A DNA stretch of 64,000 bases from Albidovulum sediminis (GTDB lineage Bacteria; Pseudomonadota; Alphaproteobacteria; Rhodobacterales; Rhodobacteraceae): contig NZ_JAOCQF010000004.1 of the NCBI RefSeq assembly GCF_025380365.1, positions 87,748 through 151,747 on the forward strand, written 5' to 3'. Numbering within the stretch: the stretch's first letter is position 1; each line of letters begins with the position of its first letter. Below the pieces are notes generated by a model. The model was not told the DNA's origin and did no database searches. It was given only the letters and a program-made list of their open reading frames with translations. The translations under genes and the position numbers were made by a program. Positions 1 to 64,000 of the stretch are shown here, piece by piece.

Positions 1-105
1 GCCCCGGCCAAGGCCGCAGGGCCAGCCAAGGCCGCAGCTATGGGCGGGTTCGTCAGGACGCAGCCCGCCCGTAACCCGCCTGCCCGGTCTCAGGCGGCCC
101 GATGA
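1..105 (+). CDS. 3' end of an Ala/Pro/Lys-rich protein (partial)
   Basis: Frame 1 is open from the window edge to a TGA at 103-105. It translates to a basic, low-complexity tail containing PAKAAGPAKAAAMGG. A 13-bp direct repeat (7-19 and 25-37) recurs with an 18-nt period, which keeps frame and fits repeated PAKAA units, as in histone-H1-like or DNA/RNA-binding tails. The last 16 nt would overlap the end of the convergent helicase gene. The body of the gene lies outside the window, so no function can be given, and the frame may be open by chance in such GC-rich DNA. Confidence 0.35.
   Translation, partial: APAKAAGPAKAAAMGGFVRTQPARNPPARSQAAR
7..37. repeat. 13-bp direct repeat, 18-nt period
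   Basis: GCCAAGGCCGCAG occurs at 7-19 and again at 25-37. The 18-nt period is a multiple of three, and the repeat lies in the open frame that runs off the left edge. It most likely encodes a repeated Pro-Ala-Lys-Ala-Ala unit rather than acting as a DNA site. Confidence 0.6.
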
Positions 106-1346
106 CGGCGCTGGCGGCGGCGGTTGGAGTTCGCCGCGGGCTTGTCGCCGGCCATCGGCGCGGGTTTCTGGCCGCGGCCGCGCTTCTGCCAGGGCTCGCG
201 CGCAGCACCGCCGGAACGCGGCGCCTGACCGCTGGCAACCGGAATGTCGATCTTCATCAGCTTCTGGATGTCGCGCAGCTGATCGGCCTCCTCGGGCGTG
301 CAGAAGGCGATGGCCTCACCCTCGCGGCCGGCGCGGGCGGTGCGGCCGATCCGGTGCACGTAGTTGTCGGGCACCTCGGGCAGATCATAGTTGATGACAT
401 AGGCGACGCCGGGAATGTCGATGCCGCGCGCGGCGACATCGGTGGCGACGAGGGTCGTCACCGTCCCGTCGCGGAACGCCTTGATCGCCCGGTCGCGCTG
501 TCCCTGGCTCTTGTTGCCGTGGATCGAGGCGGCGTTGAAGCCGTCGGCGACCAGATCCTTCATCAGCTTTTCCGCCCCGTGCTTGGTGCGCGCGAAAACC
601 AGCGTCAGCGCGCTCAGGTCTCGGGAGAGGATGTCGCGCAGCAGTTCGGGCTTGCGCGCGCGGTCGATGAAGTGGACCGACTGCGTGACCTTGTCCGCGG
701 CCTTGCCCGGCGGGGCGACCTGCACGCGCCGGGGGTCCTTCAGGTAGGCGCGGCTCAGTTCCTCCATCTGCTTCGGCATGGTGGCCGAGAACAGCATGGT
801 CTGGCGCGGCGTACCCAGGCGCGGGGCGATCTTGCGCAGCGCATGGATGAAACCGAGGTCGAGCATCTGGTCGGCCTCGTCCAGCACCAGATGGCGGACC
901 GTGGACAGGTCGACGGCGCCGCGGTCCATCAGGTCGATGAGCCGGCCGGGCGTGGCAACCAGGATGTCGGTTCCGCGCTTGAGCGTCTCGATCTGCCGGC
1001 CGACCGACTGGCCGCCGACGACGGTGAAGATGCGGATCGGCGTGCCGGTCGTGAGCACGCGCAGGCTGTCGGCGATCTGGTTCACCAGTTCGCGCGTCGG
1101 CGCCAGGATCAGCGCCTTGACCGTCTTGGGTGCGGGCCGGCCCGGCTGGGCAAGCAGGTGATCGACCAGCGGCAGGCCGAAGGCCAGCGTCTTGCCGGTG
1201 CCCGTCTGCGCAAGGCCGAGGATGTCGAGACCCTGAAGCGCAAGCGGGATCGCCTGGTTCTGGATCGGGGTGGGTTCGGAAAGACCGGCGCGCTTCAGGG
1301 CGGCGGTCAGGGCCGGCGCGAGGCCGAGCATGTCGAAGTCGAACAA
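90..1346 (-). CDS. DEAD-box ATP-dependent RNA helicase
   Basis: Cytoplasmic RNA helicase that unwinds or remodels RNA using ATP (rRNA maturation or mRNA turnover in related RhlE/DeaD-type proteins). The order of motifs is canonical: Q motif (PTPIQ, about residue 25), Walker A AQTGTGKT (46-53), PTREL, DEAD (156-159), SAT (187-189), and VATDVAARGIDIP plus HRIGRTARAGR in the second RecA domain. The C-terminus is a short basic tail rich in Arg. The start is set at a TTG preceded by AAAGGA, giving 418 residues; an ATG five codons further in (1331) is the alternative, and the longer reading frame to 1565 has no family similarity at its front. The family is certain, the subfamily is not. Confidence 0.93.
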   Translation of the reverse strand: MFDFDMLGLAPALTAALKRAGLSEPTPIQNQAIPLALQGLDILGLAQTGTGKTLAFGLPLVDHLLAQPGRPAPKTVKALILAPTRELVNQIADSLRVLTTGTPIRIFTVVGGQSVGRQIETLKRGTDILVATPGRLIDLMDRGAVDLSTVRHLVLDEADQMLDLGFIHALRKIAPRLGTPRQTMLFSATMPKQMEELSRAYLKDPRRVQVAPPGKAADKVTQSVHFIDRARKPELLRDILSRDLSALTLVFARTKHGAEKLMKDLVADGFNAASIHGNKSQGQRDRAIKAFRDGTVTTLVATDVAARGIDIPGVAYVINYDLPEVPDNYVHRIGRTARAGREGEAIAFCTPEEADQLRDIQKLMKIDIPVASGQAPRSGGAAREPWQKRGRGQKPAPMAGDKPAANSNRRRQRRHRAA

Positions 1347-1562
1347 GAAAGGTCCTTTCAGGCCGTGCCGGTCGGGCACGGGATTTCTGGGCCACGGCAA
1401 CGCGTGGCGAGCGAGGGTTGCGCCCCTGCCTCTGGACCTGCGCTGCGTGCGCCTGTCCGGCCGGACGGTCAGAACCCTGCGTGATGGGAACCGGAAGATC
1501 GCGTCGCTGATGCGCCCGGATGGGAACGCGGCTACCTCACGCGGCAGCGCAGCGACGCTGTG

Positions 1563-1591
1563 CACATGCGCCCTGACGTGCCCTGTGTCAA
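1563..1591 (-). promoter_or_regulatory. Possible sigma-70 promoter for the helicase gene
   Basis: Reading leftward, a perfect TTGACA (1591-1586) is followed after 17 nt by CATGTG (1568-1563), a poor -10. If real it would leave a 5' leader of about 200 nt in front of the TTG start, long enough for the cold-sensing leaders known for some DEAD-box helicase genes. The -10 match is weak, so this is only a candidate. Confidence 0.3.
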
Positions 1592-1611
1592 GTCCTCGCG
1601 TCGGCCGACGC

Positions 1612-2214
1612 TCAATAATCCTCGGTCAGGTAGCGGGCGATCGCGGCGGTGCGCGTGGGCACGTCAAGCTTCTGGTAGATCGTCTTGAGGTAGTACTTGA
1701 CGGTGTTCTCCGACAGGCCGAGGCGGGCGGAGACCTGGAAGTTCGTCAGCCCCTCCTTGATCAGCGCCATGATCTCGTGCTCGCGCTTGGTCAGCCGGTC
1801 GGCGGGGTCGGCAAGGATGCGGGCCATCAACGCGGCGGGCAGGGCGACGACGCCCTCGGCCTGCGCGGCCAGGATCTGCGGCAGCTTCTGGTAGAGGTCG
1901 TCGAGCAGGCAGACGGCGCCCGCGCCCGCCCGTAACGCCTCGCGCGCGTAGTTCAGTTCGCCCGGAGAGATGAGGACGATGGTGCGCGGCATGCGGCCCC
2001 GACCGCGGCAGCGGCGCAGCAGCGCAATGATGTCGCCGCCGCCAAGCTGAACGCCGGCGATCAGCGTCACGGGTTCGGGCGCCGCTGTCACAAGGCCCTC
2101 GGCCCGCGCGAGGTCCTGCGCCTGGCCAAGCACGGTCGCGCCGGGCAGCGAGGAGGCGAGCAGCTGCACGCTGTCGCAGACAAGTTTCCTCTGATCGGCG
2201 ATGACGATGTTCAC
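1612..2214 (-). CDS. LuxR-family regulator with degenerate receiver domain
   Basis: A 200-residue NarL/FixJ-like protein: an N-terminal receiver-like fold (residues about 1-120) and a C-terminal LuxR HTH (LTKREHEIMALIKEGLTN, then SENTVKYYLKTIYQKL). The receiver keeps an acidic residue after beta-1 (IVIADQ), but the phospho-acceptor position reads TLIAGVQL with no Asp, and the usual beta-5 Lys is Leu. It therefore probably works without phosphorylation. The start is a GTG preceded by GGGAGGGG; codons further upstream have no family match. It diverges from the serine-cycle operon and is the obvious candidate to regulate it, by position only. Confidence 0.85.
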   Translation of the reverse strand: MNIVIADQRKLVCDSVQLLASSLPGATVLGQAQDLARAEGLVTAAPEPVTLIAGVQLGGGDIIALLRRCRGRGRMPRTIVLISPGELNYAREALRAGAGAVCLLDDLYQKLPQILAAQAEGVVALPAALMARILADPADRLTKREHEIMALIKEGLTNFQVSARLGLSENTVKYYLKTIYQKLDVPTRTAAIARYLTEDY

Positions 2215-2581
2215 CCGGCCCCTCCCGCCCCTCTCCCGAATGCGGGGCAGGCGAAAGGAAAGCACGTGCGGGCGCGCCTGCCATCCACCGATTCCGGCAG
2301 TTCGCGGGCGATTCCCGGCGTTTTCGACGCCGAATCCCGCCCCGCTGTCCACCATCGGAAACTTTTCGCCATTGTACACGAATGTATTCAAAATCAGTCG
2401 GTTACAGGCATCAGGAATATGCAGGTGCAGCATTACCGCTAACCCCTCCGTCCGGGTAGACGGCCCTACCCGGACGGATCAAAACGGCACCTTCGCGGCC
2501 CGCACTCCTATCCGGCGTGAGGGTCCATGGGGTCGCGTTTCGCGGTGGGCTGAAGCCGTCAACAAGAACGCGAGACAGCCC
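2215..2581. other. Divergent intergenic region before the serine-cycle operon
   Basis: These 367 nt separate the LuxR-type gene from sgaA. The stretch around 2360-2400 is notably AT-richer than its surroundings, as expected of a promoter region. The striking element is the perfect 13-bp inverted repeat at 2447-2478. No coding sequence or known riboswitch fold was recognised. Confidence 0.6.
2447..2478. promoter_or_regulatory. Perfect 13-bp inverted repeat upstream of sgaA
   Basis: TCCGTCCGGGTAG (2447-2459) and its exact reverse complement (2466-2478) flank a 6-nt spacer. It lies 104 nt before the sgaA start and is not followed by a T-run, which argues for an operator or an mRNA leader hairpin rather than a terminator. 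The trans-acting partner could be the divergent LuxR-type protein; this is inference from position. Confidence 0.55.
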
Positions 2582-3769
2582 ATGCATGGTTACGCCCATC
2601 TTTTCGTTCCCGGTCCGACCAACGTGCCCGAACCCGTCCGGCAGGCGATGAACCTGCCGATGGAGGACATGAGGGCGCCGGACTTCGGGGCCTTCGTCAA
2701 ACCGTTGCTCGATGACCTGCGTGAGGTCTTCCGGACCCGCACGGGGCGCGTCTTCGTGTTTCCGTCCTCAGGCACCGGGGCGTGGGAGGCGGCCTTCACC
2801 AACACGCTGAGCGTGGGTGACAAGGTGCTGATGTCGCGCTTCGGGCAGTTCTCGGGCCTCTGGGTCGAGATGGCTGAACGGCTGGGCCTCAGGGCCGAGG
2901 TGGTAGATGTCGAATGGGGCAATGGCGTGCCGGTCGCGGACTATGCCCGCATCCTGGGCGCCGACCGGGCGCACGGGATCCGGGCGGTCTGCGTGACCCA
3001 GAACGAGACCGCGACGGGCGTGACCTCGGACGTGCGCGCGGTGCGTGCGGTGCTCGATGATCTGGGCCACCCGGCGCTGCTTCTGGTCGACGGCGTGTCG
3101 TCGATCGCCTCGATCCCGTTCGAGATGGAGGCCTGGGGGGTCGATCTGGCCGTGGCCGGGTCGCAGAAAGGGTTCATGCTGCCGGCGGGCCTCGGCCTTC
3201 TGGGGGTATCGGAAAAGGCGCTGGAGGCGGCCCGGACGGCCACGATGCGCCGGGCCTATTTCGAGTTCTCCGACATGATCCGGCTGAACGACACGGGTTA
3301 CTTCCCCTATACGCCCGCAACCCAGCTTCTGCGCGGGCTCCGTGTCTCGGTCGACATGCTGCTGGCCGAGGGGATGGAGAATGTCTGGACCCGCCAGAAC
3401 CATCTGGCCGAGGGCGTGCGCGCGGCAGTGCAGGCGTGGAATGGCTGCGCGATCGTCGCGGCGCCGGAGGTCCGCTCCGACACCGTCACGACGATCCGGG
3501 TGCCGGACGGGGTCGATGCCGTGGCGGTGATCCGCACCGCCTACGAACGCTATCGCACCTCGCTCGGCGCGGGGCTGGCGCGGCTCTCGGGCAAGGCGTT
3601 CCGCATCGGGCACCTCGGCTCGCTGAACGAAGTCATGCTTCTGGGCGCGATCGGCGCGGCCGAGCTCGCGCTTCTCGACAACGGCGCGCGGATCGAGGCC
3701 GGGTCGGGCCTTGCCGCCGCCATCACCCACTATCGCAAAGCCGGAACGGCGCAGCAGAAGGCAGCCTGA
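2582..3769 (+). CDS. sgaA: Serine-glyoxylate aminotransferase (class V)
   Basis: A 395-residue fold-type I PLP enzyme expected to move the amino group of serine to glyoxylate, giving hydroxypyruvate and glycine. It begins with the family signature FVPGPTNVPEPVR. Asp170 (LLVDGVSS) should hold the PLP ring nitrogen and Lys196 (AGSQKGFML) the Schiff base. Length is normal for the family. It heads an operon with malyl-CoA lyase and malate-CoA ligase, the classic serine-cycle company, which favours this over alanine- or aspartate-glyoxylate aminotransferase. The ATG at 2582 is chosen because it starts the conserved N-terminus; the open frame upstream is not conserved-looking. Confidence 0.88.
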   Translation: MHGYAHLFVPGPTNVPEPVRQAMNLPMEDMRAPDFGAFVKPLLDDLREVFRTRTGRVFVFPSSGTGAWEAAFTNTLSVGDKVLMSRFGQFSGLWVEMAERLGLRAEVVDVEWGNGVPVADYARILGADRAHGIRAVCVTQNETATGVTSDVRAVRAVLDDLGHPALLLVDGVSSIASIPFEMEAWGVDLAVAGSQKGFMLPAGLGLLGVSEKALEAARTATMRRAYFEFSDMIRLNDTGYFPYTPATQLLRGLRVSVDMLLAEGMENVWTRQNHLAEGVRAAVQAWNGCAIVAAPEVRSDTVTTIRVPDGVDAVAVIRTAYERYRTSLGAGLARLSGKAFRIGHLGSLNEVMLLGAIGAAELALLDNGARIEAGSGLAAAITHYRKAGTAQQKAA

Positions 3770-3770
3770 G

Positions 3771-4712
3771 ATGAGCCATACCCTTCACCCCCTGAAGAAG
3801 CAGCGCCTGCAAAGGTCGGAACTGGCCGTGCCGGGGTCGAACCCGACGATGATCGAGAAGGCGGCGGCGAGTGCGGCCGACTACATCTTCCTCGACCTCG
3901 AGGATGCGGTCGCGCCGCCTGACAAGATCGCGGCGCGCCGCAACATCATCGAGGCGCTGAACGGCATCGACTGGAAGGCCAGGGGCAAGACCATGTCGAT
4001 CCGCATCAACGGGCTCGACACCCACTACATGTACCGCGACGTCGTGGAGATCGTCGAGGCGGCGGGCCGGCACATCGACACGATCCTGGTGCCGAAGGTG
4101 GGCGTGCCCGCGGACCTCTACATGGTCGAGGCGATGCTGAACCAGATCGAGACGGCCATGGGCTTTACCCACCGGATCGGGCTTGAGGCGTTGATCGAAA
4201 CCGCGCTTGGCATGGCCAACGTCGAGGCGATCGCGGCGACGCCTGGCCGGCTTGAGGCGCTGCATTTCGGGGTTGCCGACTATGCCGCGTCTAACCGCGC
4301 ACGCACGGTGGTGATCGGCGGGCTGAACCCCGATTATCCGGGCGACCAGTGGCATTTCGCGCTGTCGCGCATGACGGTTGCCTGCCGCGCCTATGGTCTG
4401 CGCGCCATCGACGGGCCGTTTGGCGATTTCTCCGACCCCGAGGCCTACGTCGCCTCGGCGCGCCGTGCGGCCGCCCTCGGCATCGAGGGGAAGTGGGCGA
4501 TCCACCCCAGCCAGATCGCGCTTGCCAACGATGTCTTCTCGCCGCCCGCGACCGAAGTGAGCCGTGCGCGCCGGATCATCGAGGAACTGCAGAAGGCCGC
4601 CGCCGAGGGCAAGGGCGCGGCGGCGCTCGACGGCAAGATGATCGACGCGGCCAGCGAGCGGATGGCGCGCAACGTCATCGTCGTCGCCGACGCCATCGCC
4701 GCGGCGGGATGA
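3771..4712 (+). CDS. mcl: L-malyl-CoA lyase (CitE/HpcH family)
   Basis: Splits L-malyl-CoA to glyoxylate and acetyl-CoA, the closing step of the serine cycle; the same family also handles beta-methylmalyl-CoA. The 313-residue protein has the CitE-family landmarks [15 protein letters not shown] near the N-terminus, [15 protein letters not shown] with the CoA/Mg-site acidic residues, and the later [12 protein letters not shown] and FGVADYAA segments. It starts one base after the sgaA stop and ends 10 nt before mtkA, so it is co-transcribed. The partner genes point to the malate-to-acetyl-CoA direction. Confidence 0.9.
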
Positions 4713-4722
4713 GGAGGGGACC

Positions 4723-5901
4723 ATGGACATTCACGAATATCAGGCCAAGGCGCTGCTGGAGAAATGCGGGGTCGAGATCCCGCGCGGGGCCATCGCCTAC
4801 AGCCCCGAGCAGGCGGCCTACCGCGCGCTCGAGATCGGCGGCGATGCCTGGGTGGTCAAGGCGCAGATCCATTCCGGTGCCCGCGGCAAGGCGGGCGGCG
4901 TGAAGTTCTGCCGCAACGAGGCGGAGATCACTGCCGCAGCGGAATCGATGCTGGGCCGCAGGCTGGTCACGCACCAGACCGGCCCGGCGGGCAAGCTGGT
5001 GCGCCGGCTTTATGTCGAGGAAGCCTCCGACATCGCTTCGGAGATCTACCTTGGCTTCGTCATGGACCGGAAGGCGGAGCGCATCTGCATCGTCGCGTCA
5101 GCCGAGGGCGGGATGGAGATCGAGGAGATTTCGGCCGACCGCCCCGACAGCATCATCCGCGTCGTTGTCGACCCTGCGGTGGGCATGCAGACCTTCCAGG
5201 CGCGCGAGATCGCGTTCTCTCTGGGGCTGGACGGGGCGCTGATCCAGAAGGCGGTCAAGACGATCATGGGCGCCTACCGGGCCTTTCGCGACTATGACGC
5301 CACCATGGTGGAGATCAATCCGCTGGTGGTGACCCGCGCCGGCGAGATCGTCGCGCTCGACGCCAAGATGTCGTTCGACGACAACGCGCTGTTCCGGCGT
5401 CCGGAAATCTCGGAACTGCGGGACAAGAGCCAGGAGGACCAGCGGGAAACCTTCGCCTCGGACCGCGGGCTCAGCTATATCGGCCTCGAAGGGCAGATCG
5501 GCTGCATTGTGAACGGCGCAGGCCTAGCCATGGCCACGCTCGACATGATCAAGATGGCCGGGGGGGAGCCTGCGAACTTTCTCGACATCGGCGGCGGCGC
5601 CTCGCCCGAACGCATCTTGAAATCGTTCCGTGCGGTCCTGAACGATCCGGGCGTCGAGGCGATCCTCGTCAACGTCTTCGCGGGGATCAACCGCTGCGAC
5701 TGGGTGGCCGAGGGCGTCGTGCGCGCGGTGCGCGAGCTTGACCTGAAGCTGCCGCTGGTCGTGCGCCTTTCGGGCACGAACGTCGAGAAGGGGCGAGAGA
5801 TCCTGGCGCAGTCGGGACTGGACATCACCACCGCCGAAACGCTGGCCGAAGCCGCCGAAAAGGCGGTCGCGGCCTGGCGCGGCCAGAGAAAGGCAGCCTG
5901 A
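4723..5901 (+). CDS. mtkA: Malate-CoA ligase (malate thiokinase) beta subunit
   Basis: ADP-forming acyl-CoA synthetase beta subunit (392 residues). It has an ATP-grasp domain from [17 protein letters not shown] and a C-terminal CoA-ligase domain with [13 protein letters not shown] and the [17 protein letters not shown] segment. The sequence is close to succinyl-CoA synthetase beta (SucC), but position between malyl-CoA lyase and a paired alpha subunit, away from 2-oxoglutarate dehydrogenase genes, argues for malate thiokinase. A strong GAGGAGGGG precedes the ATG. Confidence 0.88.
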
Positions 5902-5903
5902 CC

Positions 5904-6806
5904 ATGGCCATTCTGATCAAACGGGAAACCCCCGTTCTCATCCTGGGCTTCACCGGCCGCATCGGCACCTTCCACGCGCAGGAGATGATGGACTACGGGA
6001 CCAATGTCGTGGGCGGCGTCACCCCAGGCAAGGGCGGCACGACCCATCTTGGCAAGCCGGTCTTCAACACCATCAAGGGCGCGGTCGCCGAGACCGGGGC
6101 CGAGGTGGCGATCGCCTTCGTGCCGCCGCCCTTCGCCTCGGACGCGATCATGGAGGCGGCGGACGCGGGCATCCGCACCACCGTCTGCATCGCCGACGGT
6201 ATACCGGCGCAGGACATGATCCGGGTGAAGCGCTTCATGCGCCGCTACCGGGCGGACCGGCGCATGCGTCTGATCGGCCCCAACTGCGCGGGCATCATTA
6301 CGCCCGGACAGGCCTTCGCGGGGCTGATGCCGCCGCACATCTACATGCCGGGGCGGGTCGGGATCGTCGGGCGCTCCGGCACGCTCGGATATGAAGCGGC
6401 CAGCCAGATGAAGGCGCGCGGCATCGGCGTGTCGTCCTCGATCGGGATCGGGGGCGATCCGATCAACGGGTCGTCCTTCAAGGACATCCTCGAACTATTC
6501 GAGGCCGACCCGGATACCGACGCCGTCGTCATGGTGGGCGAGATCGGCGGCCCGCAGGAGGCCGAGGCCGCCCACTATATCCGCGACCACATGACGAAGC
6601 CCGTTGCGGCCTATATCGCCGGTCTCTCGGCGCCGAAGGGCCGGCGCATGGGCCATGCCGGCGCCATCGTCTCGGCCTTCGGGGAATCGGCGCAGGAAAA
6701 GGTCGAGATCCTGCGCGACGCGGGCGTGGCGATCGTGCCCACCCCGTCGTCCTTCGGCGAGACGGTCGCGGCGATGCTGGCGCGTCCCCTGCAGCGGGCG
6801 GGCTGA
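5904..6806 (+). CDS. mtkB: Malate-CoA ligase (malate thiokinase) alpha subunit
   Basis: The 300-residue alpha subunit of the ADP-forming ligase. It has a CoA-binding Rossmann domain (ILGFTGRIGTFHAQ), IGPNCAGIITPG, and the ligase domain with the phospho-histidine at His251 (GRRMGHAGAIVSAFG). It begins 2 nt after mtkA. Together MtkAB would convert malate, CoA and ATP to malyl-CoA, feeding the lyase encoded just upstream. SucD is the only close alternative. Confidence 0.88.
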   Translation: MAILIKRETPVLILGFTGRIGTFHAQEMMDYGTNVVGGVTPGKGGTTHLGKPVFNTIKGAVAETGAEVAIAFVPPPFASDAIMEAADAGIRTTVCIADGIPAQDMIRVKRFMRRYRADRRMRLIGPNCAGIITPGQAFAGLMPPHIYMPGRVGIVGRSGTLGYEAASQMKARGIGVSSSIGIGGDPINGSSFKDILELFEADPDTDAVVMVGEIGGPQEAEAAHYIRDHMTKPVAAYIAGLSAPKGRRMGHAGAIVSAFGESAQEKVEILRDAGVAIVPTPSSFGETVAAMLARPLQRAG

Positions 6807-6807
6807 G

Positions 6808-7227
6808 ATGTACGCGGCGCACGCCTTTCCGGCCGAGCGCGCCTTGCGCGACCCTGCGGACGCGCTCCGCTGGGCGCAGGCGCAGCAACCCGGCATCCTG
6901 AAGCCGTCCGGGTTCCTGACGCTGGTGGCGCTTGGGGACGCGGCGCTGCCGGCCCTGGCCGAGGCCATGGACCTTTGCGAGGCCGACACCGTCTTTGCCC
7001 TGACGCAGTGGCCGGTTCCGGCTCTGCGTCTGTCGGTCTGGGCCGGGGCGCCCGCGGTTCCGGTCCTCTCGGGGCCGGATGCGGCGGCGGTCCTGGACCG
7101 TTCGCTGGACCTCGCCTGGCCGGGCGATCAGGTGGTGATCCTCGCGCCACATGGTCACGATTCCGGCCGGATCGCGCAACTGAAGGGTCGCGCGGCGCCG
7201 GCCGATGTCTTCGTGGTCGCGGTCTGA
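6808..7227 (+). CDS. Hypothetical protein in the serine-cycle operon
   Basis: A 139-residue protein that starts one base after mtkB stops, so it is almost certainly translated from the same mRNA. It is Ala/Leu/Val-rich, with alternating predicted strands and helices (LVALGDAALPALAEAMD, DQVVILAPHGHD, ADVFVVAV). It has no signal peptide, no membrane segment, and only two Cys (near residues 54-56 and elsewhere absent as a metal cluster). I do not recognise a family. Context suggests an accessory to malate-CoA ligase or C1 metabolism. It ends 4 nt from the convergent LysR gene. Confidence 0.7.
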   Translation: MYAAHAFPAERALRDPADALRWAQAQQPGILKPSGFLTLVALGDAALPALAEAMDLCEADTVFALTQWPVPALRLSVWAGAPAVPVLSGPDAAAVLDRSLDLAWPGDQVVILAPHGHDSGRIAQLKGRAAPADVFVVAV

Positions 7228-7231
7228 GGGC

Positions 7232-8110
7232 TCAGCCGCGCTTTGCCGCTGCGGCAGGATCGGGGGCGCGGAAGTGTTCGCGCAGGATCTGGAACAGCCT
7301 GCGTTGCACCGGCCGGTGACGCTGGCGCTGGTTCACGCCCAGAAACACCGCCTGAGGGATCGGCTGGGCGTCTATCACGCGGCGACAGGTTCCGTCGGCC
7401 ACCAGCGCGCCCGCAGATTCCCGCAGCACATAGGCGCTTCCCCCCATCGTCCGCATCAGGCTGACCATCGCCGCGTTCTGCCCGATCGACAGCGTCGCTG
7501 TGGCCAGCGCCGGGTGAAGTGCCGCGTGCGCGTGCGGGATCGCGTCGGAGAAGTGCGGCAGGATGTAGGTTTCGCGCCGGACATGCTCCAGCCGGTCGAC
7601 CTCGGTCGAGACCATCTCGTAGGTGATCTCACCGATCGGCTCGAAATAGAGATCGGGGTGGAAGCGGGGCGAGAAGAGGATGGCCAGATCCTCGGCCCCG
7701 GTGGTGAGGTCGGCGCACATCTGGGCGGAATAGTCGGCCTCGAAAAAGAACGAGGTGTCGGGGAGCGCGATGCGGAAAGCGCGGATCAGGTCGGAGAAGT
7801 GGCTGCCGACCAGATCGTGCTGGATGCCGATGCGCACCGTGGAGGCGCGGCCCCCGCTCTGGCTGATCGCATGGCGTGCCTCGGCCCAGCCCAGACGCAA
7901 GCTGCGCGCGTGCGGCTCGAACCGCATGCCCTGCAAGGTCAGCGACGTGCCCGCGCGCGAGCGGATGAAAAGCCGCTGGCCGAGAGCCGACTCGAGCGTC
8001 CGGATACGGCCCGAGACGGTCGACTGCGTGACGCCCAGCCGTTCCGCCGTGCGGTTGAAGCTGCGCGTCTCGCAGAGGTCGAGGAAGGTGTCGATCAGTT
8101 CGATCTGCAT
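7232..8110 (-). CDS. LysR-family transcriptional regulator
   Basis: A 292-residue LTTR. The winged HTH at the N-terminus (FLDLCETRSFNRTAERLGV, then TQSTVSGRIRTLE) is followed by a substrate-binding domain (VRIGIQHDLVGSHFSDLI). It diverges from the dimethylglycine-dehydrogenase-like operon starting at 8305 and is the likely activator of that operon and repressor of itself. A dyad T-N11-A motif lies between the two genes. The inducer is unknown, probably a methylated amino acid. Confidence 0.9.
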   Translation of the reverse strand: MQIELIDTFLDLCETRSFNRTAERLGVTQSTVSGRIRTLESALGQRLFIRSRAGTSLTLQGMRFEPHARSLRLGWAEARHAISQSGGRASTVRIGIQHDLVGSHFSDLIRAFRIALPDTSFFFEADYSAQMCADLTTGAEDLAILFSPRFHPDLYFEPIGEITYEMVSTEVDRLEHVRRETYILPHFSDAIPHAHAALHPALATATLSIGQNAAMVSLMRTMGGSAYVLRESAGALVADGTCRRVIDAQPIPQAVFLGVNQRQRHRPVQRRLFQILREHFRAPDPAAAAKRG

Positions 8111-8210
8111 GGCGATGCTTCCTGTGGCGGAGCCCTGACGGCGCGCTGATCGCCCGGCCAGCCGGTCCGCGGGGATGCGGCCGGGCCGGGATTTGGCGCG
8201 GTGGTTACTT

Positions 8211-8225
8211 ATCGGACTTTTCGAT
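8211..8225. promoter_or_regulatory. Candidate LysR box (ATCG-N7-CGAT)
   Basis: A dyad ATCG/CGAT separated by 7 nt contains the T-N11-A spacing expected of LysR-type sites. It sits in the AT-rich part of the 194-nt divergent region, about 100 nt from the LysR start and 80 nt from the operon start. This is a sequence pattern only; one such match in 194 nt is not rare. Confidence 0.4.
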
Positions 8226-8304
8226 CAATAATACGCAAATGAACGAATTGAAAGGCACGGCGCAGATCGCGATACTCGCGCGCAAACCGGATCGGGAGTG
8301 AAGA

Positions 8305-10752
8305 ATGAGTGGCATGCCTTCGACAGCGCGCGTGGTGATCATCGGCGGGGGCGTGGTCGGCGTCTCGTCGCTTTACCATCTGGCGAAGGCGGGCTGGACG
8401 GACTGCGTGCTGCTGGAGAAGAACGAGTTGACCGCAGGCTCGACCTGGCATGCCGCGGGGAACGTCCCCACCTTCTCCACCTCGTGGTCGCTGATGAACA
8501 TGCAGCGCTATTCAACCGAGCTTTACCGTGGCCTCGGCGCGGCGGTGGATTACCCCATGAACTACCATGTCACCGGCTCGATCCGGCTGGCGCATTCGCG
8601 CGAACGCATGCAGGAATTCCAGCGTGCCAAGGGCATGGGCCGGTATCAGGGCATGGATATCGAGGTGCTTGGCGTCGACGAGATCAAGGGAAAGTATCCC
8701 TTCCTCGAGACGCATGACCTCAAGGGCGCGCTCTACGATCCCGCCGACGGCGACATCGACCCCGCGCAGCTGACGCAGGCGCTGGCCAAGGGCGCGCGCG
8801 ACATGGGCGCGACGATCCTGCGGTTTACCCCGGCGACCGGGGTCAGCCGAAAGGATGGCGAATGGATCGTCCACACCCCGAAGGGCGATATTCGATGCGA
8901 ATACGTGGTGAACGCGGCCGGCTACTACGCGCAACGGGTCGGCGAATGGTTCAAGCCCTTCGGCGGGCGCACCGTGCCGATGATGGTGATGTCTCACCAG
9001 TACCTGCTGTTTGAGGAAGTGCAGGCGGTGAAGGACTGGTCGCAGGGCGTCGGCCACAAGCTGCCGCTGCTGCGCGATGTCGACACCTCCTATTACCTCC
9101 GGCAGGAAAAGAATGGTTTCAACCTGGGCCCCTATGAGCGCAACTGCCGCGCGCATTGGGCGACGCCCGCCGATCCGATGCCGGACGACTTCAGCTTCCA
9201 ACTGTATCCCGACGACCTCGACAGGCTTGAATTCTACATCGAGGATGCGCTGGCACGCGTTCCCGTCCTGGCCGAGGCTGGCGTCAGCAAGGTCATCAAC
9301 GGCCCCATCCCCTATGCGCCAGACGGCAACCCGCTGATCGGTCCGATGCCCGGCGTGCCGAACGCGTTCGAGGCCTGCGTCTTCACCTTCGGCATCGCCC
9401 AGGGCGGCGGTGCGGGCAAGGTGCTGGCCGAATGGATCACCGAAGGCGCGACCGAGTGGGACATGTGGTCCTGCGATCCGCGCCGCTTCACCGGCTACAC
9501 CGACCCCGACTATTGCGTCGCCAAGGGCAAGGAGGTCTACGGCCACGAATACGCCATGCACTTCCCCTGGCATCGCTGGCCCGCCGCGCCCGACCGCAGG
9601 CTTTCGTCGGTCCATGACAGGGTCAAGGCGCTGGGCGGGCAGTTCGGTGCCTACAACGGCTGGGAACGGGCGAACTGGTTCGCCAGGCCCGGCGATGACC
9701 TGAGCGAGGAGACTACGCAGACCTGGAACCGTGCCGGCCCGTGGGAGGCGCGCATCCGCGAGGAATGCGAGGCGGTGCGGGATCATGTGGGCGTTCTCAG
9801 CCTGCCGGGTTTCTCGCGCTATGAGCTTTCGGGGAACGGTGCGGGCGACTGGCTGCGCGGACAGATTTCTGGCGCTCTGCCCAGGGAAGGCCGGCTGAGC
9901 CTGGCCTACTTCCCCGACCACCGCGGCCGCATCCTGACGGAAATGTCGGTCCTGAACCACGGCGGCGACCGGTTCACGCTGATCACGGCCTCGGTCGCGC
10001 AATGGCACGATTTCGAGTGGCTGAGAAAACACCTCGTGCCCGGCCTGACACTGGCCGACCGTTCGGGCCAGATGGATACGCTGATCGTCACCGGCCCGCG
10101 GACGCGTGAGCTTTTCACCGCGATTGCCGATCACGCCGACCTGACGCTGCCGTGGCTGTCGATCCAGAACGCGAAACTCGCCGGCAGGGACTGCGAGATG
10201 TACCGCGTGAGCTTCCCCGGCGAGTTGGGCTGGGAGGTCCACGCGACGCCCGAGAACATGCCGGCGATCTACGACGCGATCATCGGATGGGGGGCGAAGC
10301 CCTTTGGCATGTGGGCGATGAATTCGCTCAGGCTGGAAAAGGGATACCGGGCGTGGAAGGGCGACCTGTCGACGGACTACAGCCTGCTGGAAGGCGGGCT
10401 TGACCGGTTCGTCAAGTTCGACAAGCCACAGGATTTCACCGGCAAGGCGGCCCTGCTTGCCGAAAAGCAGAGAGGCGTGAAGAAGCGTTTCGTGACGCTG
10501 ATCGTCGAGGCCGGCGAATGTGACGCGCCCTACATGTCGACCCTCTGGCATGGCGGAAAGGTGGTGGGGGAAACCACCTCGGGCGGCTGGGGTTATCGTG
10601 TGAACAAGTCCATCGCTCTCGGCATGCTGCGGACCGACCTGGCGGTGCCGGGAACCGAGATCGAGGTGGAGATCTACGGAGAGCGTCACCGCGCGGTGGT
10701 GCAGGAGGATCGCCCGCTCTGGGATCCGGAAAACCAGCGCATCAGGGCCTGA
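8305..10752 (+). CDS. FAD-dependent dimethylglycine/sarcosine dehydrogenase-like protein (DAO-GcvT)
   Basis: An 815-residue two-part enzyme. It has an N-terminal DAO-type FAD domain (RVVIIGGGVVGVSSLYHL) with the TAGSTWHAAG motif whose His49 corresponds to the covalent FAD-linkage His of DMGDH/SARDH, and a C-terminal GcvT-like folate domain (about 430-815) with SFPGELGWEVHA. Expected reaction: oxidative N-demethylation of a methylated amino acid, passing the methylene group to tetrahydrofolate. First gene of a long operon; the GGGAG before the ATG fixes the start. The exact substrate (dimethylglycine, sarcosine or another N-methyl compound) cannot be read from sequence. Confidence 0.88.
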   Translation: MSGMPSTARVVIIGGGVVGVSSLYHLAKAGWTDCVLLEKNELTAGSTWHAAGNVPTFSTSWSLMNMQRYSTELYRGLGAAVDYPMNYHVTGSIRLAHSRERMQEFQRAKGMGRYQGMDIEVLGVDEIKGKYPFLETHDLKGALYDPADGDIDPAQLTQALAKGARDMGATILRFTPATGVSRKDGEWIVHTPKGDIRCEYVVNAAGYYAQRVGEWFKPFGGRTVPMMVMSHQYLLFEEVQAVKDWSQGVGHKLPLLRDVDTSYYLRQEKNGFNLGPYERNCRAHWATPADPMPDDFSFQLYPDDLDRLEFYIEDALARVPVLAEAGVSKVINGPIPYAPDGNPLIGPMPGVPNAFEACVFTFGIAQGGGAGKVLAEWITEGATEWDMWSCDPRRFTGYTDPDYCVAKGKEVYGHEYAMHFPWHRWPAAPDRRLSSVHDRVKALGGQFGAYNGWERANWFARPGDDLSEETTQTWNRAGPWEARIREECEAVRDHVGVLSLPGFSRYELSGNGAGDWLRGQISGALPREGRLSLAYFPDHRGRILTEMSVLNHGGDRFTLITASVAQWHDFEWLRKHLVPGLTLADRSGQMDTLIVTGPRTRELFTAIADHADLTLPWLSIQNAKLAGRDCEMYRVSFPGELGWEVHATPENMPAIYDAIIGWGAKPFGMWAMNSLRLEKGYRAWKGDLSTDYSLLEGGLDRFVKFDKPQDFTGKAALLAEKQRGVKKRFVTLIVEAGECDAPYMSTLWHGGKVVGETTSGGWGYRVNKSIALGMLRTDLAVPGTEIEVEIYGERHRAVVQEDRPLWDPENQRIRA

Positions 10753-10759
10753 GGACGGG

Positions 10760-11800
10760 ATGTCGATACCCTCCCGCATGCGTGGCGTCGTGCTGACCGG
10801 ACATGGCGGCCCGGAGCGGCTGGTCTGGAGGGATGACCTTCCGGTGCCGCAGCCCGGCCCCGGCCAGGTGCTGGTCCGGGTGCTGGCGGCCGGAGTCAAT
10901 CCGACCGACATCAACACCCGCGTGGGCTGGTATGCGCGCGAGGAAGCCGGCGAAGGCGGCTGGAGCGGCGGCATCGGCTTTCCTCGCATCCAGGGCGGCG
11001 ACCTCTGCGGCCGCGTCGTTGCCCTTGGTGCGGGCTGCGGGCGGATCGCGATCGGGGCACGGGTCATCTGCCCGATCAACCAGTCCGAGCCGACGGCAGA
11101 CGATCCGCACCGGATGGTTGCGCTGGGGTCGGAATACGACGGCGCGTTCGCCGAATACTGCGTCGTGCCGGAGCGTCACCTGTTCGACGTGTCGCCATCA
11201 CCGCTGGGCGATGTCGACCTGGGGGCGATCCCCTGCGCCTATGGCACCGCCCACAATCTGCTGAGCCGCGCCGGGGTGGCAGAGGGCGACCGCGTTCTGG
11301 TGACAGGCGCCTCGGGCGGGGTCGGACATGCGGCGGTGCAGCTGGCACTGCTGCGCGGGGCGCGGGTGACCGGCCAGTGTTCGGCGGCGCGGGCGGCGAT
11401 GGTGCGCGCAACGGGGGCCAATGCGATCAACAGGGACGTGCCGTTGGGTCAGAACGCCTTCGATGTCGTCATTGATGTCGTTGGCGGTCCTGGTGTCCAG
11501 TCCCGGCTCGGGGCCTTGCGCCCCGGCGGGCGCTACGCGACCTCGGGCGCCATCGCCGGCCCGGTGGTCGAGGTGGACCTCAGAACGCTGTATCTTGGCG
11601 ACCTGACGATCCTCGGCTGCACGCGCCAGTCGGGTGAAACCTTCGGCGCGCTGGTGGACCTGGTCAATGCGGGCCGTGTCCGGCCGCTGGTGTCGCGGAC
11701 CTATCCCCTGCGGCGGATCGGAGAGGCGCAGGCAGACCTGCAGTCGGGGCGCTATCCCGGCAAGCTTGTGCTGCTGCCTGATCAGGGGGGCGCGGAATGA
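10760..11800 (+). CDS. Zinc-independent quinone oxidoreductase-like MDR alcohol dehydrogenase
   Basis: A 346-residue medium-chain dehydrogenase/reductase. The N-terminal GroES-like domain has VNPTDINTRVGWY but no zinc-ligand Cys cluster, which places it with quinone oxidoreductase/zeta-crystallin types. The Rossmann motif is VLVTGASGGVGHAAVQLA (about 175-192). It lies 7 nt after the DMGDH-like gene and overlaps the next gene by ATGA. Its role in methylated-amine breakdown is unclear; aldehyde or enoyl reduction using NADPH is typical of the family. Confidence 0.85.
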   Translation: MSIPSRMRGVVLTGHGGPERLVWRDDLPVPQPGPGQVLVRVLAAGVNPTDINTRVGWYAREEAGEGGWSGGIGFPRIQGGDLCGRVVALGAGCGRIAIGARVICPINQSEPTADDPHRMVALGSEYDGAFAEYCVVPERHLFDVSPSPLGDVDLGAIPCAYGTAHNLLSRAGVAEGDRVLVTGASGGVGHAAVQLALLRGARVTGQCSAARAAMVRATGANAINRDVPLGQNAFDVVIDVVGGPGVQSRLGALRPGGRYATSGAIAGPVVEVDLRTLYLGDLTILGCTRQSGETFGALVDLVNAGRVRPLVSRTYPLRRIGEAQADLQSGRYPGKLVLLPDQGGAE

Positions 11801-12306
11801 CCCTCAGGCTCCTGACCGGCACGGCCGAACGCGACCTTCCGGCCATCTGGCCCGGCATCGCGCCGATGGCCTTCGGCATGGCGCACAACCTGCTGTCCAA
11901 GGCCGGTGTGACCGCGGGCTCGCGCGTGCTGATCGTCGACCGGGCAAGCGCCACGGGCCTCGCCTGCGAGAGGCTTGCCGACACTCTCGGCGCCTCGGTC
12001 GAACGGGACGCCCCCGGGACCGGCCCTGCGCAGATGTCCTTCGACGCAGTGATCGACCTGGCCGCTTCGGTTGGCTGGCGGGCGCATCTGGGCGTGTTGA
12101 GGCCGGGCGGGCACTATACGCGCCCCGGCGCCATAGCGGAGCCCGCGCGGCGGGGTGAGCGGCGCCGTGTCGTGCTCGCCGAACTGGCCGCGTTTTTCCA
12201 TCCCCATCCCCCGCGCGAAGTCTTCGCGGGGTTCATCACGCTTGTCGCCGCGCCGCATCTGCGCGCGGTCCCCCCTGTATCCGTCAGCAAGGAGTCCGCG
12301 AAATGA
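11797..12306 (+). CDS. Truncated, degenerate MDR-type dehydrogenase domain
   Basis: A 169-residue protein equivalent to only the nucleotide-binding half of the gene before it: AFGMAHNLLSKAGVTAGSRVLI matches AYGTAHNLLSRAGVAEGDRVLV of the neighbour. It lacks the GroES-like domain, and the glycine-rich loop GASGGVG has become DRASATG, so NAD(P) binding is doubtful. It looks like a decayed tandem duplicate. However, the frame is intact and overlaps both neighbours by ATGA, which suggests it is still translated, perhaps as a subunit or regulator of the full-length enzyme. Confidence 0.75.
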   Translation: MTLRLLTGTAERDLPAIWPGIAPMAFGMAHNLLSKAGVTAGSRVLIVDRASATGLACERLADTLGASVERDAPGTGPAQMSFDAVIDLAASVGWRAHLGVLRPGGHYTRPGAIAEPARRGERRRVVLAELAAFFHPHPPREVFAGFITLVAAPHLRAVPPVSVSKESAK

Positions 12307-14747
12307 CCCCCCTTCCAACCCGCGCCCGCGTCGTCATCATCGGTGGCGGCGTCGTCGGCTGCTCGGTTGCCTACCACCTGACCAAGCTCGGCTGGACGGA
12401 CGTCGTGCTGCTGGAACGCAGGCAGTTGACCTGCGGCACGACCTGGCACGCGGCGGGCCTGATCGGGCAGCTGCGCGCCTCGGCCAACATGACGCGGCTG
12501 GCCAAGTATTCCGCCGACCTCTACCGCGGGCTTGAGGCGGAGACGGGCCTGGCGACCGGCGTGCGCACGGTGGGCTCGGTCTCGGTCGCCCTGACCGACG
12601 CACGCAAGGAAGAGCTTTTCCGGTCCGCCTCGATGGCCAGGGCCTTCGGGGTCCCGGTCGAGGAGATGTCGCCCGCAGAGGTGAAGGAGCGTTACGCGCA
12701 CCTCAATATCGACGGCGTCAAGGCGGGCGTCTGGCTGCCCACCGACGGGCAGGGCGATCCGGCCAACATCGCGCTGGCGCTGGCCAAGGGCGCGCGACAG
12801 CGCGGCGCGCTGGTCGCGGAGGGCGTGAAGGTCACCGCCGTCAAGGTCGAGGGGCGCCGCGCGAAATCCGTCGCCTGGGAACAGGACGGCGAGCAGGGTA
12901 CGATCGCCGCCGACCATGTCGTCAACTGCGCCGGCATGTGGGGCCACTCGGTCGGCCGGATGGCCGGCGTCAACGTGCCGCTCCATGCCTGCGAGCACTT
13001 CTACATCGTGACCGAGCCGATCCCCGGCCTGACGCAAATGCCGGTGCTGCGCGTGCCCGACGAATGCGCCTATTACAAGGAAGACGCGGGCAAGTACCTT
13101 CTGGGCGCGTTCGAGCCGAACGCGAAGCCCTGGGGCATGAACGGCATCCCCGAGGATTTCTGCTTCGACCAGCTGCCCGAGGACTTCGACCATTTCGAGC
13201 CGATCCTCGAACGCGCGGTGAACCGCCTGCCGATGCTGGCCGAGGCGGGCATCCACACCTTCTTCAACGGGCCGGAAAGCTTCACGCCCGACGACGCCTA
13301 CAACCTCGGCCAGTCGCTCGAGGTCGACAACTTCTGGGTCGCGGCCGGGTTCAACTCCATCGGCATCCAGTCGGCGGGGGGCGCGGGAATGGCGCTGGCC
13401 CAGTGGATGGACACGGGCGAGAAGCCGTTCGACGTCGGCGACGTGGATGTGGCGCGCAACCAGCCATTCCAGGGCAACCTGCATTACCTGTTCGAACGCT
13501 CGAAGGAGACGCTCGGCCTGCTTTATGCCGACCACTTCCCCTATCGCCAGAAGGCGACCGCGCGCGGGGTGCGGCGGACGCCCTTCCATGCCCATCTGGA
13601 GGCGGAGGGTGCGGTCTTCGGAGAGATCGGCGGTTGGGAACGGGCGAACTGGTTCGCCAACGCAGGGCAGGAACGGGAATACCGCTACAGCTGGGGGCGG
13701 CAGAACTGGTTCGACAACGCGGCGGCAGAGCACCGGGCGATCCGCACCAATGTGGGCATGTACGACATGTCCTCCTTCGGCAAGATCCGGGTCGAGGGGC
13801 GCGATGCCGAGGCGTTCCTGAACTACATCTGCGGCGCGGACATGTCGGTGCCCGCAGGCCGCATCGTCTACACGCAGTTCCTGAACGCGACTGGCGGGAT
13901 CGAAGCCGACGTGACGGTGACGCGGCTGTCGGAGACGGCCTATCTGGTCGTCACGCCTGCCATCACGCGGCCGCGGGATCAGGCCTGGATGCGCCGGCAT
14001 ATCGGCGAGTTCAACGTGGTCCTGACCGACGTGACCTCTGCCGAGGGCGTCCTGGCGGTGATGGGGCCGAATGCCCGCAAGCTGATGCAGGCCGTCAGCC
14101 CCAATGATTTCTCGAACGAGGTGAATCCGTTTGGCACCGCGCAGGACATCGAGATCGGCATGGGCCTGGCGCGGGCGCATCGCGTCTCCTACGTCGGTGA
14201 ACTCGGCTGGGAGATCTACGTGTCCTCCGACATGGCCGCCCATGTCTTCGAGACGCTCCGCGAGGCCGGAGCGGAGATGGGGCTGAAGCTTTGCGGCATG
14301 CACATGATGGACTGCTGCCGGATCGAGAAGGCCTTCCGCCACTTCGGCCACGACATCACCTGCGAGGATCACGTGCTCGAAGCGGGCCTGGGTTTTGCGG
14401 TCCGCACGACCAAGCCCGCCTTCATCGGCCGGGATGCCGTCCTGCGCAAGAAGGAGGCGGGGCTTGACCGGCGCATGGTGCAGTTCCGCCTGACCGACCC
14501 GGAGGTGATGGTCTATCACAACGAACCGGTGATCCGCGACGGCAGGATCGTCAGCCACCTCACCTCCGGCGCCTACGGCCATCACCTCGGGGGCGCGATC
14601 GGCATGGGCTACCTGCCCTGCCGGGGCGAGGGCGCGGAGGACCTGCTGGGATCGCGCTACGAGATCGAGGTGGCCGGGCGGCGTGTCGGGGCGGAGATGT
14701 CGCTGGCGCCGATGTACGATCCCAAGGGCGAACGCGTGCGGGCCTGA
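12303..14747 (+). CDS. FAD-dependent dimethylglycine/sarcosine dehydrogenase-like protein, second paralogue
   Basis: An 814-residue DAO-GcvT enzyme. It has the FAD motif RVVIIGGGVVGCSVAYHL, the TCGTTWHAAG motif with His49 for covalent flavin, and a C-terminal folate domain with SYVGELGWEIYV. Layout matches the paralogue at 8305, but the sequence differs enough (for example GLIGQLRASANMTRL after the flavin His) to suggest another substrate or another step in serial demethylation. It overlaps the truncated ADH by 4 nt. Confidence 0.9.
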   Translation: MTPLPTRARVVIIGGGVVGCSVAYHLTKLGWTDVVLLERRQLTCGTTWHAAGLIGQLRASANMTRLAKYSADLYRGLEAETGLATGVRTVGSVSVALTDARKEELFRSASMARAFGVPVEEMSPAEVKERYAHLNIDGVKAGVWLPTDGQGDPANIALALAKGARQRGALVAEGVKVTAVKVEGRRAKSVAWEQDGEQGTIAADHVVNCAGMWGHSVGRMAGVNVPLHACEHFYIVTEPIPGLTQMPVLRVPDECAYYKEDAGKYLLGAFEPNAKPWGMNGIPEDFCFDQLPEDFDHFEPILERAVNRLPMLAEAGIHTFFNGPESFTPDDAYNLGQSLEVDNFWVAAGFNSIGIQSAGGAGMALAQWMDTGEKPFDVGDVDVARNQPFQGNLHYLFERSKETLGLLYADHFPYRQKATARGVRRTPFHAHLEAEGAVFGEIGGWERANWFANAGQEREYRYSWGRQNWFDNAAAEHRAIRTNVGMYDMSSFGKIRVEGRDAEAFLNYICGADMSVPAGRIVYTQFLNATGGIEADVTVTRLSETAYLVVTPAITRPRDQAWMRRHIGEFNVVLTDVTSAEGVLAVMGPNARKLMQAVSPNDFSNEVNPFGTAQDIEIGMGLARAHRVSYVGELGWEIYVSSDMAAHVFETLREAGAEMGLKLCGMHMMDCCRIEKAFRHFGHDITCEDHVLEAGLGFAVRTTKPAFIGRDAVLRKKEAGLDRRMVQFRLTDPEVMVYHNEPVIRDGRIVSHLTSGAYGHHLGGAIGMGYLPCRGEGAEDLLGSRYEIEVAGRRVGAEMSLAPMYDPKGERVRA

Positions 14748-14767
14748 GGCGGAGGTCGGGGGCAGAG

Positions 14768-14806
14768 GTCGGGGGCGCTGCCCCCGGACCCCCGGAGTAT
14801 TTGAAC
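14768..14806. repeat. Rhodobacterales-type GC-rich palindrome with GTATTTG tail
   Basis: The element reads GGGGGC-GCT-GCCCCC, then GGACCCCCGGAGTATTTG. Related palindrome-plus-tail elements occur at 34253-34296 (opposite strand) and 38351-38407. It lies between the second DMGDH-like gene and the MttB-like gene and could act as a weak intra-operon terminator or mRNA stabiliser. The family resemblance to intergenic repeats of Rhodobacteraceae is from memory. Confidence 0.55.
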
Positions 14807-14841
14807 CAGAATGAAAGCAGAGCGCTTTCGGGAGAGACGAG

Positions 14842-16398
14842 ATGTCGGATGATGCGCTGAATTGCGAGCCGCGGCGGGCGGCGCGGGCAGGCGGGCGCGA
14901 GGCGCGCCGCGCGCTGAGGGCCGCACCCCTGGCGGAGAACCTGCGCCCGATCCGGGCGGGCCTGGAGGGCGGGCAGTACCGGCCGCTGAGCGATGCCGGG
15001 GTGGCCCGCATCCATCAGTCGGCGCTTGAGGCGCTGGAGGTGATCGGGCTGGCCAATGCGCCCGCCTCGGGGGTGGAGATCCTGACCGGCGCCGGGGCGA
15101 TCCGGGGCGACGACGGGCGCATCCGCTTCCCGCGCGCGCTGGTCGAGGACATGCTGGCCGTGGCCGCGCGCGACATCACGCTTTACGGGCGCGATTCAAG
15201 GCACGACCTGCACCTGTCCGGGTCGAAGGTGCATTTCGGCACAGCGGGCGCGGCGGTCCACATCGTCGATCTGGAGACCAACACCTATCGCGATTCGACC
15301 GCGCAGGACCTGTATGACGCGGCGCGGATTACGCACAACCTCGACAACGTCCACTTCTTCCAGCGGGCGATGGTGTGCCGCGACGTGCTGGACAATTTCG
15401 AGATGGATGCGAACACGCTTTACGCCTGCTGCGCGGGGACGACGAAGCATGTCGGCACTTCGTTCAGCGACCCCGCGCATGTGGAGGGCTGCATGGACCT
15501 GATCCACATGATCGCGGGCGGAGAGGACAGGTGGCGCGCGCGCCCATTCATCTCGAACTCCAACTGCTTTGTCGTTCCGCCGATGAAGTTCGCGGAGGAA
15601 AGCTGCATCACGATGGAGAAGCTGATCCGCGCGGGAATGCCGATCCTGCTGTTGTCGGCGGGGCAGGCGGGGGCGACCGCGCCCGCGCCCATCGCGCTGG
15701 CCATCGTGCAGGCGGTGGCGGAATGCCTGGCGGGCGTGGTCTATGTGAACGCGATGGCGCCGGGCCATCCGGCGATCTTCGGAACCTGGCCCTTCGTCAG
15801 CGACCTGCGCACCGGCGCGATGTCGGGGGGCAGCGCCGAGCAAGCGCTGCTGACCGCGGGCTGCGCGCAGATGCACCGGTTCTACAACCTGCCGGGCGGG
15901 GCGGCGGCTGGGATCTCGGATTCCAAGCTTCCCGACATGCAGGCCGGCTGGGAACAGGCGATCACCAACACGCTGGCGGGTCTTTCGGGGCTGAACATGG
16001 TCTACGAATCCGTGGGCATGCACGCCTCGCTCCTGGGGTTCTGCCTCGAGTCGCTGGTGCTGGGCGACGACATCCTGGGGCAGGTCCTGCGCTGCGTGCG
16101 CGGCATCGACGTGAACGAGGACTCGACCTCGATCGAGGCGATGAAGGAGGTCTGCCTGGGCGGGCCGGGGCATTACCTCGGGTCGGGCCAGACGCTGAGC
16201 CTGATGCAGACGGAGTATGTCTATCCCGCGATCGGCAACCGGATGAGCCCGAAGGAATGGGTGGAGGCGAAACGGCCGATGCTTCTCGACCAGGCGATCC
16301 GGCGCAAGAACGAGATACTGGCCTCGGCCGGGTGCCAGATCGCCCCGGACCTGGATCGGGCGATCCGAGCCAAGTTCAACATCTACTTCAACGACTAG
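14842..16398 (+). CDS. MttB-family (trimethylamine methyltransferase-like) protein, non-pyrrolysine
   Basis: A 518-residue TIM-barrel methyltransferase of the MttB superfamily. Such enzymes move a methyl group from a quaternary or tertiary amine to a corrinoid protein. Landmarks include LTGAGAIRGDDGRIRFPRA near residue 75, YVNAMAPGHPAIFGTWPFV, and the C-terminal GHYLGSGQTLSLMQTEYVYP. The reading frame is full length with no internal TAG, so it belongs to the pyrrolysine-free MtgB-like branch, where glycine betaine, proline betaine or carnitine are known substrates. It ends in TAG, taken as a true stop. No corrinoid protein gene is present nearby. Confidence 0.82.
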   Translation: MSDDALNCEPRRAARAGGREARRALRAAPLAENLRPIRAGLEGGQYRPLSDAGVARIHQSALEALEVIGLANAPASGVEILTGAGAIRGDDGRIRFPRALVEDMLAVAARDITLYGRDSRHDLHLSGSKVHFGTAGAAVHIVDLETNTYRDSTAQDLYDAARITHNLDNVHFFQRAMVCRDVLDNFEMDANTLYACCAGTTKHVGTSFSDPAHVEGCMDLIHMIAGGEDRWRARPFISNSNCFVVPPMKFAEESCITMEKLIRAGMPILLLSAGQAGATAPAPIALAIVQAVAECLAGVVYVNAMAPGHPAIFGTWPFVSDLRTGAMSGGSAEQALLTAGCAQMHRFYNLPGGAAAGISDSKLPDMQAGWEQAITNTLAGLSGLNMVYESVGMHASLLGFCLESLVLGDDILGQVLRCVRGIDVNEDSTSIEAMKEVCLGGPGHYLGSGQTLSLMQTEYVYPAIGNRMSPKEWVEAKRPMLLDQAIRRKNEILASAGCQIAPDLDRAIRAKFNIYFND

Positions 16399-16418
16399 AT
16401 ACCGGCGGCGCCGGCCGG

Positions 16419-16437
16419 CCCGCGCGTGGGGCGCGGG
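16419..16437. repeat. Intercistronic hairpin
   Basis: CCCGCGC and GCGCGGG (7-bp arms, 5-nt loop) lie in the 71-nt gap between the MttB-like and dehydrogenase genes, with further GC-rich dyads just before. There is no T-run. It may stabilise or process the operon mRNA. Confidence 0.35.
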
Positions 16438-16469
16438 CGGCGGCAGGGCCGCGGAGGAGAAAACACGAA

Positions 16470-17369
16470 ATGCACTACGCCTATATCGGCCTTGGCAACC
16501 TTGGCGCGAACTGCGCCGCCTGCCTGCAACGCGCCGGGTTCGAACTGACGGTCTTCGACCTGAACCGGGAAGCGGCCGAACCCCTGGTTGCGGCCGGCGC
16601 GCACTGGGCCGACAGCGCGGCCGACGCCGCGGCGCGCGCGGATCACGTCATCACCTGCCTGCCCTCGCCTGCGGTGACGCGCAGGGTACTTGACCAGATC
16701 CTGCCGGCGATGAAACCGGGCGCGACCTGGATCGAGATGTCGACGCTTGGCCGCGACGACGTGCTGGCCTTTGCCAAGGTGGCCGAGGCGGGTGGCGTGC
16801 GGATGCTGGAACTGCCGGTGACCGGAGGCGTCCACCTGGCCGCGCGGGGCGAGATCACGATGCTGCCCGGCGGGGACAGGGACCTGGTCGAACTGCACTG
16901 GAAGGCGTTCGAGGCGATGGGCAACCGCATCTTCCACATGGGGCCGCTGGGGTCGTCCTCGATCATCAAGGTCATCACCAACATGCTGGCCTTCATCCAC
17001 CTGAAGGCCTGCTCCGAGGCGCTGATGCTGGCGAAACGTGGCGGGCTGGATCTTGGCCAGGCCTGGCACGCGATCCAGGCGTCGTCGGGCAACTCCTTCG
17101 TGCATGAAACCGAAGGCGCGCTGATCCTGAACGGGTCCTACGACATCGCCTTCGACATTGACCTCGCGCTGAAGGACCTGGGCTTTGCGCTGGCTTTCGG
17201 CAAGGAATTCGGCGTGCCGCTTGACCTTGCGAGCATGACGAACCAGACCTACGTCGCGGCGAGGGCGGCCTACGGCGGCAAGGCGCAGTCGCCCATGATC
17301 GCCAAGTTGCTCGAGGATCTGCTGGGCACCGACCTGCGCGCGCCGGGGTTCCCCGCACGGCTGGAGTGA
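16470..17369 (+). CDS. NAD(P)-dependent beta-hydroxyacid dehydrogenase (3-hydroxyisobutyrate dehydrogenase family)
   Basis: A 299-residue two-domain enzyme. The Rossmann motif YIGLGNLGANCAACL is at the N-terminus, ELPVTGGVHLAARGEITM is the substrate-binding loop, and SSSIIKVITNMLAF carries the catalytic Lys. Length matches HIBADH, tartronate-semialdehyde reductase and GLYR relatives, which oxidise or reduce small beta-hydroxy acids. GGAGGAG lies ahead of the ATG. In this operon it may handle a carbon-skeleton intermediate left after demethylation; the substrate cannot be assigned. Confidence 0.85.
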   Translation: MHYAYIGLGNLGANCAACLQRAGFELTVFDLNREAAEPLVAAGAHWADSAADAAARADHVITCLPSPAVTRRVLDQILPAMKPGATWIEMSTLGRDDVLAFAKVAEAGGVRMLELPVTGGVHLAARGEITMLPGGDRDLVELHWKAFEAMGNRIFHMGPLGSSSIIKVITNMLAFIHLKACSEALMLAKRGGLDLGQAWHAIQASSGNSFVHETEGALILNGSYDIAFDIDLALKDLGFALAFGKEFGVPLDLASMTNQTYVAARAAYGGKAQSPMIAKLLEDLLGTDLRAPGFPARLE

Positions 17370-17459
17370 TCCCGAAGCGACACGTTCGGTCGCGGATCGG
17401 ACTGCAATCCCGCCCGGCCGGGTGCATGAGGGCGCTGGCCAGACCTTGGGGAGTTTGAG

Positions 17460-19076
17460 GTGGACGGGTTCGACTACATCATCGTTGGCGCGGGGTCCGC
17501 GGGGTCGGTCCTTGCCGAACGGCTGTCGGCAAACGGGCGCCACAGGGTGCTGGTGCTGGAAGCGGGCGGGTCGGACCGGCGCTTCTTCGTCAGCCTGCCG
17601 CTCGGCTACGGCAAGCTGTTCTTCAATCCGGATGTCAACTGGATGTACCGGACCGAACCCGATCCGGGGCTCGCGGGCAACCGGGATTTCTGGCCGCGCG
17701 GCAAGATCCTGGGCGGGTCGAGTTCGATCAACGCGATGGTCTGGATCCGCGGCCACCGCAGCGACTATGACGACTGGGAGGCCGCGGCGGGTGCCGGCTG
17801 GGGCTGGGACGCGGCGCGCGCGGCCTATCGGGCGATCGAGGACAACGAGGCAGGCGGGGATGACCTGCGCGGCACGGGCGGGCCGCTCTTCATCTCGGCC
17901 AACCGGCGCGACCTGCATCCGCTGGTGGAAACCTATCTCCGGTCGGCCCAAGCGGCCGGCTTGCCGAGAACGGAGGATTTCAATGGAGCAGAACAGGAAG
18001 GTGTCGGCGTCTACCAGATGACCATCAAGGGTGCGCGGCGCAATTCGACGGCCCGCGCGTTCCTGCGGCCCGCGATGAAGCGGCCGAACCTTGCCGTGCT
18101 GACCCATGCCCATGTCACGCGCGTGCTGTTCGAGGGGCGGCGTGCGGTCGGGGTGGAGTATTACCGGGCGGGCAAACTGCACAAGGCCCGCGCCGGACGC
18201 GAGGTGATCCTGTCCGGCGGTGCGATCAATTCGCCCCAGCTTCTGATGTTGTCGGGCATCGGACCGGCGGGGCATCTGAAGGACCACGGCATCGACGTGC
18301 TGGCGGGCAACGACGCTGTCGGCCGGAACCTGAACGACCACCAGGGCATCAACTACACCTGGCGGATGAAGGTGCCGACCTACAACGACATCCTGCGCCC
18401 CTGGTGGGGCAAGATGCTGGTGGGGATGAAGTATTTCCTGACCGGATCGGGTCCGCTGGCAAAGTCGATCAACCACGCGGGCGGGTTCTTCCGCACCGCG
18501 CCGGACCTGCCGCGGCCCAACATGCAGCTCTATTTCCAGGCCTTCTCGACCCTGATCCCGCGTGAGGGCGAGCGGCCGCTGCTGACGCCCGATCCCTTCT
18601 CCGGCCTGTCGATCGGGCTGTCCAACTGCCGCCCGACCAGCCGGGGGGAGATATCCCTGCAGTCGGGCGACCCGTTCGCGGCGCCGCGGATCGTGGCGAA
18701 CGCATTCTCCACCAATCACGATGTCGAGGAGATGCTGCTGGCGGTGAAGTTCCTGCGCCGCATCGCCTCCGAGGATCCGATCCGCTCTCTCATCGCGGAG
18801 GAATTGCGACCCGGGCCGCGGGTGCAGTCCGACGACGACCTGATCGCCGATTTCAGGGCGCGGTCGGGCACGGTCTTTCACCCGTCCTGCACGGTGCGCA
18901 TGGGGCAGGACGCGGCGACCTCCGCGCTTGATCCCGATCTAAGGGTGCGCGGCGTGGACGGGTTGCGCGTCTGCGACGCTTCGGCCTTTCCAACGCTGAT
19001 CGGCGGCAATACCAATGCGCCGTCGATCCTGATGGGATGGCTGGGGGCAGAGCGCATCCTGAAGGACGCACGCTGA
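17460..19076 (+). CDS. GMC-family FAD oxidoreductase (choline dehydrogenase-like)
   Basis: A 538-residue flavoprotein. It has DYIIVGAGSAGSVLAERLS at the N-terminus (dinucleotide binding), the GMC signature around GKILGGSSSINAMVWIRG, and a C-terminal active-site region with VFHPSCTVRMG and GGNTNAPSILMGWL. GMC dehydrogenases oxidise primary alcohols such as choline to aldehydes. A GTG start with GGGGAG 6 nt before it is the only well-placed start. Choline or a hydroxylated betaine would suit the operon, but BetA orthology is not proven. Confidence 0.85.
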   Translation: MDGFDYIIVGAGSAGSVLAERLSANGRHRVLVLEAGGSDRRFFVSLPLGYGKLFFNPDVNWMYRTEPDPGLAGNRDFWPRGKILGGSSSINAMVWIRGHRSDYDDWEAAAGAGWGWDAARAAYRAIEDNEAGGDDLRGTGGPLFISANRRDLHPLVETYLRSAQAAGLPRTEDFNGAEQEGVGVYQMTIKGARRNSTARAFLRPAMKRPNLAVLTHAHVTRVLFEGRRAVGVEYYRAGKLHKARAGREVILSGGAINSPQLLMLSGIGPAGHLKDHGIDVLAGNDAVGRNLNDHQGINYTWRMKVPTYNDILRPWWGKMLVGMKYFLTGSGPLAKSINHAGGFFRTAPDLPRPNMQLYFQAFSTLIPREGERPLLTPDPFSGLSIGLSNCRPTSRGEISLQSGDPFAAPRIVANAFSTNHDVEEMLLAVKFLRRIASEDPIRSLIAEELRPGPRVQSDDDLIADFRARSGTVFHPSCTVRMGQDAATSALDPDLRVRGVDGLRVCDASAFPTLIGGNTNAPSILMGWLGAERILKDAR

Positions 19077-19087
19077 AGGGGGCGCGG

Positions 19088-21100
19088 ATGGCATATCTTC
19101 TGGGCGTCGATACCGGCGGAACCTATACCGACGCGGTCATCCTGGACGAAGCCGAGGACCGCGTCATCGCGTCGGCCAAGTCGCTGACGACCCGGCCCGA
19201 TCTGTCCCTGGGCGTTGGGCGGGCGATTGACGCCGCGGTGGCGCAGGCCGGCATTGCCGCGTCCGAGGTCGGTCTGGTGTCGCTGTCCACCACGCTTGCC
19301 ACCAACGCCCTTGTCGAAGGGCAGGGCGGCCGTGTCGCGCTGATCTTCATCGGGTTTGAGGCGGCGGAACTTGCGCGCGCGGGGCTTGAGGAGGCGATGA
19401 GGGGCGATCCGGTAGTGCGCATCGCGGGCGGCCACAACCACGCGGGCGCCGAGGCCGCGCCGCTGGACATGGTTGCGGTAGAATCGGCCGCCCTTCGCCT
19501 CGGGCCCGAGGTCACGGGCTTTGCCGTCGCCTCGGCCTTCGCCACCCGCAACCCCGCGCACGAGGTTGCGGCGCGCGACGCGATCCGGCGGCTTGCCCAT
19601 CGCCCCGTCACCTGCTCTCACGAGCTTTCTGCCGGGCTGAACGGCCCGCGCCGTGCGTTGACGGCGGTTCTCAACGCGCGCCTCATCGGGATGATCGACG
19701 GGCTGATCACGGCCTGCGAGGCGCACATGGCCCTGCTGGGCATCGCCGCGCCCCTGATGGTGGTGCGCGGCGACGGGGCGCTGGTGTCGGCGGGCCTTGC
19801 GCGCGAACGGCCGATCGAGACGATCCTGTCCGGGCCGGCCGCCTCGATCGCCGGGGCAAGCTGGCTGACGGGTGAGAACGAGGCGCTGGTGTCCGACATC
19901 GGCGGCACGACCACCGACGTCTGCCTGTTGCGCGACGGCAAGCCGCAGATCGACCCGCTCGGCGCGCGCGTCGGGCCCTATCGCACCATGGTCGAGGCGG
20001 TGGCGATGCGCACCACCGGCCTTGGCGGGGACAGCGAGGTTCACCTGCTCGAAGGGCTGGAAGCCGGTTTGCGGCTTGGCCCGCGCCGGCTGATGCCGAT
20101 CGCCCTTGCGGCGCGCGACTGGCCCGATCTGGTCCACGGCGCGCTGGATGCCTGGCTTGGGATGGAGGCGGTGGGCGAGCATGACGGCCGCTTCGCCATC
20201 CCGATGTGGCGGGGTGCCGCGCCTGCGGGCCTTGGCCCGCGCGAGGCGGCGGTGGCCGAGCGTCTGCAGGCGGGGCCGATGCGGATCGCCGACGCGGTCA
20301 GGACGCGGCTGGAACTGCCGGCGTTGACAAAGCTCGTCTCGCGCGGGGCGGTGATGCTCTCGGGGGTGACGCCGTCGGACGCGGCCCATGTCCTTGGCCG
20401 TCTCGACAGTTGGGACGCCGAGGCGGCGCGCAAGGCGCTGACGCTGTTCGCGCGCCGGCGCAACGGCCGCGGCGACCGCATCGCGCCGTCAGCGGAGATG
20501 CTGGCGGAACGGATCGTCGACCAGTTGACGCAGCAGACCGTCGACTGCCTTCTGGAGGCCGCCTTCGGCGAGGACGCGCAATCCTGGCCGGGCGAGGCGC
20601 CCGAGGGACTGGCCCGCCATCCGCTGACGCGCGCGGCCTTCTCCGGCCATCGCGGTGTCGTTCGCCTGAACGCGAGCCTGGGGGTGCCGGTGATCGGGCT
20701 GGGCGCTTCGGCACCGTCCTACTACGGCGCGGTGGGCGCGCGCCTTGGCGCCCGGATGATCCTGCCGGAGCATGCGGGCGTTGCCAATGCCATCGGCGCG
20801 GTCGTGGGCCAGATCGCGATGCACGCCGAGGGGATCGTGACCAGCCCGGGGCCGGGCATCTTTTCCGCCCACCTGCCCGCGGGTCCGGCTCGGTTTGCCG
20901 CACAGGCCGATGCGCTGGCCGCGCTCGAAACCGCGCTGACCGAGGAGGCGATGGCGAAGGCGCGTGCCTCGGGGGTCGAGGAACTGCGCCTGATCGTCGA
21001 TCGCGACGTGCGGGAAATCGAGGTCGAGGGCCAGCCGATGTTCATCGAGGCGCGGCTGCGCGTCACCGCCCAGGGGCGCCCGCGCATCGCCATCGGCTGA
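19088..21100 (+). CDS. hyuA: Hydantoinase A / N-methylhydantoinase family protein (ASKHA ATPase)
   Basis: A 670-residue HyuA/oxoprolinase-type protein. It has two ATPase-fold segments: YLLGVDTGGTYTDAVILDE at residues 3-21 and VSDIGGTTTDVCLL near 270. HyuA normally works with HyuB to hydrolyse 5-oxoproline or N-methylhydantoin rings with ATP, but no hyuB follows. Last gene of the methylated-amine operon, 11 nt after the GMC gene. Because the operon has an MttB-type methyltransferase, an alternative is that this ASKHA protein reactivates the corrinoid cofactor, as RamA/RACo-type proteins do; that is inference. Confidence 0.85.
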   Translation: MAYLLGVDTGGTYTDAVILDEAEDRVIASAKSLTTRPDLSLGVGRAIDAAVAQAGIAASEVGLVSLSTTLATNALVEGQGGRVALIFIGFEAAELARAGLEEAMRGDPVVRIAGGHNHAGAEAAPLDMVAVESAALRLGPEVTGFAVASAFATRNPAHEVAARDAIRRLAHRPVTCSHELSAGLNGPRRALTAVLNARLIGMIDGLITACEAHMALLGIAAPLMVVRGDGALVSAGLARERPIETILSGPAASIAGASWLTGENEALVSDIGGTTTDVCLLRDGKPQIDPLGARVGPYRTMVEAVAMRTTGLGGDSEVHLLEGLEAGLRLGPRRLMPIALAARDWPDLVHGALDAWLGMEAVGEHDGRFAIPMWRGAAPAGLGPREAAVAERLQAGPMRIADAVRTRLELPALTKLVSRGAVMLSGVTPSDAAHVLGRLDSWDAEAARKALTLFARRRNGRGDRIAPSAEMLAERIVDQLTQQTVDCLLEAAFGEDAQSWPGEAPEGLARHPLTRAAFSGHRGVVRLNASLGVPVIGLGASAPSYYGAVGARLGARMILPEHAGVANAIGAVVGQIAMHAEGIVTSPGPGIFSAHLPAGPARFAAQADALAALETALTEEAMAKARASGVEELRLIVDRDVREIEVEGQPMFIEARLRVTAQGRPRIAIG

Positions 21101-21388
21101 CCGCACCAGAAACGCGCGTCTCTGCCGGATAGCCTCAGGGTTGTAGGGCGTTCCGGGTCCGGAAAAGCGTCGCATGTGGCAGCGTCTTGCAAATGACATG
21201 ATCTCGGTCCGCTGAGGGCCGGCGCGGAAACCATCGCTCCTTCGAAAATGTTGGTTTCTTCAGGCCAGCCGCCAGGCGCGATCGGAGAATTGCCCAGATT
21301 GGGCCATGATTTCCCCATACATACGCCTGAATCGTTTCCGCATATCCGTGACATGTCATCAACCAAGGGTTGAGTTTGGGGAAGTTTC

Positions 21389-22987
21389 ATGTCGGGACGT
21401 CTTCGCGGAGCCATTGACCTTGATCCGTGCCGTGCCCGTGTCTTGGCCGGTGTCGTGCGCTTTGCCCGCCGCGACCGTGGTTCCATAATCGTCCTGAGCC
21501 TGTTTCTGTTTCTCGGCATTCTCATGGTCGCCGGTCTGGCCGTCGACATGGCCCATTTCGAGGAACGCCGCACCCGCATGCAGGCAACGCTCGACAGCGC
21601 GGTTCTGGCAGCGGCCGACATCAACCAGGCGCTGGAGCCCACGGACGTCGTCGCCGACTATTTCGAGCGCGCCGGTCTTGACGATTCTCCTGTGGATGTC
21701 AGCGTCAATGAAGGCCTGAACTTCCGCAGCGTGCAGGCGACGACACGGGTGACGGTGCCGACGATGTTCGTGCGCCTGGTGGATGTCGATCAGTTCTCCT
21801 CCCCCGCCGGCAGCACCGCCGAGGAAAACATCGGCAATGTCGAGATTTCCCTCGTGCTCGACGTCTCCGGCTCCATGGGAGACACAGGCGCGGGCAGCAG
21901 CGACACGAAGATCCAGTTGCTGCGCGTCGCGGCGGGCGAGTTCGTCGACACCATGTTCGATTCGATCCAGGCCCCCGGTCTTCCGGCGGGCAAGCTGTCG
22001 ATGTCGCTTGTGCCCTACAATCAACAGGTGGCGCTCGGCTCCGACCTTGGCGGCGATTTCAACTTTACCATCGAGCACAACAGGTCGCACTGCGCGGACT
22101 TCACGGCGGCGGATTTCGGTTCCGCGGGTATCAGTCCGACGCAGCTTCTCAAGCGCGCGGCGCACGGGGATTTCCGCTACAGCTATTCGCCGCCGTACTT
22201 CATCGAATGCCAGCAGCAGGCCGACCATGACGTCCTGGCGCTTGGCAACAGCCGCAGCACCCTGAAGACCCGCATCAACCAGCTTCAGGATGGTGGCGAT
22301 ACCGCGATCGACGTCGGCATGAAATGGGGCGTGGCCCTTCTTGACCCGGCGCTGCGGCCGCTTGTCGATACGCGCATCAGCGAGGGCAAGACGGACGCCG
22401 CCCTGGCCGGCCGGCCGTTCGACTACGGGCTGGACGATGCGCTGAAGGTGGTGGTTGTCATGACCGACGGTCAGAATACCAACACCTACGCCATCCGCGA
22501 TCAGTACAAGTCCGGCCCGTCGAGCCTCGTGAAGGGAAAAGACAACAAGTACTACTACTATTACCCGCCGCGCTCGGGCACGTCCGACTTCTATGACACC
22601 AGTGCCAATCGTTGGCGCTCGCTCTCCTTCATCGGTGGCAGCTACACGGTCCTCGACTATGCGGACGTCTGGTCGCTGATGAGCGTGCCGTACTTCAGCA
22701 CCAACTATGTCAAGGAAGCGACGGGCAGCTCCAGTTTCGCAAGCAATGCCATCACCAGGACCAGCTACGGCGTCAAGGACGATCAGCTTCTGGCGGTCTG
22801 CAATGCCGCGAAGCAGCAGGGGGTCGTCGTCTTCGCGATCGGTTTCGAGGCGCCCAACGAAGGCCGCGCGGTCCTGCAGGACTGCGCGACGGCCGATGCC
22901 TATTACTACGACGCGGAAGGCACCACGATCTCGGACGCCTTCGCCGGCATCGCCAGCGCCATCAACGCGCTGAGGTTGACGCAATGA
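21389..22987 (+). CDS. TadG-like pilus assembly protein with von Willebrand factor A domain
   Basis: A 532-residue envelope protein. An N-terminal TadE/G-like segment (DRGSIIVLSLFLFLGILMVA, about 30-50) forms one membrane helix and the rest is extracytoplasmic. A vWA domain follows with a MIDAS motif LDVSGSMGD and VVVMTDGQNT later, which bind a divalent cation. TadG proteins are minor pilin-like anchors of Flp/Tad pili used in surface attachment. GGGGAAG precedes the ATG. The gene overlaps the next by ATGA. The main tad secretion genes are not in this window. Confidence 0.88.
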   Translation: MSGRLRGAIDLDPCRARVLAGVVRFARRDRGSIIVLSLFLFLGILMVAGLAVDMAHFEERRTRMQATLDSAVLAAADINQALEPTDVVADYFERAGLDDSPVDVSVNEGLNFRSVQATTRVTVPTMFVRLVDVDQFSSPAGSTAEENIGNVEISLVLDVSGSMGDTGAGSSDTKIQLLRVAAGEFVDTMFDSIQAPGLPAGKLSMSLVPYNQQVALGSDLGGDFNFTIEHNRSHCADFTAADFGSAGISPTQLLKRAAHGDFRYSYSPPYFIECQQQADHDVLALGNSRSTLKTRINQLQDGGDTAIDVGMKWGVALLDPALRPLVDTRISEGKTDAALAGRPFDYGLDDALKVVVVMTDGQNTNTYAIRDQYKSGPSSLVKGKDNKYYYYYPPRSGTSDFYDTSANRWRSLSFIGGSYTVLDYADVWSLMSVPYFSTNYVKEATGSSSFASNAITRTSYGVKDDQLLAVCNAAKQQGVVVFAIGFEAPNEGRAVLQDCATADAYYYDAEGTTISDAFAGIASAINALRLTQ

Positions 22988-23505
22988 TCGCCGCCCTCCG
23001 GCGCCTTCTTGGACGTGACAGCGGCGCGGTGACGGTCGAGTTCGTCCTCTGGTTTCCGCTGTTCTTCGGCGTCTTCCTGTCGTCGGTCGAGTCGGGCATC
23101 CTGATGCTGCGCTACGTCATGCTCGAACGCGGGCTGGATGTGACCGTGCGCGACCTGCGGATCGGGACGCTGATGTTTCCCGACCACGACGATCTGAAAC
23201 GCGAAATCTGCCGGAACTCCCTGATCCTGCCGGACTGCATCGACAGCCTGTCGGTCGAGTTGCAGCGGGTTTCCACGACGACCTGGCAGATGCCGCCTGC
23301 TCCGGTCGCCTGCATCGACCGGTCGGAGGAAGTGCAGCCGGTCACGACGGTCACGCAGGGGGGGGCGAACGATCTCATGTTGATCCGGGTATGTTCGAAG
23401 TTCGAGCCCATCCTGCCGACCTCGGTCCTCGGCCTGAGCCTGCGGAACGACGGCGCGGGCAACTACGCGCTCGTGGCGGCCTCCACCTTTGTCAACGAGC
23501 CGTGA
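22984..23505 (+). CDS. TadE-like minor pilin
   Basis: A 173-residue protein with a short basic head, then SGAVTVEFVLWFPLFFGVFL, the Gly-(x3)-Val-Glu hydrophobic segment typical of TadE/TadF pseudopilins cleaved by a TadV-type prepilin peptidase. The remainder is a periplasmic domain with several Cys (around residues 73, 81, 110 and 138) that may form disulfides. It is translationally coupled to tadG (ATGA). Confidence 0.82.
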   Translation: MIAALRRLLGRDSGAVTVEFVLWFPLFFGVFLSSVESGILMLRYVMLERGLDVTVRDLRIGTLMFPDHDDLKREICRNSLILPDCIDSLSVELQRVSTTTWQMPPAPVACIDRSEEVQPVTTVTQGGANDLMLIRVCSKFEPILPTSVLGLSLRNDGAGNYALVAASTFVNEP

Positions 23506-23515
23506 TGAGGTGTCC

Positions 23516-24079
23516 ATGATGCTTCAGCGGATGCGATCCTTCGTACGGTCCGAGCGCGGCGTGATCTCCGTCGAGGCGATCATGATCCTGCCGATCCTCA
23601 TCTGGGCATTCATCGGCAGTTTCACGATCTTCGAGGCGTTCCGTCAGCGGAGCATTTCCCTCAAGGCCACCTATGCGATCGCCGATATGCTGTCGCGGCA
23701 GGTCGACGCGGTGGGGCCGGACGATATCGACGGGCTGAACGAGGTTTTCGCCTATCTCACCTTCGCGCGCGACCCGGCGTGGATTCGCGTCACATCGGTC
23801 TATTGGGACAGTGTCCAGAACAAGTTCCGTCGCCAGTGGTCCGACTCGACCGGCGAGTACGTCGCGCTCACCGACGACACGCTCCAGCCCATGGCGCAGT
23901 ACATCCCCGCGATGGCCACCGGCGACACGGTCCTGCTGGTGGAAAGCTATCTTCCGTTCAAGCCGGTCTTCGACATGGGGCTGGAGTCCCTGACGCGCGC
24001 GCAGTCCGGTTGGACACGGCACGTCATCGTGACCCGCCCCCGGTTCGCAAGCCAGGTCATCTTCGACCCGTCAAGCTGA
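23516..24079 (+). CDS. TadE/TadF-like minor pilin
   Basis: A 187-residue protein with the pseudopilin segment SERGVISVEAIMILPILIWA (about 12-31) followed by a periplasmic domain without the Cys of its neighbour. It starts 10 nt after the previous gene with GAGG before an ATG-ATG pair. It is the third gene of the set and completes the usual TadE-TadF-TadG trio. It ends 4 nt from the convergent sulfatase gene. Confidence 0.8.
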   Translation: MMLQRMRSFVRSERGVISVEAIMILPILIWAFIGSFTIFEAFRQRSISLKATYAIADMLSRQVDAVGPDDIDGLNEVFAYLTFARDPAWIRVTSVYWDSVQNKFRRQWSDSTGEYVALTDDTLQPMAQYIPAMATGDTVLLVESYLPFKPVFDMGLESLTRAQSGWTRHVIVTRPRFASQVIFDPSS

Positions 24080-24083
24080 CGCC

Positions 24084-25589
24084 TCAGGCCGTGACAGTGC
24101 CCCGCGCTGTCGCGAGCGTTCGTGCGAACCGGCCTTCGGCGTGGGTCATCCGGTGGTCAAGCAGGCGGCGCGTCAGGTCCAGAAGCAGCGGCCCGGCCCC
24201 CGGTTCGCCCGCGCGGTCGATGGCGGCCGGCCCGTCGCGGCGGTCGAACAGCAGCGGCGGCAGACCACCGTTGAAGTGGACCAGCGTATGGGTCCGCGTC
24301 CGCAGGATCGACAGGTTGCAGCGATCCGCAGGAAGACCAAGCGAGCGTTGCCAGGGTGTCGGCTCCAGCGGGTTGCCGAAGTCGAGTTCGGAGACGGTGT
24401 GATCGCGCCAGTCCTGGGCGGGCCCGCCCGAGATGAGCGGCCGCAGGCTGCGCCCGTCCATCGTCGGGGGGATGTCCTGCCCGATCCAATCGAGGATCGT
24501 GGGGGTGATGTCGATCGACTCGGTCGGAAGGTCTGTCGACGTTCCCAGCGCCGAGGCGTCGCGCGGATCGCGCACGATCAGGGGGACATGCCAGGCAGGG
24601 TCGTGAAAGCTCATCTTACCCCAGGCGTGGTGATCGCCCAGCATCTCGCCATGGTCGGCAGTGACGACGATCAGCGTGTGTTCGTACTGGCCGCTCTCCT
24701 TCAGCCAGCCGATCAGGCGGCCCAGGTGATGGTCCACCTCGGCGGCCAGCCCGAGATAGAGCGCCCTGAGGGTGCGCACCACGTCGTCGTCGGGCTGAAG
24801 GTCGGGGAAGCCCACGACCATGCCGGCAGCGGTGTTGGCGGCAAGCGTCGGCGCGATGTAAGGGTGCGATGCCGCCGTCTCCTCGCGACCGGCAGGGCGC
24901 ACGGGAAGCGGCAGGGTGGCCGGGTCGACCAGGCGGTTCCACGGCTCGGGCGCGACCAGCGGCGGGTGGGGGCGCAGGTAGGTGACATGGGCGAACCAGC
25001 CGGGGCGAAGGGCCCGCAGGTGGGAAATCGCCCGGTCGGTCAGGAACGCCGTATCGCTGTCCTCGGCCCGGTAGAGCGGCGGATCGGTCAAATCCGGGCC
25101 GGCGTGGCGGAAGATGTCGGGATAGTCCGGCACATCGTATCCCCGGTTCAGAAGATGCGCGCGCCAGGGAATGCCTTCCTCAAGCCGCATCTCCAACACC
25201 TCGTCAAAGCCGGGGATGACGCGTTCGTAGGACCGCAGCGCCGGGTCGTTCGGGTGATGCACGCGCGGGTCGAGCGCGATGTCGGTGTAGCCGAACAGCA
25301 GCGGTTGGTAACCGGCCTTGCGCGCCTCGGTCGCGAGATTGGGCTTGTCGTGCGGCAGCGGCGTGCCGTTGCGGACCGAGCGGTGGTTCATCGCGTACTG
25401 CCCGGTCAGAAGCGAGGCGCGCGCCGGCCCGCAAGGATTGGCGACGGAATAATGGTTGCGGAACGCCACGCCGTCCGCCGCAAGCGCCTGGATGTTGGGC
25501 ATGACGGCATGGCTGGCCAGCGCCCCCCAAAGGCAATCGGCCCGCAACTGGTCGATCACCACGAACAGGATGTTTTCCGCCGGGGCCAT
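24084..25589 (-). CDS. Sulfatase-superfamily hydrolase (phosphonate monoester hydrolase-like)
   Basis: A 501-residue alkaline-phosphatase-superfamily enzyme. NILFVVIDQLRADC gives the metal-binding Asp, and NPCGPARASLLTGQY holds Cys53 in the C-x-P-x-R motif that is converted to formylglycine. VTADHGEMLGDHHAWGK is the second metal-site region. The CGPAR version and overall layout resemble phosphonate monoester hydrolases/phosphodiesterases as much as aryl sulfatases. No signal peptide, so it is cytoplasmic. The ATG at 25589 is favoured by a GAGAGGA 7 nt upstream. It diverges from a DeoR repressor. Confidence 0.85.
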   Translation of the reverse strand: MAPAENILFVVIDQLRADCLWGALASHAVMPNIQALAADGVAFRNHYSVANPCGPARASLLTGQYAMNHRSVRNGTPLPHDKPNLATEARKAGYQPLLFGYTDIALDPRVHHPNDPALRSYERVIPGFDEVLEMRLEEGIPWRAHLLNRGYDVPDYPDIFRHAGPDLTDPPLYRAEDSDTAFLTDRAISHLRALRPGWFAHVTYLRPHPPLVAPEPWNRLVDPATLPLPVRPAGREETAASHPYIAPTLAANTAAGMVVGFPDLQPDDDVVRTLRALYLGLAAEVDHHLGRLIGWLKESGQYEHTLIVVTADHGEMLGDHHAWGKMSFHDPAWHVPLIVRDPRDASALGTSTDLPTESIDITPTILDWIGQDIPPTMDGRSLRPLISGGPAQDWRDHTVSELDFGNPLEPTPWQRSLGLPADRCNLSILRTRTHTLVHFNGGLPPLLFDRRDGPAAIDRAGEPGAGPLLLDLTRRLLDHRMTHAEGRFARTLATARGTVTA

Positions 25590-25621
25590 GTCGGATCCTC
25601 TCGCGTTCAAATCTGTGGTCT

Positions 25622-25640
25622 TATGTGTGAAAATATGTGT
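25622..25640. promoter_or_regulatory. Direct TATGTGT repeats, candidate DeoR operator
   Basis: TATGTGT occurs at 25622-25628 and 25634-25640, 12 nt apart (about one helical turn), in the 74-nt gap between the divergent sulfatase and DeoR genes. This is the only clear repeated signal there, so it is a good candidate for the repressor's site. Not proven. Confidence 0.5.
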
Positions 25641-25663
25641 ATGAGGTTTCGCAGGGGGAATCC

Positions 25664-26449
25664 ATGCCGAAAAGCAAGCCCGCGAAGGCCAGCCACCGCG
25701 AACACGAATTGCTCGAGGTGCTGCGGCGCTATGGCGGGTCCGCCCGCAACGCCGAGATTGCCCGTTCGCTCGAGGTGTCGGAAGAGACGGTGCGGCGCCT
25801 CGCCAAGCAACTGGAACGCGAGGGGCGGGTGGAGCGGATGCACGGCGGCACGCTGCTTGTGGGGGCGGAGCCGGGGTTCTACCAGCGCATCGCCCAGAAC
25901 GCCGAAGGCAAGGCGCGCATCGCCGCCCTGATCGCCGAGGAAATCCAGGACGGCATGTGCCTTTTCCTCGACGTGGGCTCCACCACCAGCTTCGTCGCCG
26001 AGGCGCTGCGGTCGCGGCGCCGGCTGCTGGTGGTGACGAACTCGATCAGGACGGCCGATCTGCTGGCCAACCACAACGACAATCGCGTGTTCCTGACCGG
26101 CGGAGAACTGGGCGGGGAGGAGCGCGGGACTTACGGCCCGATGGCCGAACAGGCGATCCGCGGCTATGCCTTCGACGTGGCGATCCTGTCGGCCAACGGG
26201 CTGACCGAACGGACCGGCTTCACCGTCTTCAACCCGGCCGAGGCAAGCGTCGCCCGGACCGCCGCTGCCCGCGCGCGCCGCTGCATCGTCGGCGTCGATC
26301 ATGAGAAGTTCGGCCGGCAGACCCCGGTTGCGACCGTTTCGGCCGAGGACGTCGATCTGATGGTCACCGACCGTCCCCCGCCCGAGGCAATCGCCCGCGC
26401 CCTTGCCCTGGCCGAAGTCGTCACCCTGATTGCGAAGAAGAAGGACTGA
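25664..26449 (+). CDS. DeoR/GlpR-family transcriptional repressor
   Basis: A 261-residue regulator with an N-terminal DeoR HTH (LLEVLRRYGGSARNAEIARS, then VSEETVRRLAKQLE) and a C-terminal sugar-phosphate-sensing domain of ribose-5-phosphate-isomerase fold (LFLDVGSTTSFVAEAL, VVTNSI, LTGGEL). Such repressors are released by phosphorylated sugars or polyols. The ATG at 25664 has GGGGGAA before it. The gene is followed 3 nt later by a sugar-phosphatase-type gene, in keeping with a phosphorylated inducer. Confidence 0.9.
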   Translation: MPKSKPAKASHREHELLEVLRRYGGSARNAEIARSLEVSEETVRRLAKQLEREGRVERMHGGTLLVGAEPGFYQRIAQNAEGKARIAALIAEEIQDGMCLFLDVGSTTSFVAEALRSRRRLLVVTNSIRTADLLANHNDNRVFLTGGELGGEERGTYGPMAEQAIRGYAFDVAILSANGLTERTGFTVFNPAEASVARTAAARARRCIVGVDHEKFGRQTPVATVSAEDVDLMVTDRPPPEAIARALALAEVVTLIAKKKD

Positions 26450-26452
26450 ACC

Positions 26453-27223
26453 ATGACCGCTGCCGCAACCCTTGCCGACGCCATCGCCATAGCAGAGGCG
26501 GCGCGGCCGGTCGCACTTGCCCATTTCCGCACGCGTCTGGGGGTCGAGTTCAAGGCCGATGAAAGCCCCGTGACCGCGGCCGACCGGGGGGTGGAGGAGG
26601 AGGTGCGCCGGATCATCACCGCCCGATTCCCCGATCATGGCATCTTCGGCGAGGAGCACGGGGTCGAGCGGGCGGACGGGGATGACCTCTGGATCGTCGA
26701 TCCGATCGACGGCACCCGCAGCTTCATCACCGGCCACCCGCTTTTCGGCTTTCTTCTCGCCTGGTTGCATCGGGGGGCGGCCCGGCTGGCGGTGGTGTCG
26801 ATCCCGGCCACAGGCGAGATCTTCGCGGCGGAGGCCGGTGGCGGCGCCTTCCTGAATGGCGCCCGCATCCGCACCTCGGGTCGGACCGATGCGACGGGTG
26901 CGGCGATCTATGTCAACGAGGGGGAGAAGATCTGGCGGGCGCGGCCGGATGTCTTTGACCGGCTGATGAACTTCGGCACCACGCGCCGGCTGTCCTACGA
27001 TTGCTATCCCTACGGGCTGCTGGCGATGGGGCATGTGGATGTGATCGTGGACTATGACCTGCAGCCCTACGACTATCACCCCGTCGCCCTTCTGGTCGCC
27101 GAGGCGGGGGGCGTCATGACCGATTGGGACGGCAATCCCATGGGGATGGGTCACAACGTCCCGGTCGTCGCCGCCGCTTCGGCAGAGCTTCACGCAAAGG
27201 CCCTGGCCTCGATCCGGGGCTAA
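26453..27223 (+). CDS. Inositol monophosphatase-family phosphatase
   Basis: A 256-residue Mg-dependent, Li-sensitive phosphatase fold. IFGEEHG supplies the first metal-site Glu, VDPIDGTRSFITG is the central DPxDGT motif, and DLQPYDYHPVALLVAEAGG is the C-terminal metal-site Asp region. The family includes histidinol-phosphatase (HisN), inositol- and fructose-bisphosphatases. The DeoR/sulfatase neighbours suggest release of phosphate from a sugar phosphate in a small catabolic unit rather than histidine synthesis. It overlaps the convergent LysR gene by 4 nt. Confidence 0.87.
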   Translation: MTAAATLADAIAIAEAARPVALAHFRTRLGVEFKADESPVTAADRGVEEEVRRIITARFPDHGIFGEEHGVERADGDDLWIVDPIDGTRSFITGHPLFGFLLAWLHRGAARLAVVSIPATGEIFAAEAGGGAFLNGARIRTSGRTDATGAAIYVNEGEKIWRARPDVFDRLMNFGTTRRLSYDCYPYGLLAMGHVDVIVDYDLQPYDYHPVALLVAEAGGVMTDWDGNPMGMGHNVPVVAAASAELHAKALASIRG

Positions 27224-28164
27224 CCGGACGCGGCAACGGACGAACCCGCGGGGATCTCCGGCTGGCGCTGGGCTTCCTCGACCAGCCAGTCGCGGATGGC
27301 GCGGATGCGGTCCGACTTCAGCGCCCCGGTCGGGCAGACGAGCCAGTAGGAAAACTGGGAGACGACCATCTGCGGAAACGGGCGCACCAGCGTCCCCTCG
27401 CAGAGCGCGTCGATGACCAGCGGCTCGCGCCCGAGCGCCACGCCAAGGCCCCGCACGGCCGCCTGCACCACCATGTTCGACTGGCCGAAGCGGCGGGTCC
27501 GTGCGGGTTTGGGCAGCACCACGCCCGCTTCCTTCGCCCAATAGTCCCAGGTCGGCGGTGACCCTCCGATATCGGCGATGTCATCGACAAGCAGCGTGTG
27601 ACGGGCCAGGTCCGCGACGTCGCGCAGGGGCGGGCCCTTCTCCAGCAGCGACGGCGCGCAGACAGGGAAGATCCGCTCGGCCAGAAGCGGTTCGACGTGA
27701 AGACCCGCATAGCCGCCCAGCCCGTAGCGGATGGCAAGGTCCGCCTCGTCATCGGTAAAGTTGGTCAGCGTCGCCGAGGTGATGATCGACACCGGGAATT
27801 CCGGGTGAAGCTGGTCGAAGTTGATCAGCCGCGGGAACAGCCAGTTGTAGGCAAAGCCTGGCAGGCAGGAAAGGCCTATGGTCAGGTTCTGCGCGGTGTC
27901 GTCGCGCAGGTCGTGGCAAAGGGACGCGACCTGGCCGAAGCCCTGGGCGACCGCGGCGGCAAGCCGGATGCCTTCGTCGGTCGGGGACGCGCGCCCGCCG
28001 CCACGGTTGATCAGACGCCGCCCCAGCCATTCCTCGAGCGACTTGACATGCTGGCTGACGGCGCTTTGCGTGACGCCAAGCTCCTCGGCCGCCCGTCCGA
28101 AGCCGCGCAGTCGCACGACGGATTCGAAGGTCCTGAGCGCGGTGTAAGGCAGGTTCGCAATCAT
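27220..28164 (-). CDS. LysR-family regulator, GcvA-like
   Basis: A 314-residue LTTR that begins NLPYTALRTFESVVRLRGFG, typical of the GcvA subgroup, with AEELGVTQSAVSQHVKSLEEWLGRRL as recognition region (shown in parts) and a C-terminal effector domain. It diverges from a sarcosine/dimethylglycine-dehydrogenase-like gene. GcvA proteins control glycine cleavage genes, so glycine or a methylated glycine is a sensible effector. The ATG at 28164 starts the conserved part; a longer TTG-initiated frame to 28200 is less likely. Confidence 0.88.
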   Translation of the reverse strand: MIANLPYTALRTFESVVRLRGFGRAAEELGVTQSAVSQHVKSLEEWLGRRLINRGGGRASPTDEGIRLAAAVAQGFGQVASLCHDLRDDTAQNLTIGLSCLPGFAYNWLFPRLINFDQLHPEFPVSIITSATLTNFTDDEADLAIRYGLGGYAGLHVEPLLAERIFPVCAPSLLEKGPPLRDVADLARHTLLVDDIADIGGSPPTWDYWAKEAGVVLPKPARTRRFGQSNMVVQAAVRGLGVALGREPLVIDALCEGTLVRPFPQMVVSQFSYWLVCPTGALKSDRIRAIRDWLVEEAQRQPEIPAGSSVAASG

Positions 28165-28179
28165 ATTAGTTTTTCTAAT
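28165..28179. promoter_or_regulatory. ATTAG-N5-CTAAT dyad, candidate GcvA-like site
   Basis: A perfect inverted repeat directly abuts the LysR ATG and contains the T-N11-A spacing. As I recall, CTAAT is the core reported for E. coli GcvA binding, so the match to a GcvA-like regulator is notable. Bound here, the protein would block its own start region and could act on the divergent dehydrogenase gene. Confidence 0.55.
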
Positions 28180-28286
28180 GCGTATTGCGATATGCCGCAA
28201 TCCCCTCTGCCATGCGCCAGACCTGATCGGGCTTGCCTGACGACCTGCGGACGAAGAAAACTGATCTGAAGATCGAGGAGGGGTTC

Positions 28287-30695
28287 ATGCAGAAGCAGGC
28301 GCGCGTGGTTGTCATCGGCGGCGGCATCGTCGGCTGTTCGGTGCTGTATCACCTGGCAAGGGCGGGTTGGCGGGACGTTGTCCTTCTGGAACGCCAGGAA
28401 CTCACCTCGGGGTCGAGTTGGCATGCCGCGGGCAGCCTCTTCACTCTGACCCGGCCGAACATTGCGGCCGCCCTGCAGCTTCATTCCTTCCGCAGTTACC
28501 GCGAGATCGAGCGGGAAAGCGGCCAGCCCGTCGGCTTTCACCTGACCGGAGGCATCAGCCTGTGCCGCAGCGAGGATGAGGTGCTGTCCCACCAGATGCT
28601 GCAAAGCGCCTGCCGCAGGCTGGGGATCGAAAGCCACTTCCTGTCACCCGAAGAGGCCGCGTCGCGCTGCCCCATCCTCGACCCCGGGCGCATGATTGCC
28701 GCGCTCTGGGAGGAGGAGGGAGGGCATGTCGATCCCGCCTCGGCCACGCAGGCGTTCGCGGCGGCGGCGCGAAAGCTTGGCGCGGCGATCGAGCGCCATA
28801 CCCCGGTCCGCGCCACCCGCCCCCGCGCAGACGGCAGCTGGGACGTGGTGACGGACCGCGGCACCATTCATGCCGAACATGTCGTCAATGCCGCCGGTCT
28901 CTGGGCGCGCGAGGTCGGGCGCATGGCCGGCATCTCCCTGCCGCTGATGCCGGTCGAGCACCATTATCTTGTGACCGAGACGATTCCCGAAATCGCCCGG
29001 CTCGGCTTCGAACTGCCGCAGATCAACGACAACGAAATCGGCTGTTACGCCCGCCAGGAGGGTCAGGGGCTTCTGTTCGGCGCCTATGAGGGACGCTGCA
29101 CGCACTGGTCGAAAGAGGGCACGCCCGCCGACTTCGGGCACGAGCTTCTGCCGGATGACCTGTCGCGGATGGACTGGAACTTCGAACGCGCGGTCGAGAT
29201 GATGCCCTGTCTTGCGACCGCTGGCATCAGGCGCGTGATCAACGGCCCGATGATGTTCTCGCCCGACCTTTCGCCGCTGCTTGGCCCGCATCCCGCTCTC
29301 AGGAACTATTTCTGCGCGAACGGGGTGATGACAGGCTTCAACCAGGGGCCGGGCGTGGGCAAGGTCGTGGCCGACTGGATCATCGAGGGCGACCCCGGCA
29401 TGGATGTCATGGCCTGGGATGTGGCGCGGTTCGGCGACTGGGCGCAGGGTGCCTTCACCGAGGCGCGTACGCGATACTTTTACGAGCATCGCTGCGAACG
29501 GGGCTATCCCGGCCAGGAGATCGAGGCGGGGCGCCCGATCTTCCCGACACCAGTGCAAGACCGTCTGGCGGCGGCCGGGGGCGTCTTCGGCTTTTCCTTC
29601 GGCAACGAACATCCGAACTGGTTCGCGGACCGGCCCGGCCAGCGGGACACGCTGAGCTACCGGCAGCCGAACTGGTGGCATCCCGTCGCCGACGAAGGCC
29701 GCCGAATCCGCGAGGCGGCAGGGTTGATGGAGTTCTCCGCCCTTGCCAAGTTCGCGGTCGAGGGGCCGGGCGCCGAAGCCTGGCTGGACCGCATCCTGGC
29801 CGGGCGCATTCCGGCGGCGGGCCGCATGGCGCTTTGCCCGATGCTGACCCCGCAGGGGCGCCTTGCCGGGGACCTTTCGGTGGCCTGCCTGGCACCCGGC
29901 CGCTACCTCGTCCTCGGGTCGGATGCGATGCAACTGGCCTTCCAGCGCCGCTTCGACAGTGCGCTTCCGGCAGAGGGTGTCCGGGTCTCCAACCTGTCCG
30001 CGACGCTTGCGGGGCTGCATCTGTGCGGACCGGAGGCGCGCTCGATCCTGGCTGAGGTGGCGCTTGCCGATCTCGACAACTGGCACTTTCCCTTCCTGTC
30101 GGCCGCCAGCCTGACCGTCGCCGGGGTGCCCGATGTCGTGGTCCTGCGCGTCTCCTTCACAGGCGAATGCGGGTATGAGCTTTACATGCCGCGCGACAGC
30201 CAGCCGCGGATATTCGACGCGATCCTCGGTGCGGGGAGGACCCGCGGCCTTGGCCTTGCGGGAAGCCGCAGCCTGATGATGACGCGGCTGGAAAAGTCCT
30301 TCCCCGCCTGGGGGCCGGAACTCTCGGCCGACTACACCCCGCGGGAGGCGGGGCTGATGCGGCATTTGGCGCTGGAGAAGGGGGACTTCACCGGCCGCGA
30401 TGCGGTGATGTCCGATCCCCCCATGCGGGAACGGATTGCCACCTTCAGCGTCGATGCCGGAGCCGACGCCGTCTGGGGCGGCGAGGCGGTCTTTCTGGAC
30501 GGAGAGGCGGTCGGATACGTCACCTCGGGCGGGTGGGGGCCCTTTGTCGGCGAACACATCGCGATGGGATACGTCCTGCCCGACGCGTGGCAGCCGGGGG
30601 CGGCCTACGAGGTCGAGGTGCTGGGGCGCCGCCGTGCCGCGGCGCTGAGGCCGCGTCCGGTCTACGACCCCGAAGGCACCCGGATGCGCGCCTGA
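28287..30695 (+). CDS. FAD-dependent dimethylglycine/sarcosine dehydrogenase-like protein, third paralogue
   Basis: An 802-residue DAO-GcvT enzyme: VVVIGGGIVGCSVLYHLARA, the TSGSSWHAAG motif with the covalent-FAD His46, and a C-terminal folate domain with SFTGECGYELYM. Domain order and length match mammalian-type DMGDH/SARDH. GAGGAGGGG precedes the ATG at 28287. Under a GcvA-like LysR and next to tdh-kbl, sarcosine or dimethylglycine conversion towards glycine is the most natural role. Its end overlaps the convergent aminotransferase gene by 34 nt. Confidence 0.88.
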   Translation: MQKQARVVVIGGGIVGCSVLYHLARAGWRDVVLLERQELTSGSSWHAAGSLFTLTRPNIAAALQLHSFRSYREIERESGQPVGFHLTGGISLCRSEDEVLSHQMLQSACRRLGIESHFLSPEEAASRCPILDPGRMIAALWEEEGGHVDPASATQAFAAAARKLGAAIERHTPVRATRPRADGSWDVVTDRGTIHAEHVVNAAGLWAREVGRMAGISLPLMPVEHHYLVTETIPEIARLGFELPQINDNEIGCYARQEGQGLLFGAYEGRCTHWSKEGTPADFGHELLPDDLSRMDWNFERAVEMMPCLATAGIRRVINGPMMFSPDLSPLLGPHPALRNYFCANGVMTGFNQGPGVGKVVADWIIEGDPGMDVMAWDVARFGDWAQGAFTEARTRYFYEHRCERGYPGQEIEAGRPIFPTPVQDRLAAAGGVFGFSFGNEHPNWFADRPGQRDTLSYRQPNWWHPVADEGRRIREAAGLMEFSALAKFAVEGPGAEAWLDRILAGRIPAAGRMALCPMLTPQGRLAGDLSVACLAPGRYLVLGSDAMQLAFQRRFDSALPAEGVRVSNLSATLAGLHLCGPEARSILAEVALADLDNWHFPFLSAASLTVAGVPDVVVLRVSFTGECGYELYMPRDSQPRIFDAILGAGRTRGLGLAGSRSLMMTRLEKSFPAWGPELSADYTPREAGLMRHLALEKGDFTGRDAVMSDPPMRERIATFSVDAGADAVWGGEAVFLDGEAVGYVTSGGWGPFVGEHIAMGYVLPDAWQPGAAYEVEVLGRRRAAALRPRPVYDPEGTRMRA

Positions 30696-31867
30696 TCCCC
30701 GCCCGCGAAACGGCGCAGCAGCGCGTGCCGCAGCCGCTCGGTATCCGCTTCGGTGTTGTAGGCCTGGATGGAGAGGCGCACGAAGGTCCGGTCCTTCCAG
30801 CGAAACACCGGGATCTCGATACCGTCTTCGGCAAGAAGCGCATCGTGCAGCTGAAGCGGATCGCAGGAGGGAACCGTAATCGCGACCATCTGGGTCAGGA
30901 ACGGCTCTGCCGCCAGAAGACCGGCGCCCAGGTCGCCGGCGATAAGGCGCGCGGCGTCGATGGCAAGGCGCCGGCAGTCCGCGCTGACCGCTGCCCAGTC
31001 ATGTTCCCGCCGGAAGGCCAGTGCCGCCGTGACCGACAGCCAGGCGGATGGGTCGCGCGTGCCGCGGAACTGAAACGCGTCCAGAAACGCGTCGTCGCCC
31101 AAGGGTCCGGAATCGCGAGGCGATAGCCCGGGCGCCCAGCCGTGACTGATGATGGAAGGCGCGAGAAGCCCCTTCATAGCCGCGCGCACATGAAGGAACC
31201 CGGCGCCCTTCGGGGACATCAGCCACTTGTGACAGTTGCCCGCGTAAAAATCCGCGCCAAGCGCGTCGAGCGACAACGCAATCAGCCCCGGTGCGTGGGC
31301 GCCGTCGACCACGGTCAGAATCCCCTGCCGCCGCGCCTCGGCCACCACCCGCCCGATCGGCAGCGCCAGGGCGGTGGGAGAGGTGACATGGCTGAGAGAC
31401 AGGACCCTGGTCCGGGGCGACAGGCGGGCCAGCACCGCCTCCGTGAACGCCTCCTCGGACACGAGCGGCACCGGCACCTCGGCCCGCCGCACGACCGCGC
31501 CGGTCCTGCGGCAGACGAAATCCCAGGTCTTGTCGATCGCGGCATATTCGTGATCGGTCGTCAGGATCTCGTCGCCCGGCTGAAGCGGCAGGGCGCGCGC
31601 AACAAGGTTCAGCGCCTCGGTCGCGTTGGTGGCCCAGACCAGGTCCTCCGCCCGCGCGCCCAGTTCGGCCGCAAGTGCCGCGCGCACCTCGGCAAAGCGG
31701 GCGCGCAGGTGGCGCGGGTCCATGAAGGCAACCGGCTGGCGCTCCAGCGCGTCCTGCCACCCGCGCTGTGCGGCGATCACGATTGCCGGGCAGGCCCCGT
31801 AGGAGCCGTGGTTGAGAAAGGTGACCGAAGGGTCGAGTGCAAACAGGTCCGTCAGTCCGCGCGCCAA
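30662..31867 (-). CDS. Class V PLP aminotransferase-family protein (isopenicillin N epimerase-like)
   Basis: A 401-residue fold-type I PLP enzyme. FLNHGSYGACP is typical of the isopenicillin-N epimerase/cysteine desulfurase-like branch, VVDGAHAPG holds the PLP Asp, and YAGNCHKWLMSPKG the Schiff-base Lys. Members act as aminotransferases, epimerases or lyases. The start is a TTG with GGGAGGG before it; the next ATG would remove the conserved N-terminus. Reaction unknown; neighbours deal with glycine and sarcosine. Confidence 0.82.
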   Translation of the reverse strand: MARGLTDLFALDPSVTFLNHGSYGACPAIVIAAQRGWQDALERQPVAFMDPRHLRARFAEVRAALAAELGARAEDLVWATNATEALNLVARALPLQPGDEILTTDHEYAAIDKTWDFVCRRTGAVVRRAEVPVPLVSEEAFTEAVLARLSPRTRVLSLSHVTSPTALALPIGRVVAEARRQGILTVVDGAHAPGLIALSLDALGADFYAGNCHKWLMSPKGAGFLHVRAAMKGLLAPSIISHGWAPGLSPRDSGPLGDDAFLDAFQFRGTRDPSAWLSVTAALAFRREHDWAAVSADCRRLAIDAARLIAGDLGAGLLAAEPFLTQMVAITVPSCDPLQLHDALLAEDGIEIPVFRWKDRTFVRLSIQAYNTEADTERLRHALLRRFAGGDQARIRVPSGS

Positions 31868-31924
31868 GATGCCCTCCCGCTCTGGCGGCAGACTATCACC
31901 GTGGCGCGGCGGCGAAAGCCCGGG

Positions 31925-32962
31925 TCATTCCCAGTCCAGCACGACCTTGCCGCTTTTGCCCGAGCGCATGATCTCGAACCCTTCGCGGAAGTCGGCGACC
32001 TTGAAGCGGTGGGTGATCACGCGGCGGATGTCGAGGCCGTTTTCAAGCATCGCGATCATCTTGTACCAGGTCTCGAAGATCTCGCGCCCGTAGACACCCT
32101 TGATGGTGATCGCCTTGAAGACGATCCGGCTCCAGTCGACCGGCGACTTGCCCGGCGGGATGCCCAGCATCGCGATGCGCCCGCCCATCACCATGTTCTC
32201 GACCATCTGGTCCAGCGCGACCTGGCTGCCGGACATTTCCATGCCGACGTCGAAGCCCTCCTTCATTCTCAGCGCGCCCTCGACCTCGCGCAGATCCTGC
32301 CGCGCCACGTTCACGGGAACGACGTCGGTGACACGGGCGGCAAGGTCAAGCCGGTCCTGGTTGATGTCGGTGATCACGACATGACGCGCGCCGACATGGC
32401 GGGCGACGGCCGCCGCCATGATGCCGATGGGCCCGGCCCCCGTGATCAGAACGTCCTCGCCCACAAGGTCGAAGGACAGCGCGGTGTGGACCGCGTTGCC
32501 CAGAGGATCGAGGATCGCCCCGATCTCGTCGTCGATCTCGTCGGGCAGCGGCACGACGTTGAAGGCGGGCAGGCGCAGGTATTCGGCGAAGGCGCCCTGT
32601 TCGTTCACGCCGATGCCGCGCGTCGCCGGATCGAGGTGGAACTTGCCCGCGCGCGACTGGCGCGACTGCTTGCCGATCAGGTGCCCCTCGCCCGAGCAGC
32701 GCTGGCCGATCGCCAGCCCCTCGACGTTCTTCCCGATCTCGACGATCTCACCCGCGAACTCGTGCCCGGTGACCAGACCCACGGGCACCGTCCGTGCCGC
32801 CCATTCGTCCCAGTTCCAGATGTGGATGTCGGTGCCGCAGATCCCGGTCTTGCGGATGCGGATCAGCACGTCGTCGGGCCCGATCTCGGGGACCGGGCGG
32901 TGGTCCATCCACAGCCCGACCTCGGGCTTCAGCTTTGCCAGTGCCTTCATGTCGTTGCGCAT
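31925..32962 (-). CDS. tdh: L-threonine 3-dehydrogenase
   Basis: Oxidises L-threonine with NAD to 2-amino-3-oxobutyrate. The 345-residue MDR enzyme keeps the catalytic zinc site ([26 protein letters not shown]) and closely follows E. coli Tdh in [20 protein letters not shown] and [16 protein letters not shown]. The structural-zinc loop, with four Cys in E. coli, is [15 protein letters not shown] here with no Cys at all. Its ATG overlaps the kbl stop by one base, so the two are coupled. Confidence 0.95.
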
Positions 32963-34152
32963 CAGATCGCTCCCGTGGCCTTGCCCGCGCCCCGGAAGGC
33001 GTCGAGCGCGAAATCCAGATCGTCGCGCGACAGGCGCGCGTTCATCTGCGTGCGAATGCGGGCCTGCCCTTTCGGCACGACCGGAAAGAAGAACCCCGCG
33101 ACATAGACGCCGCGATCGTAAAGTGCGGACGCCATCCGCTGCGACAGCGCCGCGTCGCCCAGCATCACCGGCACGATCGGGTGCTCTCCTGGCAGAAGCC
33201 GGAAGCCTGCATCCTCAAGCCCCGCGCGCCAGTAGCGCGCATTCTCGAACAGGCGCGCCCGCAGGTCGTCGGCTGCCTCGACAAGGTCGATCGCCGCGAT
33301 CCCGGCGGCGACCACGGCGGGGGGCAGCGCGTTGGAGAAGAGATAGGGCCGCGCCCGCTGCCGCAAAAGGTCGATGACCGGCTGCGGCCCGGCGATGTAG
33401 CCGCCAAGCGCGCCTCCCAGCGCCTTGCCCAGCGTGCCGGTCAGGATGTCGACCCCGACGCCGGCATGGGCGGGCGTCCCGCGTCCCTCGGGCCCCATGA
33501 ATCCGGTTGCGTGGCAATCGTCGACCATCGTCAGCGCGCCGTATTTCGCCGCCAGCGCCGTGATCTCCGGCAGCTTCGCCAGATAGCCGTCCATCGAAAA
33601 GACGCCGTCCGTCGCGATCAGGATGAAACGGGTGCCGTCGGCCCGCGCGGCCTTCAGCTGTGCCTCGAGATCGGTCATGTCGGAGTTGGCATAGCGATAG
33701 CGTTTCGCCTTGCAAAGCCGGATGCCGTCGATGATCGAGGCGTGGTTGAGCGCGTCCGAGATAACCGCATCCTCCGGGCCCAGAAGCGGCTCGAAAAGCC
33801 CTCCGTTCGCATCGAAGCAGGCGGCGAACAGGATCGAGTCGTCCTTGCCAAGGAACCGCGCGATCCGCGTCTCCAGCGCCCTGTGCAGATCCTGCGTGCC
33901 GCAGATGAACCGGACCGAGGCCATGCCATAGCCGTGGTCGTCCATCGCCACCCTCGCCGCCGCGACCAGCTGCGGGTGATCGGCAAGCCCCAGGTAGTTG
34001 TTCGCGCAGAGGTTCAGAACGTCACGTCCCGCCACGGTCACATGCGCGCCCTGCGCCGAGGTGATCAGCCGCTCGCGCTTGTAGAGCCCCTCTGCCTCGA
34101 TCCCGCTCAGGGTTTCGACCAGATGGGTCAGGAACGCCGCCTTGTCCGACAT
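32962..34152 (-). CDS. kbl: 2-amino-3-ketobutyrate CoA ligase (glycine C-acetyltransferase)
   Basis: PLP enzyme of the alpha-oxoamine synthase family, 396 residues. It converts the Tdh product and CoA to glycine and acetyl-CoA. Seen motifs: [10 protein letters not shown] near residue 45, [17 protein letters not shown] with the PLP Asp, and [14 protein letters not shown] with the Schiff-base Lys. First gene of the kbl-tdh operon, with GGAGG ahead of the ATG and a clear promoter upstream. Confidence 0.95.
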
Positions 34153-34177
34153 GGGATCAATCCTCCGATATGGTGGA

Positions 34178-34205
34178 ACAATATCCGCAAGGGCGGATTT
34201 GTCAA
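34178..34205 (-). promoter_or_regulatory. kbl-tdh promoter with operator-like dyad in the spacer
   Basis: Reading leftward: a perfect TTGACA (34205-34200), a 16-nt spacer, then TATTGT (34183-34178), about 25 nt before the kbl ATG. The spacer carries ATCCGC-N4-GCGGAT (34183-34198), a 6-bp perfect dyad ideally placed for a repressor. The XRE-cupin gene just upstream is the natural candidate. Confidence 0.65.
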
Positions 34206-34252
34206 TATGATGGATATCTGTCCGGTATCACGGAATACCCTTCATTCTGGCC

Positions 34253-34296
34253 GAAATACTCCCGGGGGGCGCGGGGGGCAGGCGGCCCCCCGCCCT
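34253..34296 (-). repeat. GC-rich palindrome with GTATTTC tail, possible terminator
   Basis: On the minus strand a GGGGGG/CCCCCC hairpin is followed by CCCCCGGGAGTATTTC, the same layout as at 14768-14806. It directly follows the XRE-cupin stop codon and so may terminate that transcript before kbl. Confidence 0.55.
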
Positions 34297-34297
34297 T

Positions 34298-34858
34298 TCA
34301 GCTGTTCTGGACGATCAGGATGGCTCGAGCCGCCGCCTCAGGCGCCTCGATCCGGTGCGGACGGTCGGCGAAGTAGCGTGCGGTGTCGCCCGCCCGAAGG
34401 TCGTCCTGATCCTCGCCCGAGACCACACGCAACGCGCCCTCGAGCACCGTCAGATGTTCGCGGCAGCCCGGACCGTGCGGGTCGCTGACCAGCGCGCCGC
34501 CAGCCGCGAAGCTCAGGTCGTAGACCTCGTGCTCGCCCGCGGACTCGGCGGGCGACAGGATGCGGATCGTGACGCCCCGGCCGCGCCCCGCGATGGTCGG
34601 CGCCGCCTCGGCCCGGATCACCTCGATGGCCGGTGCGGTCTTGCCCTCCAGCAACCCCGCGAAATCGACCTGCAGCGCCTGCGTCAGGTTCCACAGCGTC
34701 GCCACCGTCGGGCTCGATTCCCCACGTTCGATCTGGCTCACCATCGAGCGTGATACACCCGAGAGGCGCGCAACGGCATCGAGGCTCAGCCCCTTGGCGC
34801 GTCGCGCCTGCTTGAGCGAGGCGGCCAGGCGGTCATGGATGTCGGGGCGCGTGTTCAT
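34298..34858 (-). CDS. XRE-family regulator with C-terminal cupin domain
   Basis: A 186-residue regulator with an N-terminal Cro/CI HTH (RRAKGLSLDAVARLSGVSRS, then MVSQIERGESSPTVATLWNL) and a cupin from about residue 110 (GPGCREHLTVLEGALRVV) that would sense a small molecule. This layout is common in regulators of amino-acid and amine breakdown. It lies upstream of kbl-tdh on the same strand and is the likely regulator of that operon. The ATG at 34858 begins the conserved sequence. Confidence 0.88.
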   Translation of the reverse strand: MNTRPDIHDRLAASLKQARRAKGLSLDAVARLSGVSRSMVSQIERGESSPTVATLWNLTQALQVDFAGLLEGKTAPAIEVIRAEAAPTIAGRGRGVTIRILSPAESAGEHEVYDLSFAAGGALVSDPHGPGCREHLTVLEGALRVVSGEDQDDLRAGDTARYFADRPHRIEAPEAAARAILIVQNS

Positions 34859-34889
34859 GGCGTGAGGGTGATCCGGGGCGGCGGAAAGG

Positions 34890-35807
34890 TCAACGGGGCA
34901 GCATGTCCTCGCCGTCGGGATCGGCGGCTTCCGCCACAAGCCAGTCGCGGAAGGCCTTGAGCGGCGGATACCACTCGCCCACGCGCGGCCAGACAAGGTA
35001 ATAGCTGCCCTCCCCCGGAACCGGCGCGCCCCAGGCTGCGACAAGCCGGCCGTCCAACAGCTCCGCCTTGGCCAGAAACTCTGGCAGGAGCGCCACGCCA
35101 AGGCCGTGGATCGCCGCTTGGATCATCGGCGCGAACTGATCGAACAGCATCCCTTGCGGCGGCGCACCTTCGACCCCGTGCTCCCGGAACCAGCCGGCCC
35201 AGGCGTTCGGCCGCGTCTCCAGTTGAAGGAGCGGCAGGCGCATCAGGTCGGCGGGCCCGGTGACGGGATGACGGCTCAGAAAGTCCGGCGAACAGGTCGC
35301 GACCAGCCGCTCGTCGAACAGCTTGACGGCGCCCGTGCCTGGCCAGCTGTCTGTGCCGAAGTGGATGGCAGCGTCGAAACCCTCCTCCTCGAAGTCGAAG
35401 GCGCGAAGGCGGGTGCCGAGGTTGATGGTGATGCCCGGATGGGCCGACAGGAAGCGCGCCAGCCGCGGCGCCAGCCAGCGCGTTCCGAAGGTGGGCAGGA
35501 TGGCCAGCGAAAGCGTTCCGCCGCCGGTGTCCGAGCGCAGCCGCATCGACCCGCGCGAGATCAGGTCAAGCGCCTTGCCGACATCGCGCGCATAGGCCAG
35601 CGCCCGGTCCGTCGGTCTCAGCCGCCGCCCCTCGCGCAGGAAAAGCGGGACGCCCAGCTGCGCCTCCAGGTTCTGGACCAAACGGCTGACCGCGCCCTGG
35701 GTCAGGTCGAGGTCGCGCGCCGCGGCCAGCGTCGAGCCGGTGCGGCAGACCGCTTCGAACGCCGTCAGCAGGCTGATCGACGGAAGCAGCCGGCGGGGGA
35801 TGGCCAT
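34890..35807 (-). CDS. LysR-family regulator of the lysine-degradation operon
   Basis: A 305-residue LTTR starting RRLLPSISLLTAFEAVCRTG with the HTH through LDLTQGAVSRLVQNLEAQLG, and a C-terminal effector domain (LSLAILPTFGTRWLAPRLA). GGAGGG precedes the ATG at 35807. It diverges with a 94-nt gap from the aminotransferase that heads the putative lysine operon. By the usual LTTR arrangement it should control that operon, with a pathway intermediate such as aminoadipate as effector. Confidence 0.88.
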   Translation of the reverse strand: MAIPRRLLPSISLLTAFEAVCRTGSTLAAARDLDLTQGAVSRLVQNLEAQLGVPLFLREGRRLRPTDRALAYARDVGKALDLISRGSMRLRSDTGGGTLSLAILPTFGTRWLAPRLARFLSAHPGITINLGTRLRAFDFEEEGFDAAIHFGTDSWPGTGAVKLFDERLVATCSPDFLSRHPVTGPADLMRLPLLQLETRPNAWAGWFREHGVEGAPPQGMLFDQFAPMIQAAIHGLGVALLPEFLAKAELLDGRLVAAWGAPVPGEGSYYLVWPRVGEWYPPLKAFRDWLVAEAADPDGEDMLPR

Positions 35808-35901
35808 ATATTCCCTCCATGCATACAATATCGCTGCAATAACGCTATTCGAGCGGCCCGAAAAGGCGCATGAAGCATAAAACCGATCCACAGGACGCCG
35901 C

Positions 35902-37113
35902 ATGTCATCGCCCGATCCGTTCCGCCGCTCCGCCCGCATCGCCGAAGTCGAGTTGTCGGAGATTTTGCAGATCTCCGAAGCTGCCGCCGCCATGAAGCGC
36001 GCGGGCCGTGACGTCATCTCGCTCGGGACCGGTGAGCCGGACTTTCCGACCCCGCCGCATGTTGTCGCGGCGGCGCACGAGGCGGCTCTCCGGGGCGAAA
36101 CGACCTATACCGCGACCGCAGGCACCCCCGCCCTGCGGGCCGCCATCGCCGAGGCCTGCGCGCGCGACAACGGTTACCGCCCGGAACCGGCCGAGGTCAT
36201 CGTCTCTGCCGGCGCCAAGCAGGTGATCTTCAACGCCTTCTTCGCCACGCTCGATGCCGGCGACGAGGTGATCCTCGCCGCGCCCTACTGGACCAGCTAC
36301 CCCGACATGGTCGGCGTCTGCGGCGGCACGCCCGTTATCGTCGCGGCGGGGGCGGAGGACGGCTTCAAGCTGACGCCGGCCGCGCTTGCGGCGGCGATCA
36401 CCGGCCGGACGCGATGGGTTCTCCTGAATTCCCCCGGCAATCCCTCGGGCGCGGTCTATTCGCCGGCCGAGTTGCAGGCGCTGGCCGAGGAGCTGCGGAA
36501 CGCGCCCCATGTCGGCATCGTCGCCGACGAGATTTACCAGCACATCTGTTACGTCCCCTTCGCGTCATTCCGCGCAGTCGCCCCCGATCTTGCGGACCGG
36601 ACGCTGATCGTGAACGGCGTGTCGAAGTCCCACGCGATGACCGGCTGGCGCATCGGCTGGGGCATCGGCCCCAGGCGCCTGATCGAGGCGATGGTGGCTG
36701 TGCAGGGCCAGGTGACGTCAGGCGCGTCGTCGGTCAGCCAGGCGGCCGCACTTGCCGCGGTCTCGGGCGATCAGCAACTTCTGGCGGAGCGCAACGACGA
36801 CTTCCGCGAACGCCGTGACATGGTGCAGGCGGCGCTCAATGCCACCGGCCTTATCCGCTGCGGCTCGGCCGATGGTGCCTTCTACCTCTTTCCCGACTGC
36901 ACCGCAGCCTTCGGCAAGACGGCGCCCGACGGAACCCGGATCGAAAAGGACGCCGATTTCACCGCGGCCCTTCTGCAGGCCGAAGGCGTCGCCCTCGTGC
37001 CCGGCCGCGCCTTCGGGCTTCCCGGCCATTTCCGCCTGTCCTACGCCTATTCGCGCGCCTCGCTGACCGAGGCCTGCGCCCGTATCGCCCGTTTCTGCAC
37101 ATCGCTCGCCTGA
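35902..37113 (+). CDS. Class I aminotransferase, candidate 2-aminoadipate aminotransferase
   Basis: A 403-residue fold-type I enzyme of the aspartate aminotransferase I-gamma type. Motifs: [12 protein letters not shown] near residue 41, [24 protein letters not shown] with the PLP-phenol Tyr, and [15 protein letters not shown] with the Schiff-base Lys, plus [12 protein letters not shown] with the carboxylate-binding Arg. By sequence alone it could be an aspartate aminotransferase. First place in an operon with AASA dehydrogenase, saccharopine dehydrogenase-like and glutaryl-CoA dehydrogenase genes points to 2-aminoadipate to 2-oxoadipate. Confidence 0.82.
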
Positions 37114-37124
37114 GGAGACCGCCC

Positions 37125-38333
37125 ATGGCCCTGAAACCCAAAGACGCCCCCGACCTGTCGCGCTTCGACTGGGAAGACGCCTTCCGCATGGAAGACCAGC
37201 TGTCCGAGGATGAGCGGATGATGCGCGACAGCGCGCGTGCCTACGCGCAGGAAAAGCTGCTGCCGCGGGTCACCGCCGCCTACCGCGAGGAAAAGACCGA
37301 CCCGGCGATCTTCCGCGAGATGGGAGAGATGGGGCTTCTCGGCGTGACGGTGCCCGAGGAATACGGTGGGCTCGGCGCCTCCTACGTCGCCTACGGCCTT
37401 GTCGCGCGCGAGGTGGAGCGGATCGACAGTGGCTATCGCTCGATGATGTCGGTGCAGTCATCGCTGGTGATGTATCCGATCTACGCCTACGGATCGGAGG
37501 AACAGCGGCGGAAGTACCTGCCGAAGCTCGCCTCCGGCGAATTCATCGGCTGCTTCGGCCTGACCGAGCCGGATGCAGGCTCCGACCCGGCGGGGATGAA
37601 GACCCGGGCCACCAAGACGGCGAACGGCTATGTGCTGAACGGGTCGAAGATGTGGATTTCGAACGCGCCGATCGCGGACGTGTTCGTCGTCTGGGCCAAA
37701 TCCGACGCGCACGGCGGCAAGATCCGCGGCTTCGTGCTGGAAAAGGGCATGAAGGGCCTTTCGGCCCCGAAGATCGGCGGCAAGCTTTCGCTCCGTGCCT
37801 CGATTACCGGCGAGATCGTGATGAAGGATGTCGAGGTCGGCGAGGACGCGCTCTTGCCGAATGTCGAGGGGCTGAAGGGCCCCTTCGGCTGCCTCAACCG
37901 CGCTCGCTACGGCATCAGCTGGGGCGTGATGGGCGCGGCCGAGGCCTGTTTCCACGCCGCGCGCCAGTACGGGCTCGACCGCAAGCAGTTCAACCGCCCG
38001 CTGGCCCAGACTCAGATATTCCAGCTCAAGCTCGCCAACATGCTGACCGAGATCAGCCTGGGCCTGCAGGCCAGCTTGCGCGTCGGCCGTCTGATGGACG
38101 AGGCCAACGCCGCGCCAGAGATGATTTCCATCGTCAAGCGCAACAACTGCGGCAAGGCGCTGGAGATTGCGCGCCACGCCCGTGACATGCACGGCGGCAA
38201 CGGCATCCAGGAGGATTTCCATGTCATGCGGCACATGGTGAACCTCGAAACGGTGAACACCTATGAGGGCACCCACGACGTGCACGCCCTCATCCTCGGG
38301 CGCGCCGTCACCGGGCTTCAGGCATTCTTCTGA
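37125..38333 (+). CDS. gcdH: Glutaryl-CoA dehydrogenase
   Basis: A 402-residue flavoprotein that oxidises and decarboxylates glutaryl-CoA to crotonyl-CoA. It follows the human GCDH sequence closely: [16 protein letters not shown] holds the Arg that binds the free carboxylate, [13 protein letters not shown] contacts FAD, and [17 protein letters not shown] contains the catalytic Glu. These specific features separate it from other acyl-CoA dehydrogenases. It is the final committed enzyme of the lysine route and lies 11 nt after the aminotransferase gene. Confidence 0.95.
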
Positions 38334-38350
38334 TTTCTTCTTTTGATAAA

Positions 38351-38402
38351 TATCCCCGCCGGAGGCTTCCGACAGACAAGCCGGGAGCCTCCGGCGGGGA
38401 TA
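38351..38402. terminator. Long 17-bp palindrome between gcdH and the E1 gene
   Basis: A perfect 17-bp stem (38351-38367 and 38386-38402) around an 18-nt loop, with the AATATCCCCGCCGGAGGC core and a TACTTGGAAAAAG tail after it. It lies in the 105-nt gap inside the lysine operon. As a hairpin it could end part of the transcripts in either direction. It belongs to the same kind of repeated intergenic element as those at 14768 and 34253. Confidence 0.55.
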
Positions 38403-38438
38403 CTTGGAAAAAGAAGAACGGCAAGTGAGAGACAGGCG

Positions 38439-40628
38439 ATGGATCGCGCTGATATCGTTCACGAGAATTTCCTGCGCCGGGTCGCGGCGCGCGACCTGCC
38501 GCCGGGCGAGGCGCCCTCGGGGCCGCTTTCGGCGGCGGATGCGGTGGCGGGCTACCGGGCAGGCTGCCTGACCCGCGCGCTCGACCGGCAGAGCCGTGCG
38601 ATGCAGAAGGCGGGGCAGGGGTTCTACACCATCGGCTCCTCGGGGCATGAGGGCCTCGCCGCGGTCGCGCTGGCGCTGCGCCCGACCGACATGGCGTTCC
38701 TGCACTACCGCGACGCGGCGTTCCAGATCGCGCGGGCGGGGCAGGTTCCGGGCCAGTCGATCGCCTGGGACATGCTGTTGAGCTTTGCGGCCTCGTCAGA
38801 GGATCCGATCTCGGGAGGGCGGCACAAGGTGCTGGGATCGAAGGCGCTGGCGATCCCGCCGCAGACCTCGACCATCGCGTCGCATCTGCCCAAGGCGGTG
38901 GGCGCGGCCTATGCGATCGGCGCGGCGCGGCGGCACCGGCCGGAGCATCAGGAACTGCCCGACGATGCCATCGTCTACTGTTCCTTCGGGGACGCATCCG
39001 CCAACCATTCGACGGCGCAAGGGGCCTTCAACACCGCGCAGTGGACGTCCTACCAGTCGATCCCGCTACCGCTTCTGTTCGTCTGCGAGGACAACGGCAT
39101 CGGTATTTCGACCAAGACGCCGAAGGGCTGGATCGCCGCGACCTTCGGGAACCGGCCGGGGATGAAGTATTTCCGTTGCAACGGCCTCGATCTTTACGAG
39201 ACCTTCCGGGTGGCGCGGGAAGCGGCGGACTACGTCCGCAGCCGCCGCAAGCCGGCTTTCCTGCATGTCGGTACGATCCGGCTTTACGGCCATGCCGGTG
39301 CCGACGTGCCGACCACCTATCTCTCGCGCGAGGAGGTGGAGGCCGAGGAAGCGAACGACCCGCTGCTGCACGCGGTTCGGCTTCTCGATCAGGCGGGGGC
39401 GCTGTCGCCCGACGAGGCTCTGGCCATCTACGAGGACACGAACGCCCGCGTCGCCCGCATCGCGGCAGAGGCGGTGACGCGGCCGCGCCTGCGCACGGCC
39501 GGCGAGGTCATGGCCTCGCTCATCCCGCCGGCGCGGGTGTGCCGGCCGACGAACGGCCCCTCGGCCGAGGCGCGCGGGGCGGTCTTCGGCGGTGACATGA
39601 AGGCGATGGAAGAGCCGCAGATCATGTCGCGCCTGATCAACTGGGCGCTCACCGACCTGATGCTGGCCCATCCGGAGATCGTCATGATGGGCGAGGACGT
39701 CGGCCGCAAGGGCGGCGTCTACGGCGTTACCCAGAAGCTTGTGAACCGGTTCGGGTCTGACCGGATGATCGACACGCTGCTCGATGAACAGTCGATCCTG
39801 GGCCTTGCCATCGGCATGGCGCAGAACGGTTTCGTGCCGATGCCGGAGATCCAGTTCCTGGCCTATCTCCACAACGCCGAGGACCAGATCCGGGGCGAGG
39901 CGGCGACGCTGTCCTTCTTCTCGAACGGCCAGTACACCAACCCGATGGTGTTGCGCATCGCGGGGCTTGGTTACCAGAAGGGGTTCGGCGGGCATTTCCA
40001 CAACGACAACTCGGTTGCCGTTCTCCGCGATATTCCGGGTGTCATCCTGGCGTGCCCCTCGAACGGCGCGGACGCGGCGAAGATGCTGCGCGAATGCGTG
40101 CGGCTGGCGCGCGAGGAGCAGCGGGTGGTGGTCCTTCTGGAGCCCATCGCGCTTTACCCGATGCGGGACCTGCATTCGGAGAAGGACGGCGGCTGGATGT
40201 GCCGCTATCCCGATCCGTCCGAGACGATCGCGCTGGGCGAGGTCGGGATTCATGGCGACGGCAAGGATCTTGCCATTGTCACCTTCGCAAACGGCTATTA
40301 CCTGTCGCGGCAGGCGGAACGGCGGCTGGCGGACGCGGGCGTGAAGGCGAGGGTGATCGATCTGCGCTGGCTTTCGCCATTGCCCGCCGATGCGCTGGTT
40401 GATGCCGTCGCCGGGGCCGAACGTATCCTTATCGTCGACGAGACGCGCCGGTCCGGCGGGATTGCCGAGGCGCTGATGGCGCTTTGTGCCGAACGGACGA
40501 AGGTGCCGGTGGCGCGGATCACGGCCGAAGACAGCTTCATCGCCACCGGGCCGGCCTATGCGGCGACGATGCCTTCGGCGGCCGGCATCTTCGATGCTGC
40601 GATGGCGCTGGTCGGGGGCGCGAAATGA
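38439..40628 (+). CDS. Fused alpha-beta E1 of a 2-oxoacid dehydrogenase
   Basis: A 729-residue thiamine-diphosphate enzyme that joins the E1-alpha part (about 1-350) and the E1-beta transketolase part (about 385-729) of branched-chain-type 2-oxoacid dehydrogenases. The TPP motif is seen as YCSFGDASANHST through CEDNGIGISTKTP, and the beta half has MMGEDVGRKGGVYGVT and FHNDNSVAVLRDIPG. Fused E1 genes exist for branched-chain or related substrates. In this operon 2-oxoadipate to glutaryl-CoA is the missing step, so that is the proposed substrate. No E2 or E3 gene is nearby. Confidence 0.82.
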   Translation: MDRADIVHENFLRRVAARDLPPGEAPSGPLSAADAVAGYRAGCLTRALDRQSRAMQKAGQGFYTIGSSGHEGLAAVALALRPTDMAFLHYRDAAFQIARAGQVPGQSIAWDMLLSFAASSEDPISGGRHKVLGSKALAIPPQTSTIASHLPKAVGAAYAIGAARRHRPEHQELPDDAIVYCSFGDASANHSTAQGAFNTAQWTSYQSIPLPLLFVCEDNGIGISTKTPKGWIAATFGNRPGMKYFRCNGLDLYETFRVAREAADYVRSRRKPAFLHVGTIRLYGHAGADVPTTYLSREEVEAEEANDPLLHAVRLLDQAGALSPDEALAIYEDTNARVARIAAEAVTRPRLRTAGEVMASLIPPARVCRPTNGPSAEARGAVFGGDMKAMEEPQIMSRLINWALTDLMLAHPEIVMMGEDVGRKGGVYGVTQKLVNRFGSDRMIDTLLDEQSILGLAIGMAQNGFVPMPEIQFLAYLHNAEDQIRGEAATLSFFSNGQYTNPMVLRIAGLGYQKGFGGHFHNDNSVAVLRDIPGVILACPSNGADAAKMLRECVRLAREEQRVVVLLEPIALYPMRDLHSEKDGGWMCRYPDPSETIALGEVGIHGDGKDLAIVTFANGYYLSRQAERRLADAGVKARVIDLRWLSPLPADALVDAVAGAERILIVDETRRSGGIAEALMALCAERTKVPVARITAEDSFIATGPAYAATMPSAAGIFDAAMALVGGAK

Positions 40629-41662
40629 AGACGGCGGTTGTCATCTGCCCCGGCCGGGGAACCTATACCAAGACCGAGCTTGGCTATCTGGGGCGCCATT
40701 TCGCGGACAGGGCGCTGCTGGCGCGGTTCGACGGGATGCGCGCCGCGCTGGGTCAGGAGCGGCTGAGCGAGCTTGACGGCGCGGCGAGCTATTCGGTCGC
40801 CCGCCACACGCGCGGCGACAACGCCTCGGCGCTGATCTACGCGGCGACGCTGGGCGACTTCCGCGCCATCGACGGCGAAAGGGTCAGGGTCGTCGCGGTG
40901 ACCGGAAACTCGATGGGGTGGTATTCCACCCTGGCCGTCGGCGGCGCGCTGTCCGCGGAGGCGGGGTTCGAGGTGGTCAACACCATGGGTACGCTGATGC
41001 AGGAGGCGCTGATCGGTGGCCAGCTGATCTATCCCTTCGTGGACGAGGACTGGCGGCCCGATCCGGCCCGGAAGGCCGACCTGATGGCACTTGTGGCGGG
41101 GATCGCCGCCCGCCCCGGCCACGTGCTGACGCTGTCCATCGACCTTGGCGGAATGCTGGTGCTTGCCGGCAACGAAGAGGGGCTGAAGGCGTTCGAGGCG
41201 GCGGTCCCGCCGGTGCAGGGTCGGTTTCCGATGCGGCTGGCCAATCACGCCGCCTTCCATTCCGCGCTGCAGGCCCCTGTCGCGGAACGTGGCCGCGCGC
41301 GGCTGTCGCCGTCGCTTTTCGGCCAGCCGAAGCTGCCGATGATCGACGGTCGCGGCGCGATCTGGTGGCCGGGCGCGACCGACACGCAGGCGCTGTGGGA
41401 CTATACCCTTGGCCACCAGGTGACCGAGACCTATGACTTCACCCATGCGATCCGCATCGCGGCGCGCGAGTTCGCTCCCGATCTGTTCATCGTCACCGGC
41501 CCCGGCACGACGCTGGGCGGGGCGGTGGCGCAGTCACTGATTCAGTCGAACTGGCGCGGCATGGGCTCGAAAACCGAATTCCAGACACGGCAACAGACGG
41601 CGCCGATGCTGGTCTCCATGGGCATGGATGACCAGCGGGCGCGCGTAACGAAGGGAGATTGA
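40625..41662 (+). CDS. FabD-like acyltransferase-domain protein
   Basis: A 345-residue protein with the malonyl-CoA:ACP transacylase fold. The nucleophile Ser lies in VTGNSMGWYST and the partner His in ANHAAFHSALQ. The helix that in FabD reads MRGKFMQ reads TMGTLMQ here, so the Arg that binds the malonyl carboxylate is lost and normal malonyl transfer is unlikely. It overlaps the E1 gene by ATGA and precedes the aldehyde dehydrogenase by 1 nt, so it belongs to the lysine operon. It may move or hydrolyse another acyl group, such as glutaryl. Confidence 0.8.
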   Translation: MKTAVVICPGRGTYTKTELGYLGRHFADRALLARFDGMRAALGQERLSELDGAASYSVARHTRGDNASALIYAATLGDFRAIDGERVRVVAVTGNSMGWYSTLAVGGALSAEAGFEVVNTMGTLMQEALIGGQLIYPFVDEDWRPDPARKADLMALVAGIAARPGHVLTLSIDLGGMLVLAGNEEGLKAFEAAVPPVQGRFPMRLANHAAFHSALQAPVAERGRARLSPSLFGQPKLPMIDGRGAIWWPGATDTQALWDYTLGHQVTETYDFTHAIRIAAREFAPDLFIVTGPGTTLGGAVAQSLIQSNWRGMGSKTEFQTRQQTAPMLVSMGMDDQRARVTKGD

Positions 41663-41663
41663 G

Positions 41664-43163
41664 ATGACCCACGACGACATTCTGAAGGCTGCAGGCCTGA
41701 CGCAGGACGACTTGCACGGCGGCACGCTTGCGGTGCATTCGCCCATCGACGGCGCCGAGGTGGCCCGCATCCGCGAGACGGACGCGGCTGAGATGCCGGC
41801 GGTGATCGCGCGTGCGCAGGGCGCCTTCCGGGCCTGGCGGCAGGTTCCGGCCCCGCGCCGGGGCGAACTGATCCGCCTGCTGGGCGAGGAACTGCGTGCG
41901 GCCAAGGCCGAACTCGGCGCGCTGGTCACGCTCGAGGCGGGCAAGATCACCTCCGAGGGTCTGGGCGAAGTGCAGGAGATGATCGACATCTGCGACTTCG
42001 CCGTGGGCCTGTCGCGGCAGCTTTACGGCCTGACGATCGCCTCCGAACGTCCCGGCCACCGGATGATGGAAACCTGGCACCCGATGGGGCCCTGCGCGGT
42101 CATCACCGCGTTCAACTTCCCCGTCGCGGTCTGGTCGTGGAATGCGGCGCTGGCGCTCGTGTGCGGCGACCCGGTGATCTGGAAACCGTCGGAGAAGACG
42201 CCGCTGACGGCGATGGCGACGATGAAGATCATGGAACGCGCGATGAAGCGTTTCGGCGATGCGCCGGACGGGCTTTGCCAGCTTGTCATCGGCGGCCCGG
42301 CAGTCGGCGAGGCGCTAGTGAACTCGAAGGACGTGCCCATCGTCTCGGCCACGGGGTCGACCCGCATGGGCGGGATCGTCGGCCCGAAGGTCGCCGCGCG
42401 CTGGGGGCGGCCGATCCTGGAACTGGGGGGCAACAACGCGATGATCGTGGCGCCCTCGGCCGATCTCGACATGGCGGTGCGGGCCATCGTCTTTTCGGCA
42501 GTCGGCACGGCCGGCCAGCGCTGTACCACGCTGCGCCGGCTGATCGCGCACAACTCGGTCAGGGACGACCTCGTGGCGCGGCTGATCAAGGCCTACGGTA
42601 GCCTGCCGGTGGGCGACCCGCGCAAGGCGACGACGCTTGTCGGCCCGCTGATCGACCACGCCTCGCGCGACCGGATGCAGGCGGCGCTCGAGAAGGCGAA
42701 GGCCGAGGGCGGCAAGGTCCATGGCGGCCGTACGGTGACTTCGGGCGTGCCGCAGGGGGGCGCCTATGTTGAGCCCGCCATCGCCGAGATGCCGGCGCAG
42801 ACCGATACGGTGCGGACCGAAACCTTCGCCCCCATCCTCTACGTCCTCGGCTACGAGACGCTGGAAGAGGCCATCGCGCTGCAGAACGACGTGCCGCAGG
42901 GTCTGTCGTCCTGCATCTTCACGCTGAACATGCGCGAGGCGGAAACCTTCCTGTCCGCGGTCGGCTCCGATTGCGGCATCGCCAACGTCAACATCGGGCC
43001 GTCGGGTGCGGAGATCGGCGGCGCCTTCGGCGGCGAGAAGGAAACCGGCGGCGGCCGGGAAAGCGGGTCGGACGCCTGGAAGGGTTACATGCGGCGCCAG
43101 ACGAATACCGTCAACTACGGCGCGACGCTGCCGCTGGCGCAGGGCGTGAAGTTCGACTTCTGA
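41664..43163 (+). CDS. amaB: 2-aminoadipate 6-semialdehyde (P6C) dehydrogenase, ALDH7 family
   Basis: A 499-residue NAD-dependent aldehyde dehydrogenase. It has the ALDH7A1/antiquitin look: MGPCAVITAFNFPVAVWSWN, ILELGGNNAMIVAP with the general-base Glu region, GTAGQRCTTLRRL with the catalytic Cys, and NVNIGPSGAEIGGAFGGEK with the ALDH7-type anchor. It would turn 2-aminoadipate semialdehyde into 2-aminoadipate. The genomic company of a saccharopine dehydrogenase-like gene and glutaryl-CoA dehydrogenase agrees. Confidence 0.9.
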   Translation: MTHDDILKAAGLTQDDLHGGTLAVHSPIDGAEVARIRETDAAEMPAVIARAQGAFRAWRQVPAPRRGELIRLLGEELRAAKAELGALVTLEAGKITSEGLGEVQEMIDICDFAVGLSRQLYGLTIASERPGHRMMETWHPMGPCAVITAFNFPVAVWSWNAALALVCGDPVIWKPSEKTPLTAMATMKIMERAMKRFGDAPDGLCQLVIGGPAVGEALVNSKDVPIVSATGSTRMGGIVGPKVAARWGRPILELGGNNAMIVAPSADLDMAVRAIVFSAVGTAGQRCTTLRRLIAHNSVRDDLVARLIKAYGSLPVGDPRKATTLVGPLIDHASRDRMQAALEKAKAEGGKVHGGRTVTSGVPQGGAYVEPAIAEMPAQTDTVRTETFAPILYVLGYETLEEAIALQNDVPQGLSSCIFTLNMREAETFLSAVGSDCGIANVNIGPSGAEIGGAFGGEKETGGGRESGSDAWKGYMRRQTNTVNYGATLPLAQGVKFDF

Positions 43164-43190
43164 TCAGGCTTCGGGGTTTCCGGGGCTATA

Positions 43191-43233
43191 CGGGCCGGTC
43201 GGCACTATGCCTGACCGGCCCGTCTTATTTTTG
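43191..43233 (+). terminator. Intrinsic terminator after the aldehyde dehydrogenase gene
   Basis: ACGGGCCGGTC (43191-43201) pairs perfectly with GACCGGCCCGT (43214-43224); the loop can extend the stem by GGC/GCC. A T-rich run (CTTATTTTT) follows at once. This is the clearest factor-independent terminator in the window and separates the operon from the saccharopine dehydrogenase-like gene. Confidence 0.85.
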
Positions 43234-43341
43234 CACTTCAGACTAAGATCCGTCGGAATGTTCGGCGCAATCGCCACCATGTTCCGGCATTCTGTCGCAA
43301 ACGGGGCGGATCCGCTCCGCGCGAAAGAGAAAGGGAAAGAC

Positions 43342-44424
43342 ATGTCGTTCAGGAAAGTGGCCGTTCTCGGCCTGGGCAAGGTGGGGCATCTAGCGGCGGA
43401 ACTTCTGGCCGGGGCCGGGTTCGAGGTGACGGGGATCGACGCCCGCGAGGTTTCGGGTTGCCCCTTCCCGGTCAAGGTGGCAGACCTTGCCGATACCTCC
43501 GCCCTCTCGGCCGCCCTGTCGGGGAACGACGCGGTCCTGTCCTGCCTGCCCTATCACCTCAACATCGGTGTCTCGACCGTCGCCCACGGGCTTGGCCTGC
43601 ATTACTTCGACCTGACCGAGGACGTGCCGACGACGCAGCATATCCGTGGCCTCGCGAAGACCTCGAAGGGCATCATGGCGCCGCAATGCGGCCTGGCCCC
43701 GGGCTTCGTCGGCATCGTCGGCGCGCATCTGGCCGAACAGTTCGACAAGGTCCGCTCGATCCGCCTGCGGGTTGGCGCGCTGCCGCAGAATCCCACCGGG
43801 CTTCTGGGCTATGCCTTCAACTGGTCGCCCGAAGGCGTGGTCAACGAGTATCTGAACGACTGCGAAGTGATCGAGGAGGGCGTGCACAAGAACGTCTCCG
43901 CGATGGAGTGGCTGGAGACCATCTATATCGACGGCGTGCATCTGGAGGCCTTCACCACCTCGGGCGGTCTCGGCACGATGTGCGAGACCTATGCGGGCCG
44001 GGTGGAGAACCTGGACTACAAGACCATGCGCTATCCGGGGCATGTGCAACTGATGAACTTCTTCTTCCATGAGCTTCTGATGCGGGAGAACCGGGAAACC
44101 GCGGGCCGCATCCTGACCCACGCCAAGCCGCCGGTCGACGAGGACGTGGTCTATGTCCATGTCGCCGCCGAGGGCTGGGTCGAGGGGCAACTGAAGCGCA
44201 AGGAGTTCGTGCGCGCCTACTATCCGCTGGAAATCGGCGGGCGTCGGCGGACTGCGATCGCCTGGACGACCTCGGCCTCGGTGGTGGCGGTGATCGAGAT
44301 GGTGCGCGACGGCGCGATCCCGGCCAAGGGCTTCCTCAAGCAGGAAGACATCCCGTTGTCGCCCTATCTCGCGACCCGCACCGGCAACTATTACAACATT
44401 GGGCACCGGGGCCGGAACGCCTGA
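43342..44424 (+). CDS. Saccharopine dehydrogenase-family protein
   Basis: A 360-residue NAD(P)-binding protein of the saccharopine dehydrogenase/LYS9 type. The Rossmann motif is KVAVLGLGKVGHLAAELL, followed by LSCLPYHLNIGVS and MAPQCGLAPGFVGIVG, and a C-terminal substrate domain (SPEGVVNEYLNDCEVI). It would split saccharopine to glutamate and 2-aminoadipate semialdehyde, the substrate of the enzyme encoded just upstream. It corresponds to the SDH half of LKR/SDH; the lysine-ketoglutarate reductase half is not in the window. The ATG at 43342 has AAGGGAAAG before it. Confidence 0.87.
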   Translation: MSFRKVAVLGLGKVGHLAAELLAGAGFEVTGIDAREVSGCPFPVKVADLADTSALSAALSGNDAVLSCLPYHLNIGVSTVAHGLGLHYFDLTEDVPTTQHIRGLAKTSKGIMAPQCGLAPGFVGIVGAHLAEQFDKVRSIRLRVGALPQNPTGLLGYAFNWSPEGVVNEYLNDCEVIEEGVHKNVSAMEWLETIYIDGVHLEAFTTSGGLGTMCETYAGRVENLDYKTMRYPGHVQLMNFFFHELLMRENRETAGRILTHAKPPVDEDVVYVHVAAEGWVEGQLKRKEFVRAYYPLEIGGRRRTAIAWTTSASVVAVIEMVRDGAIPAKGFLKQEDIPLSPYLATRTGNYYNIGHRGRNA

Positions 44425-44465
44425 TCGGGCGAAGCGCGCGCCGGGCGCGCGCAAGCCTGTCCCTC

Positions 44466-44491
44466 ACGCTTCCCGGTTTTCCGGGAAGCGT
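44466..44491. terminator. 11-bp hairpin between convergent genes
   Basis: ACGCTTCCCGG (44466-44476) and CCGGGAAGCGT (44481-44491) flank a TTTT loop. It lies midway between the ends of the saccharopine dehydrogenase-like and BetI-like genes and could serve both strands, though no long T-run follows. Confidence 0.55.
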
Positions 44492-44549
44492 TCGCGGGCC
44501 TTCTGCTGGCGCATTCGGGAAGCCGGGGACGCCGCACAGGCCCTGCGGT

Positions 44550-45215
44550 TCAGGCCGCGGCCGTCGGTCCGTCCTGGGTGAAATGATCCGGGAAGAAGGC
44601 GGCGGCGCAGGCATAGACGGTCGTCAGCGCCTCGGCCCGGCTGTAGGGCGAATTCATCGTCATCATGTCGAGCCAGACGCCTTCGAGCGTCACCCGGAGA
44701 ACCCGCGCGGCAAGCGTGGGATTGTAGCGGTAGCGTCCCTCGGCGGCGAGGCGTTCGCAGATGTCGAGCATGGCGCGGAAATAGGCGTCGTCGTTCGATC
44801 CGCATTGTTCCTGGTAGAGCGGTCGGCACTGCGCCTCGCCCCAGTAGGCGCACCAGGCGGCAAGTCGGGCGGGGGTGCAGATCTCGGGGTTGAAGTCGGC
44901 CCGGATCAGCGCGTCGAGTTGCAGCGCGGGGGTGTCGGGCGCGGCGGCAAGGGCTGCGACCCAGTTGGCGCGGTATTCCTCGGACAGAAACATCAGCGTC
45001 TCGGTCAGCAGCCTTTCCTTCGTTTCGAAGTGGAAGTTGACAAGGCCGTGCGACAGGCCGGCGCGGTTGGCGACATCCGTCAGCGTCGTGCGGGCATAGC
45101 CACGTTCGGCGATGGTTTCGATCGTTGCCTCGATGAGTTGCTGGCGGCGCGCGGCCCGGCTCAGCTTGCGCGGCTGGGAGGGTTCGCCCTTAGACTTCAC
45201 GGCAGCTTCGCCCAT
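44550..45215 (-). CDS. TetR-family repressor, BetI-like
   Basis: A 221-residue TetR protein with HTH QLIEATIETIAERGYARTTL then VANRAGLSHGLVNFHFETKE, and a C-terminal ligand domain of BetI type (LAAWCAYWGEAQCRPLYQEQ). BetI proteins sense choline and control betaine genes. It diverges from the large island starting at 45427, with a well-formed operator between, so it is the likely repressor of that island. AAAGGA precedes the ATG at 45215. Confidence 0.88.
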   Translation of the reverse strand: MGEAAVKSKGEPSQPRKLSRAARRQQLIEATIETIAERGYARTTLTDVANRAGLSHGLVNFHFETKERLLTETLMFLSEEYRANWVAALAAAPDTPALQLDALIRADFNPEICTPARLAAWCAYWGEAQCRPLYQEQCGSNDDAYFRAMLDICERLAAEGRYRYNPTLAARVLRVTLEGVWLDMMTMNSPYSRAEALTTVYACAAAFFPDHFTQDGPTAAA

Positions 45216-45306
45216 CGGGAATCCTTTCGGCGGACCCGGCGCCCGCAGCGCAATAGATAAGGCCATTTCCGTCGCCCGCAACCGAAGATGGTCCATTTTG
45301 AAAGTT

Positions 45307-45338
45307 CAGTCAATATTCTGATTGACACCCCAGTCAAT
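45307..45338. promoter_or_regulatory. BetI-type operator: GTCAAT-N6-ATTGAC plus a third half-site
   Basis: A perfect inverted repeat GTCAAT/ATTGAC spans 45309-45326. CAGTCAAT occurs at 45307-45314 and again at 45331-45338. The three half-sites lie in the AT-rich core of the divergent promoter region between the BetI-like gene and the aminotransferase gene. Related TTGAC half-sites recur before the ABC transporter at 53527. Confidence 0.65.
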
Positions 45339-45426
45339 ACCAATCTAGCCTGCGATGACAGGGTGGAGAGTGCAGGGGCCAGGATCGGGCCTCGCTGCCG
45401 CTGTCCCTGAAGCAGGAGAGATGACC

Positions 45427-46779
45427 ATGTCCCGGATTGCGCAGCGCAATCTTTCCAAGTCCAACGCCCAGTTCCAGCGTGCGGTGAAGCGTCTGCCGTT
45501 GGGGGTGTCCTCGACCTTCCGCTATTGGGGGGACGACCGCACGATCTATGTTCATCACGGCAAGGGCGGGCGGACCTGGGATATCGACGGCAACTGTTAC
45601 GTCGACTATCGCCTTGGCTATGGTCCGGCGATCCTCGGCTATGCCGACGAGCGAGTGGACGCGGCCGCGCGCAAGGGGATGGAGGTTGGCGGCGTCTTCG
45701 CGCTTTCGACCGAGAAGGAACTGGCCGTGGCCGACCGGATCGCCAGCATGGTCCCCGCGGCCGAGCTTGTGCGCTTCTCGAACTCGGGTACCGAGGCGGT
45801 GATGGCGGCGCTACGGCTGGCGCGTGCCCATACCGGGCGCGAAAGTTACCTGCTGGTCGAGGGGGGGTATCACGGCCTTTTCGACGCCGCCATGTGGATG
45901 TCGAACATGGACGAATGGGACCTCGGCTCCAACACCGACCCGGAGCTTGTTCCCTATGGCAAGGGCATCCCGCAAACTGTCAAGAAGCTGGCCCATATCA
46001 CGCCGATGAACGATTTCCAGCGGCTCGAGGACATCTTCAGCAAGCATGGCGACAAGCTTGCTGCGATGCTGATCGAGCCGATCCAGGGGAACTGCTGTTC
46101 GATCATGGCGCAGCCCGAATATGTGAAGCTCGCCCGCGAGCTGTGCACGAAGTACGGCGTCATGCTGATAATCGACGAGGTGAAATCGGGCTTCCGCGTC
46201 GGCAAGGGCGGCATCCAGGGCATCATGGGGGTGACGCCCGACATCACCACCTTCGCGAAGGCGGTGGCGAACGGCTACCCAATCTCCGTCGTTGCCGGGC
46301 GCGAGGAGGTCATGCGCACCTTCCGCTATGGCGGCGCCTCGCATGGCGGCACTTACACGGCGCATTCCGTGTCGCTTGCAGCGGCGGAGGAAACGCTGCG
46401 CATCCTTGACGAAACGCCGGCGCTGGAGACGCTTGCGGCCTATGGAGAGCGGTTGAAGGCGGGGATCTCGAAGATCCTCGACGCGCGCAAGATCGTCCAT
46501 TCCTACACCGGCCACCCGTCGATGTTCGGCCTCTTCTTCGCCGAAACGCCCCCTGACAACTACCGCGACTGGAAGACGTCGGACTATTCGTTCTACGACC
46601 GGATGGCATATCATCTGCACGATCTCGGCGTCATCTGTGAGCCGGATTCGCGCGAGCCGTGGTTCATGTGCGAAGCGCATGGGCTGGACGAGACCTGCCT
46701 GAGCGATACGCTGAAGGCGGTGGAAACGGCGGTCGACCTGACGCTGGAACACTTCGAAGAGGACGCGAAGCGCGCATGA
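45427..46779 (+). CDS. Class III aminotransferase (glutamate-1-semialdehyde aminomutase-like)
   Basis: A 450-residue PLP enzyme of the omega-aminotransferase/GSA-aminomutase branch. Motifs: RFSNSGTEAVMAALRLARA, LIIDEVKSGFRVG with the PLP Asp, and TTFAKAVANGYPISVVAG with the Schiff-base Lys. The second of two ATGs (45427) has AGGAG at the right distance. A heme role is unlikely, as it leads a catabolic island under a BetI-like repressor; transamination of an amino-acid-like product is more plausible. It overlaps the next gene by ATGA. Confidence 0.85.
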   Translation: MSRIAQRNLSKSNAQFQRAVKRLPLGVSSTFRYWGDDRTIYVHHGKGGRTWDIDGNCYVDYRLGYGPAILGYADERVDAAARKGMEVGGVFALSTEKELAVADRIASMVPAAELVRFSNSGTEAVMAALRLARAHTGRESYLLVEGGYHGLFDAAMWMSNMDEWDLGSNTDPELVPYGKGIPQTVKKLAHITPMNDFQRLEDIFSKHGDKLAAMLIEPIQGNCCSIMAQPEYVKLARELCTKYGVMLIIDEVKSGFRVGKGGIQGIMGVTPDITTFAKAVANGYPISVVAGREEVMRTFRYGGASHGGTYTAHSVSLAAAEETLRILDETPALETLAAYGERLKAGISKILDARKIVHSYTGHPSMFGLFFAETPPDNYRDWKTSDYSFYDRMAYHLHDLGVICEPDSREPWFMCEAHGLDETCLSDTLKAVETAVDLTLEHFEEDAKRA

Positions 46780-48392
46780 TCTATGATGCGGTGATCGTCG
46801 GCGCGGGGCACAACGGCCTGGTCGCGGCCAGCTATCTGGCCAGGGCCGGCCTGAAGGTGGTCGTGGTCGAGAAGAACGACTGGATCGGCGGCGCCGCGGT
46901 CAGCCGCGAGCTTTATCCGGGCTTCACCTATTCCAACTGCTCCTACGTTTCATCGCTGTTCCGGCCCGAGATCATGCGCGACCTGGAACTGCCCCGGCAC
47001 GGGCTTCAGATCCTGCCCTACGAAGGGGGCGCGCTTTTTACCGAGGGCGGCGACTATCTGGGCATGTTCCGCAACCACGACGCCAACCGGCGCGAGATCG
47101 AGCGCCACAGCCCGCGCGATGCGGAAGCCTATGACCGCTACGCCCGTGACGTGCTGCGCCACTGCCGCTTCATCCGACCGATGCTGCTGCGCACCGCCGC
47201 CGACCCGGCCAGCTTCCGGCCACGCGACATCGCGGAACTGGCCTGGCTGGGCAAGCAGATGTTCGGCCTGTCGGAAATGGCGATGTACGACATGATCCGG
47301 TTCTGGACCATGTCGATCGCCGACTACCTCGACGAATACTTCGAAAATCCGGCGGTGAAAGCCTATCAGGCGGTCGCTTCGATCATCGGCACCGCGCTGG
47401 GCCCGATGTCGCCTGGCACGGCCTATGTCCTTCTGCACCACGCGATGGGCGACGTGGACGGCAACGTCGGCGCCTGGGGCTTTGCCCGCGGGGGGATGGG
47501 GTCGATCACCAAGGCGCTAGCGGCCTCGCTCAAGGCGGCGGGCGGAGAGATCCGCACCGGTTCCGGGGTCGAGCGCATCCTGGTCAGCAACGGCCGCGCG
47601 ACCGGGGTGGTGCTTGAGAACGGGGACGAGGTGTCGGGCCGACGCGTCGTGTCGAACATGGATGTGAAGCGGACGTTCCTCAAACATGTCGATGAGGACG
47701 AACTGCCTGCGTCCTTCGTCAAGCGCGTGAAGAACTTCAAGATCCGCGGTTCGTCCGGCAAGCTGAACATCGCGCTGGACCGGGCGCCCCGGTTCACGGC
47801 CTTGCCCGAAGGCGCGCCGAACATGAAGGGCGACCTGCACTTCACCGACTCGATCGAGAAGATGGAGCGCGCCTACGACGACTGGAAGGCGGGGCATTTC
47901 AGCCGCGATCCGTTCCAGGACATGATGATCCCGACCATGATCGACCCGACGATGGCCCCGCCGGGCAAGCATTTCATGTCCTGTTTCATCCAGTATGCGC
48001 CGCCGAAGATCGAGGGGCAGGACTGGACCGACGCCGACCGGGATGCCTTTGCCAAGGCCTGTCTCGACCAGATCGAGGCGCATGCGCCCGGCTTCAAGGA
48101 CAGCATCCTGCACGTGGAGGTGCGCACCCCGCGCGAGCTGGAGCGGGAAGTCGGGCTGACCGAAGGCAACATCTTCCAGGGCGAGCTGACCTTCGACCAG
48201 CTCCTCTTCAACCGGCCGGTGCCCGGCTATGCGCAATATCGCAGCCCGATCCGGGATCTGTGGATCTGCGGGTCGTCGACCCATCCCGGCGGCGGTGTCA
48301 TGGGCGCGCCGGGGCGCAATGCGGCGGCCGAGATCCTGCGCGACGTCAAGATGCCCAAGAAGGACATGAGCGATGCCTATGCCGTCCTTTGA
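46776..48392 (+). CDS. Phytoene-desaturase-like FAD oxidoreductase, first copy
   Basis: A 538-residue flavoprotein with YDAVIVGAGHNGLVAASYLARA at the N-terminus (split here as the FAD motif GAGHNG) and a C-terminal FAD-binding stretch with LWICGSSTHPGGGVMGAPG. It belongs to the NAD(P)/FAD amine-oxidase/CrtI-like superfamily that also includes many uncharacterised bacterial proteins. Carotenoid synthesis is not supported by the context. Oxidation of a C-N or C-C bond in the island's substrate is inferred. It overlaps both neighbours. Confidence 0.82.
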   Translation: MIYDAVIVGAGHNGLVAASYLARAGLKVVVVEKNDWIGGAAVSRELYPGFTYSNCSYVSSLFRPEIMRDLELPRHGLQILPYEGGALFTEGGDYLGMFRNHDANRREIERHSPRDAEAYDRYARDVLRHCRFIRPMLLRTAADPASFRPRDIAELAWLGKQMFGLSEMAMYDMIRFWTMSIADYLDEYFENPAVKAYQAVASIIGTALGPMSPGTAYVLLHHAMGDVDGNVGAWGFARGGMGSITKALAASLKAAGGEIRTGSGVERILVSNGRATGVVLENGDEVSGRRVVSNMDVKRTFLKHVDEDELPASFVKRVKNFKIRGSSGKLNIALDRAPRFTALPEGAPNMKGDLHFTDSIEKMERAYDDWKAGHFSRDPFQDMMIPTMIDPTMAPPGKHFMSCFIQYAPPKIEGQDWTDADRDAFAKACLDQIEAHAPGFKDSILHVEVRTPRELEREVGLTEGNIFQGELTFDQLLFNRPVPGYAQYRSPIRDLWICGSSTHPGGGVMGAPGRNAAAEILRDVKMPKKDMSDAYAVL

Positions 48393-49935
48393 TGCCATCG
48401 TGATCGGCGGCGGAACCAACGGGCTGGCCTGCGCCGCGCGGCTTCAGAAATCGGGCCGGAGGGTTCTGGTGCTGGAATCGGGCGCCGAGCCGGGGGGCGC
48501 CGCGCTTGGGCGCGAATTCGCGCCGGGATACCGGGCGCCGGGGCTTGCGCATCTGGTCACGACCATCGACGCGCGGGTGGAGCGGGAGATGGACCTGGGC
48601 CGTCACGGCCTGTCCTATGCCGGGCTGAGCCTGCCGTCTACGCTGGTTGCGCCCGACGGCGATCACCTCCTCCTCGAGGGCGAGGCGGGGGAGCGTGTCG
48701 CGGGCCTGTCCGAGGCCGAGCGCCTGGCCTGGTCGGAGCTGCGCGGACAGCTTATGCGGTTCGCCGGCGTCCTCGCGCCCTTCAAGGAAATGACGCCGCC
48801 ACGCATCGCCGCCGGGGCCGGCAACGAATACATGAAGCTCGGCAAGCTCGGGTTCGGCATCCGCAGGCTGGGAAAGGACGATTTCCGCGAGTTCCTGCGG
48901 ATGCTCCTGATCAATGTCTACGACGTCCTGAACGACGACCTCACCGACCCGCGGCTGAAGGGTATCCTTGCGCATGACGCGGTGCTTGGCACCTGGCTTG
49001 GCCCGCGGTCGCCGAATTCCCTCATCCATCTTCTCAATCGCCTCGCGGGTCAGGTCGCGGGGCGTCGTGCCGCGGTTGCCTTGCCAAAGGGCGGCATGGG
49101 CGCCGTGGCCTCCGCGATGGCGAAGGCGGCCGAGGCGCAGGGCGTGACGATCCGCACCGGCGCAAGGGTGGCCGCGATCCTGGTGGAAGACGACCGGGCC
49201 GTCGGTGTCACCCTTGCGGACGGAGAGGAGTTGCGGGCGAAGACCGTGGTTTCGGCGATCAATCCCAAGACCACGTTCCTGTCGCTTGTCGGCCCGCGTC
49301 ACCTCGACACCGGCTTCGTCAATCGCGTCCGCGCCATGAAGTCGCGCGGCGGCGCGGCCAAGCTGCACCTGGCCTTGAAGGGCGCCCCCGATTTCCGCGG
49401 CGCGGACCTGCGGACGCGGCTGGTGCTGGCACCGTCCGAAACGGCGGTCGAGCTTAGCTTCAACGCGGTGAAGTATGGCGAGGTTCCCGAGCGTCCGGTG
49501 ATGGAGGTGATCCTGCCCTCGGCGCATGAGGGCGGACATGCCCCGGACGGGCATCATATCCTGTCCGCCATCGTGCAGTTCGCGCCGCACGCACCCAAGG
49601 CCGGGCCGGACGTCGCGCGGCAGGAGATGCTGGCGCGCAGCCTGGCCGTCCTGGAGGACCACGCCCCCGGCCTGCGCGCCCTGGTCGAACACGCCGAATT
49701 GCTGATGCCCTACGACATCGAGGCGCGCTACGGCATGGTGGGGGGCAACTGGCACCATGGTGAGCTGAGTGTCGAGCAGATGCTGTTCCTGCGCCCCTTC
49801 GCGGGAACGTCACAATACGCGACCCCGCTCAGCGACCTGTGGCTGGCCGGGGCCGGTTGCCATCCCGGCGGCGGCATTTCCGGCGCTGCCGGGTGGAACG
49901 CCGCCGAACGCATCATCCGGGGGACGGGCCGATGA
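48373..49935 (+). CDS. Phytoene-desaturase-like FAD oxidoreductase, second copy
   Basis: A 520-residue paralogue of the gene before it: FDAIVIGGGTNGLACAARLQ at the N-terminus and LWLAGAGCHPGGGISGAAG at the C-terminus. The two copies are clearly related but diverged, overlap by 20 nt, and may form a heterodimer or act in sequence. It overlaps the GcvT-like gene by ATGA, so the whole front of the island is one translationally coupled unit. Confidence 0.82.
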   Translation: MPMPSFDAIVIGGGTNGLACAARLQKSGRRVLVLESGAEPGGAALGREFAPGYRAPGLAHLVTTIDARVEREMDLGRHGLSYAGLSLPSTLVAPDGDHLLLEGEAGERVAGLSEAERLAWSELRGQLMRFAGVLAPFKEMTPPRIAAGAGNEYMKLGKLGFGIRRLGKDDFREFLRMLLINVYDVLNDDLTDPRLKGILAHDAVLGTWLGPRSPNSLIHLLNRLAGQVAGRRAAVALPKGGMGAVASAMAKAAEAQGVTIRTGARVAAILVEDDRAVGVTLADGEELRAKTVVSAINPKTTFLSLVGPRHLDTGFVNRVRAMKSRGGAAKLHLALKGAPDFRGADLRTRLVLAPSETAVELSFNAVKYGEVPERPVMEVILPSAHEGGHAPDGHHILSAIVQFAPHAPKAGPDVARQEMLARSLAVLEDHAPGLRALVEHAELLMPYDIEARYGMVGGNWHHGELSVEQMLFLRPFAGTSQYATPLSDLWLAGAGCHPGGGISGAAGWNAAERIIRGTGR

Positions 49936-51146
49936 AAGCCGAAAAGCCGATGCAACCGGATCCGCGCCAGCACTACCTGACGCCGCTGCGCCAGACGACG
50001 TTTCACCCCCGCACCGCGGCGGCGAACCGGCTGAACAGCTGGGGCCCCTGGGGCGGCTACACCACGGTTCTCGAATACGACGACCTCGCGATGGAGCATT
50101 CGGCGATCCGCAATGCGGCGACGGTCTATGACCTCTGCCCGATGGTCAAGTACCGGGTCCGGGGGCCGGAGGCGGCCGCGTATCTGAACCGGCTGACGGT
50201 GCGCAACGCCGCAAAGCTGCCGGTCGGCGCGGTGCACTACACGATCTGGTGCGACGACGCGGGCCACATCATCGACGACGGCACCCTGTTCCGTCTGGGC
50301 GAAGCCGACTTCCGCATCTGCTGCCAGGAACGCCATCTGCCCTGGCTGCTCGACAGCGCCTTCGGCTTCGAGGTGAGCGTGGCCGAGGAGACGGAAGAGA
50401 TTGCTGCACTGTCCCTGCAAGGCCCCTGTTCCTTCGCGGTCCTGAAGGCCGCCGGGTTCGACGTGGCCGCGCTGAAGCCCTTCCGCATGGCGACCTTCGG
50501 TTTCGACGGTGGCGAACTGATGATCTCGCGCACGGGGTTTACCGGCGATCTCGGCTATGAACTCTGGATCGCGCCCGATCATGCGCTCGCGCTCTGGGAC
50601 TGCCTGTTCGAGGCGGGCGCGCCCTGGGGTCTGCGGCCCATCGGGACACAGGCGCTGGATCTCGCGCGGACGGAGGCGGGCTTCATCATCACCAACCTCG
50701 ACTTCGTCCCCGCCCATCAGGCGGTGCGGGAAGATCGCGTCCGTTCGCCGTTCGAGATGTCCCTCGACTGGATGATCGACTGGAACAAGGGGCACTTCAC
50801 CGGCCGTCGCGCGCTGCTGGCCGAGCGGGAACGCGGGTCGCGCTGGGCCTTCGTCGGGCTTGATATCGACGGCAACGTTTCGGCCGAACACGCGATCGTC
50901 TATCATGACCGCAAGCGGGAGGTTGGCCAGATCACCGCCGCGTGCTGGTCGCCGACGCTGAAGCGCAACATCGCGCTGGCGCATCTGGAGCGGCCCTACC
51001 ACGCCGGGAAGTCCGACAACCTCTGGGTCGAGGTCTACGCCATGCGCGAACTGCAATACGTCAAGCTCATGCTTCGGGCGAAGGTCTGCGACCGGCCGTT
51101 CTTCAATCCGGACCGTCGCAGGGCCACCCCGCCCGGCCCGTTCTGA
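49932..51146 (+). CDS. GcvT-family, THF-dependent aminomethyltransferase/demethylase
   Basis: A 404-residue stand-alone GcvT/YgfZ-fold protein. ISRTGFTGDLGYELWIAPD is the folate-domain signature, and LDLARTEAGFIITNLDF matches the region before the C-terminal barrel. Relatives include glycine cleavage T protein, DMSP demethylase (DmdA) and demethylase parts of SARDH/DMGDH. Expected role: transfer of a methyl or methylene group from the island's substrate to tetrahydrofolate. The rest of the glycine cleavage system is absent here, so T protein itself is unlikely. Confidence 0.83.
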   Translation: MKAEKPMQPDPRQHYLTPLRQTTFHPRTAAANRLNSWGPWGGYTTVLEYDDLAMEHSAIRNAATVYDLCPMVKYRVRGPEAAAYLNRLTVRNAAKLPVGAVHYTIWCDDAGHIIDDGTLFRLGEADFRICCQERHLPWLLDSAFGFEVSVAEETEEIAALSLQGPCSFAVLKAAGFDVAALKPFRMATFGFDGGELMISRTGFTGDLGYELWIAPDHALALWDCLFEAGAPWGLRPIGTQALDLARTEAGFIITNLDFVPAHQAVREDRVRSPFEMSLDWMIDWNKGHFTGRRALLAERERGSRWAFVGLDIDGNVSAEHAIVYHDRKREVGQITAACWSPTLKRNIALAHLERPYHAGKSDNLWVEVYAMRELQYVKLMLRAKVCDRPFFNPDRRRATPPGPF

Positions 51147-51158
51147 AGGAGCGAGAGA

Positions 51159-52310
51159 ATGTCCCTGCATCGCCATCCCGATTCCCCGCTGCTTGACCAC
51201 TGCCCCGAAACCCTGCCCGCCTGGGTCTACCGGGACGCCGGCTGGTACGAGAAGGAACGACAGGCGATCTGGAGCCGGGAATGGGTCTATGTCGGGCGGC
51301 GCAACGACCTGCCGCAGGGGACGATGCGCCGGATCGAGGCGGCGGGGCAAAGCCTGATCCTGTGCCACGACCGCGACGGGCGGGTGGCCTGCTTCCACAA
51401 CACCTGCCGACACCGGGGGGCGGAGTTGTGTTCCGCCCACGAACAGCCGCTCGGCAAGCTCATCACCTGCAAGTATCACAACTGGGCCTACGCGACCGAC
51501 GGGCGGCTTGTCTCCACCGCCTTCGGGACCCCGACAGAGGACTTCCGGCGCGAGGATCACGGGCTGTTCGCGGTGCATGTCCGGGATTGGAACGGCTTTC
51601 TCTACGTCTGCCTTGCCCATGATGCGCCCGAGTTCGCGCCGGACATGGGGGTGCGCTCGCTCGACAACTGGCCGATGGCCGCACTGGTCACCGGGCACCG
51701 GATGGAAAAGCGCCTGAAGTGCAACTGGAAGATCTTCTGGGAGAATTACAACGAATGCCTGCACTGTCCGGGCGTTCATCCCGAACTGTGCGACATGGTG
51801 CCGATCTACCGGCAGGGCATCATGGCCACGAACGAGGCCGCCGGCTGGGCGCCCGACATGCCGCGGCCGGCGTCGAACCTGAAGGACGGCGCCGTCACCT
51901 GGACCGCATCCGGCCAGCCCTGCGGCCCGGTCTTCCCGCACCTGACCGCAGAGGAACGCGCGAACGGCTACAACTTCGTCACGATCTACCCCACGATGTT
52001 CATCGTGGCCCATGTCGATCATGTCCGCGCCGTACGGCTTGAGCCGATTGGGCCGGAGGAAACCCTGTTGACCGCGGAATGGTTCTTTCCGCCAGAGACG
52101 ATGGCCCAGCCGGGGTTCGACCCGGCCGAGGTCGCGGCCTTTGCGACCATCGTGATGGCGCAGGATGCCGAGGTGGCCGAGATGAACCAGCGTGGGCTCC
52201 ACTCCGACCGATATGAAAGGGGACGGCTCATGCCGCAGGAATTCGACATCCACAGGTTCCACCAGTGGCTTCGCACGCGGATGGAGGCGGCGGGCGAGGT
52301 GATCGCATGA
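51159..52310 (+). CDS. Rieske non-heme iron oxygenase, alpha-type, first copy
   Basis: A 383-residue oxygenase with a Rieske [2Fe-2S] domain (CRHRG then CKYHNW, about 85-110) and a catalytic domain with the mononuclear iron motif WENYNECLHCPGVHPEL. This form resembles glycine betaine monooxygenase (GbcA), stachydrine and carnitine oxygenases, which break N-methyl or C-N bonds with O2. The reductase partner is not encoded next to it. It starts 12 nt after the GcvT-like gene and overlaps the second oxygenase by ATGA. Confidence 0.9.
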   Translation: MSLHRHPDSPLLDHCPETLPAWVYRDAGWYEKERQAIWSREWVYVGRRNDLPQGTMRRIEAAGQSLILCHDRDGRVACFHNTCRHRGAELCSAHEQPLGKLITCKYHNWAYATDGRLVSTAFGTPTEDFRREDHGLFAVHVRDWNGFLYVCLAHDAPEFAPDMGVRSLDNWPMAALVTGHRMEKRLKCNWKIFWENYNECLHCPGVHPELCDMVPIYRQGIMATNEAAGWAPDMPRPASNLKDGAVTWTASGQPCGPVFPHLTAEERANGYNFVTIYPTMFIVAHVDHVRAVRLEPIGPEETLLTAEWFFPPETMAQPGFDPAEVAAFATIVMAQDAEVAEMNQRGLHSDRYERGRLMPQEFDIHRFHQWLRTRMEAAGEVIA

Positions 52311-53515
52311 ACAGGCCGCTGGTCACCAAGCCCCGCCCCGTGCCCGAAGACTGGGACCGCCGCGGACTGCCCGGCTGGACCTATCATTCGAAGGCCCTGT
52401 TCGAGCTGGAAAAGCGCGAGGTCTTCCAGACCCACTGGCAGATCGCGGGCCACGTCAGCGACATCCCGGCACCCGGCGATTATCTGACCATGGACATCGC
52501 CGACGAACGCGCGCTGGTGATCCGCGGTGCGGATGGCGTTGTCCGCGGCTTCCACAACCTCTGCCGCCACCGCGGCGCCCGCGTCGCGGCCGAGGAAAAG
52601 GGGCATTGCAAGGGCGCGATGGTCTGCCCGTTCCACGGTTGGGTCTACAACCTCGACGGAACCCTGCGCGGGGCCGCCCGCCCCGGAAGCTTCGGCGACA
52701 TGGACCGGGCCGACTTCGGCCTGAAGCCGCTGGACCTGGATATCTGGCACGGCTTCATGTTCGTGCGTTTCCGCCCCGGGCCGCAGCCCGCCGTCCGGGA
52801 CCTACTGGCGCCGTTCGAGCGCGATTTCACCGACTGGCGCGCGGCCGATGTCCTGCCGTCGGGGACGATCGTGACCAGCGAGATCGACGTGAACTGGAAG
52901 TCGGTGCGCGATGTCGACAACGAGGGCTACCACGTTGCCATGGCCCATCCCGCGCTGCAGGACCTTTACGGTCGCACCTATCGCGACCTGGCCTTTGCCA
53001 ATGGCAATTCCGCATCCTATGCGACCTTCGGGGACACGCCGGGCCGGCTCTGGTCGGTGCGGAACTACGTCAAGTTCGCGCCCGCGCCGGACTGGCTGCC
53101 CGCCGACAAGCGCAAGGTCTGGGCCTATGTCGGCATGTTCCCGACCGGGGTCTTCATCTTCACCCCGGAAACCGTGCAGTTCTATCAGGATTTCCCGCTG
53201 TCGCCGGGCCGGACCCTGCAACGCGGCGCGATCTATCGCCGCCCCGACGAGACGCGGCAGGAACGGCTGAGCCGCTACCTTGCCTACCGGATCGACCGCG
53301 AGACCGGCAAGGAGGACGTCCAGCTGTCAATCTGGTCGAACGAGTCGATGAAGTCGTCGGCCTTCGAGGGCTTCCACCTGTCGGACCTGGAATTCGCGGT
53401 GAAGAACCATCACGACCAGTTGCGCCGCATCCTGCCGGTCATGCGCATTCAGGATGCGCCGGCTGAGGATCGCGTTTGCGAGACAAACGAGAGGATACGA
53501 AGCGCCACGCCCTGA
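52307..53515 (+). CDS. Rieske non-heme iron oxygenase, alpha-type, second copy
   Basis: A 402-residue oxygenase with Rieske ligands in LCRHRGARV and VCPFHGWVY (about 80-107) and a mononuclear iron site in VRDVDNEGYHVAMAHPAL. It is only distantly related to its neighbour, so the pair probably catalyses two different oxidations or forms a mixed complex. Last gene before the transporter; 89 nt later potF-like begins, with a repeated operator-like motif between. Confidence 0.88.
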   Translation: MNRPLVTKPRPVPEDWDRRGLPGWTYHSKALFELEKREVFQTHWQIAGHVSDIPAPGDYLTMDIADERALVIRGADGVVRGFHNLCRHRGARVAAEEKGHCKGAMVCPFHGWVYNLDGTLRGAARPGSFGDMDRADFGLKPLDLDIWHGFMFVRFRPGPQPAVRDLLAPFERDFTDWRAADVLPSGTIVTSEIDVNWKSVRDVDNEGYHVAMAHPALQDLYGRTYRDLAFANGNSASYATFGDTPGRLWSVRNYVKFAPAPDWLPADKRKVWAYVGMFPTGVFIFTPETVQFYQDFPLSPGRTLQRGAIYRRPDETRQERLSRYLAYRIDRETGKEDVQLSIWSNESMKSSAFEGFHLSDLEFAVKNHHDQLRRILPVMRIQDAPAEDRVCETNERIRSATP

Positions 53516-53526
53516 ATATGATCAAA

Positions 53527-53552
53527 AATCGGTTGACCAGAATCGGTTGACC
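53527..53552. promoter_or_regulatory. Tandem AATCGGTTGACC repeats before the ABC transporter
   Basis: AATCGGTTGACC occurs at 53527-53538 and 53541-53552, 14 nt apart. GGTTGACC is itself nearly palindromic and shares the TTGAC core with the BetI-type half-sites at 45309-45338. It lies in the 89-nt gap before the substrate-binding protein gene and suggests a second promoter under the same regulator. Confidence 0.55.
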
Positions 53553-53604
53553 CCCCTCAAATGCCAATCAACGATAATTCCTGAAACCAGCAGAGGAGAG
53601 ACCC

Positions 53605-54705
53605 ATGAAACTCAGCAGACGGACGACGCTGACTGCACTTGGCGGTGCCCTCGCGATGCCCTACGTCCGGCCTTCCTGGGCGCAGGCCGGAACGGTGAAC
53701 GTCTACAACTGGGCCGATTACATCGGTGAAACCACGCTGGCGGATTTCGAGGCCCAGACGGGCATCGGAGTCGTCTACGACACCTATTCCTCGGCGGAGG
53801 AAGCGCAGGCGAAGATGCTGGCGGGGTCGACGGGATACGATGTGGTGGACCACGCGGGCGTCGACATGCCCCGCGCCATCACCGCTGGCATCTACGAAAA
53901 GCTCGACAAGTCGCTGCTGCCGAACTGGAAGAACCTCGATACCGAGGTGCTCCGCATCCTTGCGGGGTGGGATCCCGGCAACGAATACGGCATGCCTTAC
54001 ATATGGGGATCGGTCGGCTTCACCTACAACGTCGACATGGTGCTGGAACGCATCCCCGACGCCGACATGACCTCGATGGACCTGATCTTCAAACCGGAGA
54101 ACGCGGAGAAGCTGGCGGATTGCGGCATCTCGATCCTCGACAGCCCGACCGACATCATGCTGATGGTGCTGAAATACCTTGGCCTTGACGGCGACACGAC
54201 CAACGTCGCCGACTACGACAAGGTCGTGGAGGCGTTCAAGCCGATCCGCCAGTACATCCGCACCTTCGACAACACCAACTACCTCAACGCGATCCCGAAC
54301 GGCGAACTTTGCGCGATCAACAACTGGTCGGGCGACTACGCGACCGCCGCAGGCCGGGCGGCCGAGGCGGGGATCGAGATGAACCTGGCCTACTTCGTGC
54401 CGAAGACCGGCGCCCCGGCCTGGGTCGACTGCATGGCGATCCCCTCGGATGCGCCGAACCGCGAGAACGGTTACAAGTTCATGAACTTCCTGATGGAGCC
54501 GCAGGTCGCGGCGGGCGACACCAACTACACCTACTACGCCACCGCCAACGTTCCGGCGAAGGAGTTCATCCTGCCCGAGATCCTCGAGGATCCCGCGGTC
54601 TACCCGGACGCCGAAACCATCGGCCGCATGTGGGCGCCCAAGCCCTTCAACGAGGAACAGGACCGGGCAATGACCCGCGCCTGGCAGGCGATCAAGACTG
54701 GTTGA
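53605..54705 (+). CDS. ABC transporter substrate-binding protein, PotD/PotF family
   Basis: A 366-residue periplasmic binding protein with a signal sequence that starts KLSRRTTLTAL (twin-arginine-like) and ends near PSWAQA. The mature part begins TVNVYNWADYIGETTLADFE, characteristic of polyamine-binding PotD/PotF. Not all members bind polyamines; compounds with cationic nitrogen are common. In an island with two Rieske oxygenases and a BetI-like repressor the ligand may be a quaternary amine zwitterion. AGGAG precedes the ATG. Confidence 0.88.
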   Translation: MKLSRRTTLTALGGALAMPYVRPSWAQAGTVNVYNWADYIGETTLADFEAQTGIGVVYDTYSSAEEAQAKMLAGSTGYDVVDHAGVDMPRAITAGIYEKLDKSLLPNWKNLDTEVLRILAGWDPGNEYGMPYIWGSVGFTYNVDMVLERIPDADMTSMDLIFKPENAEKLADCGISILDSPTDIMLMVLKYLGLDGDTTNVADYDKVVEAFKPIRQYIRTFDNTNYLNAIPNGELCAINNWSGDYATAAGRAAEAGIEMNLAYFVPKTGAPAWVDCMAIPSDAPNRENGYKFMNFLMEPQVAAGDTNYTYYATANVPAKEFILPEILEDPAVYPDAETIGRMWAPKPFNEEQDRAMTRAWQAIKTG

Positions 54706-54734
54706 CGGGAAGGCCCCGGGGGTAAACCGCTGAA

Positions 54735-55874
54735 ATGCAGGTCACGACATCAATCGCAGCATCTGCGGTGGCGCCTGAAGTGGCGCCGCCGTTCATCCGC
54801 ATCGAGGGCGTGACCAAGCGCTTCGGCACCTTCACGGCGGTATCCTCCGTCACACTCGATATCCGGAAGGGCGAGATCTTCGCCCTTCTCGGCGGCTCCG
54901 GCTGTGGCAAGACCACGCTTCTCAGGATGCTTGCCGGGTTCGAGACCCCGACCGAGGGGCGCATCTTCATCGACGGGCAGGACATGACCGGCGTTCCGGC
55001 CTATGAACGCCCCGTCCACATGATGTTCCAGAGCTACGCGCTGTTTCCGCACATGACGGTGGAAAAGAACATCGGCTACGGGCTGAAGCACGAGCGGATG
55101 ACCGAAGCGCAGCGAAAAGACCGTGTGCGCGAAATGCTGGAGCTGGTGCAGCTGACCGAGTTCGCGCACCGCAAGCCGCACCAGATCTCGGGCGGGCAGC
55201 GGCAGCGGGTCGCGCTGGCACGCGCGCTGGCGCGGCAGCCGAAGCTCCTGCTGCTCGACGAACCGCTGGCCGCGCTCGACAAGAAGCTGCGCGAACATAC
55301 GCAGTTCGAACTCATGGACATCCAGCACAAGACCGGCACCACCTTCATCGTCGTCACCCACGACCAGGAAGAGGCTATGATCCTCTCGAACCGCATCGCG
55401 GTGATGGACAAGGGCGAGGTGAAGCAGGTGGGCAGCCCCACCGAGATCTACGAATTCCCCAACAGCCGTTTTGTCGCCGGCTTCATCGGCTCCATCACCT
55501 TCTTCGAAGGCAAGGTGGCCTCGGTTGCGGGCGATCAGGCGGTGGTGGACGTGCCCGACCTCGGCGGGCAGGTGACGGCGCGGGCGGTGCCCGGAACCGC
55601 GCCCGGCCAGGTGCTTACTCTCGCGCTCAGGCCCGAGAAGATCGCGATCTCGCGCGCCCGGCCGGAGGGCCCCAATGCCTTCGAGGGCACGGTGGATGAC
55701 CTCGGCTACTTCGGCAAGGACTCGCTCTACAAGGTGAAGCTTGCCTCGGGCAAGGTTCTGTCGGTGCTGTCGGTCAACGCGCGGCGTGCGGACGAAAGGC
55801 AACGCGTCGCGGCGTGGGAAGACCGGGTCTGGCTCTCGTTCGAGCCGGGCGCCGCAATCCTTCTGACGAGCTGA
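54735..55874 (+). CDS. ABC transporter ATP-binding protein, PotA/PotG family
   Basis: A 379-residue ATPase. Walker A is LLGGSGCGKTTLL, the signature ISGGQRQRVALARAL, Walker B LLLLDEPLAALD, with a C-terminal TOBE domain (about 285-375) typical of PotA. It powers the importer encoded around it. It lies 29 nt after the binding-protein gene and 9 nt before the first permease. Confidence 0.92.
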   Translation: MQVTTSIAASAVAPEVAPPFIRIEGVTKRFGTFTAVSSVTLDIRKGEIFALLGGSGCGKTTLLRMLAGFETPTEGRIFIDGQDMTGVPAYERPVHMMFQSYALFPHMTVEKNIGYGLKHERMTEAQRKDRVREMLELVQLTEFAHRKPHQISGGQRQRVALARALARQPKLLLLDEPLAALDKKLREHTQFELMDIQHKTGTTFIVVTHDQEEAMILSNRIAVMDKGEVKQVGSPTEIYEFPNSRFVAGFIGSITFFEGKVASVAGDQAVVDVPDLGGQVTARAVPGTAPGQVLTLALRPEKIAISRARPEGPNAFEGTVDDLGYFGKDSLYKVKLASGKVLSVLSVNARRADERQRVAAWEDRVWLSFEPGAAILLTS

Positions 55875-55883
55875 GGCAGGCCG

Positions 55884-56855
55884 ATGACCGAAAGCCCCGA
55901 CATCGCGGCCCGACATGCCAGCGCGCGCCCCTCCAAGGGCGGATTCCTGCGCTGGTTCAACCGGCGCGGTTGGGCGGACATCACGATCGCCACGCCCTAC
56001 GTCTGGCTTCTTGTTTTCTTCCTGGTGCCCTTCATCATCGTGATCGCGATGAGTGTGGCGACGCGCACGCCGACTTCGCCCCCGTTCGGGTTTGGCGGAG
56101 ATCATCCGCTGATCAACACGGCGACCTACGAGCGGCTATTTTCCGACAGCCTTTACATCCGCGCTTTCCTGACCTCGATCCGGAACGCGGCCTTCGCGAC
56201 CGTTCTTTGCCTGCTGATCGGCTATCCGATGGCGCTGGGTCTGACGCGCGTGTCGAAGTCCTGGCGCAACATCCTGCTGATGCTGGTTATCCTGCCCTTC
56301 TGGACCTCGTTCCTGCTGCGGGTCTATGCTTGGATGGGACTGATGGGCAACAACAGCTGGTTCAACAAGCTGCTGACCTCGGCCTACAACATTATGGCGC
56401 CCGAGGAATGGGCGGTCCGCTCCATCCAGATGATGAACACGAACTTCGCGGTGGTTCTGGTCACGGTCTATTCCTACCTGCCGTTCATGATCCTGCCGCT
56501 TTACGCCAACCTCGAAAAGCTTGACCTGACGCTGAACGAGGCGGCCGAGGATCTGGGCTCGCGGCCGTTCCGGGTGTTCCTCGACGTGACCTTGCCGCTT
56601 TCGGTGCCGGGGATCATCGCCGGCGGGCTTCTGGTGTTCATCCCGGCGTCGGGCGAACTGATCATTCCGGGCCTTGTTGGCAACCCGTCGCAACCCATGA
56701 TCGGCCGGGTGATCCAGGACGAATTCGCCTCGGCCCGCGACTGGCCCATGGCCTCTGCCGTGGCGGTCGCGCTTCTGCTGCTTCTGGTCGTGCCGATGAT
56801 GCTCTATTCGCACTTCGAGGCGAAGGCGCACGAGAAGAGGGCGATGGAGCCATGA
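55884..56855 (+). CDS. ABC transporter permease, PotB/PotH family
   Basis: A 323-residue inner-membrane permease with six or so hydrophobic segments (for example WLLVFFLVPFIIVIAMSV and ILLMLVILPFWTSFLL) and the EAA loop LNEAAEDLGSRPFRVFLDV that contacts the ATPase. It overlaps the second permease gene by ATGA. Confidence 0.9.
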   Translation: MTESPDIAARHASARPSKGGFLRWFNRRGWADITIATPYVWLLVFFLVPFIIVIAMSVATRTPTSPPFGFGGDHPLINTATYERLFSDSLYIRAFLTSIRNAAFATVLCLLIGYPMALGLTRVSKSWRNILLMLVILPFWTSFLLRVYAWMGLMGNNSWFNKLLTSAYNIMAPEEWAVRSIQMMNTNFAVVLVTVYSYLPFMILPLYANLEKLDLTLNEAAEDLGSRPFRVFLDVTLPLSVPGIIAGGLLVFIPASGELIIPGLVGNPSQPMIGRVIQDEFASARDWPMASAVAVALLLLLVVPMMLYSHFEAKAHEKRAMEP

Positions 56856-57691
56856 AACGCAAGTCGCGCTTCCTGGTAACGATGCTGTGCTTCGGCTTCG
56901 CGTTCTTCTACGTGCCGATCCTTTCGATGATGGTCTTTTCGTTCAACAACGCGCGGCTTGCGACGGTGTGGGGTGGATTTTCGACGAAATGGTACGCGAA
57001 GCTCTTCGAGAACGATCAGGTGATCAACGCCGCCATCCTGTCGGTCAAGATCGCGCTCCTGTCCGCGACCTTCGCCACCATCCTCGGCACGATGGCGGGG
57101 CTTGCGCTGGCGCGGTTCAAGTCCTTCCGGGGCCGGACGCTGTTTTCCGGCCTTGTCACCGCGCCGCTGATCATGCCCGAGGTCATCACCGGCATCTCGT
57201 CGCTGATCTTCTTCATCATGCTGGCCGAATGGGTGGGCTGGCCCGCCCAGCGGGGCTTTGCCACGGTGACGCTGGCGCATATCACATTCTCCATGGTCTT
57301 CGTGACAACCATCGTCCATTCCCGCCTGAGCGAGGCCGACGTGTCTGTCGAGGAGGCGGCGATGGACCTCGGCTCCCGTCCCTGGCAGGTGATGAAGGAC
57401 GTCACGCTGCCGATCATCTCGCCCGCGATCCTGTCGGGCTGGCTCCTGGCCTTCACCATCTCGCTGGACGACGTGGTCATCACCTCGTTCACCACGGGGC
57501 CCGGCAATACCACGCTGCCGCTGCTGATCTGGTCGAAGGTCAAGCTGGGCGTCACGCCGGACGTGAACGCGCTGGCGACGATCACGGTCTGCGTCGTCGG
57601 CATCGGCGTCATCATTGCGGGCATCATCATGAATGCCGCGGAACGCCGGCGGGAGCGTGACGCTCAACTGGCCTATCAAGCGAATCTTTGA
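56852..57691 (+). CDS. ABC transporter permease, PotC/PotI family
   Basis: A 279-residue permease with several transmembrane segments (MLCFGFAFFYVPILSMMVFS first) and an EAA loop VEEAAMDLGSRPWQVMKDV. With the previous gene it forms the channel of the importer. It ends 2 nt before the cupin gene, so the latter is in the same operon. Confidence 0.9.
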   Translation: MKRKSRFLVTMLCFGFAFFYVPILSMMVFSFNNARLATVWGGFSTKWYAKLFENDQVINAAILSVKIALLSATFATILGTMAGLALARFKSFRGRTLFSGLVTAPLIMPEVITGISSLIFFIMLAEWVGWPAQRGFATVTLAHITFSMVFVTTIVHSRLSEADVSVEEAAMDLGSRPWQVMKDVTLPIISPAILSGWLLAFTISLDDVVITSFTTGPGNTTLPLLIWSKVKLGVTPDVNALATITVCVVGIGVIIAGIIMNAAERRRERDAQLAYQANL

Positions 57692-57693
57692 AC

Positions 57694-58587
57694 ATGGCAC
57701 CTGAACAAGACACCTATCTGGCAGAGCTGCATACGCCGATCGGGGCGGAAGGGTCGGGACGCCGCCGCTATGCGGCTGCGATGGCACTGCATCGCGCCGG
57801 CCGCCTGCCGGACGCGGCGCTCGAGGTCTATCGCATCTGCTCTCCGCGCGACCATGAGGATCCCTCCGCTTTGCTGGAGCGTCGGGGCCTTCTGTCCCAG
57901 GTTCCCGCCCCGGTCGCGCCCGGCCCGCGACTGGCGGCAAGCCGCCTTCTGGACGAGGCCGACCGCTATCTCGGGGGTCTCGATGGCCCCGGCGTCGCAG
58001 AGGTGCGCGCGGGCCTGTCGCGATGGCGCGGGGAGGGGCCAGAGCCGGTGGCGGCGGCATCCAACCCGGTCGTGGATCGCTGGCTGGCGCCCGCGCTGGA
58101 GCGGGCGGCCGAAACCCGGCCGGCGCTTGCGCAGGCGATCGGGCAGGCGGCACCGCACCTGAAGTGGATCACCTACGACGCCTATCCCCCCGACGCGATC
58201 GGCGCGGCCTTCCGCACGGGGCATGCCTTTGCCTCGCTCGTCGGAGGGGCGGGGGCGCCCTATCTGTCGCGCGACTTCGATTTCGGAGTGTTCCTGATCG
58301 CGCCGCGGGTCCTTTACCGCGACCATCGCCACGCCGCGCCGGAACTTTACGCGCCGCTGACGGGGCCGCACGGATGGCGTTTCGGCACCGGCGCGCCGCT
58401 TGCCTTGCTGCCCGCGCATGTGCCGGTCTGGAACGAACCGTTCCGCCCGCACCTGACCAAGGTCGGGGCTGTGCCATTCCTCTGCCTTTTCGGTTGGACG
58501 CGGGACGTCGACGAACCCGCGGAGGTTCTGGCCGCCGAGGATTGGGAAGCGCTTGAGGCCCTGCCTCTGGAAGCGGTCGAAGTCTAG
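57694..58587 (+). CDS. DMSP-lyase-family cupin protein
   Basis: A 297-residue protein whose C-terminal half is a cupin of the dimethylsulfoniopropionate lyase type. Y208-x2-H211-x-H213-x3-E217-x-Y219 (LYRDHRHAAPELY) reproduces the metal-binding pattern of that superfamily, followed by PLTGPHGWRFG and a later His in PFRPHLT. The N-terminal 150 residues are helical and longer than in DddQ. Sitting after a cationic-compound importer, it may cleave DMSP or a related zwitterion such as an N- or S-methylated analogue. True DMSP lyase activity is not established by sequence. Confidence 0.75.
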   Translation: MAPEQDTYLAELHTPIGAEGSGRRRYAAAMALHRAGRLPDAALEVYRICSPRDHEDPSALLERRGLLSQVPAPVAPGPRLAASRLLDEADRYLGGLDGPGVAEVRAGLSRWRGEGPEPVAAASNPVVDRWLAPALERAAETRPALAQAIGQAAPHLKWITYDAYPPDAIGAAFRTGHAFASLVGGAGAPYLSRDFDFGVFLIAPRVLYRDHRHAAPELYAPLTGPHGWRFGTGAPLALLPAHVPVWNEPFRPHLTKVGAVPFLCLFGWTRDVDEPAEVLAAEDWEALEALPLEAVEV

Positions 58588-58610
58588 ACGGCTCAACGAA
58601 GGAGGGACTG

Positions 58611-59396
58611 ATGGAAGCCGAAGGCGGAGAACTGTATCACCAGAGGCTGATCGACATGCTCGAGGCGATCTGGGGGCAGGGTTTCCTCTCGCCCGGTGGC
58701 CCGGAGGAAGTCGCCCGGCTGGTCGAAGGCTCCGACTTCGCCGGCAAGACGGTTCTGGACATCGGCTGCGGCGCGGGCGGGATCGACATTGCGCTCGTCC
58801 GCAACCATGGCGCCGGCTATGTCTGCGGTGTCGACGTGGAAGACACGGTTCTCGATCATGCCCGAAGGCTGGTTCATGCGGCGGGCTTCGATGATCGCAT
58901 CGGATGCCTCAAGGTTGTCCCGGGACCGCTGCCGTTTCCCCCCGAGACATTCGACATCGTGTTTTCCAAGGACTCGATCGTTCACATCGCCGACAAGCAC
59001 GCCCTGATGGCCGAGGTTTTCCGCGTGCTCAAGCGCGGCGGCTGGTTCGTCGCCTCGGACTGGCTGATCGGGCATGACGGGGATCCATCGTCGGAGATGG
59101 CGGCCTACATAAAGTCCGAGGGTCTGGATTTCGGGATGGCCTCGCCCGCGCGCTATCGCGACGCGATGGAGCGGGCGGGGTTCACGAACGTTCAGGTCAC
59201 AAGCCGCAACGCCTGGTACCGTGAAGTCGCGAAACAGGAACTCGCTCGCCTTCAGGGCCCGGTGGGAGAGGCTGCGGCCAAGGTCGTCGGCCGCGCGTTC
59301 GTCGACGACAATATCGGGATCTGGACGCGCATGGTGCCGGTTCTGGACAGCGGGGAACACTGCCCCACGCATCTGAAGGCGCAGAAACCGGCCTGA
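58611..59396 (+). CDS. SAM-dependent methyltransferase, phosphoethanolamine N-methyltransferase-like
   Basis: A 261-residue class I methyltransferase. VLDIGCGAGGIDIALV is the SAM motif; the GQGFLSPGG segment ahead of it and IVFSKDSIVHIADKHALM after it match plant/nematode phosphoethanolamine N-methyltransferases. AAGGAGGGA precedes the ATG. A methylating enzyme beside several demethylating ones is unexpected; it may make a betaine-like compound, detoxify a product, or act on a different substrate. Confidence 0.8.
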   Translation: MEAEGGELYHQRLIDMLEAIWGQGFLSPGGPEEVARLVEGSDFAGKTVLDIGCGAGGIDIALVRNHGAGYVCGVDVEDTVLDHARRLVHAAGFDDRIGCLKVVPGPLPFPPETFDIVFSKDSIVHIADKHALMAEVFRVLKRGGWFVASDWLIGHDGDPSSEMAAYIKSEGLDFGMASPARYRDAMERAGFTNVQVTSRNAWYREVAKQELARLQGPVGEAAAKVVGRAFVDDNIGIWTRMVPVLDSGEHCPTHLKAQKPA

Positions 59397-59426
59397 ACGA
59401 AGCGCGCCCGCGGGGCGGCGGCGCGA

Positions 59427-59942
59427 TCAGGCGGCGCTGGCGGTGCCCAGCGACAGCCAGTCCAGCACCGAGGCCGGATCGGCCGGAAGTTCGGTCGCCG
59501 CGCCTTCGGTGAACTCATGGAAGGCGCCGGCGTTCTCCGGGTTCAGGCCAAGCACGACCGGCAGCCCCCTGACCAGGGCCTCGGCGATCACGTCGCGAAA
59601 GCCGCGGCCCTCGGCCTCCTGCTTGCCGAACTTGTTGATCAGCAGGACGTCGGCGCCATCAGCTGCCAGCCGTCGCGCGACTTCGGCAACCGCCAGCTCC
59701 AACGCGCCCGCGTCCAGCCTGCAGCCGTCGGCGGCGTTTCCGAGATCCTGGGTGATGGACGTCGCCTCTCCGTCCGGCAGCAGGGCCAGCCGCATGTCGC
59801 AGTCGGTCCTGCCCGGACGCTCGACGTTGCGCTGAACGACGCCGACAAGGCGCAGCCCCCGTGCCTGCAGAAGCCGGGCAACCTCTGCAACGACGGCGTC
59901 GTTCCTGCCACGCTCGAGGCTGCTCACATAGGCAAGACGCAT
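59427..59942 (-). CDS. DUF2478-like P-loop-type NTPase-family protein
   Basis: A 171-residue protein starting RLAYVSSLERGRNDAVVAEV and containing GVVQRNVERPGRTDCDMRLA and LLINKFGKQEAEGRGFRDVI, which I recognise as DUF2478-like (related to THEP1-type nucleoside triphosphatases and often near molybdenum genes). The usual GKT/S Walker loop is replaced by LERGRND, so nucleotide binding is uncertain. AAAGGA precedes the ATG. No molybdenum gene is nearby. Function unknown. Confidence 0.72.
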   Translation of the reverse strand: MRLAYVSSLERGRNDAVVAEVARLLQARGLRLVGVVQRNVERPGRTDCDMRLALLPDGEATSITQDLGNAADGCRLDAGALELAVAEVARRLAADGADVLLINKFGKQEAEGRGFRDVIAEALVRGLPVVLGLNPENAGAFHEFTEGAATELPADPASVLDWLSLGTASAA

Positions 59943-60339
59943 TGCGTTCCTTTCAGGCCCCGCGGACTCCGCCGCCGAACCGACCGCAGCAAGTGATGAC
60001 GCAGTCGCGCCGTCGAATCAAGCCGCCGACGCGAGGCGGGCAAGCTGCTTCGATGCGCGGCAATAGTAAACGAGAACCCCGCAGGTGCAGAATTGCACAA
60101 TCAGGGTGCGGGCCCGCTCGCGGGAAGCCCGCAGATCCGCCCGCACCGCCGCGTGATGCGTAGGGGCGCATTGTTACAAGGCCGATCCGGCATGTGCGGT
60201 GCTGACGAAATTCAATGGCACAGGCGGAAAAATCGCCGTGAGGCACCGCGATGAAGCCGTGATTTCCCTTCTTCCCCTCGCCGCCCCACCTTGAGGTCAT
60301 TGGCGAAACGCCCTCAACCCAAACCTCAAGGACCCAGAA
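59943..60339. other. 397-nt intergenic region with a leader hairpin
   Basis: It separates the divergent DUF2478-like gene and the small secreted-protein gene. A short dyad GTGCA-N4-TGCAC occurs at 60085-60098. The right end contains the 9-bp inverted repeat at 60289-60331 that covers the ribosome-binding site of the next gene. No coding sequence was recognised, and no strong -35/-10 pair is obvious. Confidence 0.6.
60289..60331 (+). promoter_or_regulatory. Leader hairpin that can hide the Shine-Dalgarno site
   Basis: CCTTGAGGT (60289-60297) is the exact reverse complement of ACCTCAAGG (60323-60331). The second arm contains most of the AAGGA (60328-60332) that serves the ATG at 60340. When paired, translation of the small secreted protein would be blocked, suggesting control at the mRNA level (sRNA, temperature or protein). 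Confidence 0.45.
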
Positions 60340-60567
60340 ATGAAACGCATCCTCCTCACCGCGACCGCCCTCATGATCGCCGCTGGCGCGGCCTCGGCAA
60401 TGACCACCTCCTCGGAGCTGACCGCGTCCGAAAAGCATGAGATCAAGCGCTTTGTCCCGAACGCGGACTTCGACGGCCTGACCGTTGCTGATGTCCACGC
60501 GATCCAGGCGGCGATCTACGGCGGCAACGAAAATCGTGGCGGTCAGATCCGCGCGATCCTCAACTGA
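60340..60567 (+). CDS. Small secreted/periplasmic protein with signal peptide
   Basis: A 75-residue protein. Residues 1-20 (KRILLTATALMIAAGAASA) form a textbook Sec signal peptide with cleavage after ASA, leaving a mature domain of about 55 residues. The mature part (EIKRFVPNADFDGLTVADVH) has no Cys and resembles small alphaproteobacterial secreted proteins of unknown role. AAGGA sits 7 nt before the ATG. A good terminator follows, so it is a monocistronic gene. Confidence 0.8.
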   Translation: MKRILLTATALMIAAGAASAMTTSSELTASEKHEIKRFVPNADFDGLTVADVHAIQAAIYGGNENRGGQIRAILN

Positions 60568-60587
60568 TCCGACCCCGAATTGCTGGC

Positions 60588-60616
60588 GGGCGCTCCGGAA
60601 ACGGGGCGCCCGTTTC
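60588..60616 (+). terminator. Terminator after the small secreted-protein gene
   Basis: A 10-bp GC-rich stem (60588-60597 with 60602-60611, one G-T pair) capped by a GAAA tetraloop, followed by GTTTCG. The T-run is short but the hairpin is very stable. Confidence 0.65.
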
Positions 60617-60757
60617 GCTGTAACAGGTCTGACGCAATCGTGTTGCCGTGCCGGGTTACCCGACAAGCGGCTTCGCTGCTAAGGATTGTCAATCTTTTCT
60701 CTGACAGAAGCGGTTCTTGCTCACCATGGTCGCAATTACGTCGGGCGCGGTGGCGCC

Positions 60758-62911
60758 GTGAAAAAGCCCCTGATCTTCGCGGCGCTGGCCGCAGTCGTCA
60801 GTTATCTGATCTGGCACATCGGGCGGACCCCCCCCGACCTTGCGATGCTGCGGTCCTATCTGGACGATCTTGCGGCGCTGAAGGCGGAAAGCCCTGTTCT
60901 TGTCGCTGCCTACTTCTTCCTTGCCTATGTCCTCGTGACCGCGCTTTCGCTGCCGTTCGCGGTGTGGATATCGCTCGCGATCGGGGCGCTTTTCGGTTTC
61001 GGATGGGGTCTGCTCATCGTCTCGTTCGCCTCGACGATCGGGGCGACGCTTGCCTTTCTCGTCTCGCGCTACCTCCTGTCGGACTGGGTGCATGACCGCT
61101 TCGGCTCCCGCCTTGCCGCGATCGACGAAGGCATGCGCCGCGATGGCGCCTTCTACCTCTTCACGCTGCGGCTGATCCCGGTGTTCCCGTTCTTTGCGAT
61201 CAACCTCCTGATGGGGCTGACGCCGATCCGGGTGCTGACCTACTATCTGGTGAGCCAGGTCGGCATGCTTGCCGGCACGGCCGTCTATGTGAACGCCGGA
61301 ACGCAGATCGGCCAGCTTGAAAGCGTTTCGGGCATCCTGTCGCTGCCGATGATCCTGTCGTTCGCCCTTCTGGGAATGTTCCCCTGGATCGCGAAACTGG
61401 CCCTGTCGGTCATCCGGCGTCGGCGCGTCTATTCCCGCTGGCGCAGGCCCGCGCGGTTCGAACGCAACCTGATCGTCATCGGCGGTGGCGCAGCCGGTCT
61501 CGTCTCGGCCTACATCGCCGCGGCGGTGAAGGCCAAGGTCACGCTGATCGAGGGGCACCGGATGGGCGGCGACTGCCTGAATTACGGCTGCGTGCCTTCC
61601 AAGGCGCTGATCCGTTCGGCCAAGCTGGCCCATCAGATGCGCCATGCCGATCACTACGGGCTGGCGCCGGCCTCTCCGGAGTTCTCGTTCCGGCGGGTGT
61701 TCGAGCGTATCCATCAGGTGATCGCCGCGATCGAGCCGCACGACAGCGTCGAGCGGTACGAAGGGCTCGGCGTCGAGGTCTTGCAGGGGCAGGCGCGGCT
61801 GGTCGATCCCTGGACGGTCGAGGTCACATTTCCCGACGGCACGAAGCGGTCGCTCACAACCCGCGCGATGGTGCTTGCTACGGGCGCGGCGCCCTTCGTT
61901 CCGCCGCTTCCGGGGCTGGACGAGGTTGGCTATCTCACCTCGGACACGCTCTGGGACAGTTTCGTGCAGCGTGACGAGGTTCCGCGCCGGCTGGTGATCC
62001 TGGGTGGCGGCCCCATCGGCTGCGAACTGGCGCAAAGCTTCGCGCGCCTCGGCGCCGAGGTCACCCAGATCGAGATGCTGCCGCGCATCATGATCCGCGA
62101 GGATGCCGAGGTATCGGAATATGCCCGCCGATCGCTCGAGGCTGACGGGGTGCGGGTGCTGACCGGCCACAAGGCGATCGCCTGCGGCGTGTCGGACGGG
62201 GCCAAGTGGATCGAGGTCGAAGCGGGCGGAACGCGGTTCCGGATCGAGTTCGACGACATCATCGTTGCGGTCGGCCGGGCGGCGCGCCTGAAGGGCTACG
62301 GGCTCGAGGATCTCGGCATCCCCGCGAACCGGGTGATCGAGACGAACGAATACCTCGAAACTCTCTATCCCAACATCTTCGCGGCGGGCGATGTCGCGGG
62401 GCCCTACCAGTTCACCCACACCGCCGCGCATCAGGCCTGGTTTGCCGCGGTCAACGCGCTTTTCGGCTTTGCCAGACGGTTCAAGGCCGACTACCGGGTG
62501 GTTCCCTGGGCCACCTTCACCGACCCAGAGGTCGCGCGCGTCGGGTTGAACGAGCAGGAAGCCCGTGAAAAGGGCATCCCGCATGAGGTCACGCGCTTTG
62601 GCATCGACGACCTCGACCGGGCCATCGCCGACGGTTCGGCGCATGGCTTTGTCAAGGTGCTGACCGTGCCGGGCCGCGACCGCATCCTGGGCGTCACCAT
62701 CGTCGGCGAACACGCGGGCGATCTGCTGGCCGAGTTCGTGCTGGCGATGAAGCACGGCCTGGGCCTGAATAAGATCCTGGGCACCATCCACACCTACCCC
62801 ACCCTGGCCGAGGCCAACAAGTTCGCGGCGGGCGAATGGCGCAAGGCGCATGTTAACCCCTCGGTCCTGCGCTGGCTTGAAAGGCTGCACGACTGGAGAC
62901 GCGGGGCATGA
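60758..62911 (+). CDS. TVP38/TMEM64 membrane domain fused to a dihydrolipoamide-dehydrogenase-like flavoprotein
   Basis: A two-part protein of about 717 residues. The N-terminal 220 residues hold several membrane segments of the TVP38/DedA-like family (AYFFLAYVLVTALSLPFAVW, LLIVSFASTIGATLAFLVS). The C-terminal 490 residues are a pyridine nucleotide-disulfide oxidoreductase: LIVIGGGAAGLVSAYIAAA, redox disulfide GGDCLNYGCVPSKALIR, NAD motif VILGGGPIGCELAQSF, and HTYPTLAEANK at the dimer interface. It probably transfers electrons at the membrane. The start is uncertain: GTG at 60758 is preferred, but a TTG at 60686 would add 24 residues. Confidence 0.87.
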   Translation: MKKPLIFAALAAVVSYLIWHIGRTPPDLAMLRSYLDDLAALKAESPVLVAAYFFLAYVLVTALSLPFAVWISLAIGALFGFGWGLLIVSFASTIGATLAFLVSRYLLSDWVHDRFGSRLAAIDEGMRRDGAFYLFTLRLIPVFPFFAINLLMGLTPIRVLTYYLVSQVGMLAGTAVYVNAGTQIGQLESVSGILSLPMILSFALLGMFPWIAKLALSVIRRRRVYSRWRRPARFERNLIVIGGGAAGLVSAYIAAAVKAKVTLIEGHRMGGDCLNYGCVPSKALIRSAKLAHQMRHADHYGLAPASPEFSFRRVFERIHQVIAAIEPHDSVERYEGLGVEVLQGQARLVDPWTVEVTFPDGTKRSLTTRAMVLATGAAPFVPPLPGLDEVGYLTSDTLWDSFVQRDEVPRRLVILGGGPIGCELAQSFARLGAEVTQIEMLPRIMIREDAEVSEYARRSLEADGVRVLTGHKAIACGVSDGAKWIEVEAGGTRFRIEFDDIIVAVGRAARLKGYGLEDLGIPANRVIETNEYLETLYPNIFAAGDVAGPYQFTHTAAHQAWFAAVNALFGFARRFKADYRVVPWATFTDPEVARVGLNEQEAREKGIPHEVTRFGIDDLDRAIADGSAHGFVKVLTVPGRDRILGVTIVGEHAGDLLAEFVLAMKHGLGLNKILGTIHTYPTLAEANKFAAGEWRKAHVNPSVLRWLERLHDWRRGA

Positions 62912-63528
62912 TCGACCGGCATCTGCTGCCGCTTCAGCGCAGGGTTCTTGCGCCTGTGGCCGCGATGCTTGTCGCGCGTGACGTGTCCGCCGACCGGATC
63001 ACGCTGGCAGGTTTTGCGATCGGCGCCCTGGCGCTGCCGGCGCTCTGGCTCGGGTGGAACCATCTCGCGCTTGGGCTGATCGTCATCAACCGGATCGCGG
63101 ACGGGCTGGACGGAGCGGTGGCGCGGATGGTCGGCCCGACCGACCGCGGCGCCTTTCTGGACATCGCTCTCGATTTCGTCTTCTACGCACTCATTCCCCT
63201 GGGCTTTGCGCTGGGCGATCCGGCGCAGAACGCCCTTCCCGCCGCGGTGCTGATCGCCGCCTTCGTCGGCACGGGGTCGAGCTTCCTGGCCTTCTCGACC
63301 ATTGCCGCCCAACGCGGGATCAGTGCCGCAGGCTATCCCGCCAAGGGCATCTACTATCTTGGCGGGCTGACCGAAGGCGCCGAGACCATCGCCTTCCTGG
63401 CCGCGACCTGCCTCTGGCCCGCGCAGTTTCCGCTGCTGGCCACCGTGTTCGCCGCGGCTTGTGCCGTCACCACCCTTACGCGCTGGCGCATGGGCTGGGT
63501 AGCCTTCGGCTCCGGGCCTGCTGTGTAA
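62908..63528 (+). CDS. CDP-alcohol phosphatidyltransferase family protein
   Basis: A 206-residue integral membrane protein. The catalytic motif is read as DGLDGAVARMVGPTDRGAFLD followed by IALD (DG..AR...G...D...D; shown in two parts), which binds CDP-diacylglycerol and metal. Such enzymes attach an alcohol such as glycerol phosphate, inositol or serine to a lipid. It overlaps the fusion gene by ATGA, so the two products are likely to act at the same membrane. The alcohol substrate is unknown. Confidence 0.87.
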   Translation: MIDRHLLPLQRRVLAPVAAMLVARDVSADRITLAGFAIGALALPALWLGWNHLALGLIVINRIADGLDGAVARMVGPTDRGAFLDIALDFVFYALIPLGFALGDPAQNALPAAVLIAAFVGTGSSFLAFSTIAAQRGISAAGYPAKGIYYLGGLTEGAETIAFLAATCLWPAQFPLLATVFAAACAVTTLTRWRMGWVAFGSGPAV

Positions 63529-63890
63529 CCGTCCGGAACCGGCCCGGATTCGGCGGGGCGAATCCTCCCCTTCAGCCCCACAGGTTGCGTGGTACGGCCG
63601 AATCCGCCGCGCGCACCGGGTTGATTCCATCGGGAAGGGCGGCCTGAGCGGCGATTCGTACCGTTCTTCCGACCCCGACACATGGGAGGGATGGCGAAAC
63701 CGGGGCGGGCCGCCGCTTCATCGCATCTGCGGGTCGGGAATCACGCCTCACGCGACGGGTGAAGGGTCGAAGCGCCGCGGCTCCCTTCCAGGCCATGCAA
63801 AGAAGGGCGGAATGCGGTTCAGGCCGGCCCTTCGGGGGGCGCCCCCTGCACGGGGTTCCTGCCACCCGCCGAACAGCCGGAAACCGCAAG
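63529..63890. other. Intergenic region before the rrn promoter
   Basis: About 360 nt with no credible gene. Just after the phosphatidyltransferase stop, GGATTCG-N6-CGAATCC (63546-63565) could end its transcript, though only a short TCCCCTT follows. The rest looks like spacer DNA upstream of an rRNA operon. Confidence 0.55.
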
Positions 63891-63892
63891 CT

Positions 63893-63921
63893 GAAAAATC
63901 TCGCTTTTCTCGCGATTTTTC
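63893..63921 (+). promoter_or_regulatory. AT-rich UP-element-like dyad
   Basis: GAAAAATC (63893-63900) and GATTTTTC (63914-63921) are perfect inverted copies around 13 nt that contain TCTCGC twice. It lies directly upstream of the -35 hexamer of the predicted rRNA promoter, where an A/T-rich UP element contacting the RNA polymerase alpha subunit is expected. Confidence 0.6.
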
Positions 63922-63924
63922 CTC

Positions 63925-63953
63925 TTGCGGACCCTGTCGTGGGTCCGTAGATA
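63925..63953 (+). promoter_or_regulatory. Predicted rRNA operon promoter
   Basis: TTGCGG (63925-63930), exactly 17 nt, then TAGATA (63948-63953). The following TAGCCCCTCACCGAAGCGAA resembles, from memory, the leader just before 16S rRNA genes of Rhodobacteraceae. The spacer carries a 7-bp dyad CGGACCC-N6-GGGTCCG. The 16S gene itself would lie to the right of the window, so this call depends on the next sequence. Confidence 0.65.
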
Positions 63954-64000
63954 GCCCCTCACCGAAGCGAACGATGCTTTGGACGGCGGGACGGTCGAAG

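Follow-up and report, generated by a model that had tools for sequence, protein, structure and literature searches.

Which compound does an island handle when it sets a BetI-like regulator opposite two carotenoid-desaturase-like flavoproteins, two Rieske oxygenases and a polyamine-type importer? The island lies at positions 44550–59396 of a 64,000-nucleotide stretch of DNA from Albidovulum sediminis (the window, that is, the whole stretch analysed) and comprises 13 genes: the divergent regulator and 12 closely spaced genes, with 4-base overlaps at five adjacent gene pairs (Table 1). An earlier note had read it as a BetI-like repressor facing a coupled set for a methylated zwitterion. Open-reading-frame and profile searches recovered every gene named there at the same coordinates, and the layout stands, with the regulator divergent and the 12 genes tightly packed. 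We tentatively predict, at somewhat less than even confidence, that the island imports an N-methylated, polyamine-like di-cation and strips its methyl groups. No published account of the 13-gene island was found in the open-access literature searched.

Table 1 Features of the island, in window coordinates.
Feature	Position	Strand	Profiles and remarks
BetI-type TetR regulator	44550..45296	-	PF00440, PF13977; TIGR03384 96 bits
Palindromic box ATTGACN4CAGTCA	45321..45336	+	Precedes aminotransferase gene
AT3, class III aminotransferase, GSA-aminomutase/GntE-like subfamily	45421..46779	+	PF00202
CrtI1, CrtI/CrtO-like FAD protein	46776..48392	+	PF01593
CrtI2, second CrtI-like FAD protein	48373..49935	+	PF01593; core adjacency
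GcvT-like protein	49932..51146	+	PF01571, PF08669
RO1, quaternary-ammonium-type Rieske oxygenase	51159..52310	+	PF00355, PF00848
RO2, Rieske oxygenase	52307..53515	+	PF00355, PF00848
PotF-like binding protein	53605..54705	+	NF007962 332 bits; PDB PotF family
PotG-like ATPase	54735..55874	+	PF00005, PF08402
PotH-like permease	55884..56855	+	PF00528
PotI-like permease	56852..57691	+	PF00528
Small helical domain, about residues 1–70 of cupin protein	57688..57903	+	Stand-alone gene elsewhere
DMSP-lyase-superfamily cupin domain	57940..58587	+	PF16867 (DMSP_lyase); gene 57688–58587
SAM-dependent methyltransferase, PEAMT-like	58611..59396	+	PF08241

From CrtI1 to the cupin gene, order and strand are identical in 13 other distinct genomes, so that gene order in other Rhodobacterales, which the earlier note had offered as its check, is indeed kept. 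Given this conservation, the arrangement is more than chance, and the island is common to several Rhodobacterales genera. Locus counts come from tblastn hits and their coordinates, since initial gene calling misplaced some genes; loci L040 and L048, whose contigs duplicate those of L010 and L013 as judged by length, were dropped from the distinct-genome count. The core of the island is CrtI1–CrtI2–GcvT, whose three genes are direct neighbours in 54 of the 64 distinct loci, including rhizobial ones. In Shinella, Rhizobium, Ensifer and Parasedimentitalea, too, the trio is accompanied by TetR regulators, class III aminotransferases, Rieske oxygenases and Pot-type importers. CrtI1, whose PDB relatives are all distant (phytoene dehydrogenase, 62 bits), is the most conserved core gene, with 109 positions at least 95% conserved across 62 sequences; its partner CrtI2 is less conserved.

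The third member of the core has its nearest relative in the TMAO demethylase T domain (T part of NF053776, 255 bits; PDB 9q59/9q5a, 180 bits), against 113 bits to the DMSP demethylase. It falls outside the TMAO demethylase family itself: only the T part matches NF053776, which has a whole-protein cut-off of 1100 bits and includes DUF1989. Gene neighbourhood and this similarity lead us to infer a possible tetrahydrofolate-coupled flavin N-demethylase. The position aligned to the Asp of the Asn-Asp of the Bacillus subtilis T protein is Asn in the window and variable overall (D in 32, N in 19 and others in 11; n = 62), and excerpts of PMC12560246 describe TMAO demethylase as not needing tetrahydrofolate; for both reasons, use of tetrahydrofolate by the GcvT-like protein is doubtful. 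At one mixed locus (L059), an MTTB-family methyltransferase lies beside GcvT.

Both oxygenases, the only PF00848 matches in the genome at E ≤ 0.001, resemble quaternary-ammonium oxygenases in sequence. The nearest PDB entries to RO1 are 3n0q, 3vca (which we take to be Stc2) and CntA; for RO2 the nearest is CntA. Each has Rieske and Ring_hydroxyl_A domains and keeps the bridging Glu at CntA position 205, which places them in the quaternary ammonium group V on similarity and residues, not on a tree. At CntA position 203, RO1 has Tyr in the window and Tyr or Phe in all 22 readable distinct orthologs, the aromatic signature of group Va. The position was located by aligning RO1 with 3vca; Stc2 carries the group Vb Asn there. 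Since RO1 is nearer to 3n0q and 3vca in overall similarity, its Va assignment is by signature only. RO2 has Asp at the same position in the window and in 23 of 23 distinct orthologs, fitting neither Va (Tyr or Phe) nor Vb (Asn), and has no Cys pair. Excerpts of PMC7948474 describe the roles of CntA Tyr203, which binds the cation, and Glu205. Neither enzyme belongs to the GbcA family (NF058607): the Rieske scores are 176 and 142 bits and the cut-off is 670. Because RO1 is missing from L053, L055, L057 and three rhizobial loci, a fixed two-oxygenase order is not general, which counts against our main reading. Locus L055 looks damaged, with split genes and an RO2 lacking a detectable Rieske motif.

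The importer is of the PotFGHI type. By score its binding protein is not PotF (332 bits against an NF007962 cut-off of 636), and its pocket, with positions mapped by hand from the PDB-family alignment, has the carboxylates D39, D247 and D278, an acid at 185 and the aromatic box. D39, D247, D278, R254, Trp276 and the acid at 185 are present in the window and in all 18 distinct full-length relatives. In PotF, according to excerpts of PMC8666671, D39 and D247 contact the primary amine and E185 and D278 make distal contacts. The window protein has Ala85, Val87, Asp185 and Pro348 at the distal end, and the genome encodes a second, separate PotF with a more typical pocket (Thr85, Gly87, Glu185 and Thr348). 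The distal end is thus mostly less polar, with the polyamine carboxylates retained; the exceptions among the 18 relatives are Gln, Arg or Ser at position 87 in 4 and Ser, Thr or Asp at position 85 in 5. In a sister group, which comprises 21 loci, three carboxylates are lost (G39, S/T247 and C278) and the aromatic residues kept. The importer was undetected in L047, L057 and L058, which keep the core and extend at least 12.9 kb after CrtI1; this counts against our main reading.

Control of the island probably lies with the regulator, a likely local repressor. Its orthologs, 53–73% identical in window-type loci, align from about residue 42, so its true start may be near position 45215. Against the BetI equivalog TIGR03384 it scores 96 bits, with a cut-off of 201.3, and the true BetI of the genome is elsewhere (G000:C11:1968124, 226.7 bits); 'BetI-like' was therefore right as to family resemblance, but the protein is not BetI itself. 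The palindromic box is likely to be its operator, a putative assignment from sequence: the exact box occurs once in the 4.29-Mb genome, at the cluster, and all 18 relatives searched have it in that place, 17 of which had served to read it. One-mismatch copies occur at five places in the genome. One of these (G000:C11:1967931) precedes the true betI by about 180 bases, as would be expected of a BetI-type box. Second exact sites occur in 8 of the 18 relatives. A search of the regulon for the missing reductase or aldehyde dehydrogenase returned the exact box in this genome only at the cluster; the box was not seen in the rhizobial intergenic regions of L014 and L015, and a promoter scan gave no sigma-70 promoter at the box.

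A polyamine-like N-methylated di-cation fits better than a simple zwitterion because the PotF carboxylates are kept, RO2 has Asp203 and both Rieske enzymes are quaternary-ammonium-like. What survives of the earlier reading is a likely co-regulated unit for uptake and demethylation of a methylated cation, in line with its anatomy and conserved order; the simple zwitterion is doubtful, as the amine-holding carboxylates of PotF are retained. No observation singled out any of the candidates named there, which were proline betaine, homarine, trigonelline and sulfonium compounds. In the route that we propose, the importer would hold a primary amine in its carboxylate-lined proximal site and a methylated ammonium in the aromatic, less polar distal part. 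RO1, which shares the aromatic cation-binding residue of the carnitine/choline-type enzymes, would open the quaternary ammonium group, and RO2, with Asp at 203, would have the protonated tertiary amine or the next methyl group as its target. CrtI1, CrtI2 and GcvT would form a three-part N-demethylase that works by flavin amine oxidation, its GcvT subunit passing the one-carbon product to tetrahydrofolate. AT3 would convert the primary amine to an aldehyde, and after demethylation the freed carbon chain and nitrogen would become usable. The regulator would occupy the box before the AT3 gene until substrate or product releases it. This route gives no step to the small helical domain, the cupin or the methyltransferase. 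As a whole, a breakdown route for N-methylated polyamines that uses a CrtI-like pair with a free-standing GcvT demethylase, together with a Rieske subgroup that holds its substrate by Asp and not by an aromatic residue, is possible but on the unlikely side.

Other features of the enzymes also count against our main reading. AT3 is nearest to GSA aminomutases and not to known diamine transaminases: its best PDB matches are GSA aminomutases at 256 bits, PuuE reaches 129 bits, and it scores 435 bits against GntE, for which the cut-off is 525. AT3 was undetected in L042, L056, L057 and L058; L042 has a 26% aminotransferase on the other strand. In addition, the island contains no Rieske reductase. 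The island is flanked by ALDH, saccharopine-reductase-like and DUF2478 genes, for which the 66 fetched loci gave no ortholog-level match and only ALDH hits of 25–32%; most window-type stretches extend about 3–4 kb past the regulator, and L009–L012 stop short of it. The neighbouring ALDH and saccharopine-reductase-like genes had suggested trimethyllysine as a substrate; with no ortholog-level match to either of them within that span, this support was dropped.

The cupin protein has two parts. Its small helical domain has a gene of its own in L042 (G121), L056 (G018) and three rhizobial loci, and these five loci keep the small N-terminal part and lack the cupin domain, which is thus optional in the island. 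The small protein of Shinella has 425 detected homologues; the family has no Pfam match above cut-off, and no PDB fold match to the domain is better than E 3.6. The cupin domain carries PF16867 and the metal ligands (H215, E219, Y221 and H255 are invariant in 35 sequences), and its best Foldseek matches are 4b29 and 5cu1 (DddQ). The last gene encodes a methyltransferase that matches the phosphoethanolamine N-methyltransferases PDB 5wp4/5wp5 at 114 and 108 bits, a similarity that may point to methylation of phosphoethanolamine; none was found in the 2–3 kb fetched past the cupin gene in L041, L043, L046 and L049. A SAM methyltransferase inside a demethylation island is unexplained and is a further point against our main reading.

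Other substrates would account for parts of this gene set. A zwitterionic omega-trimethylammonium carboxylate (gamma-butyrobetaine, 5-aminovalerate betaine or beta-alanine betaine) could lose its methyl groups in three rounds and leave an omega-amino acid, which would suit the terminal class III aminotransferase. RO2 is nearest to CntA, the substrates of which are carnitine and gamma-butyrobetaine; beta-alanine betaine is shaped like DMSP and would suit the cupin; and the binding protein of the sister group does without the three carboxylates. The malonyl-CoA synthase MatB, considered as a pointer to beta-alanine, is found near L059 and L062, and in L062 it does not adjoin the core. We nevertheless regard such a betaine as rather unlikely, with the carboxylates retained in all 18 window-type relatives and the cupin domain optional. 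Catabolism of an unmethylated polyamine or guanidino-amine, in which the Rieske and flavin enzymes would hydroxylate or oxidize without N-demethylation, would suit the importer with its polyamine carboxylates and the standing of GntE as the nearest named aminotransferase family to AT3. Both L060 and L074 have genes nearby that resemble glutamine synthetase or glutamylputrescine synthetase, and L060 also has a PuuC-like gene; these point the same way, all below cut-offs. The glutamine-synthetase-like (PuuA-like) gene is weak support: it forms a 5-locus cluster, of which L060 and L074 were scanned, and is absent from the nine window-type loci examined. We consider this option improbable given a GcvT nearest to TMAO demethylase, two oxygenases near quaternary-ammonium enzymes (RO1 with its aromatic residue) and a separate PotF in the genome with the more typical pocket.

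The island could also be biosynthetic or interconverting, with the methyltransferase making a methylated amine that the oxidases tailor. The PEAMT-like gene is kept in 29 of the 66 fetched loci, duplicates counted; the unit also contains an ABC importer and several demethylase-type genes, which makes this very unlikely. Least probable is a sulfonium version of the island, along the lines of the earlier note. A DMSP-like compound would then be imported and cleaved by the cupin, and GcvT would serve as a DmdA-like demethylase. The cupin does share the DddQ fold, with the aligned metal ligands in place, but GcvT sides with TMAO demethylase over DMSP demethylase by the scores given above, and the five loci that have the small domain without the cupin domain also speak against C–S or C–N cleavage by a 'DMSP lyase' as a core step.

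Methylated polyamines occur, for example, in diatom silica. If demethylation of an N-methylated polyamine-like compound is the function of the island, such compounds would be named as a substrate class for sediment, soil and marine alphaproteobacteria, carotenoid-desaturase-like flavoproteins would gain a role in amine demethylation, and the small-protein family would have a possible setting. For proteins of islands like this one, the annotation 'DMSP lyase family' may be a poor marker of DMSP breakdown.

Known systems share parts of this design. The cupin has the fold and aligned metal ligands of the cupin DMSP lyases DddQ and DddL (PF16867), but is fused to a small helical domain found alone elsewhere and is optional; unlike DMSP lyase systems, the 13 genes of the island include no acrylate-handling gene. 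MtgB/MTTB-type enzymes, as covered in excerpts of PMC12478193 and PMC8604678, demethylate quaternary amines, by cobalamin-dependent methyl transfer (PMC8604678); an MTTB protein is present in the mixed locus, and the window's island has no such gene. The importer belongs to the same protein family as PotFGHI, likewise consists of four genes, and has its proximal carboxylates and aromatic box; it differs from PotF in score and in its replaced distal residues. Like GbcA, Stc2 and CntA of glycine betaine, stachydrine and carnitine catabolism, RO1 and RO2 belong to the same Rieske branch and have the bridging Glu; RO1 shares an aromatic residue and a Cys pair with CntA, whereas RO2 has neither, and both score far below the GbcA cut-off. 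The likely next demethylase also departs from those routes, consisting of separate CrtI1, CrtI2 and GcvT proteins and not a DMGDH-type fusion. As an idea, the combination of amine-oxidizing and one-carbon-binding parts recalls Tdm, DMGDH and sarcosine oxidase, with GcvT closest to the T domain of Tdm; in Tdm, as described in excerpts of PMC12560246, DUF1989 metal domains stand in one chain, whereas the island has two separate CrtI-like flavoproteins.

The 13-gene island, in which every gene named in the earlier note is present, is likely to be a regulated unit for the uptake and oxidative N-demethylation of a methylated cation. Import and oxidative demethylation of such a cation, as that note proposed, are supported, but the importer pocket shifts the balance from the zwitterion it envisaged towards a polyamine-like ligand, a reading that we regard as somewhat more likely to be wrong than right. 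The proposed unit gives no step to the methyltransferase (MT) or to the small domain formed by the first ~70 residues of the cupin protein. Among the matches listed from the open-access literature, the gene set is not described.

Genes of the island and the next gene after it, in window positions
Feature	Position	Strand	Remark
BetI-like TetR regulator	44550-45296	-	divergent from AT3
AT3, class III aminotransferase	start 45421		
CrtI1, CrtI-like flavoprotein	start 46776		
CrtI2, CrtI-like flavoprotein	start 48373		
GcvT-like protein	start 49932		ATG
RO1, Rieske oxygenase	start 51159		
RO2, Rieske oxygenase	start 52307		
PotF	start 53605		
PotG	start 54735		
PotH	start 55884		
PotI	start 56852		
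Cupin protein	start 57688 or 57694		TTG or ATG, respectively
MT, PEAMT-like methyltransferase	start 58611		
DUF2478 gene	59427-59942	opposite to MT	next after MT

The window sits in contig G000:C15 of a 4.29-Mb genome. Neighbouring island genes overlap or are separated by at most 30 bases, except for a gap of 89 bases ahead of PotF. An adjoining pair of aldehyde dehydrogenase and saccharopine-reductase-like genes (41664-44424) lacks counterparts at ortholog level among the fetched loci. Three more GcvT-domain genes lie upstream in the window (9610-10407, 13587-14399 and 29556-30359) and are dimethylglycine/sarcosine-dehydrogenase-type fusions, judged by open-frame length (816-862 residues); the whole source genome has 26 GCV_T matches.

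CrtI1 was matched in 49 of 394 family genomes (E ≤ 1e-100) and in 19 of a class-wide sample of 385 genomes (E ≤ 1e-150), the source genome included in both counts. Outside the source genome, we fetched regions from 36 of the 38 family places with CrtI1 identity of at least 61%, from 4 of the 12 family places with identity under 45% and, in the class sample, from 17 of 19 places. Scanning genomes with the cupin protein gave 4 named loci (Defluviimonas sp. WL0002, two Frigidibacter and Rhodobacter sp. Har01), all of which have the order of the window from CrtI1 to MT. With these and 5 plasmid loci the set comprises 66 loci, of which 64 are distinct (L040 and L048 share the contigs of L010 and L013, respectively, and were dropped).

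CrtI1, CrtI2 and GcvT are same-strand neighbours in 54 of the 64 distinct loci. Among the other ten, four have CrtI1 similarity of only 37-41% and no GcvT nearby; L026, L072 and L073 have GcvT at the expected distance, the CrtI2 match of the script having landed on CrtI1 instead; L061 and L075 are short contigs; and L076 has GcvT on the opposite strand. The conservation of gene order for which the earlier note had suggested a search is found from CrtI1 to the cupin gene in 13 distinct genomes beyond the window: L009, L011 and L012 (whose sequences start within CrtI1), L010, L013, L041, L043, L045, L046, L049, L050 (counted through detection of the small domain by profile search), L051 and L052. 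All 13 parts, from regulator to MT, occur in six loci (L010, as L040, L013, L045, L050, L051 and L052), and no MT was detected in the 2-3 kb fetched past the cupin gene in L041, L043, L046 and L049. In L049 (15851-17584), PotI, small domain and cupin share one open frame with no stop between them, possibly a permease fusion or a sequence error. Downstream of the cupin gene in seven distinct window-type loci (L011, L013, L041, L045, L050, L051 and L055) is an Amidohydro_3 protein of ~540 residues. Formamide hydrolases belong to this family, and such an enzyme would fit an N-formyl intermediate.

Between the regulator and AT3 there is a recurrent palindromic box, ATTGACN4CAGTCA, with a single exact match in the source genome (window 45321-45336). 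The exact box occurs at least once in all 18 relatives searched (all those with CrtI1 at 72% or above except G348), with one copy 110-1570 bases upstream of the CrtI1 match in each. As the box was derived from regions of 17 of these, what is new is its presence in the eighteenth, G382, together with its rarity elsewhere: there are no other exact matches in 10 relatives and 1-2 more in 8. A reversed-pattern control gave no matches in 15 genomes and one forward plus one reverse match in three. In the rhizobial L014 and L015, this intergenic position has a different sequence instead of the box. The control by BetI that had been claimed stands as to a BetI-like regulator, but the BetI cut-off is not reached and the true BetI is encoded elsewhere in the genome, with a one-mismatch box ~180 bases upstream. 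By analogy with its family, the regulator would act by repression and release. Fully symmetric boxes, ATTGACTGNNCAGTCAAT, lie elsewhere in two relatives (G175:C1:2393821 and G068:C124:43818) and possibly belong to another TetR regulator.

Window-type loci have an AT3 of the GSA-aminomutase/GntE subfamily and PotF identities of 58-96%. Most other fetched core loci with an importer, including those of rhizobia and Parasedimentitalea, are of a sister type, in which PotF identity drops to 21-27% while CrtI1 stays at 61-71%, and the aminotransferase is another class III enzyme (PRK07036; 692 and 651 bits versus a cut-off of 618 in the 2 members scanned). Some sister-type neighbours are OYE-type flavoproteins, an AmaA-like oxidase and PhyH (1-2 members of each scanned), named with the help of an approximate gene map covering 35 loci, which was used for names alone. 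L059 is mixed: its PotF is of the sister type, whereas RO1, RO2, cupin and MT are of the window type, and an MTTB-family (amine methyltransferase) gene at 10317-11894 lies immediately 3′ of its GcvT. In L068, L069 and L073, the trio of CrtI1, CrtI2 and GcvT (in L073 by position only) adjoins glnE and sigma-factor genes; because no importer, Rieske or aminotransferase gene was found within the 20 kb, these three proteins may also serve in other settings than such islands.

The PotF pocket, as described in PMC8666671, consists of proximal residues S38, D39 and D247, an aromatic box (W37, W244 and F276) and distal residues S85, S87, A182, E185, D278 and L348; D39 forms a salt bridge with R254, and R91 with E184. 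The window protein and all 18 distinct full-length window-type relatives (one of which, L060, is from outside the family, at 52% identity) keep W37, D39, W244, D247, R254 and D278, and carry W276 and D185; the N-terminally cut L042 keeps its remaining pocket residues. Of these 18, 13 have Ala85 and 17 have Pro348, and position 87 is hydrophobic in 14; E184 is replaced, by Thr in most. All 21 sister-group proteins have G39, C85, S/T247 and C278 with unchanged aromatic residues, L062 is of a third kind, and a separate PotF in the source genome has S38, D39, E185, D247 and D278. Judging from this comparison, the ligand of the window importer would carry a primary amine at one end, and its opposite end would be an ammonium group that is bulkier and less prone to hydrogen bonding.

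The whole cupin protein gave a confident structure model (pLDDT 94.6), the C-terminal part of which best matches the DMSP lyases DddQ by predicted structure comparison. Its small domain matches an 81-83-residue protein directly 3′ of GcvT in Shinella, Rhizobium and Ensifer, and is a protein of its own in L042 and in L056, where it lies between PotI and MT; at 5 loci that retain it, the cupin domain is absent from the locus itself. The small domain is present in 20 of the 21 uncut distinct loci with RO2 at 53% or above (L016 is the exception) and in none of 41 other loci, some of them cut short; this link to RO2 is one of co-occurrence only. The family has 425 homologues within the size range searched. 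For two stand-alone members, Pfam gave nothing above cut-off, and the modelled protein is all-helical (pLDDT 92.1), with no convincing match in a PDB comparison.

RO1 and RO2 are the only PF00848 matches of the source genome (E ≤ 0.001). The best solved relatives are 3n0q, 3vca (presumably Stc2), 4qup and CntA for RO1, and CntA, 4qup and 3vca for RO2; CntA positions were transferred through alignments to these. In CntA numbering, Glu205 is described as the electron bridge, Tyr203 is a cation-binding residue and hallmark of group Va that is Asn in group Vb (PMC7948474), and some group V members have a Cys206/Cys209 pair (PMC10952381). The window RO1 and all 22 readable distinct orthologs (at least 44%; L054 is cut) have Tyr/Phe203, Glu205 and both cysteines; the window RO2 and all 23 distinct orthologs (at least 53%) have Asp203 and Glu205 and lack the cysteine pair. 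RO1 is absent from L053, L055 (which looks damaged), L057 and the rhizobial loci, and RO2 was undetected in L047, L057 and L058.

Conservation reaches at least 95% at 109 positions of CrtI1 (62 sequences) and at 39 of CrtI2 (59 sequences; duplicates L040 and L048 included in both), which makes CrtI1 the likelier catalytic chain. In GcvT, the position aligned to the Asp of the Asn-Asp of the Bacillus subtilis T protein is Asn in the window and variable across the group. This variability, together with the probably vestigial use of THF in TMAO demethylase (PMC12560246), weakens the case for a THF step in the proposed unit, the GcvT of which has its nearest relative in the T domain of that demethylase.
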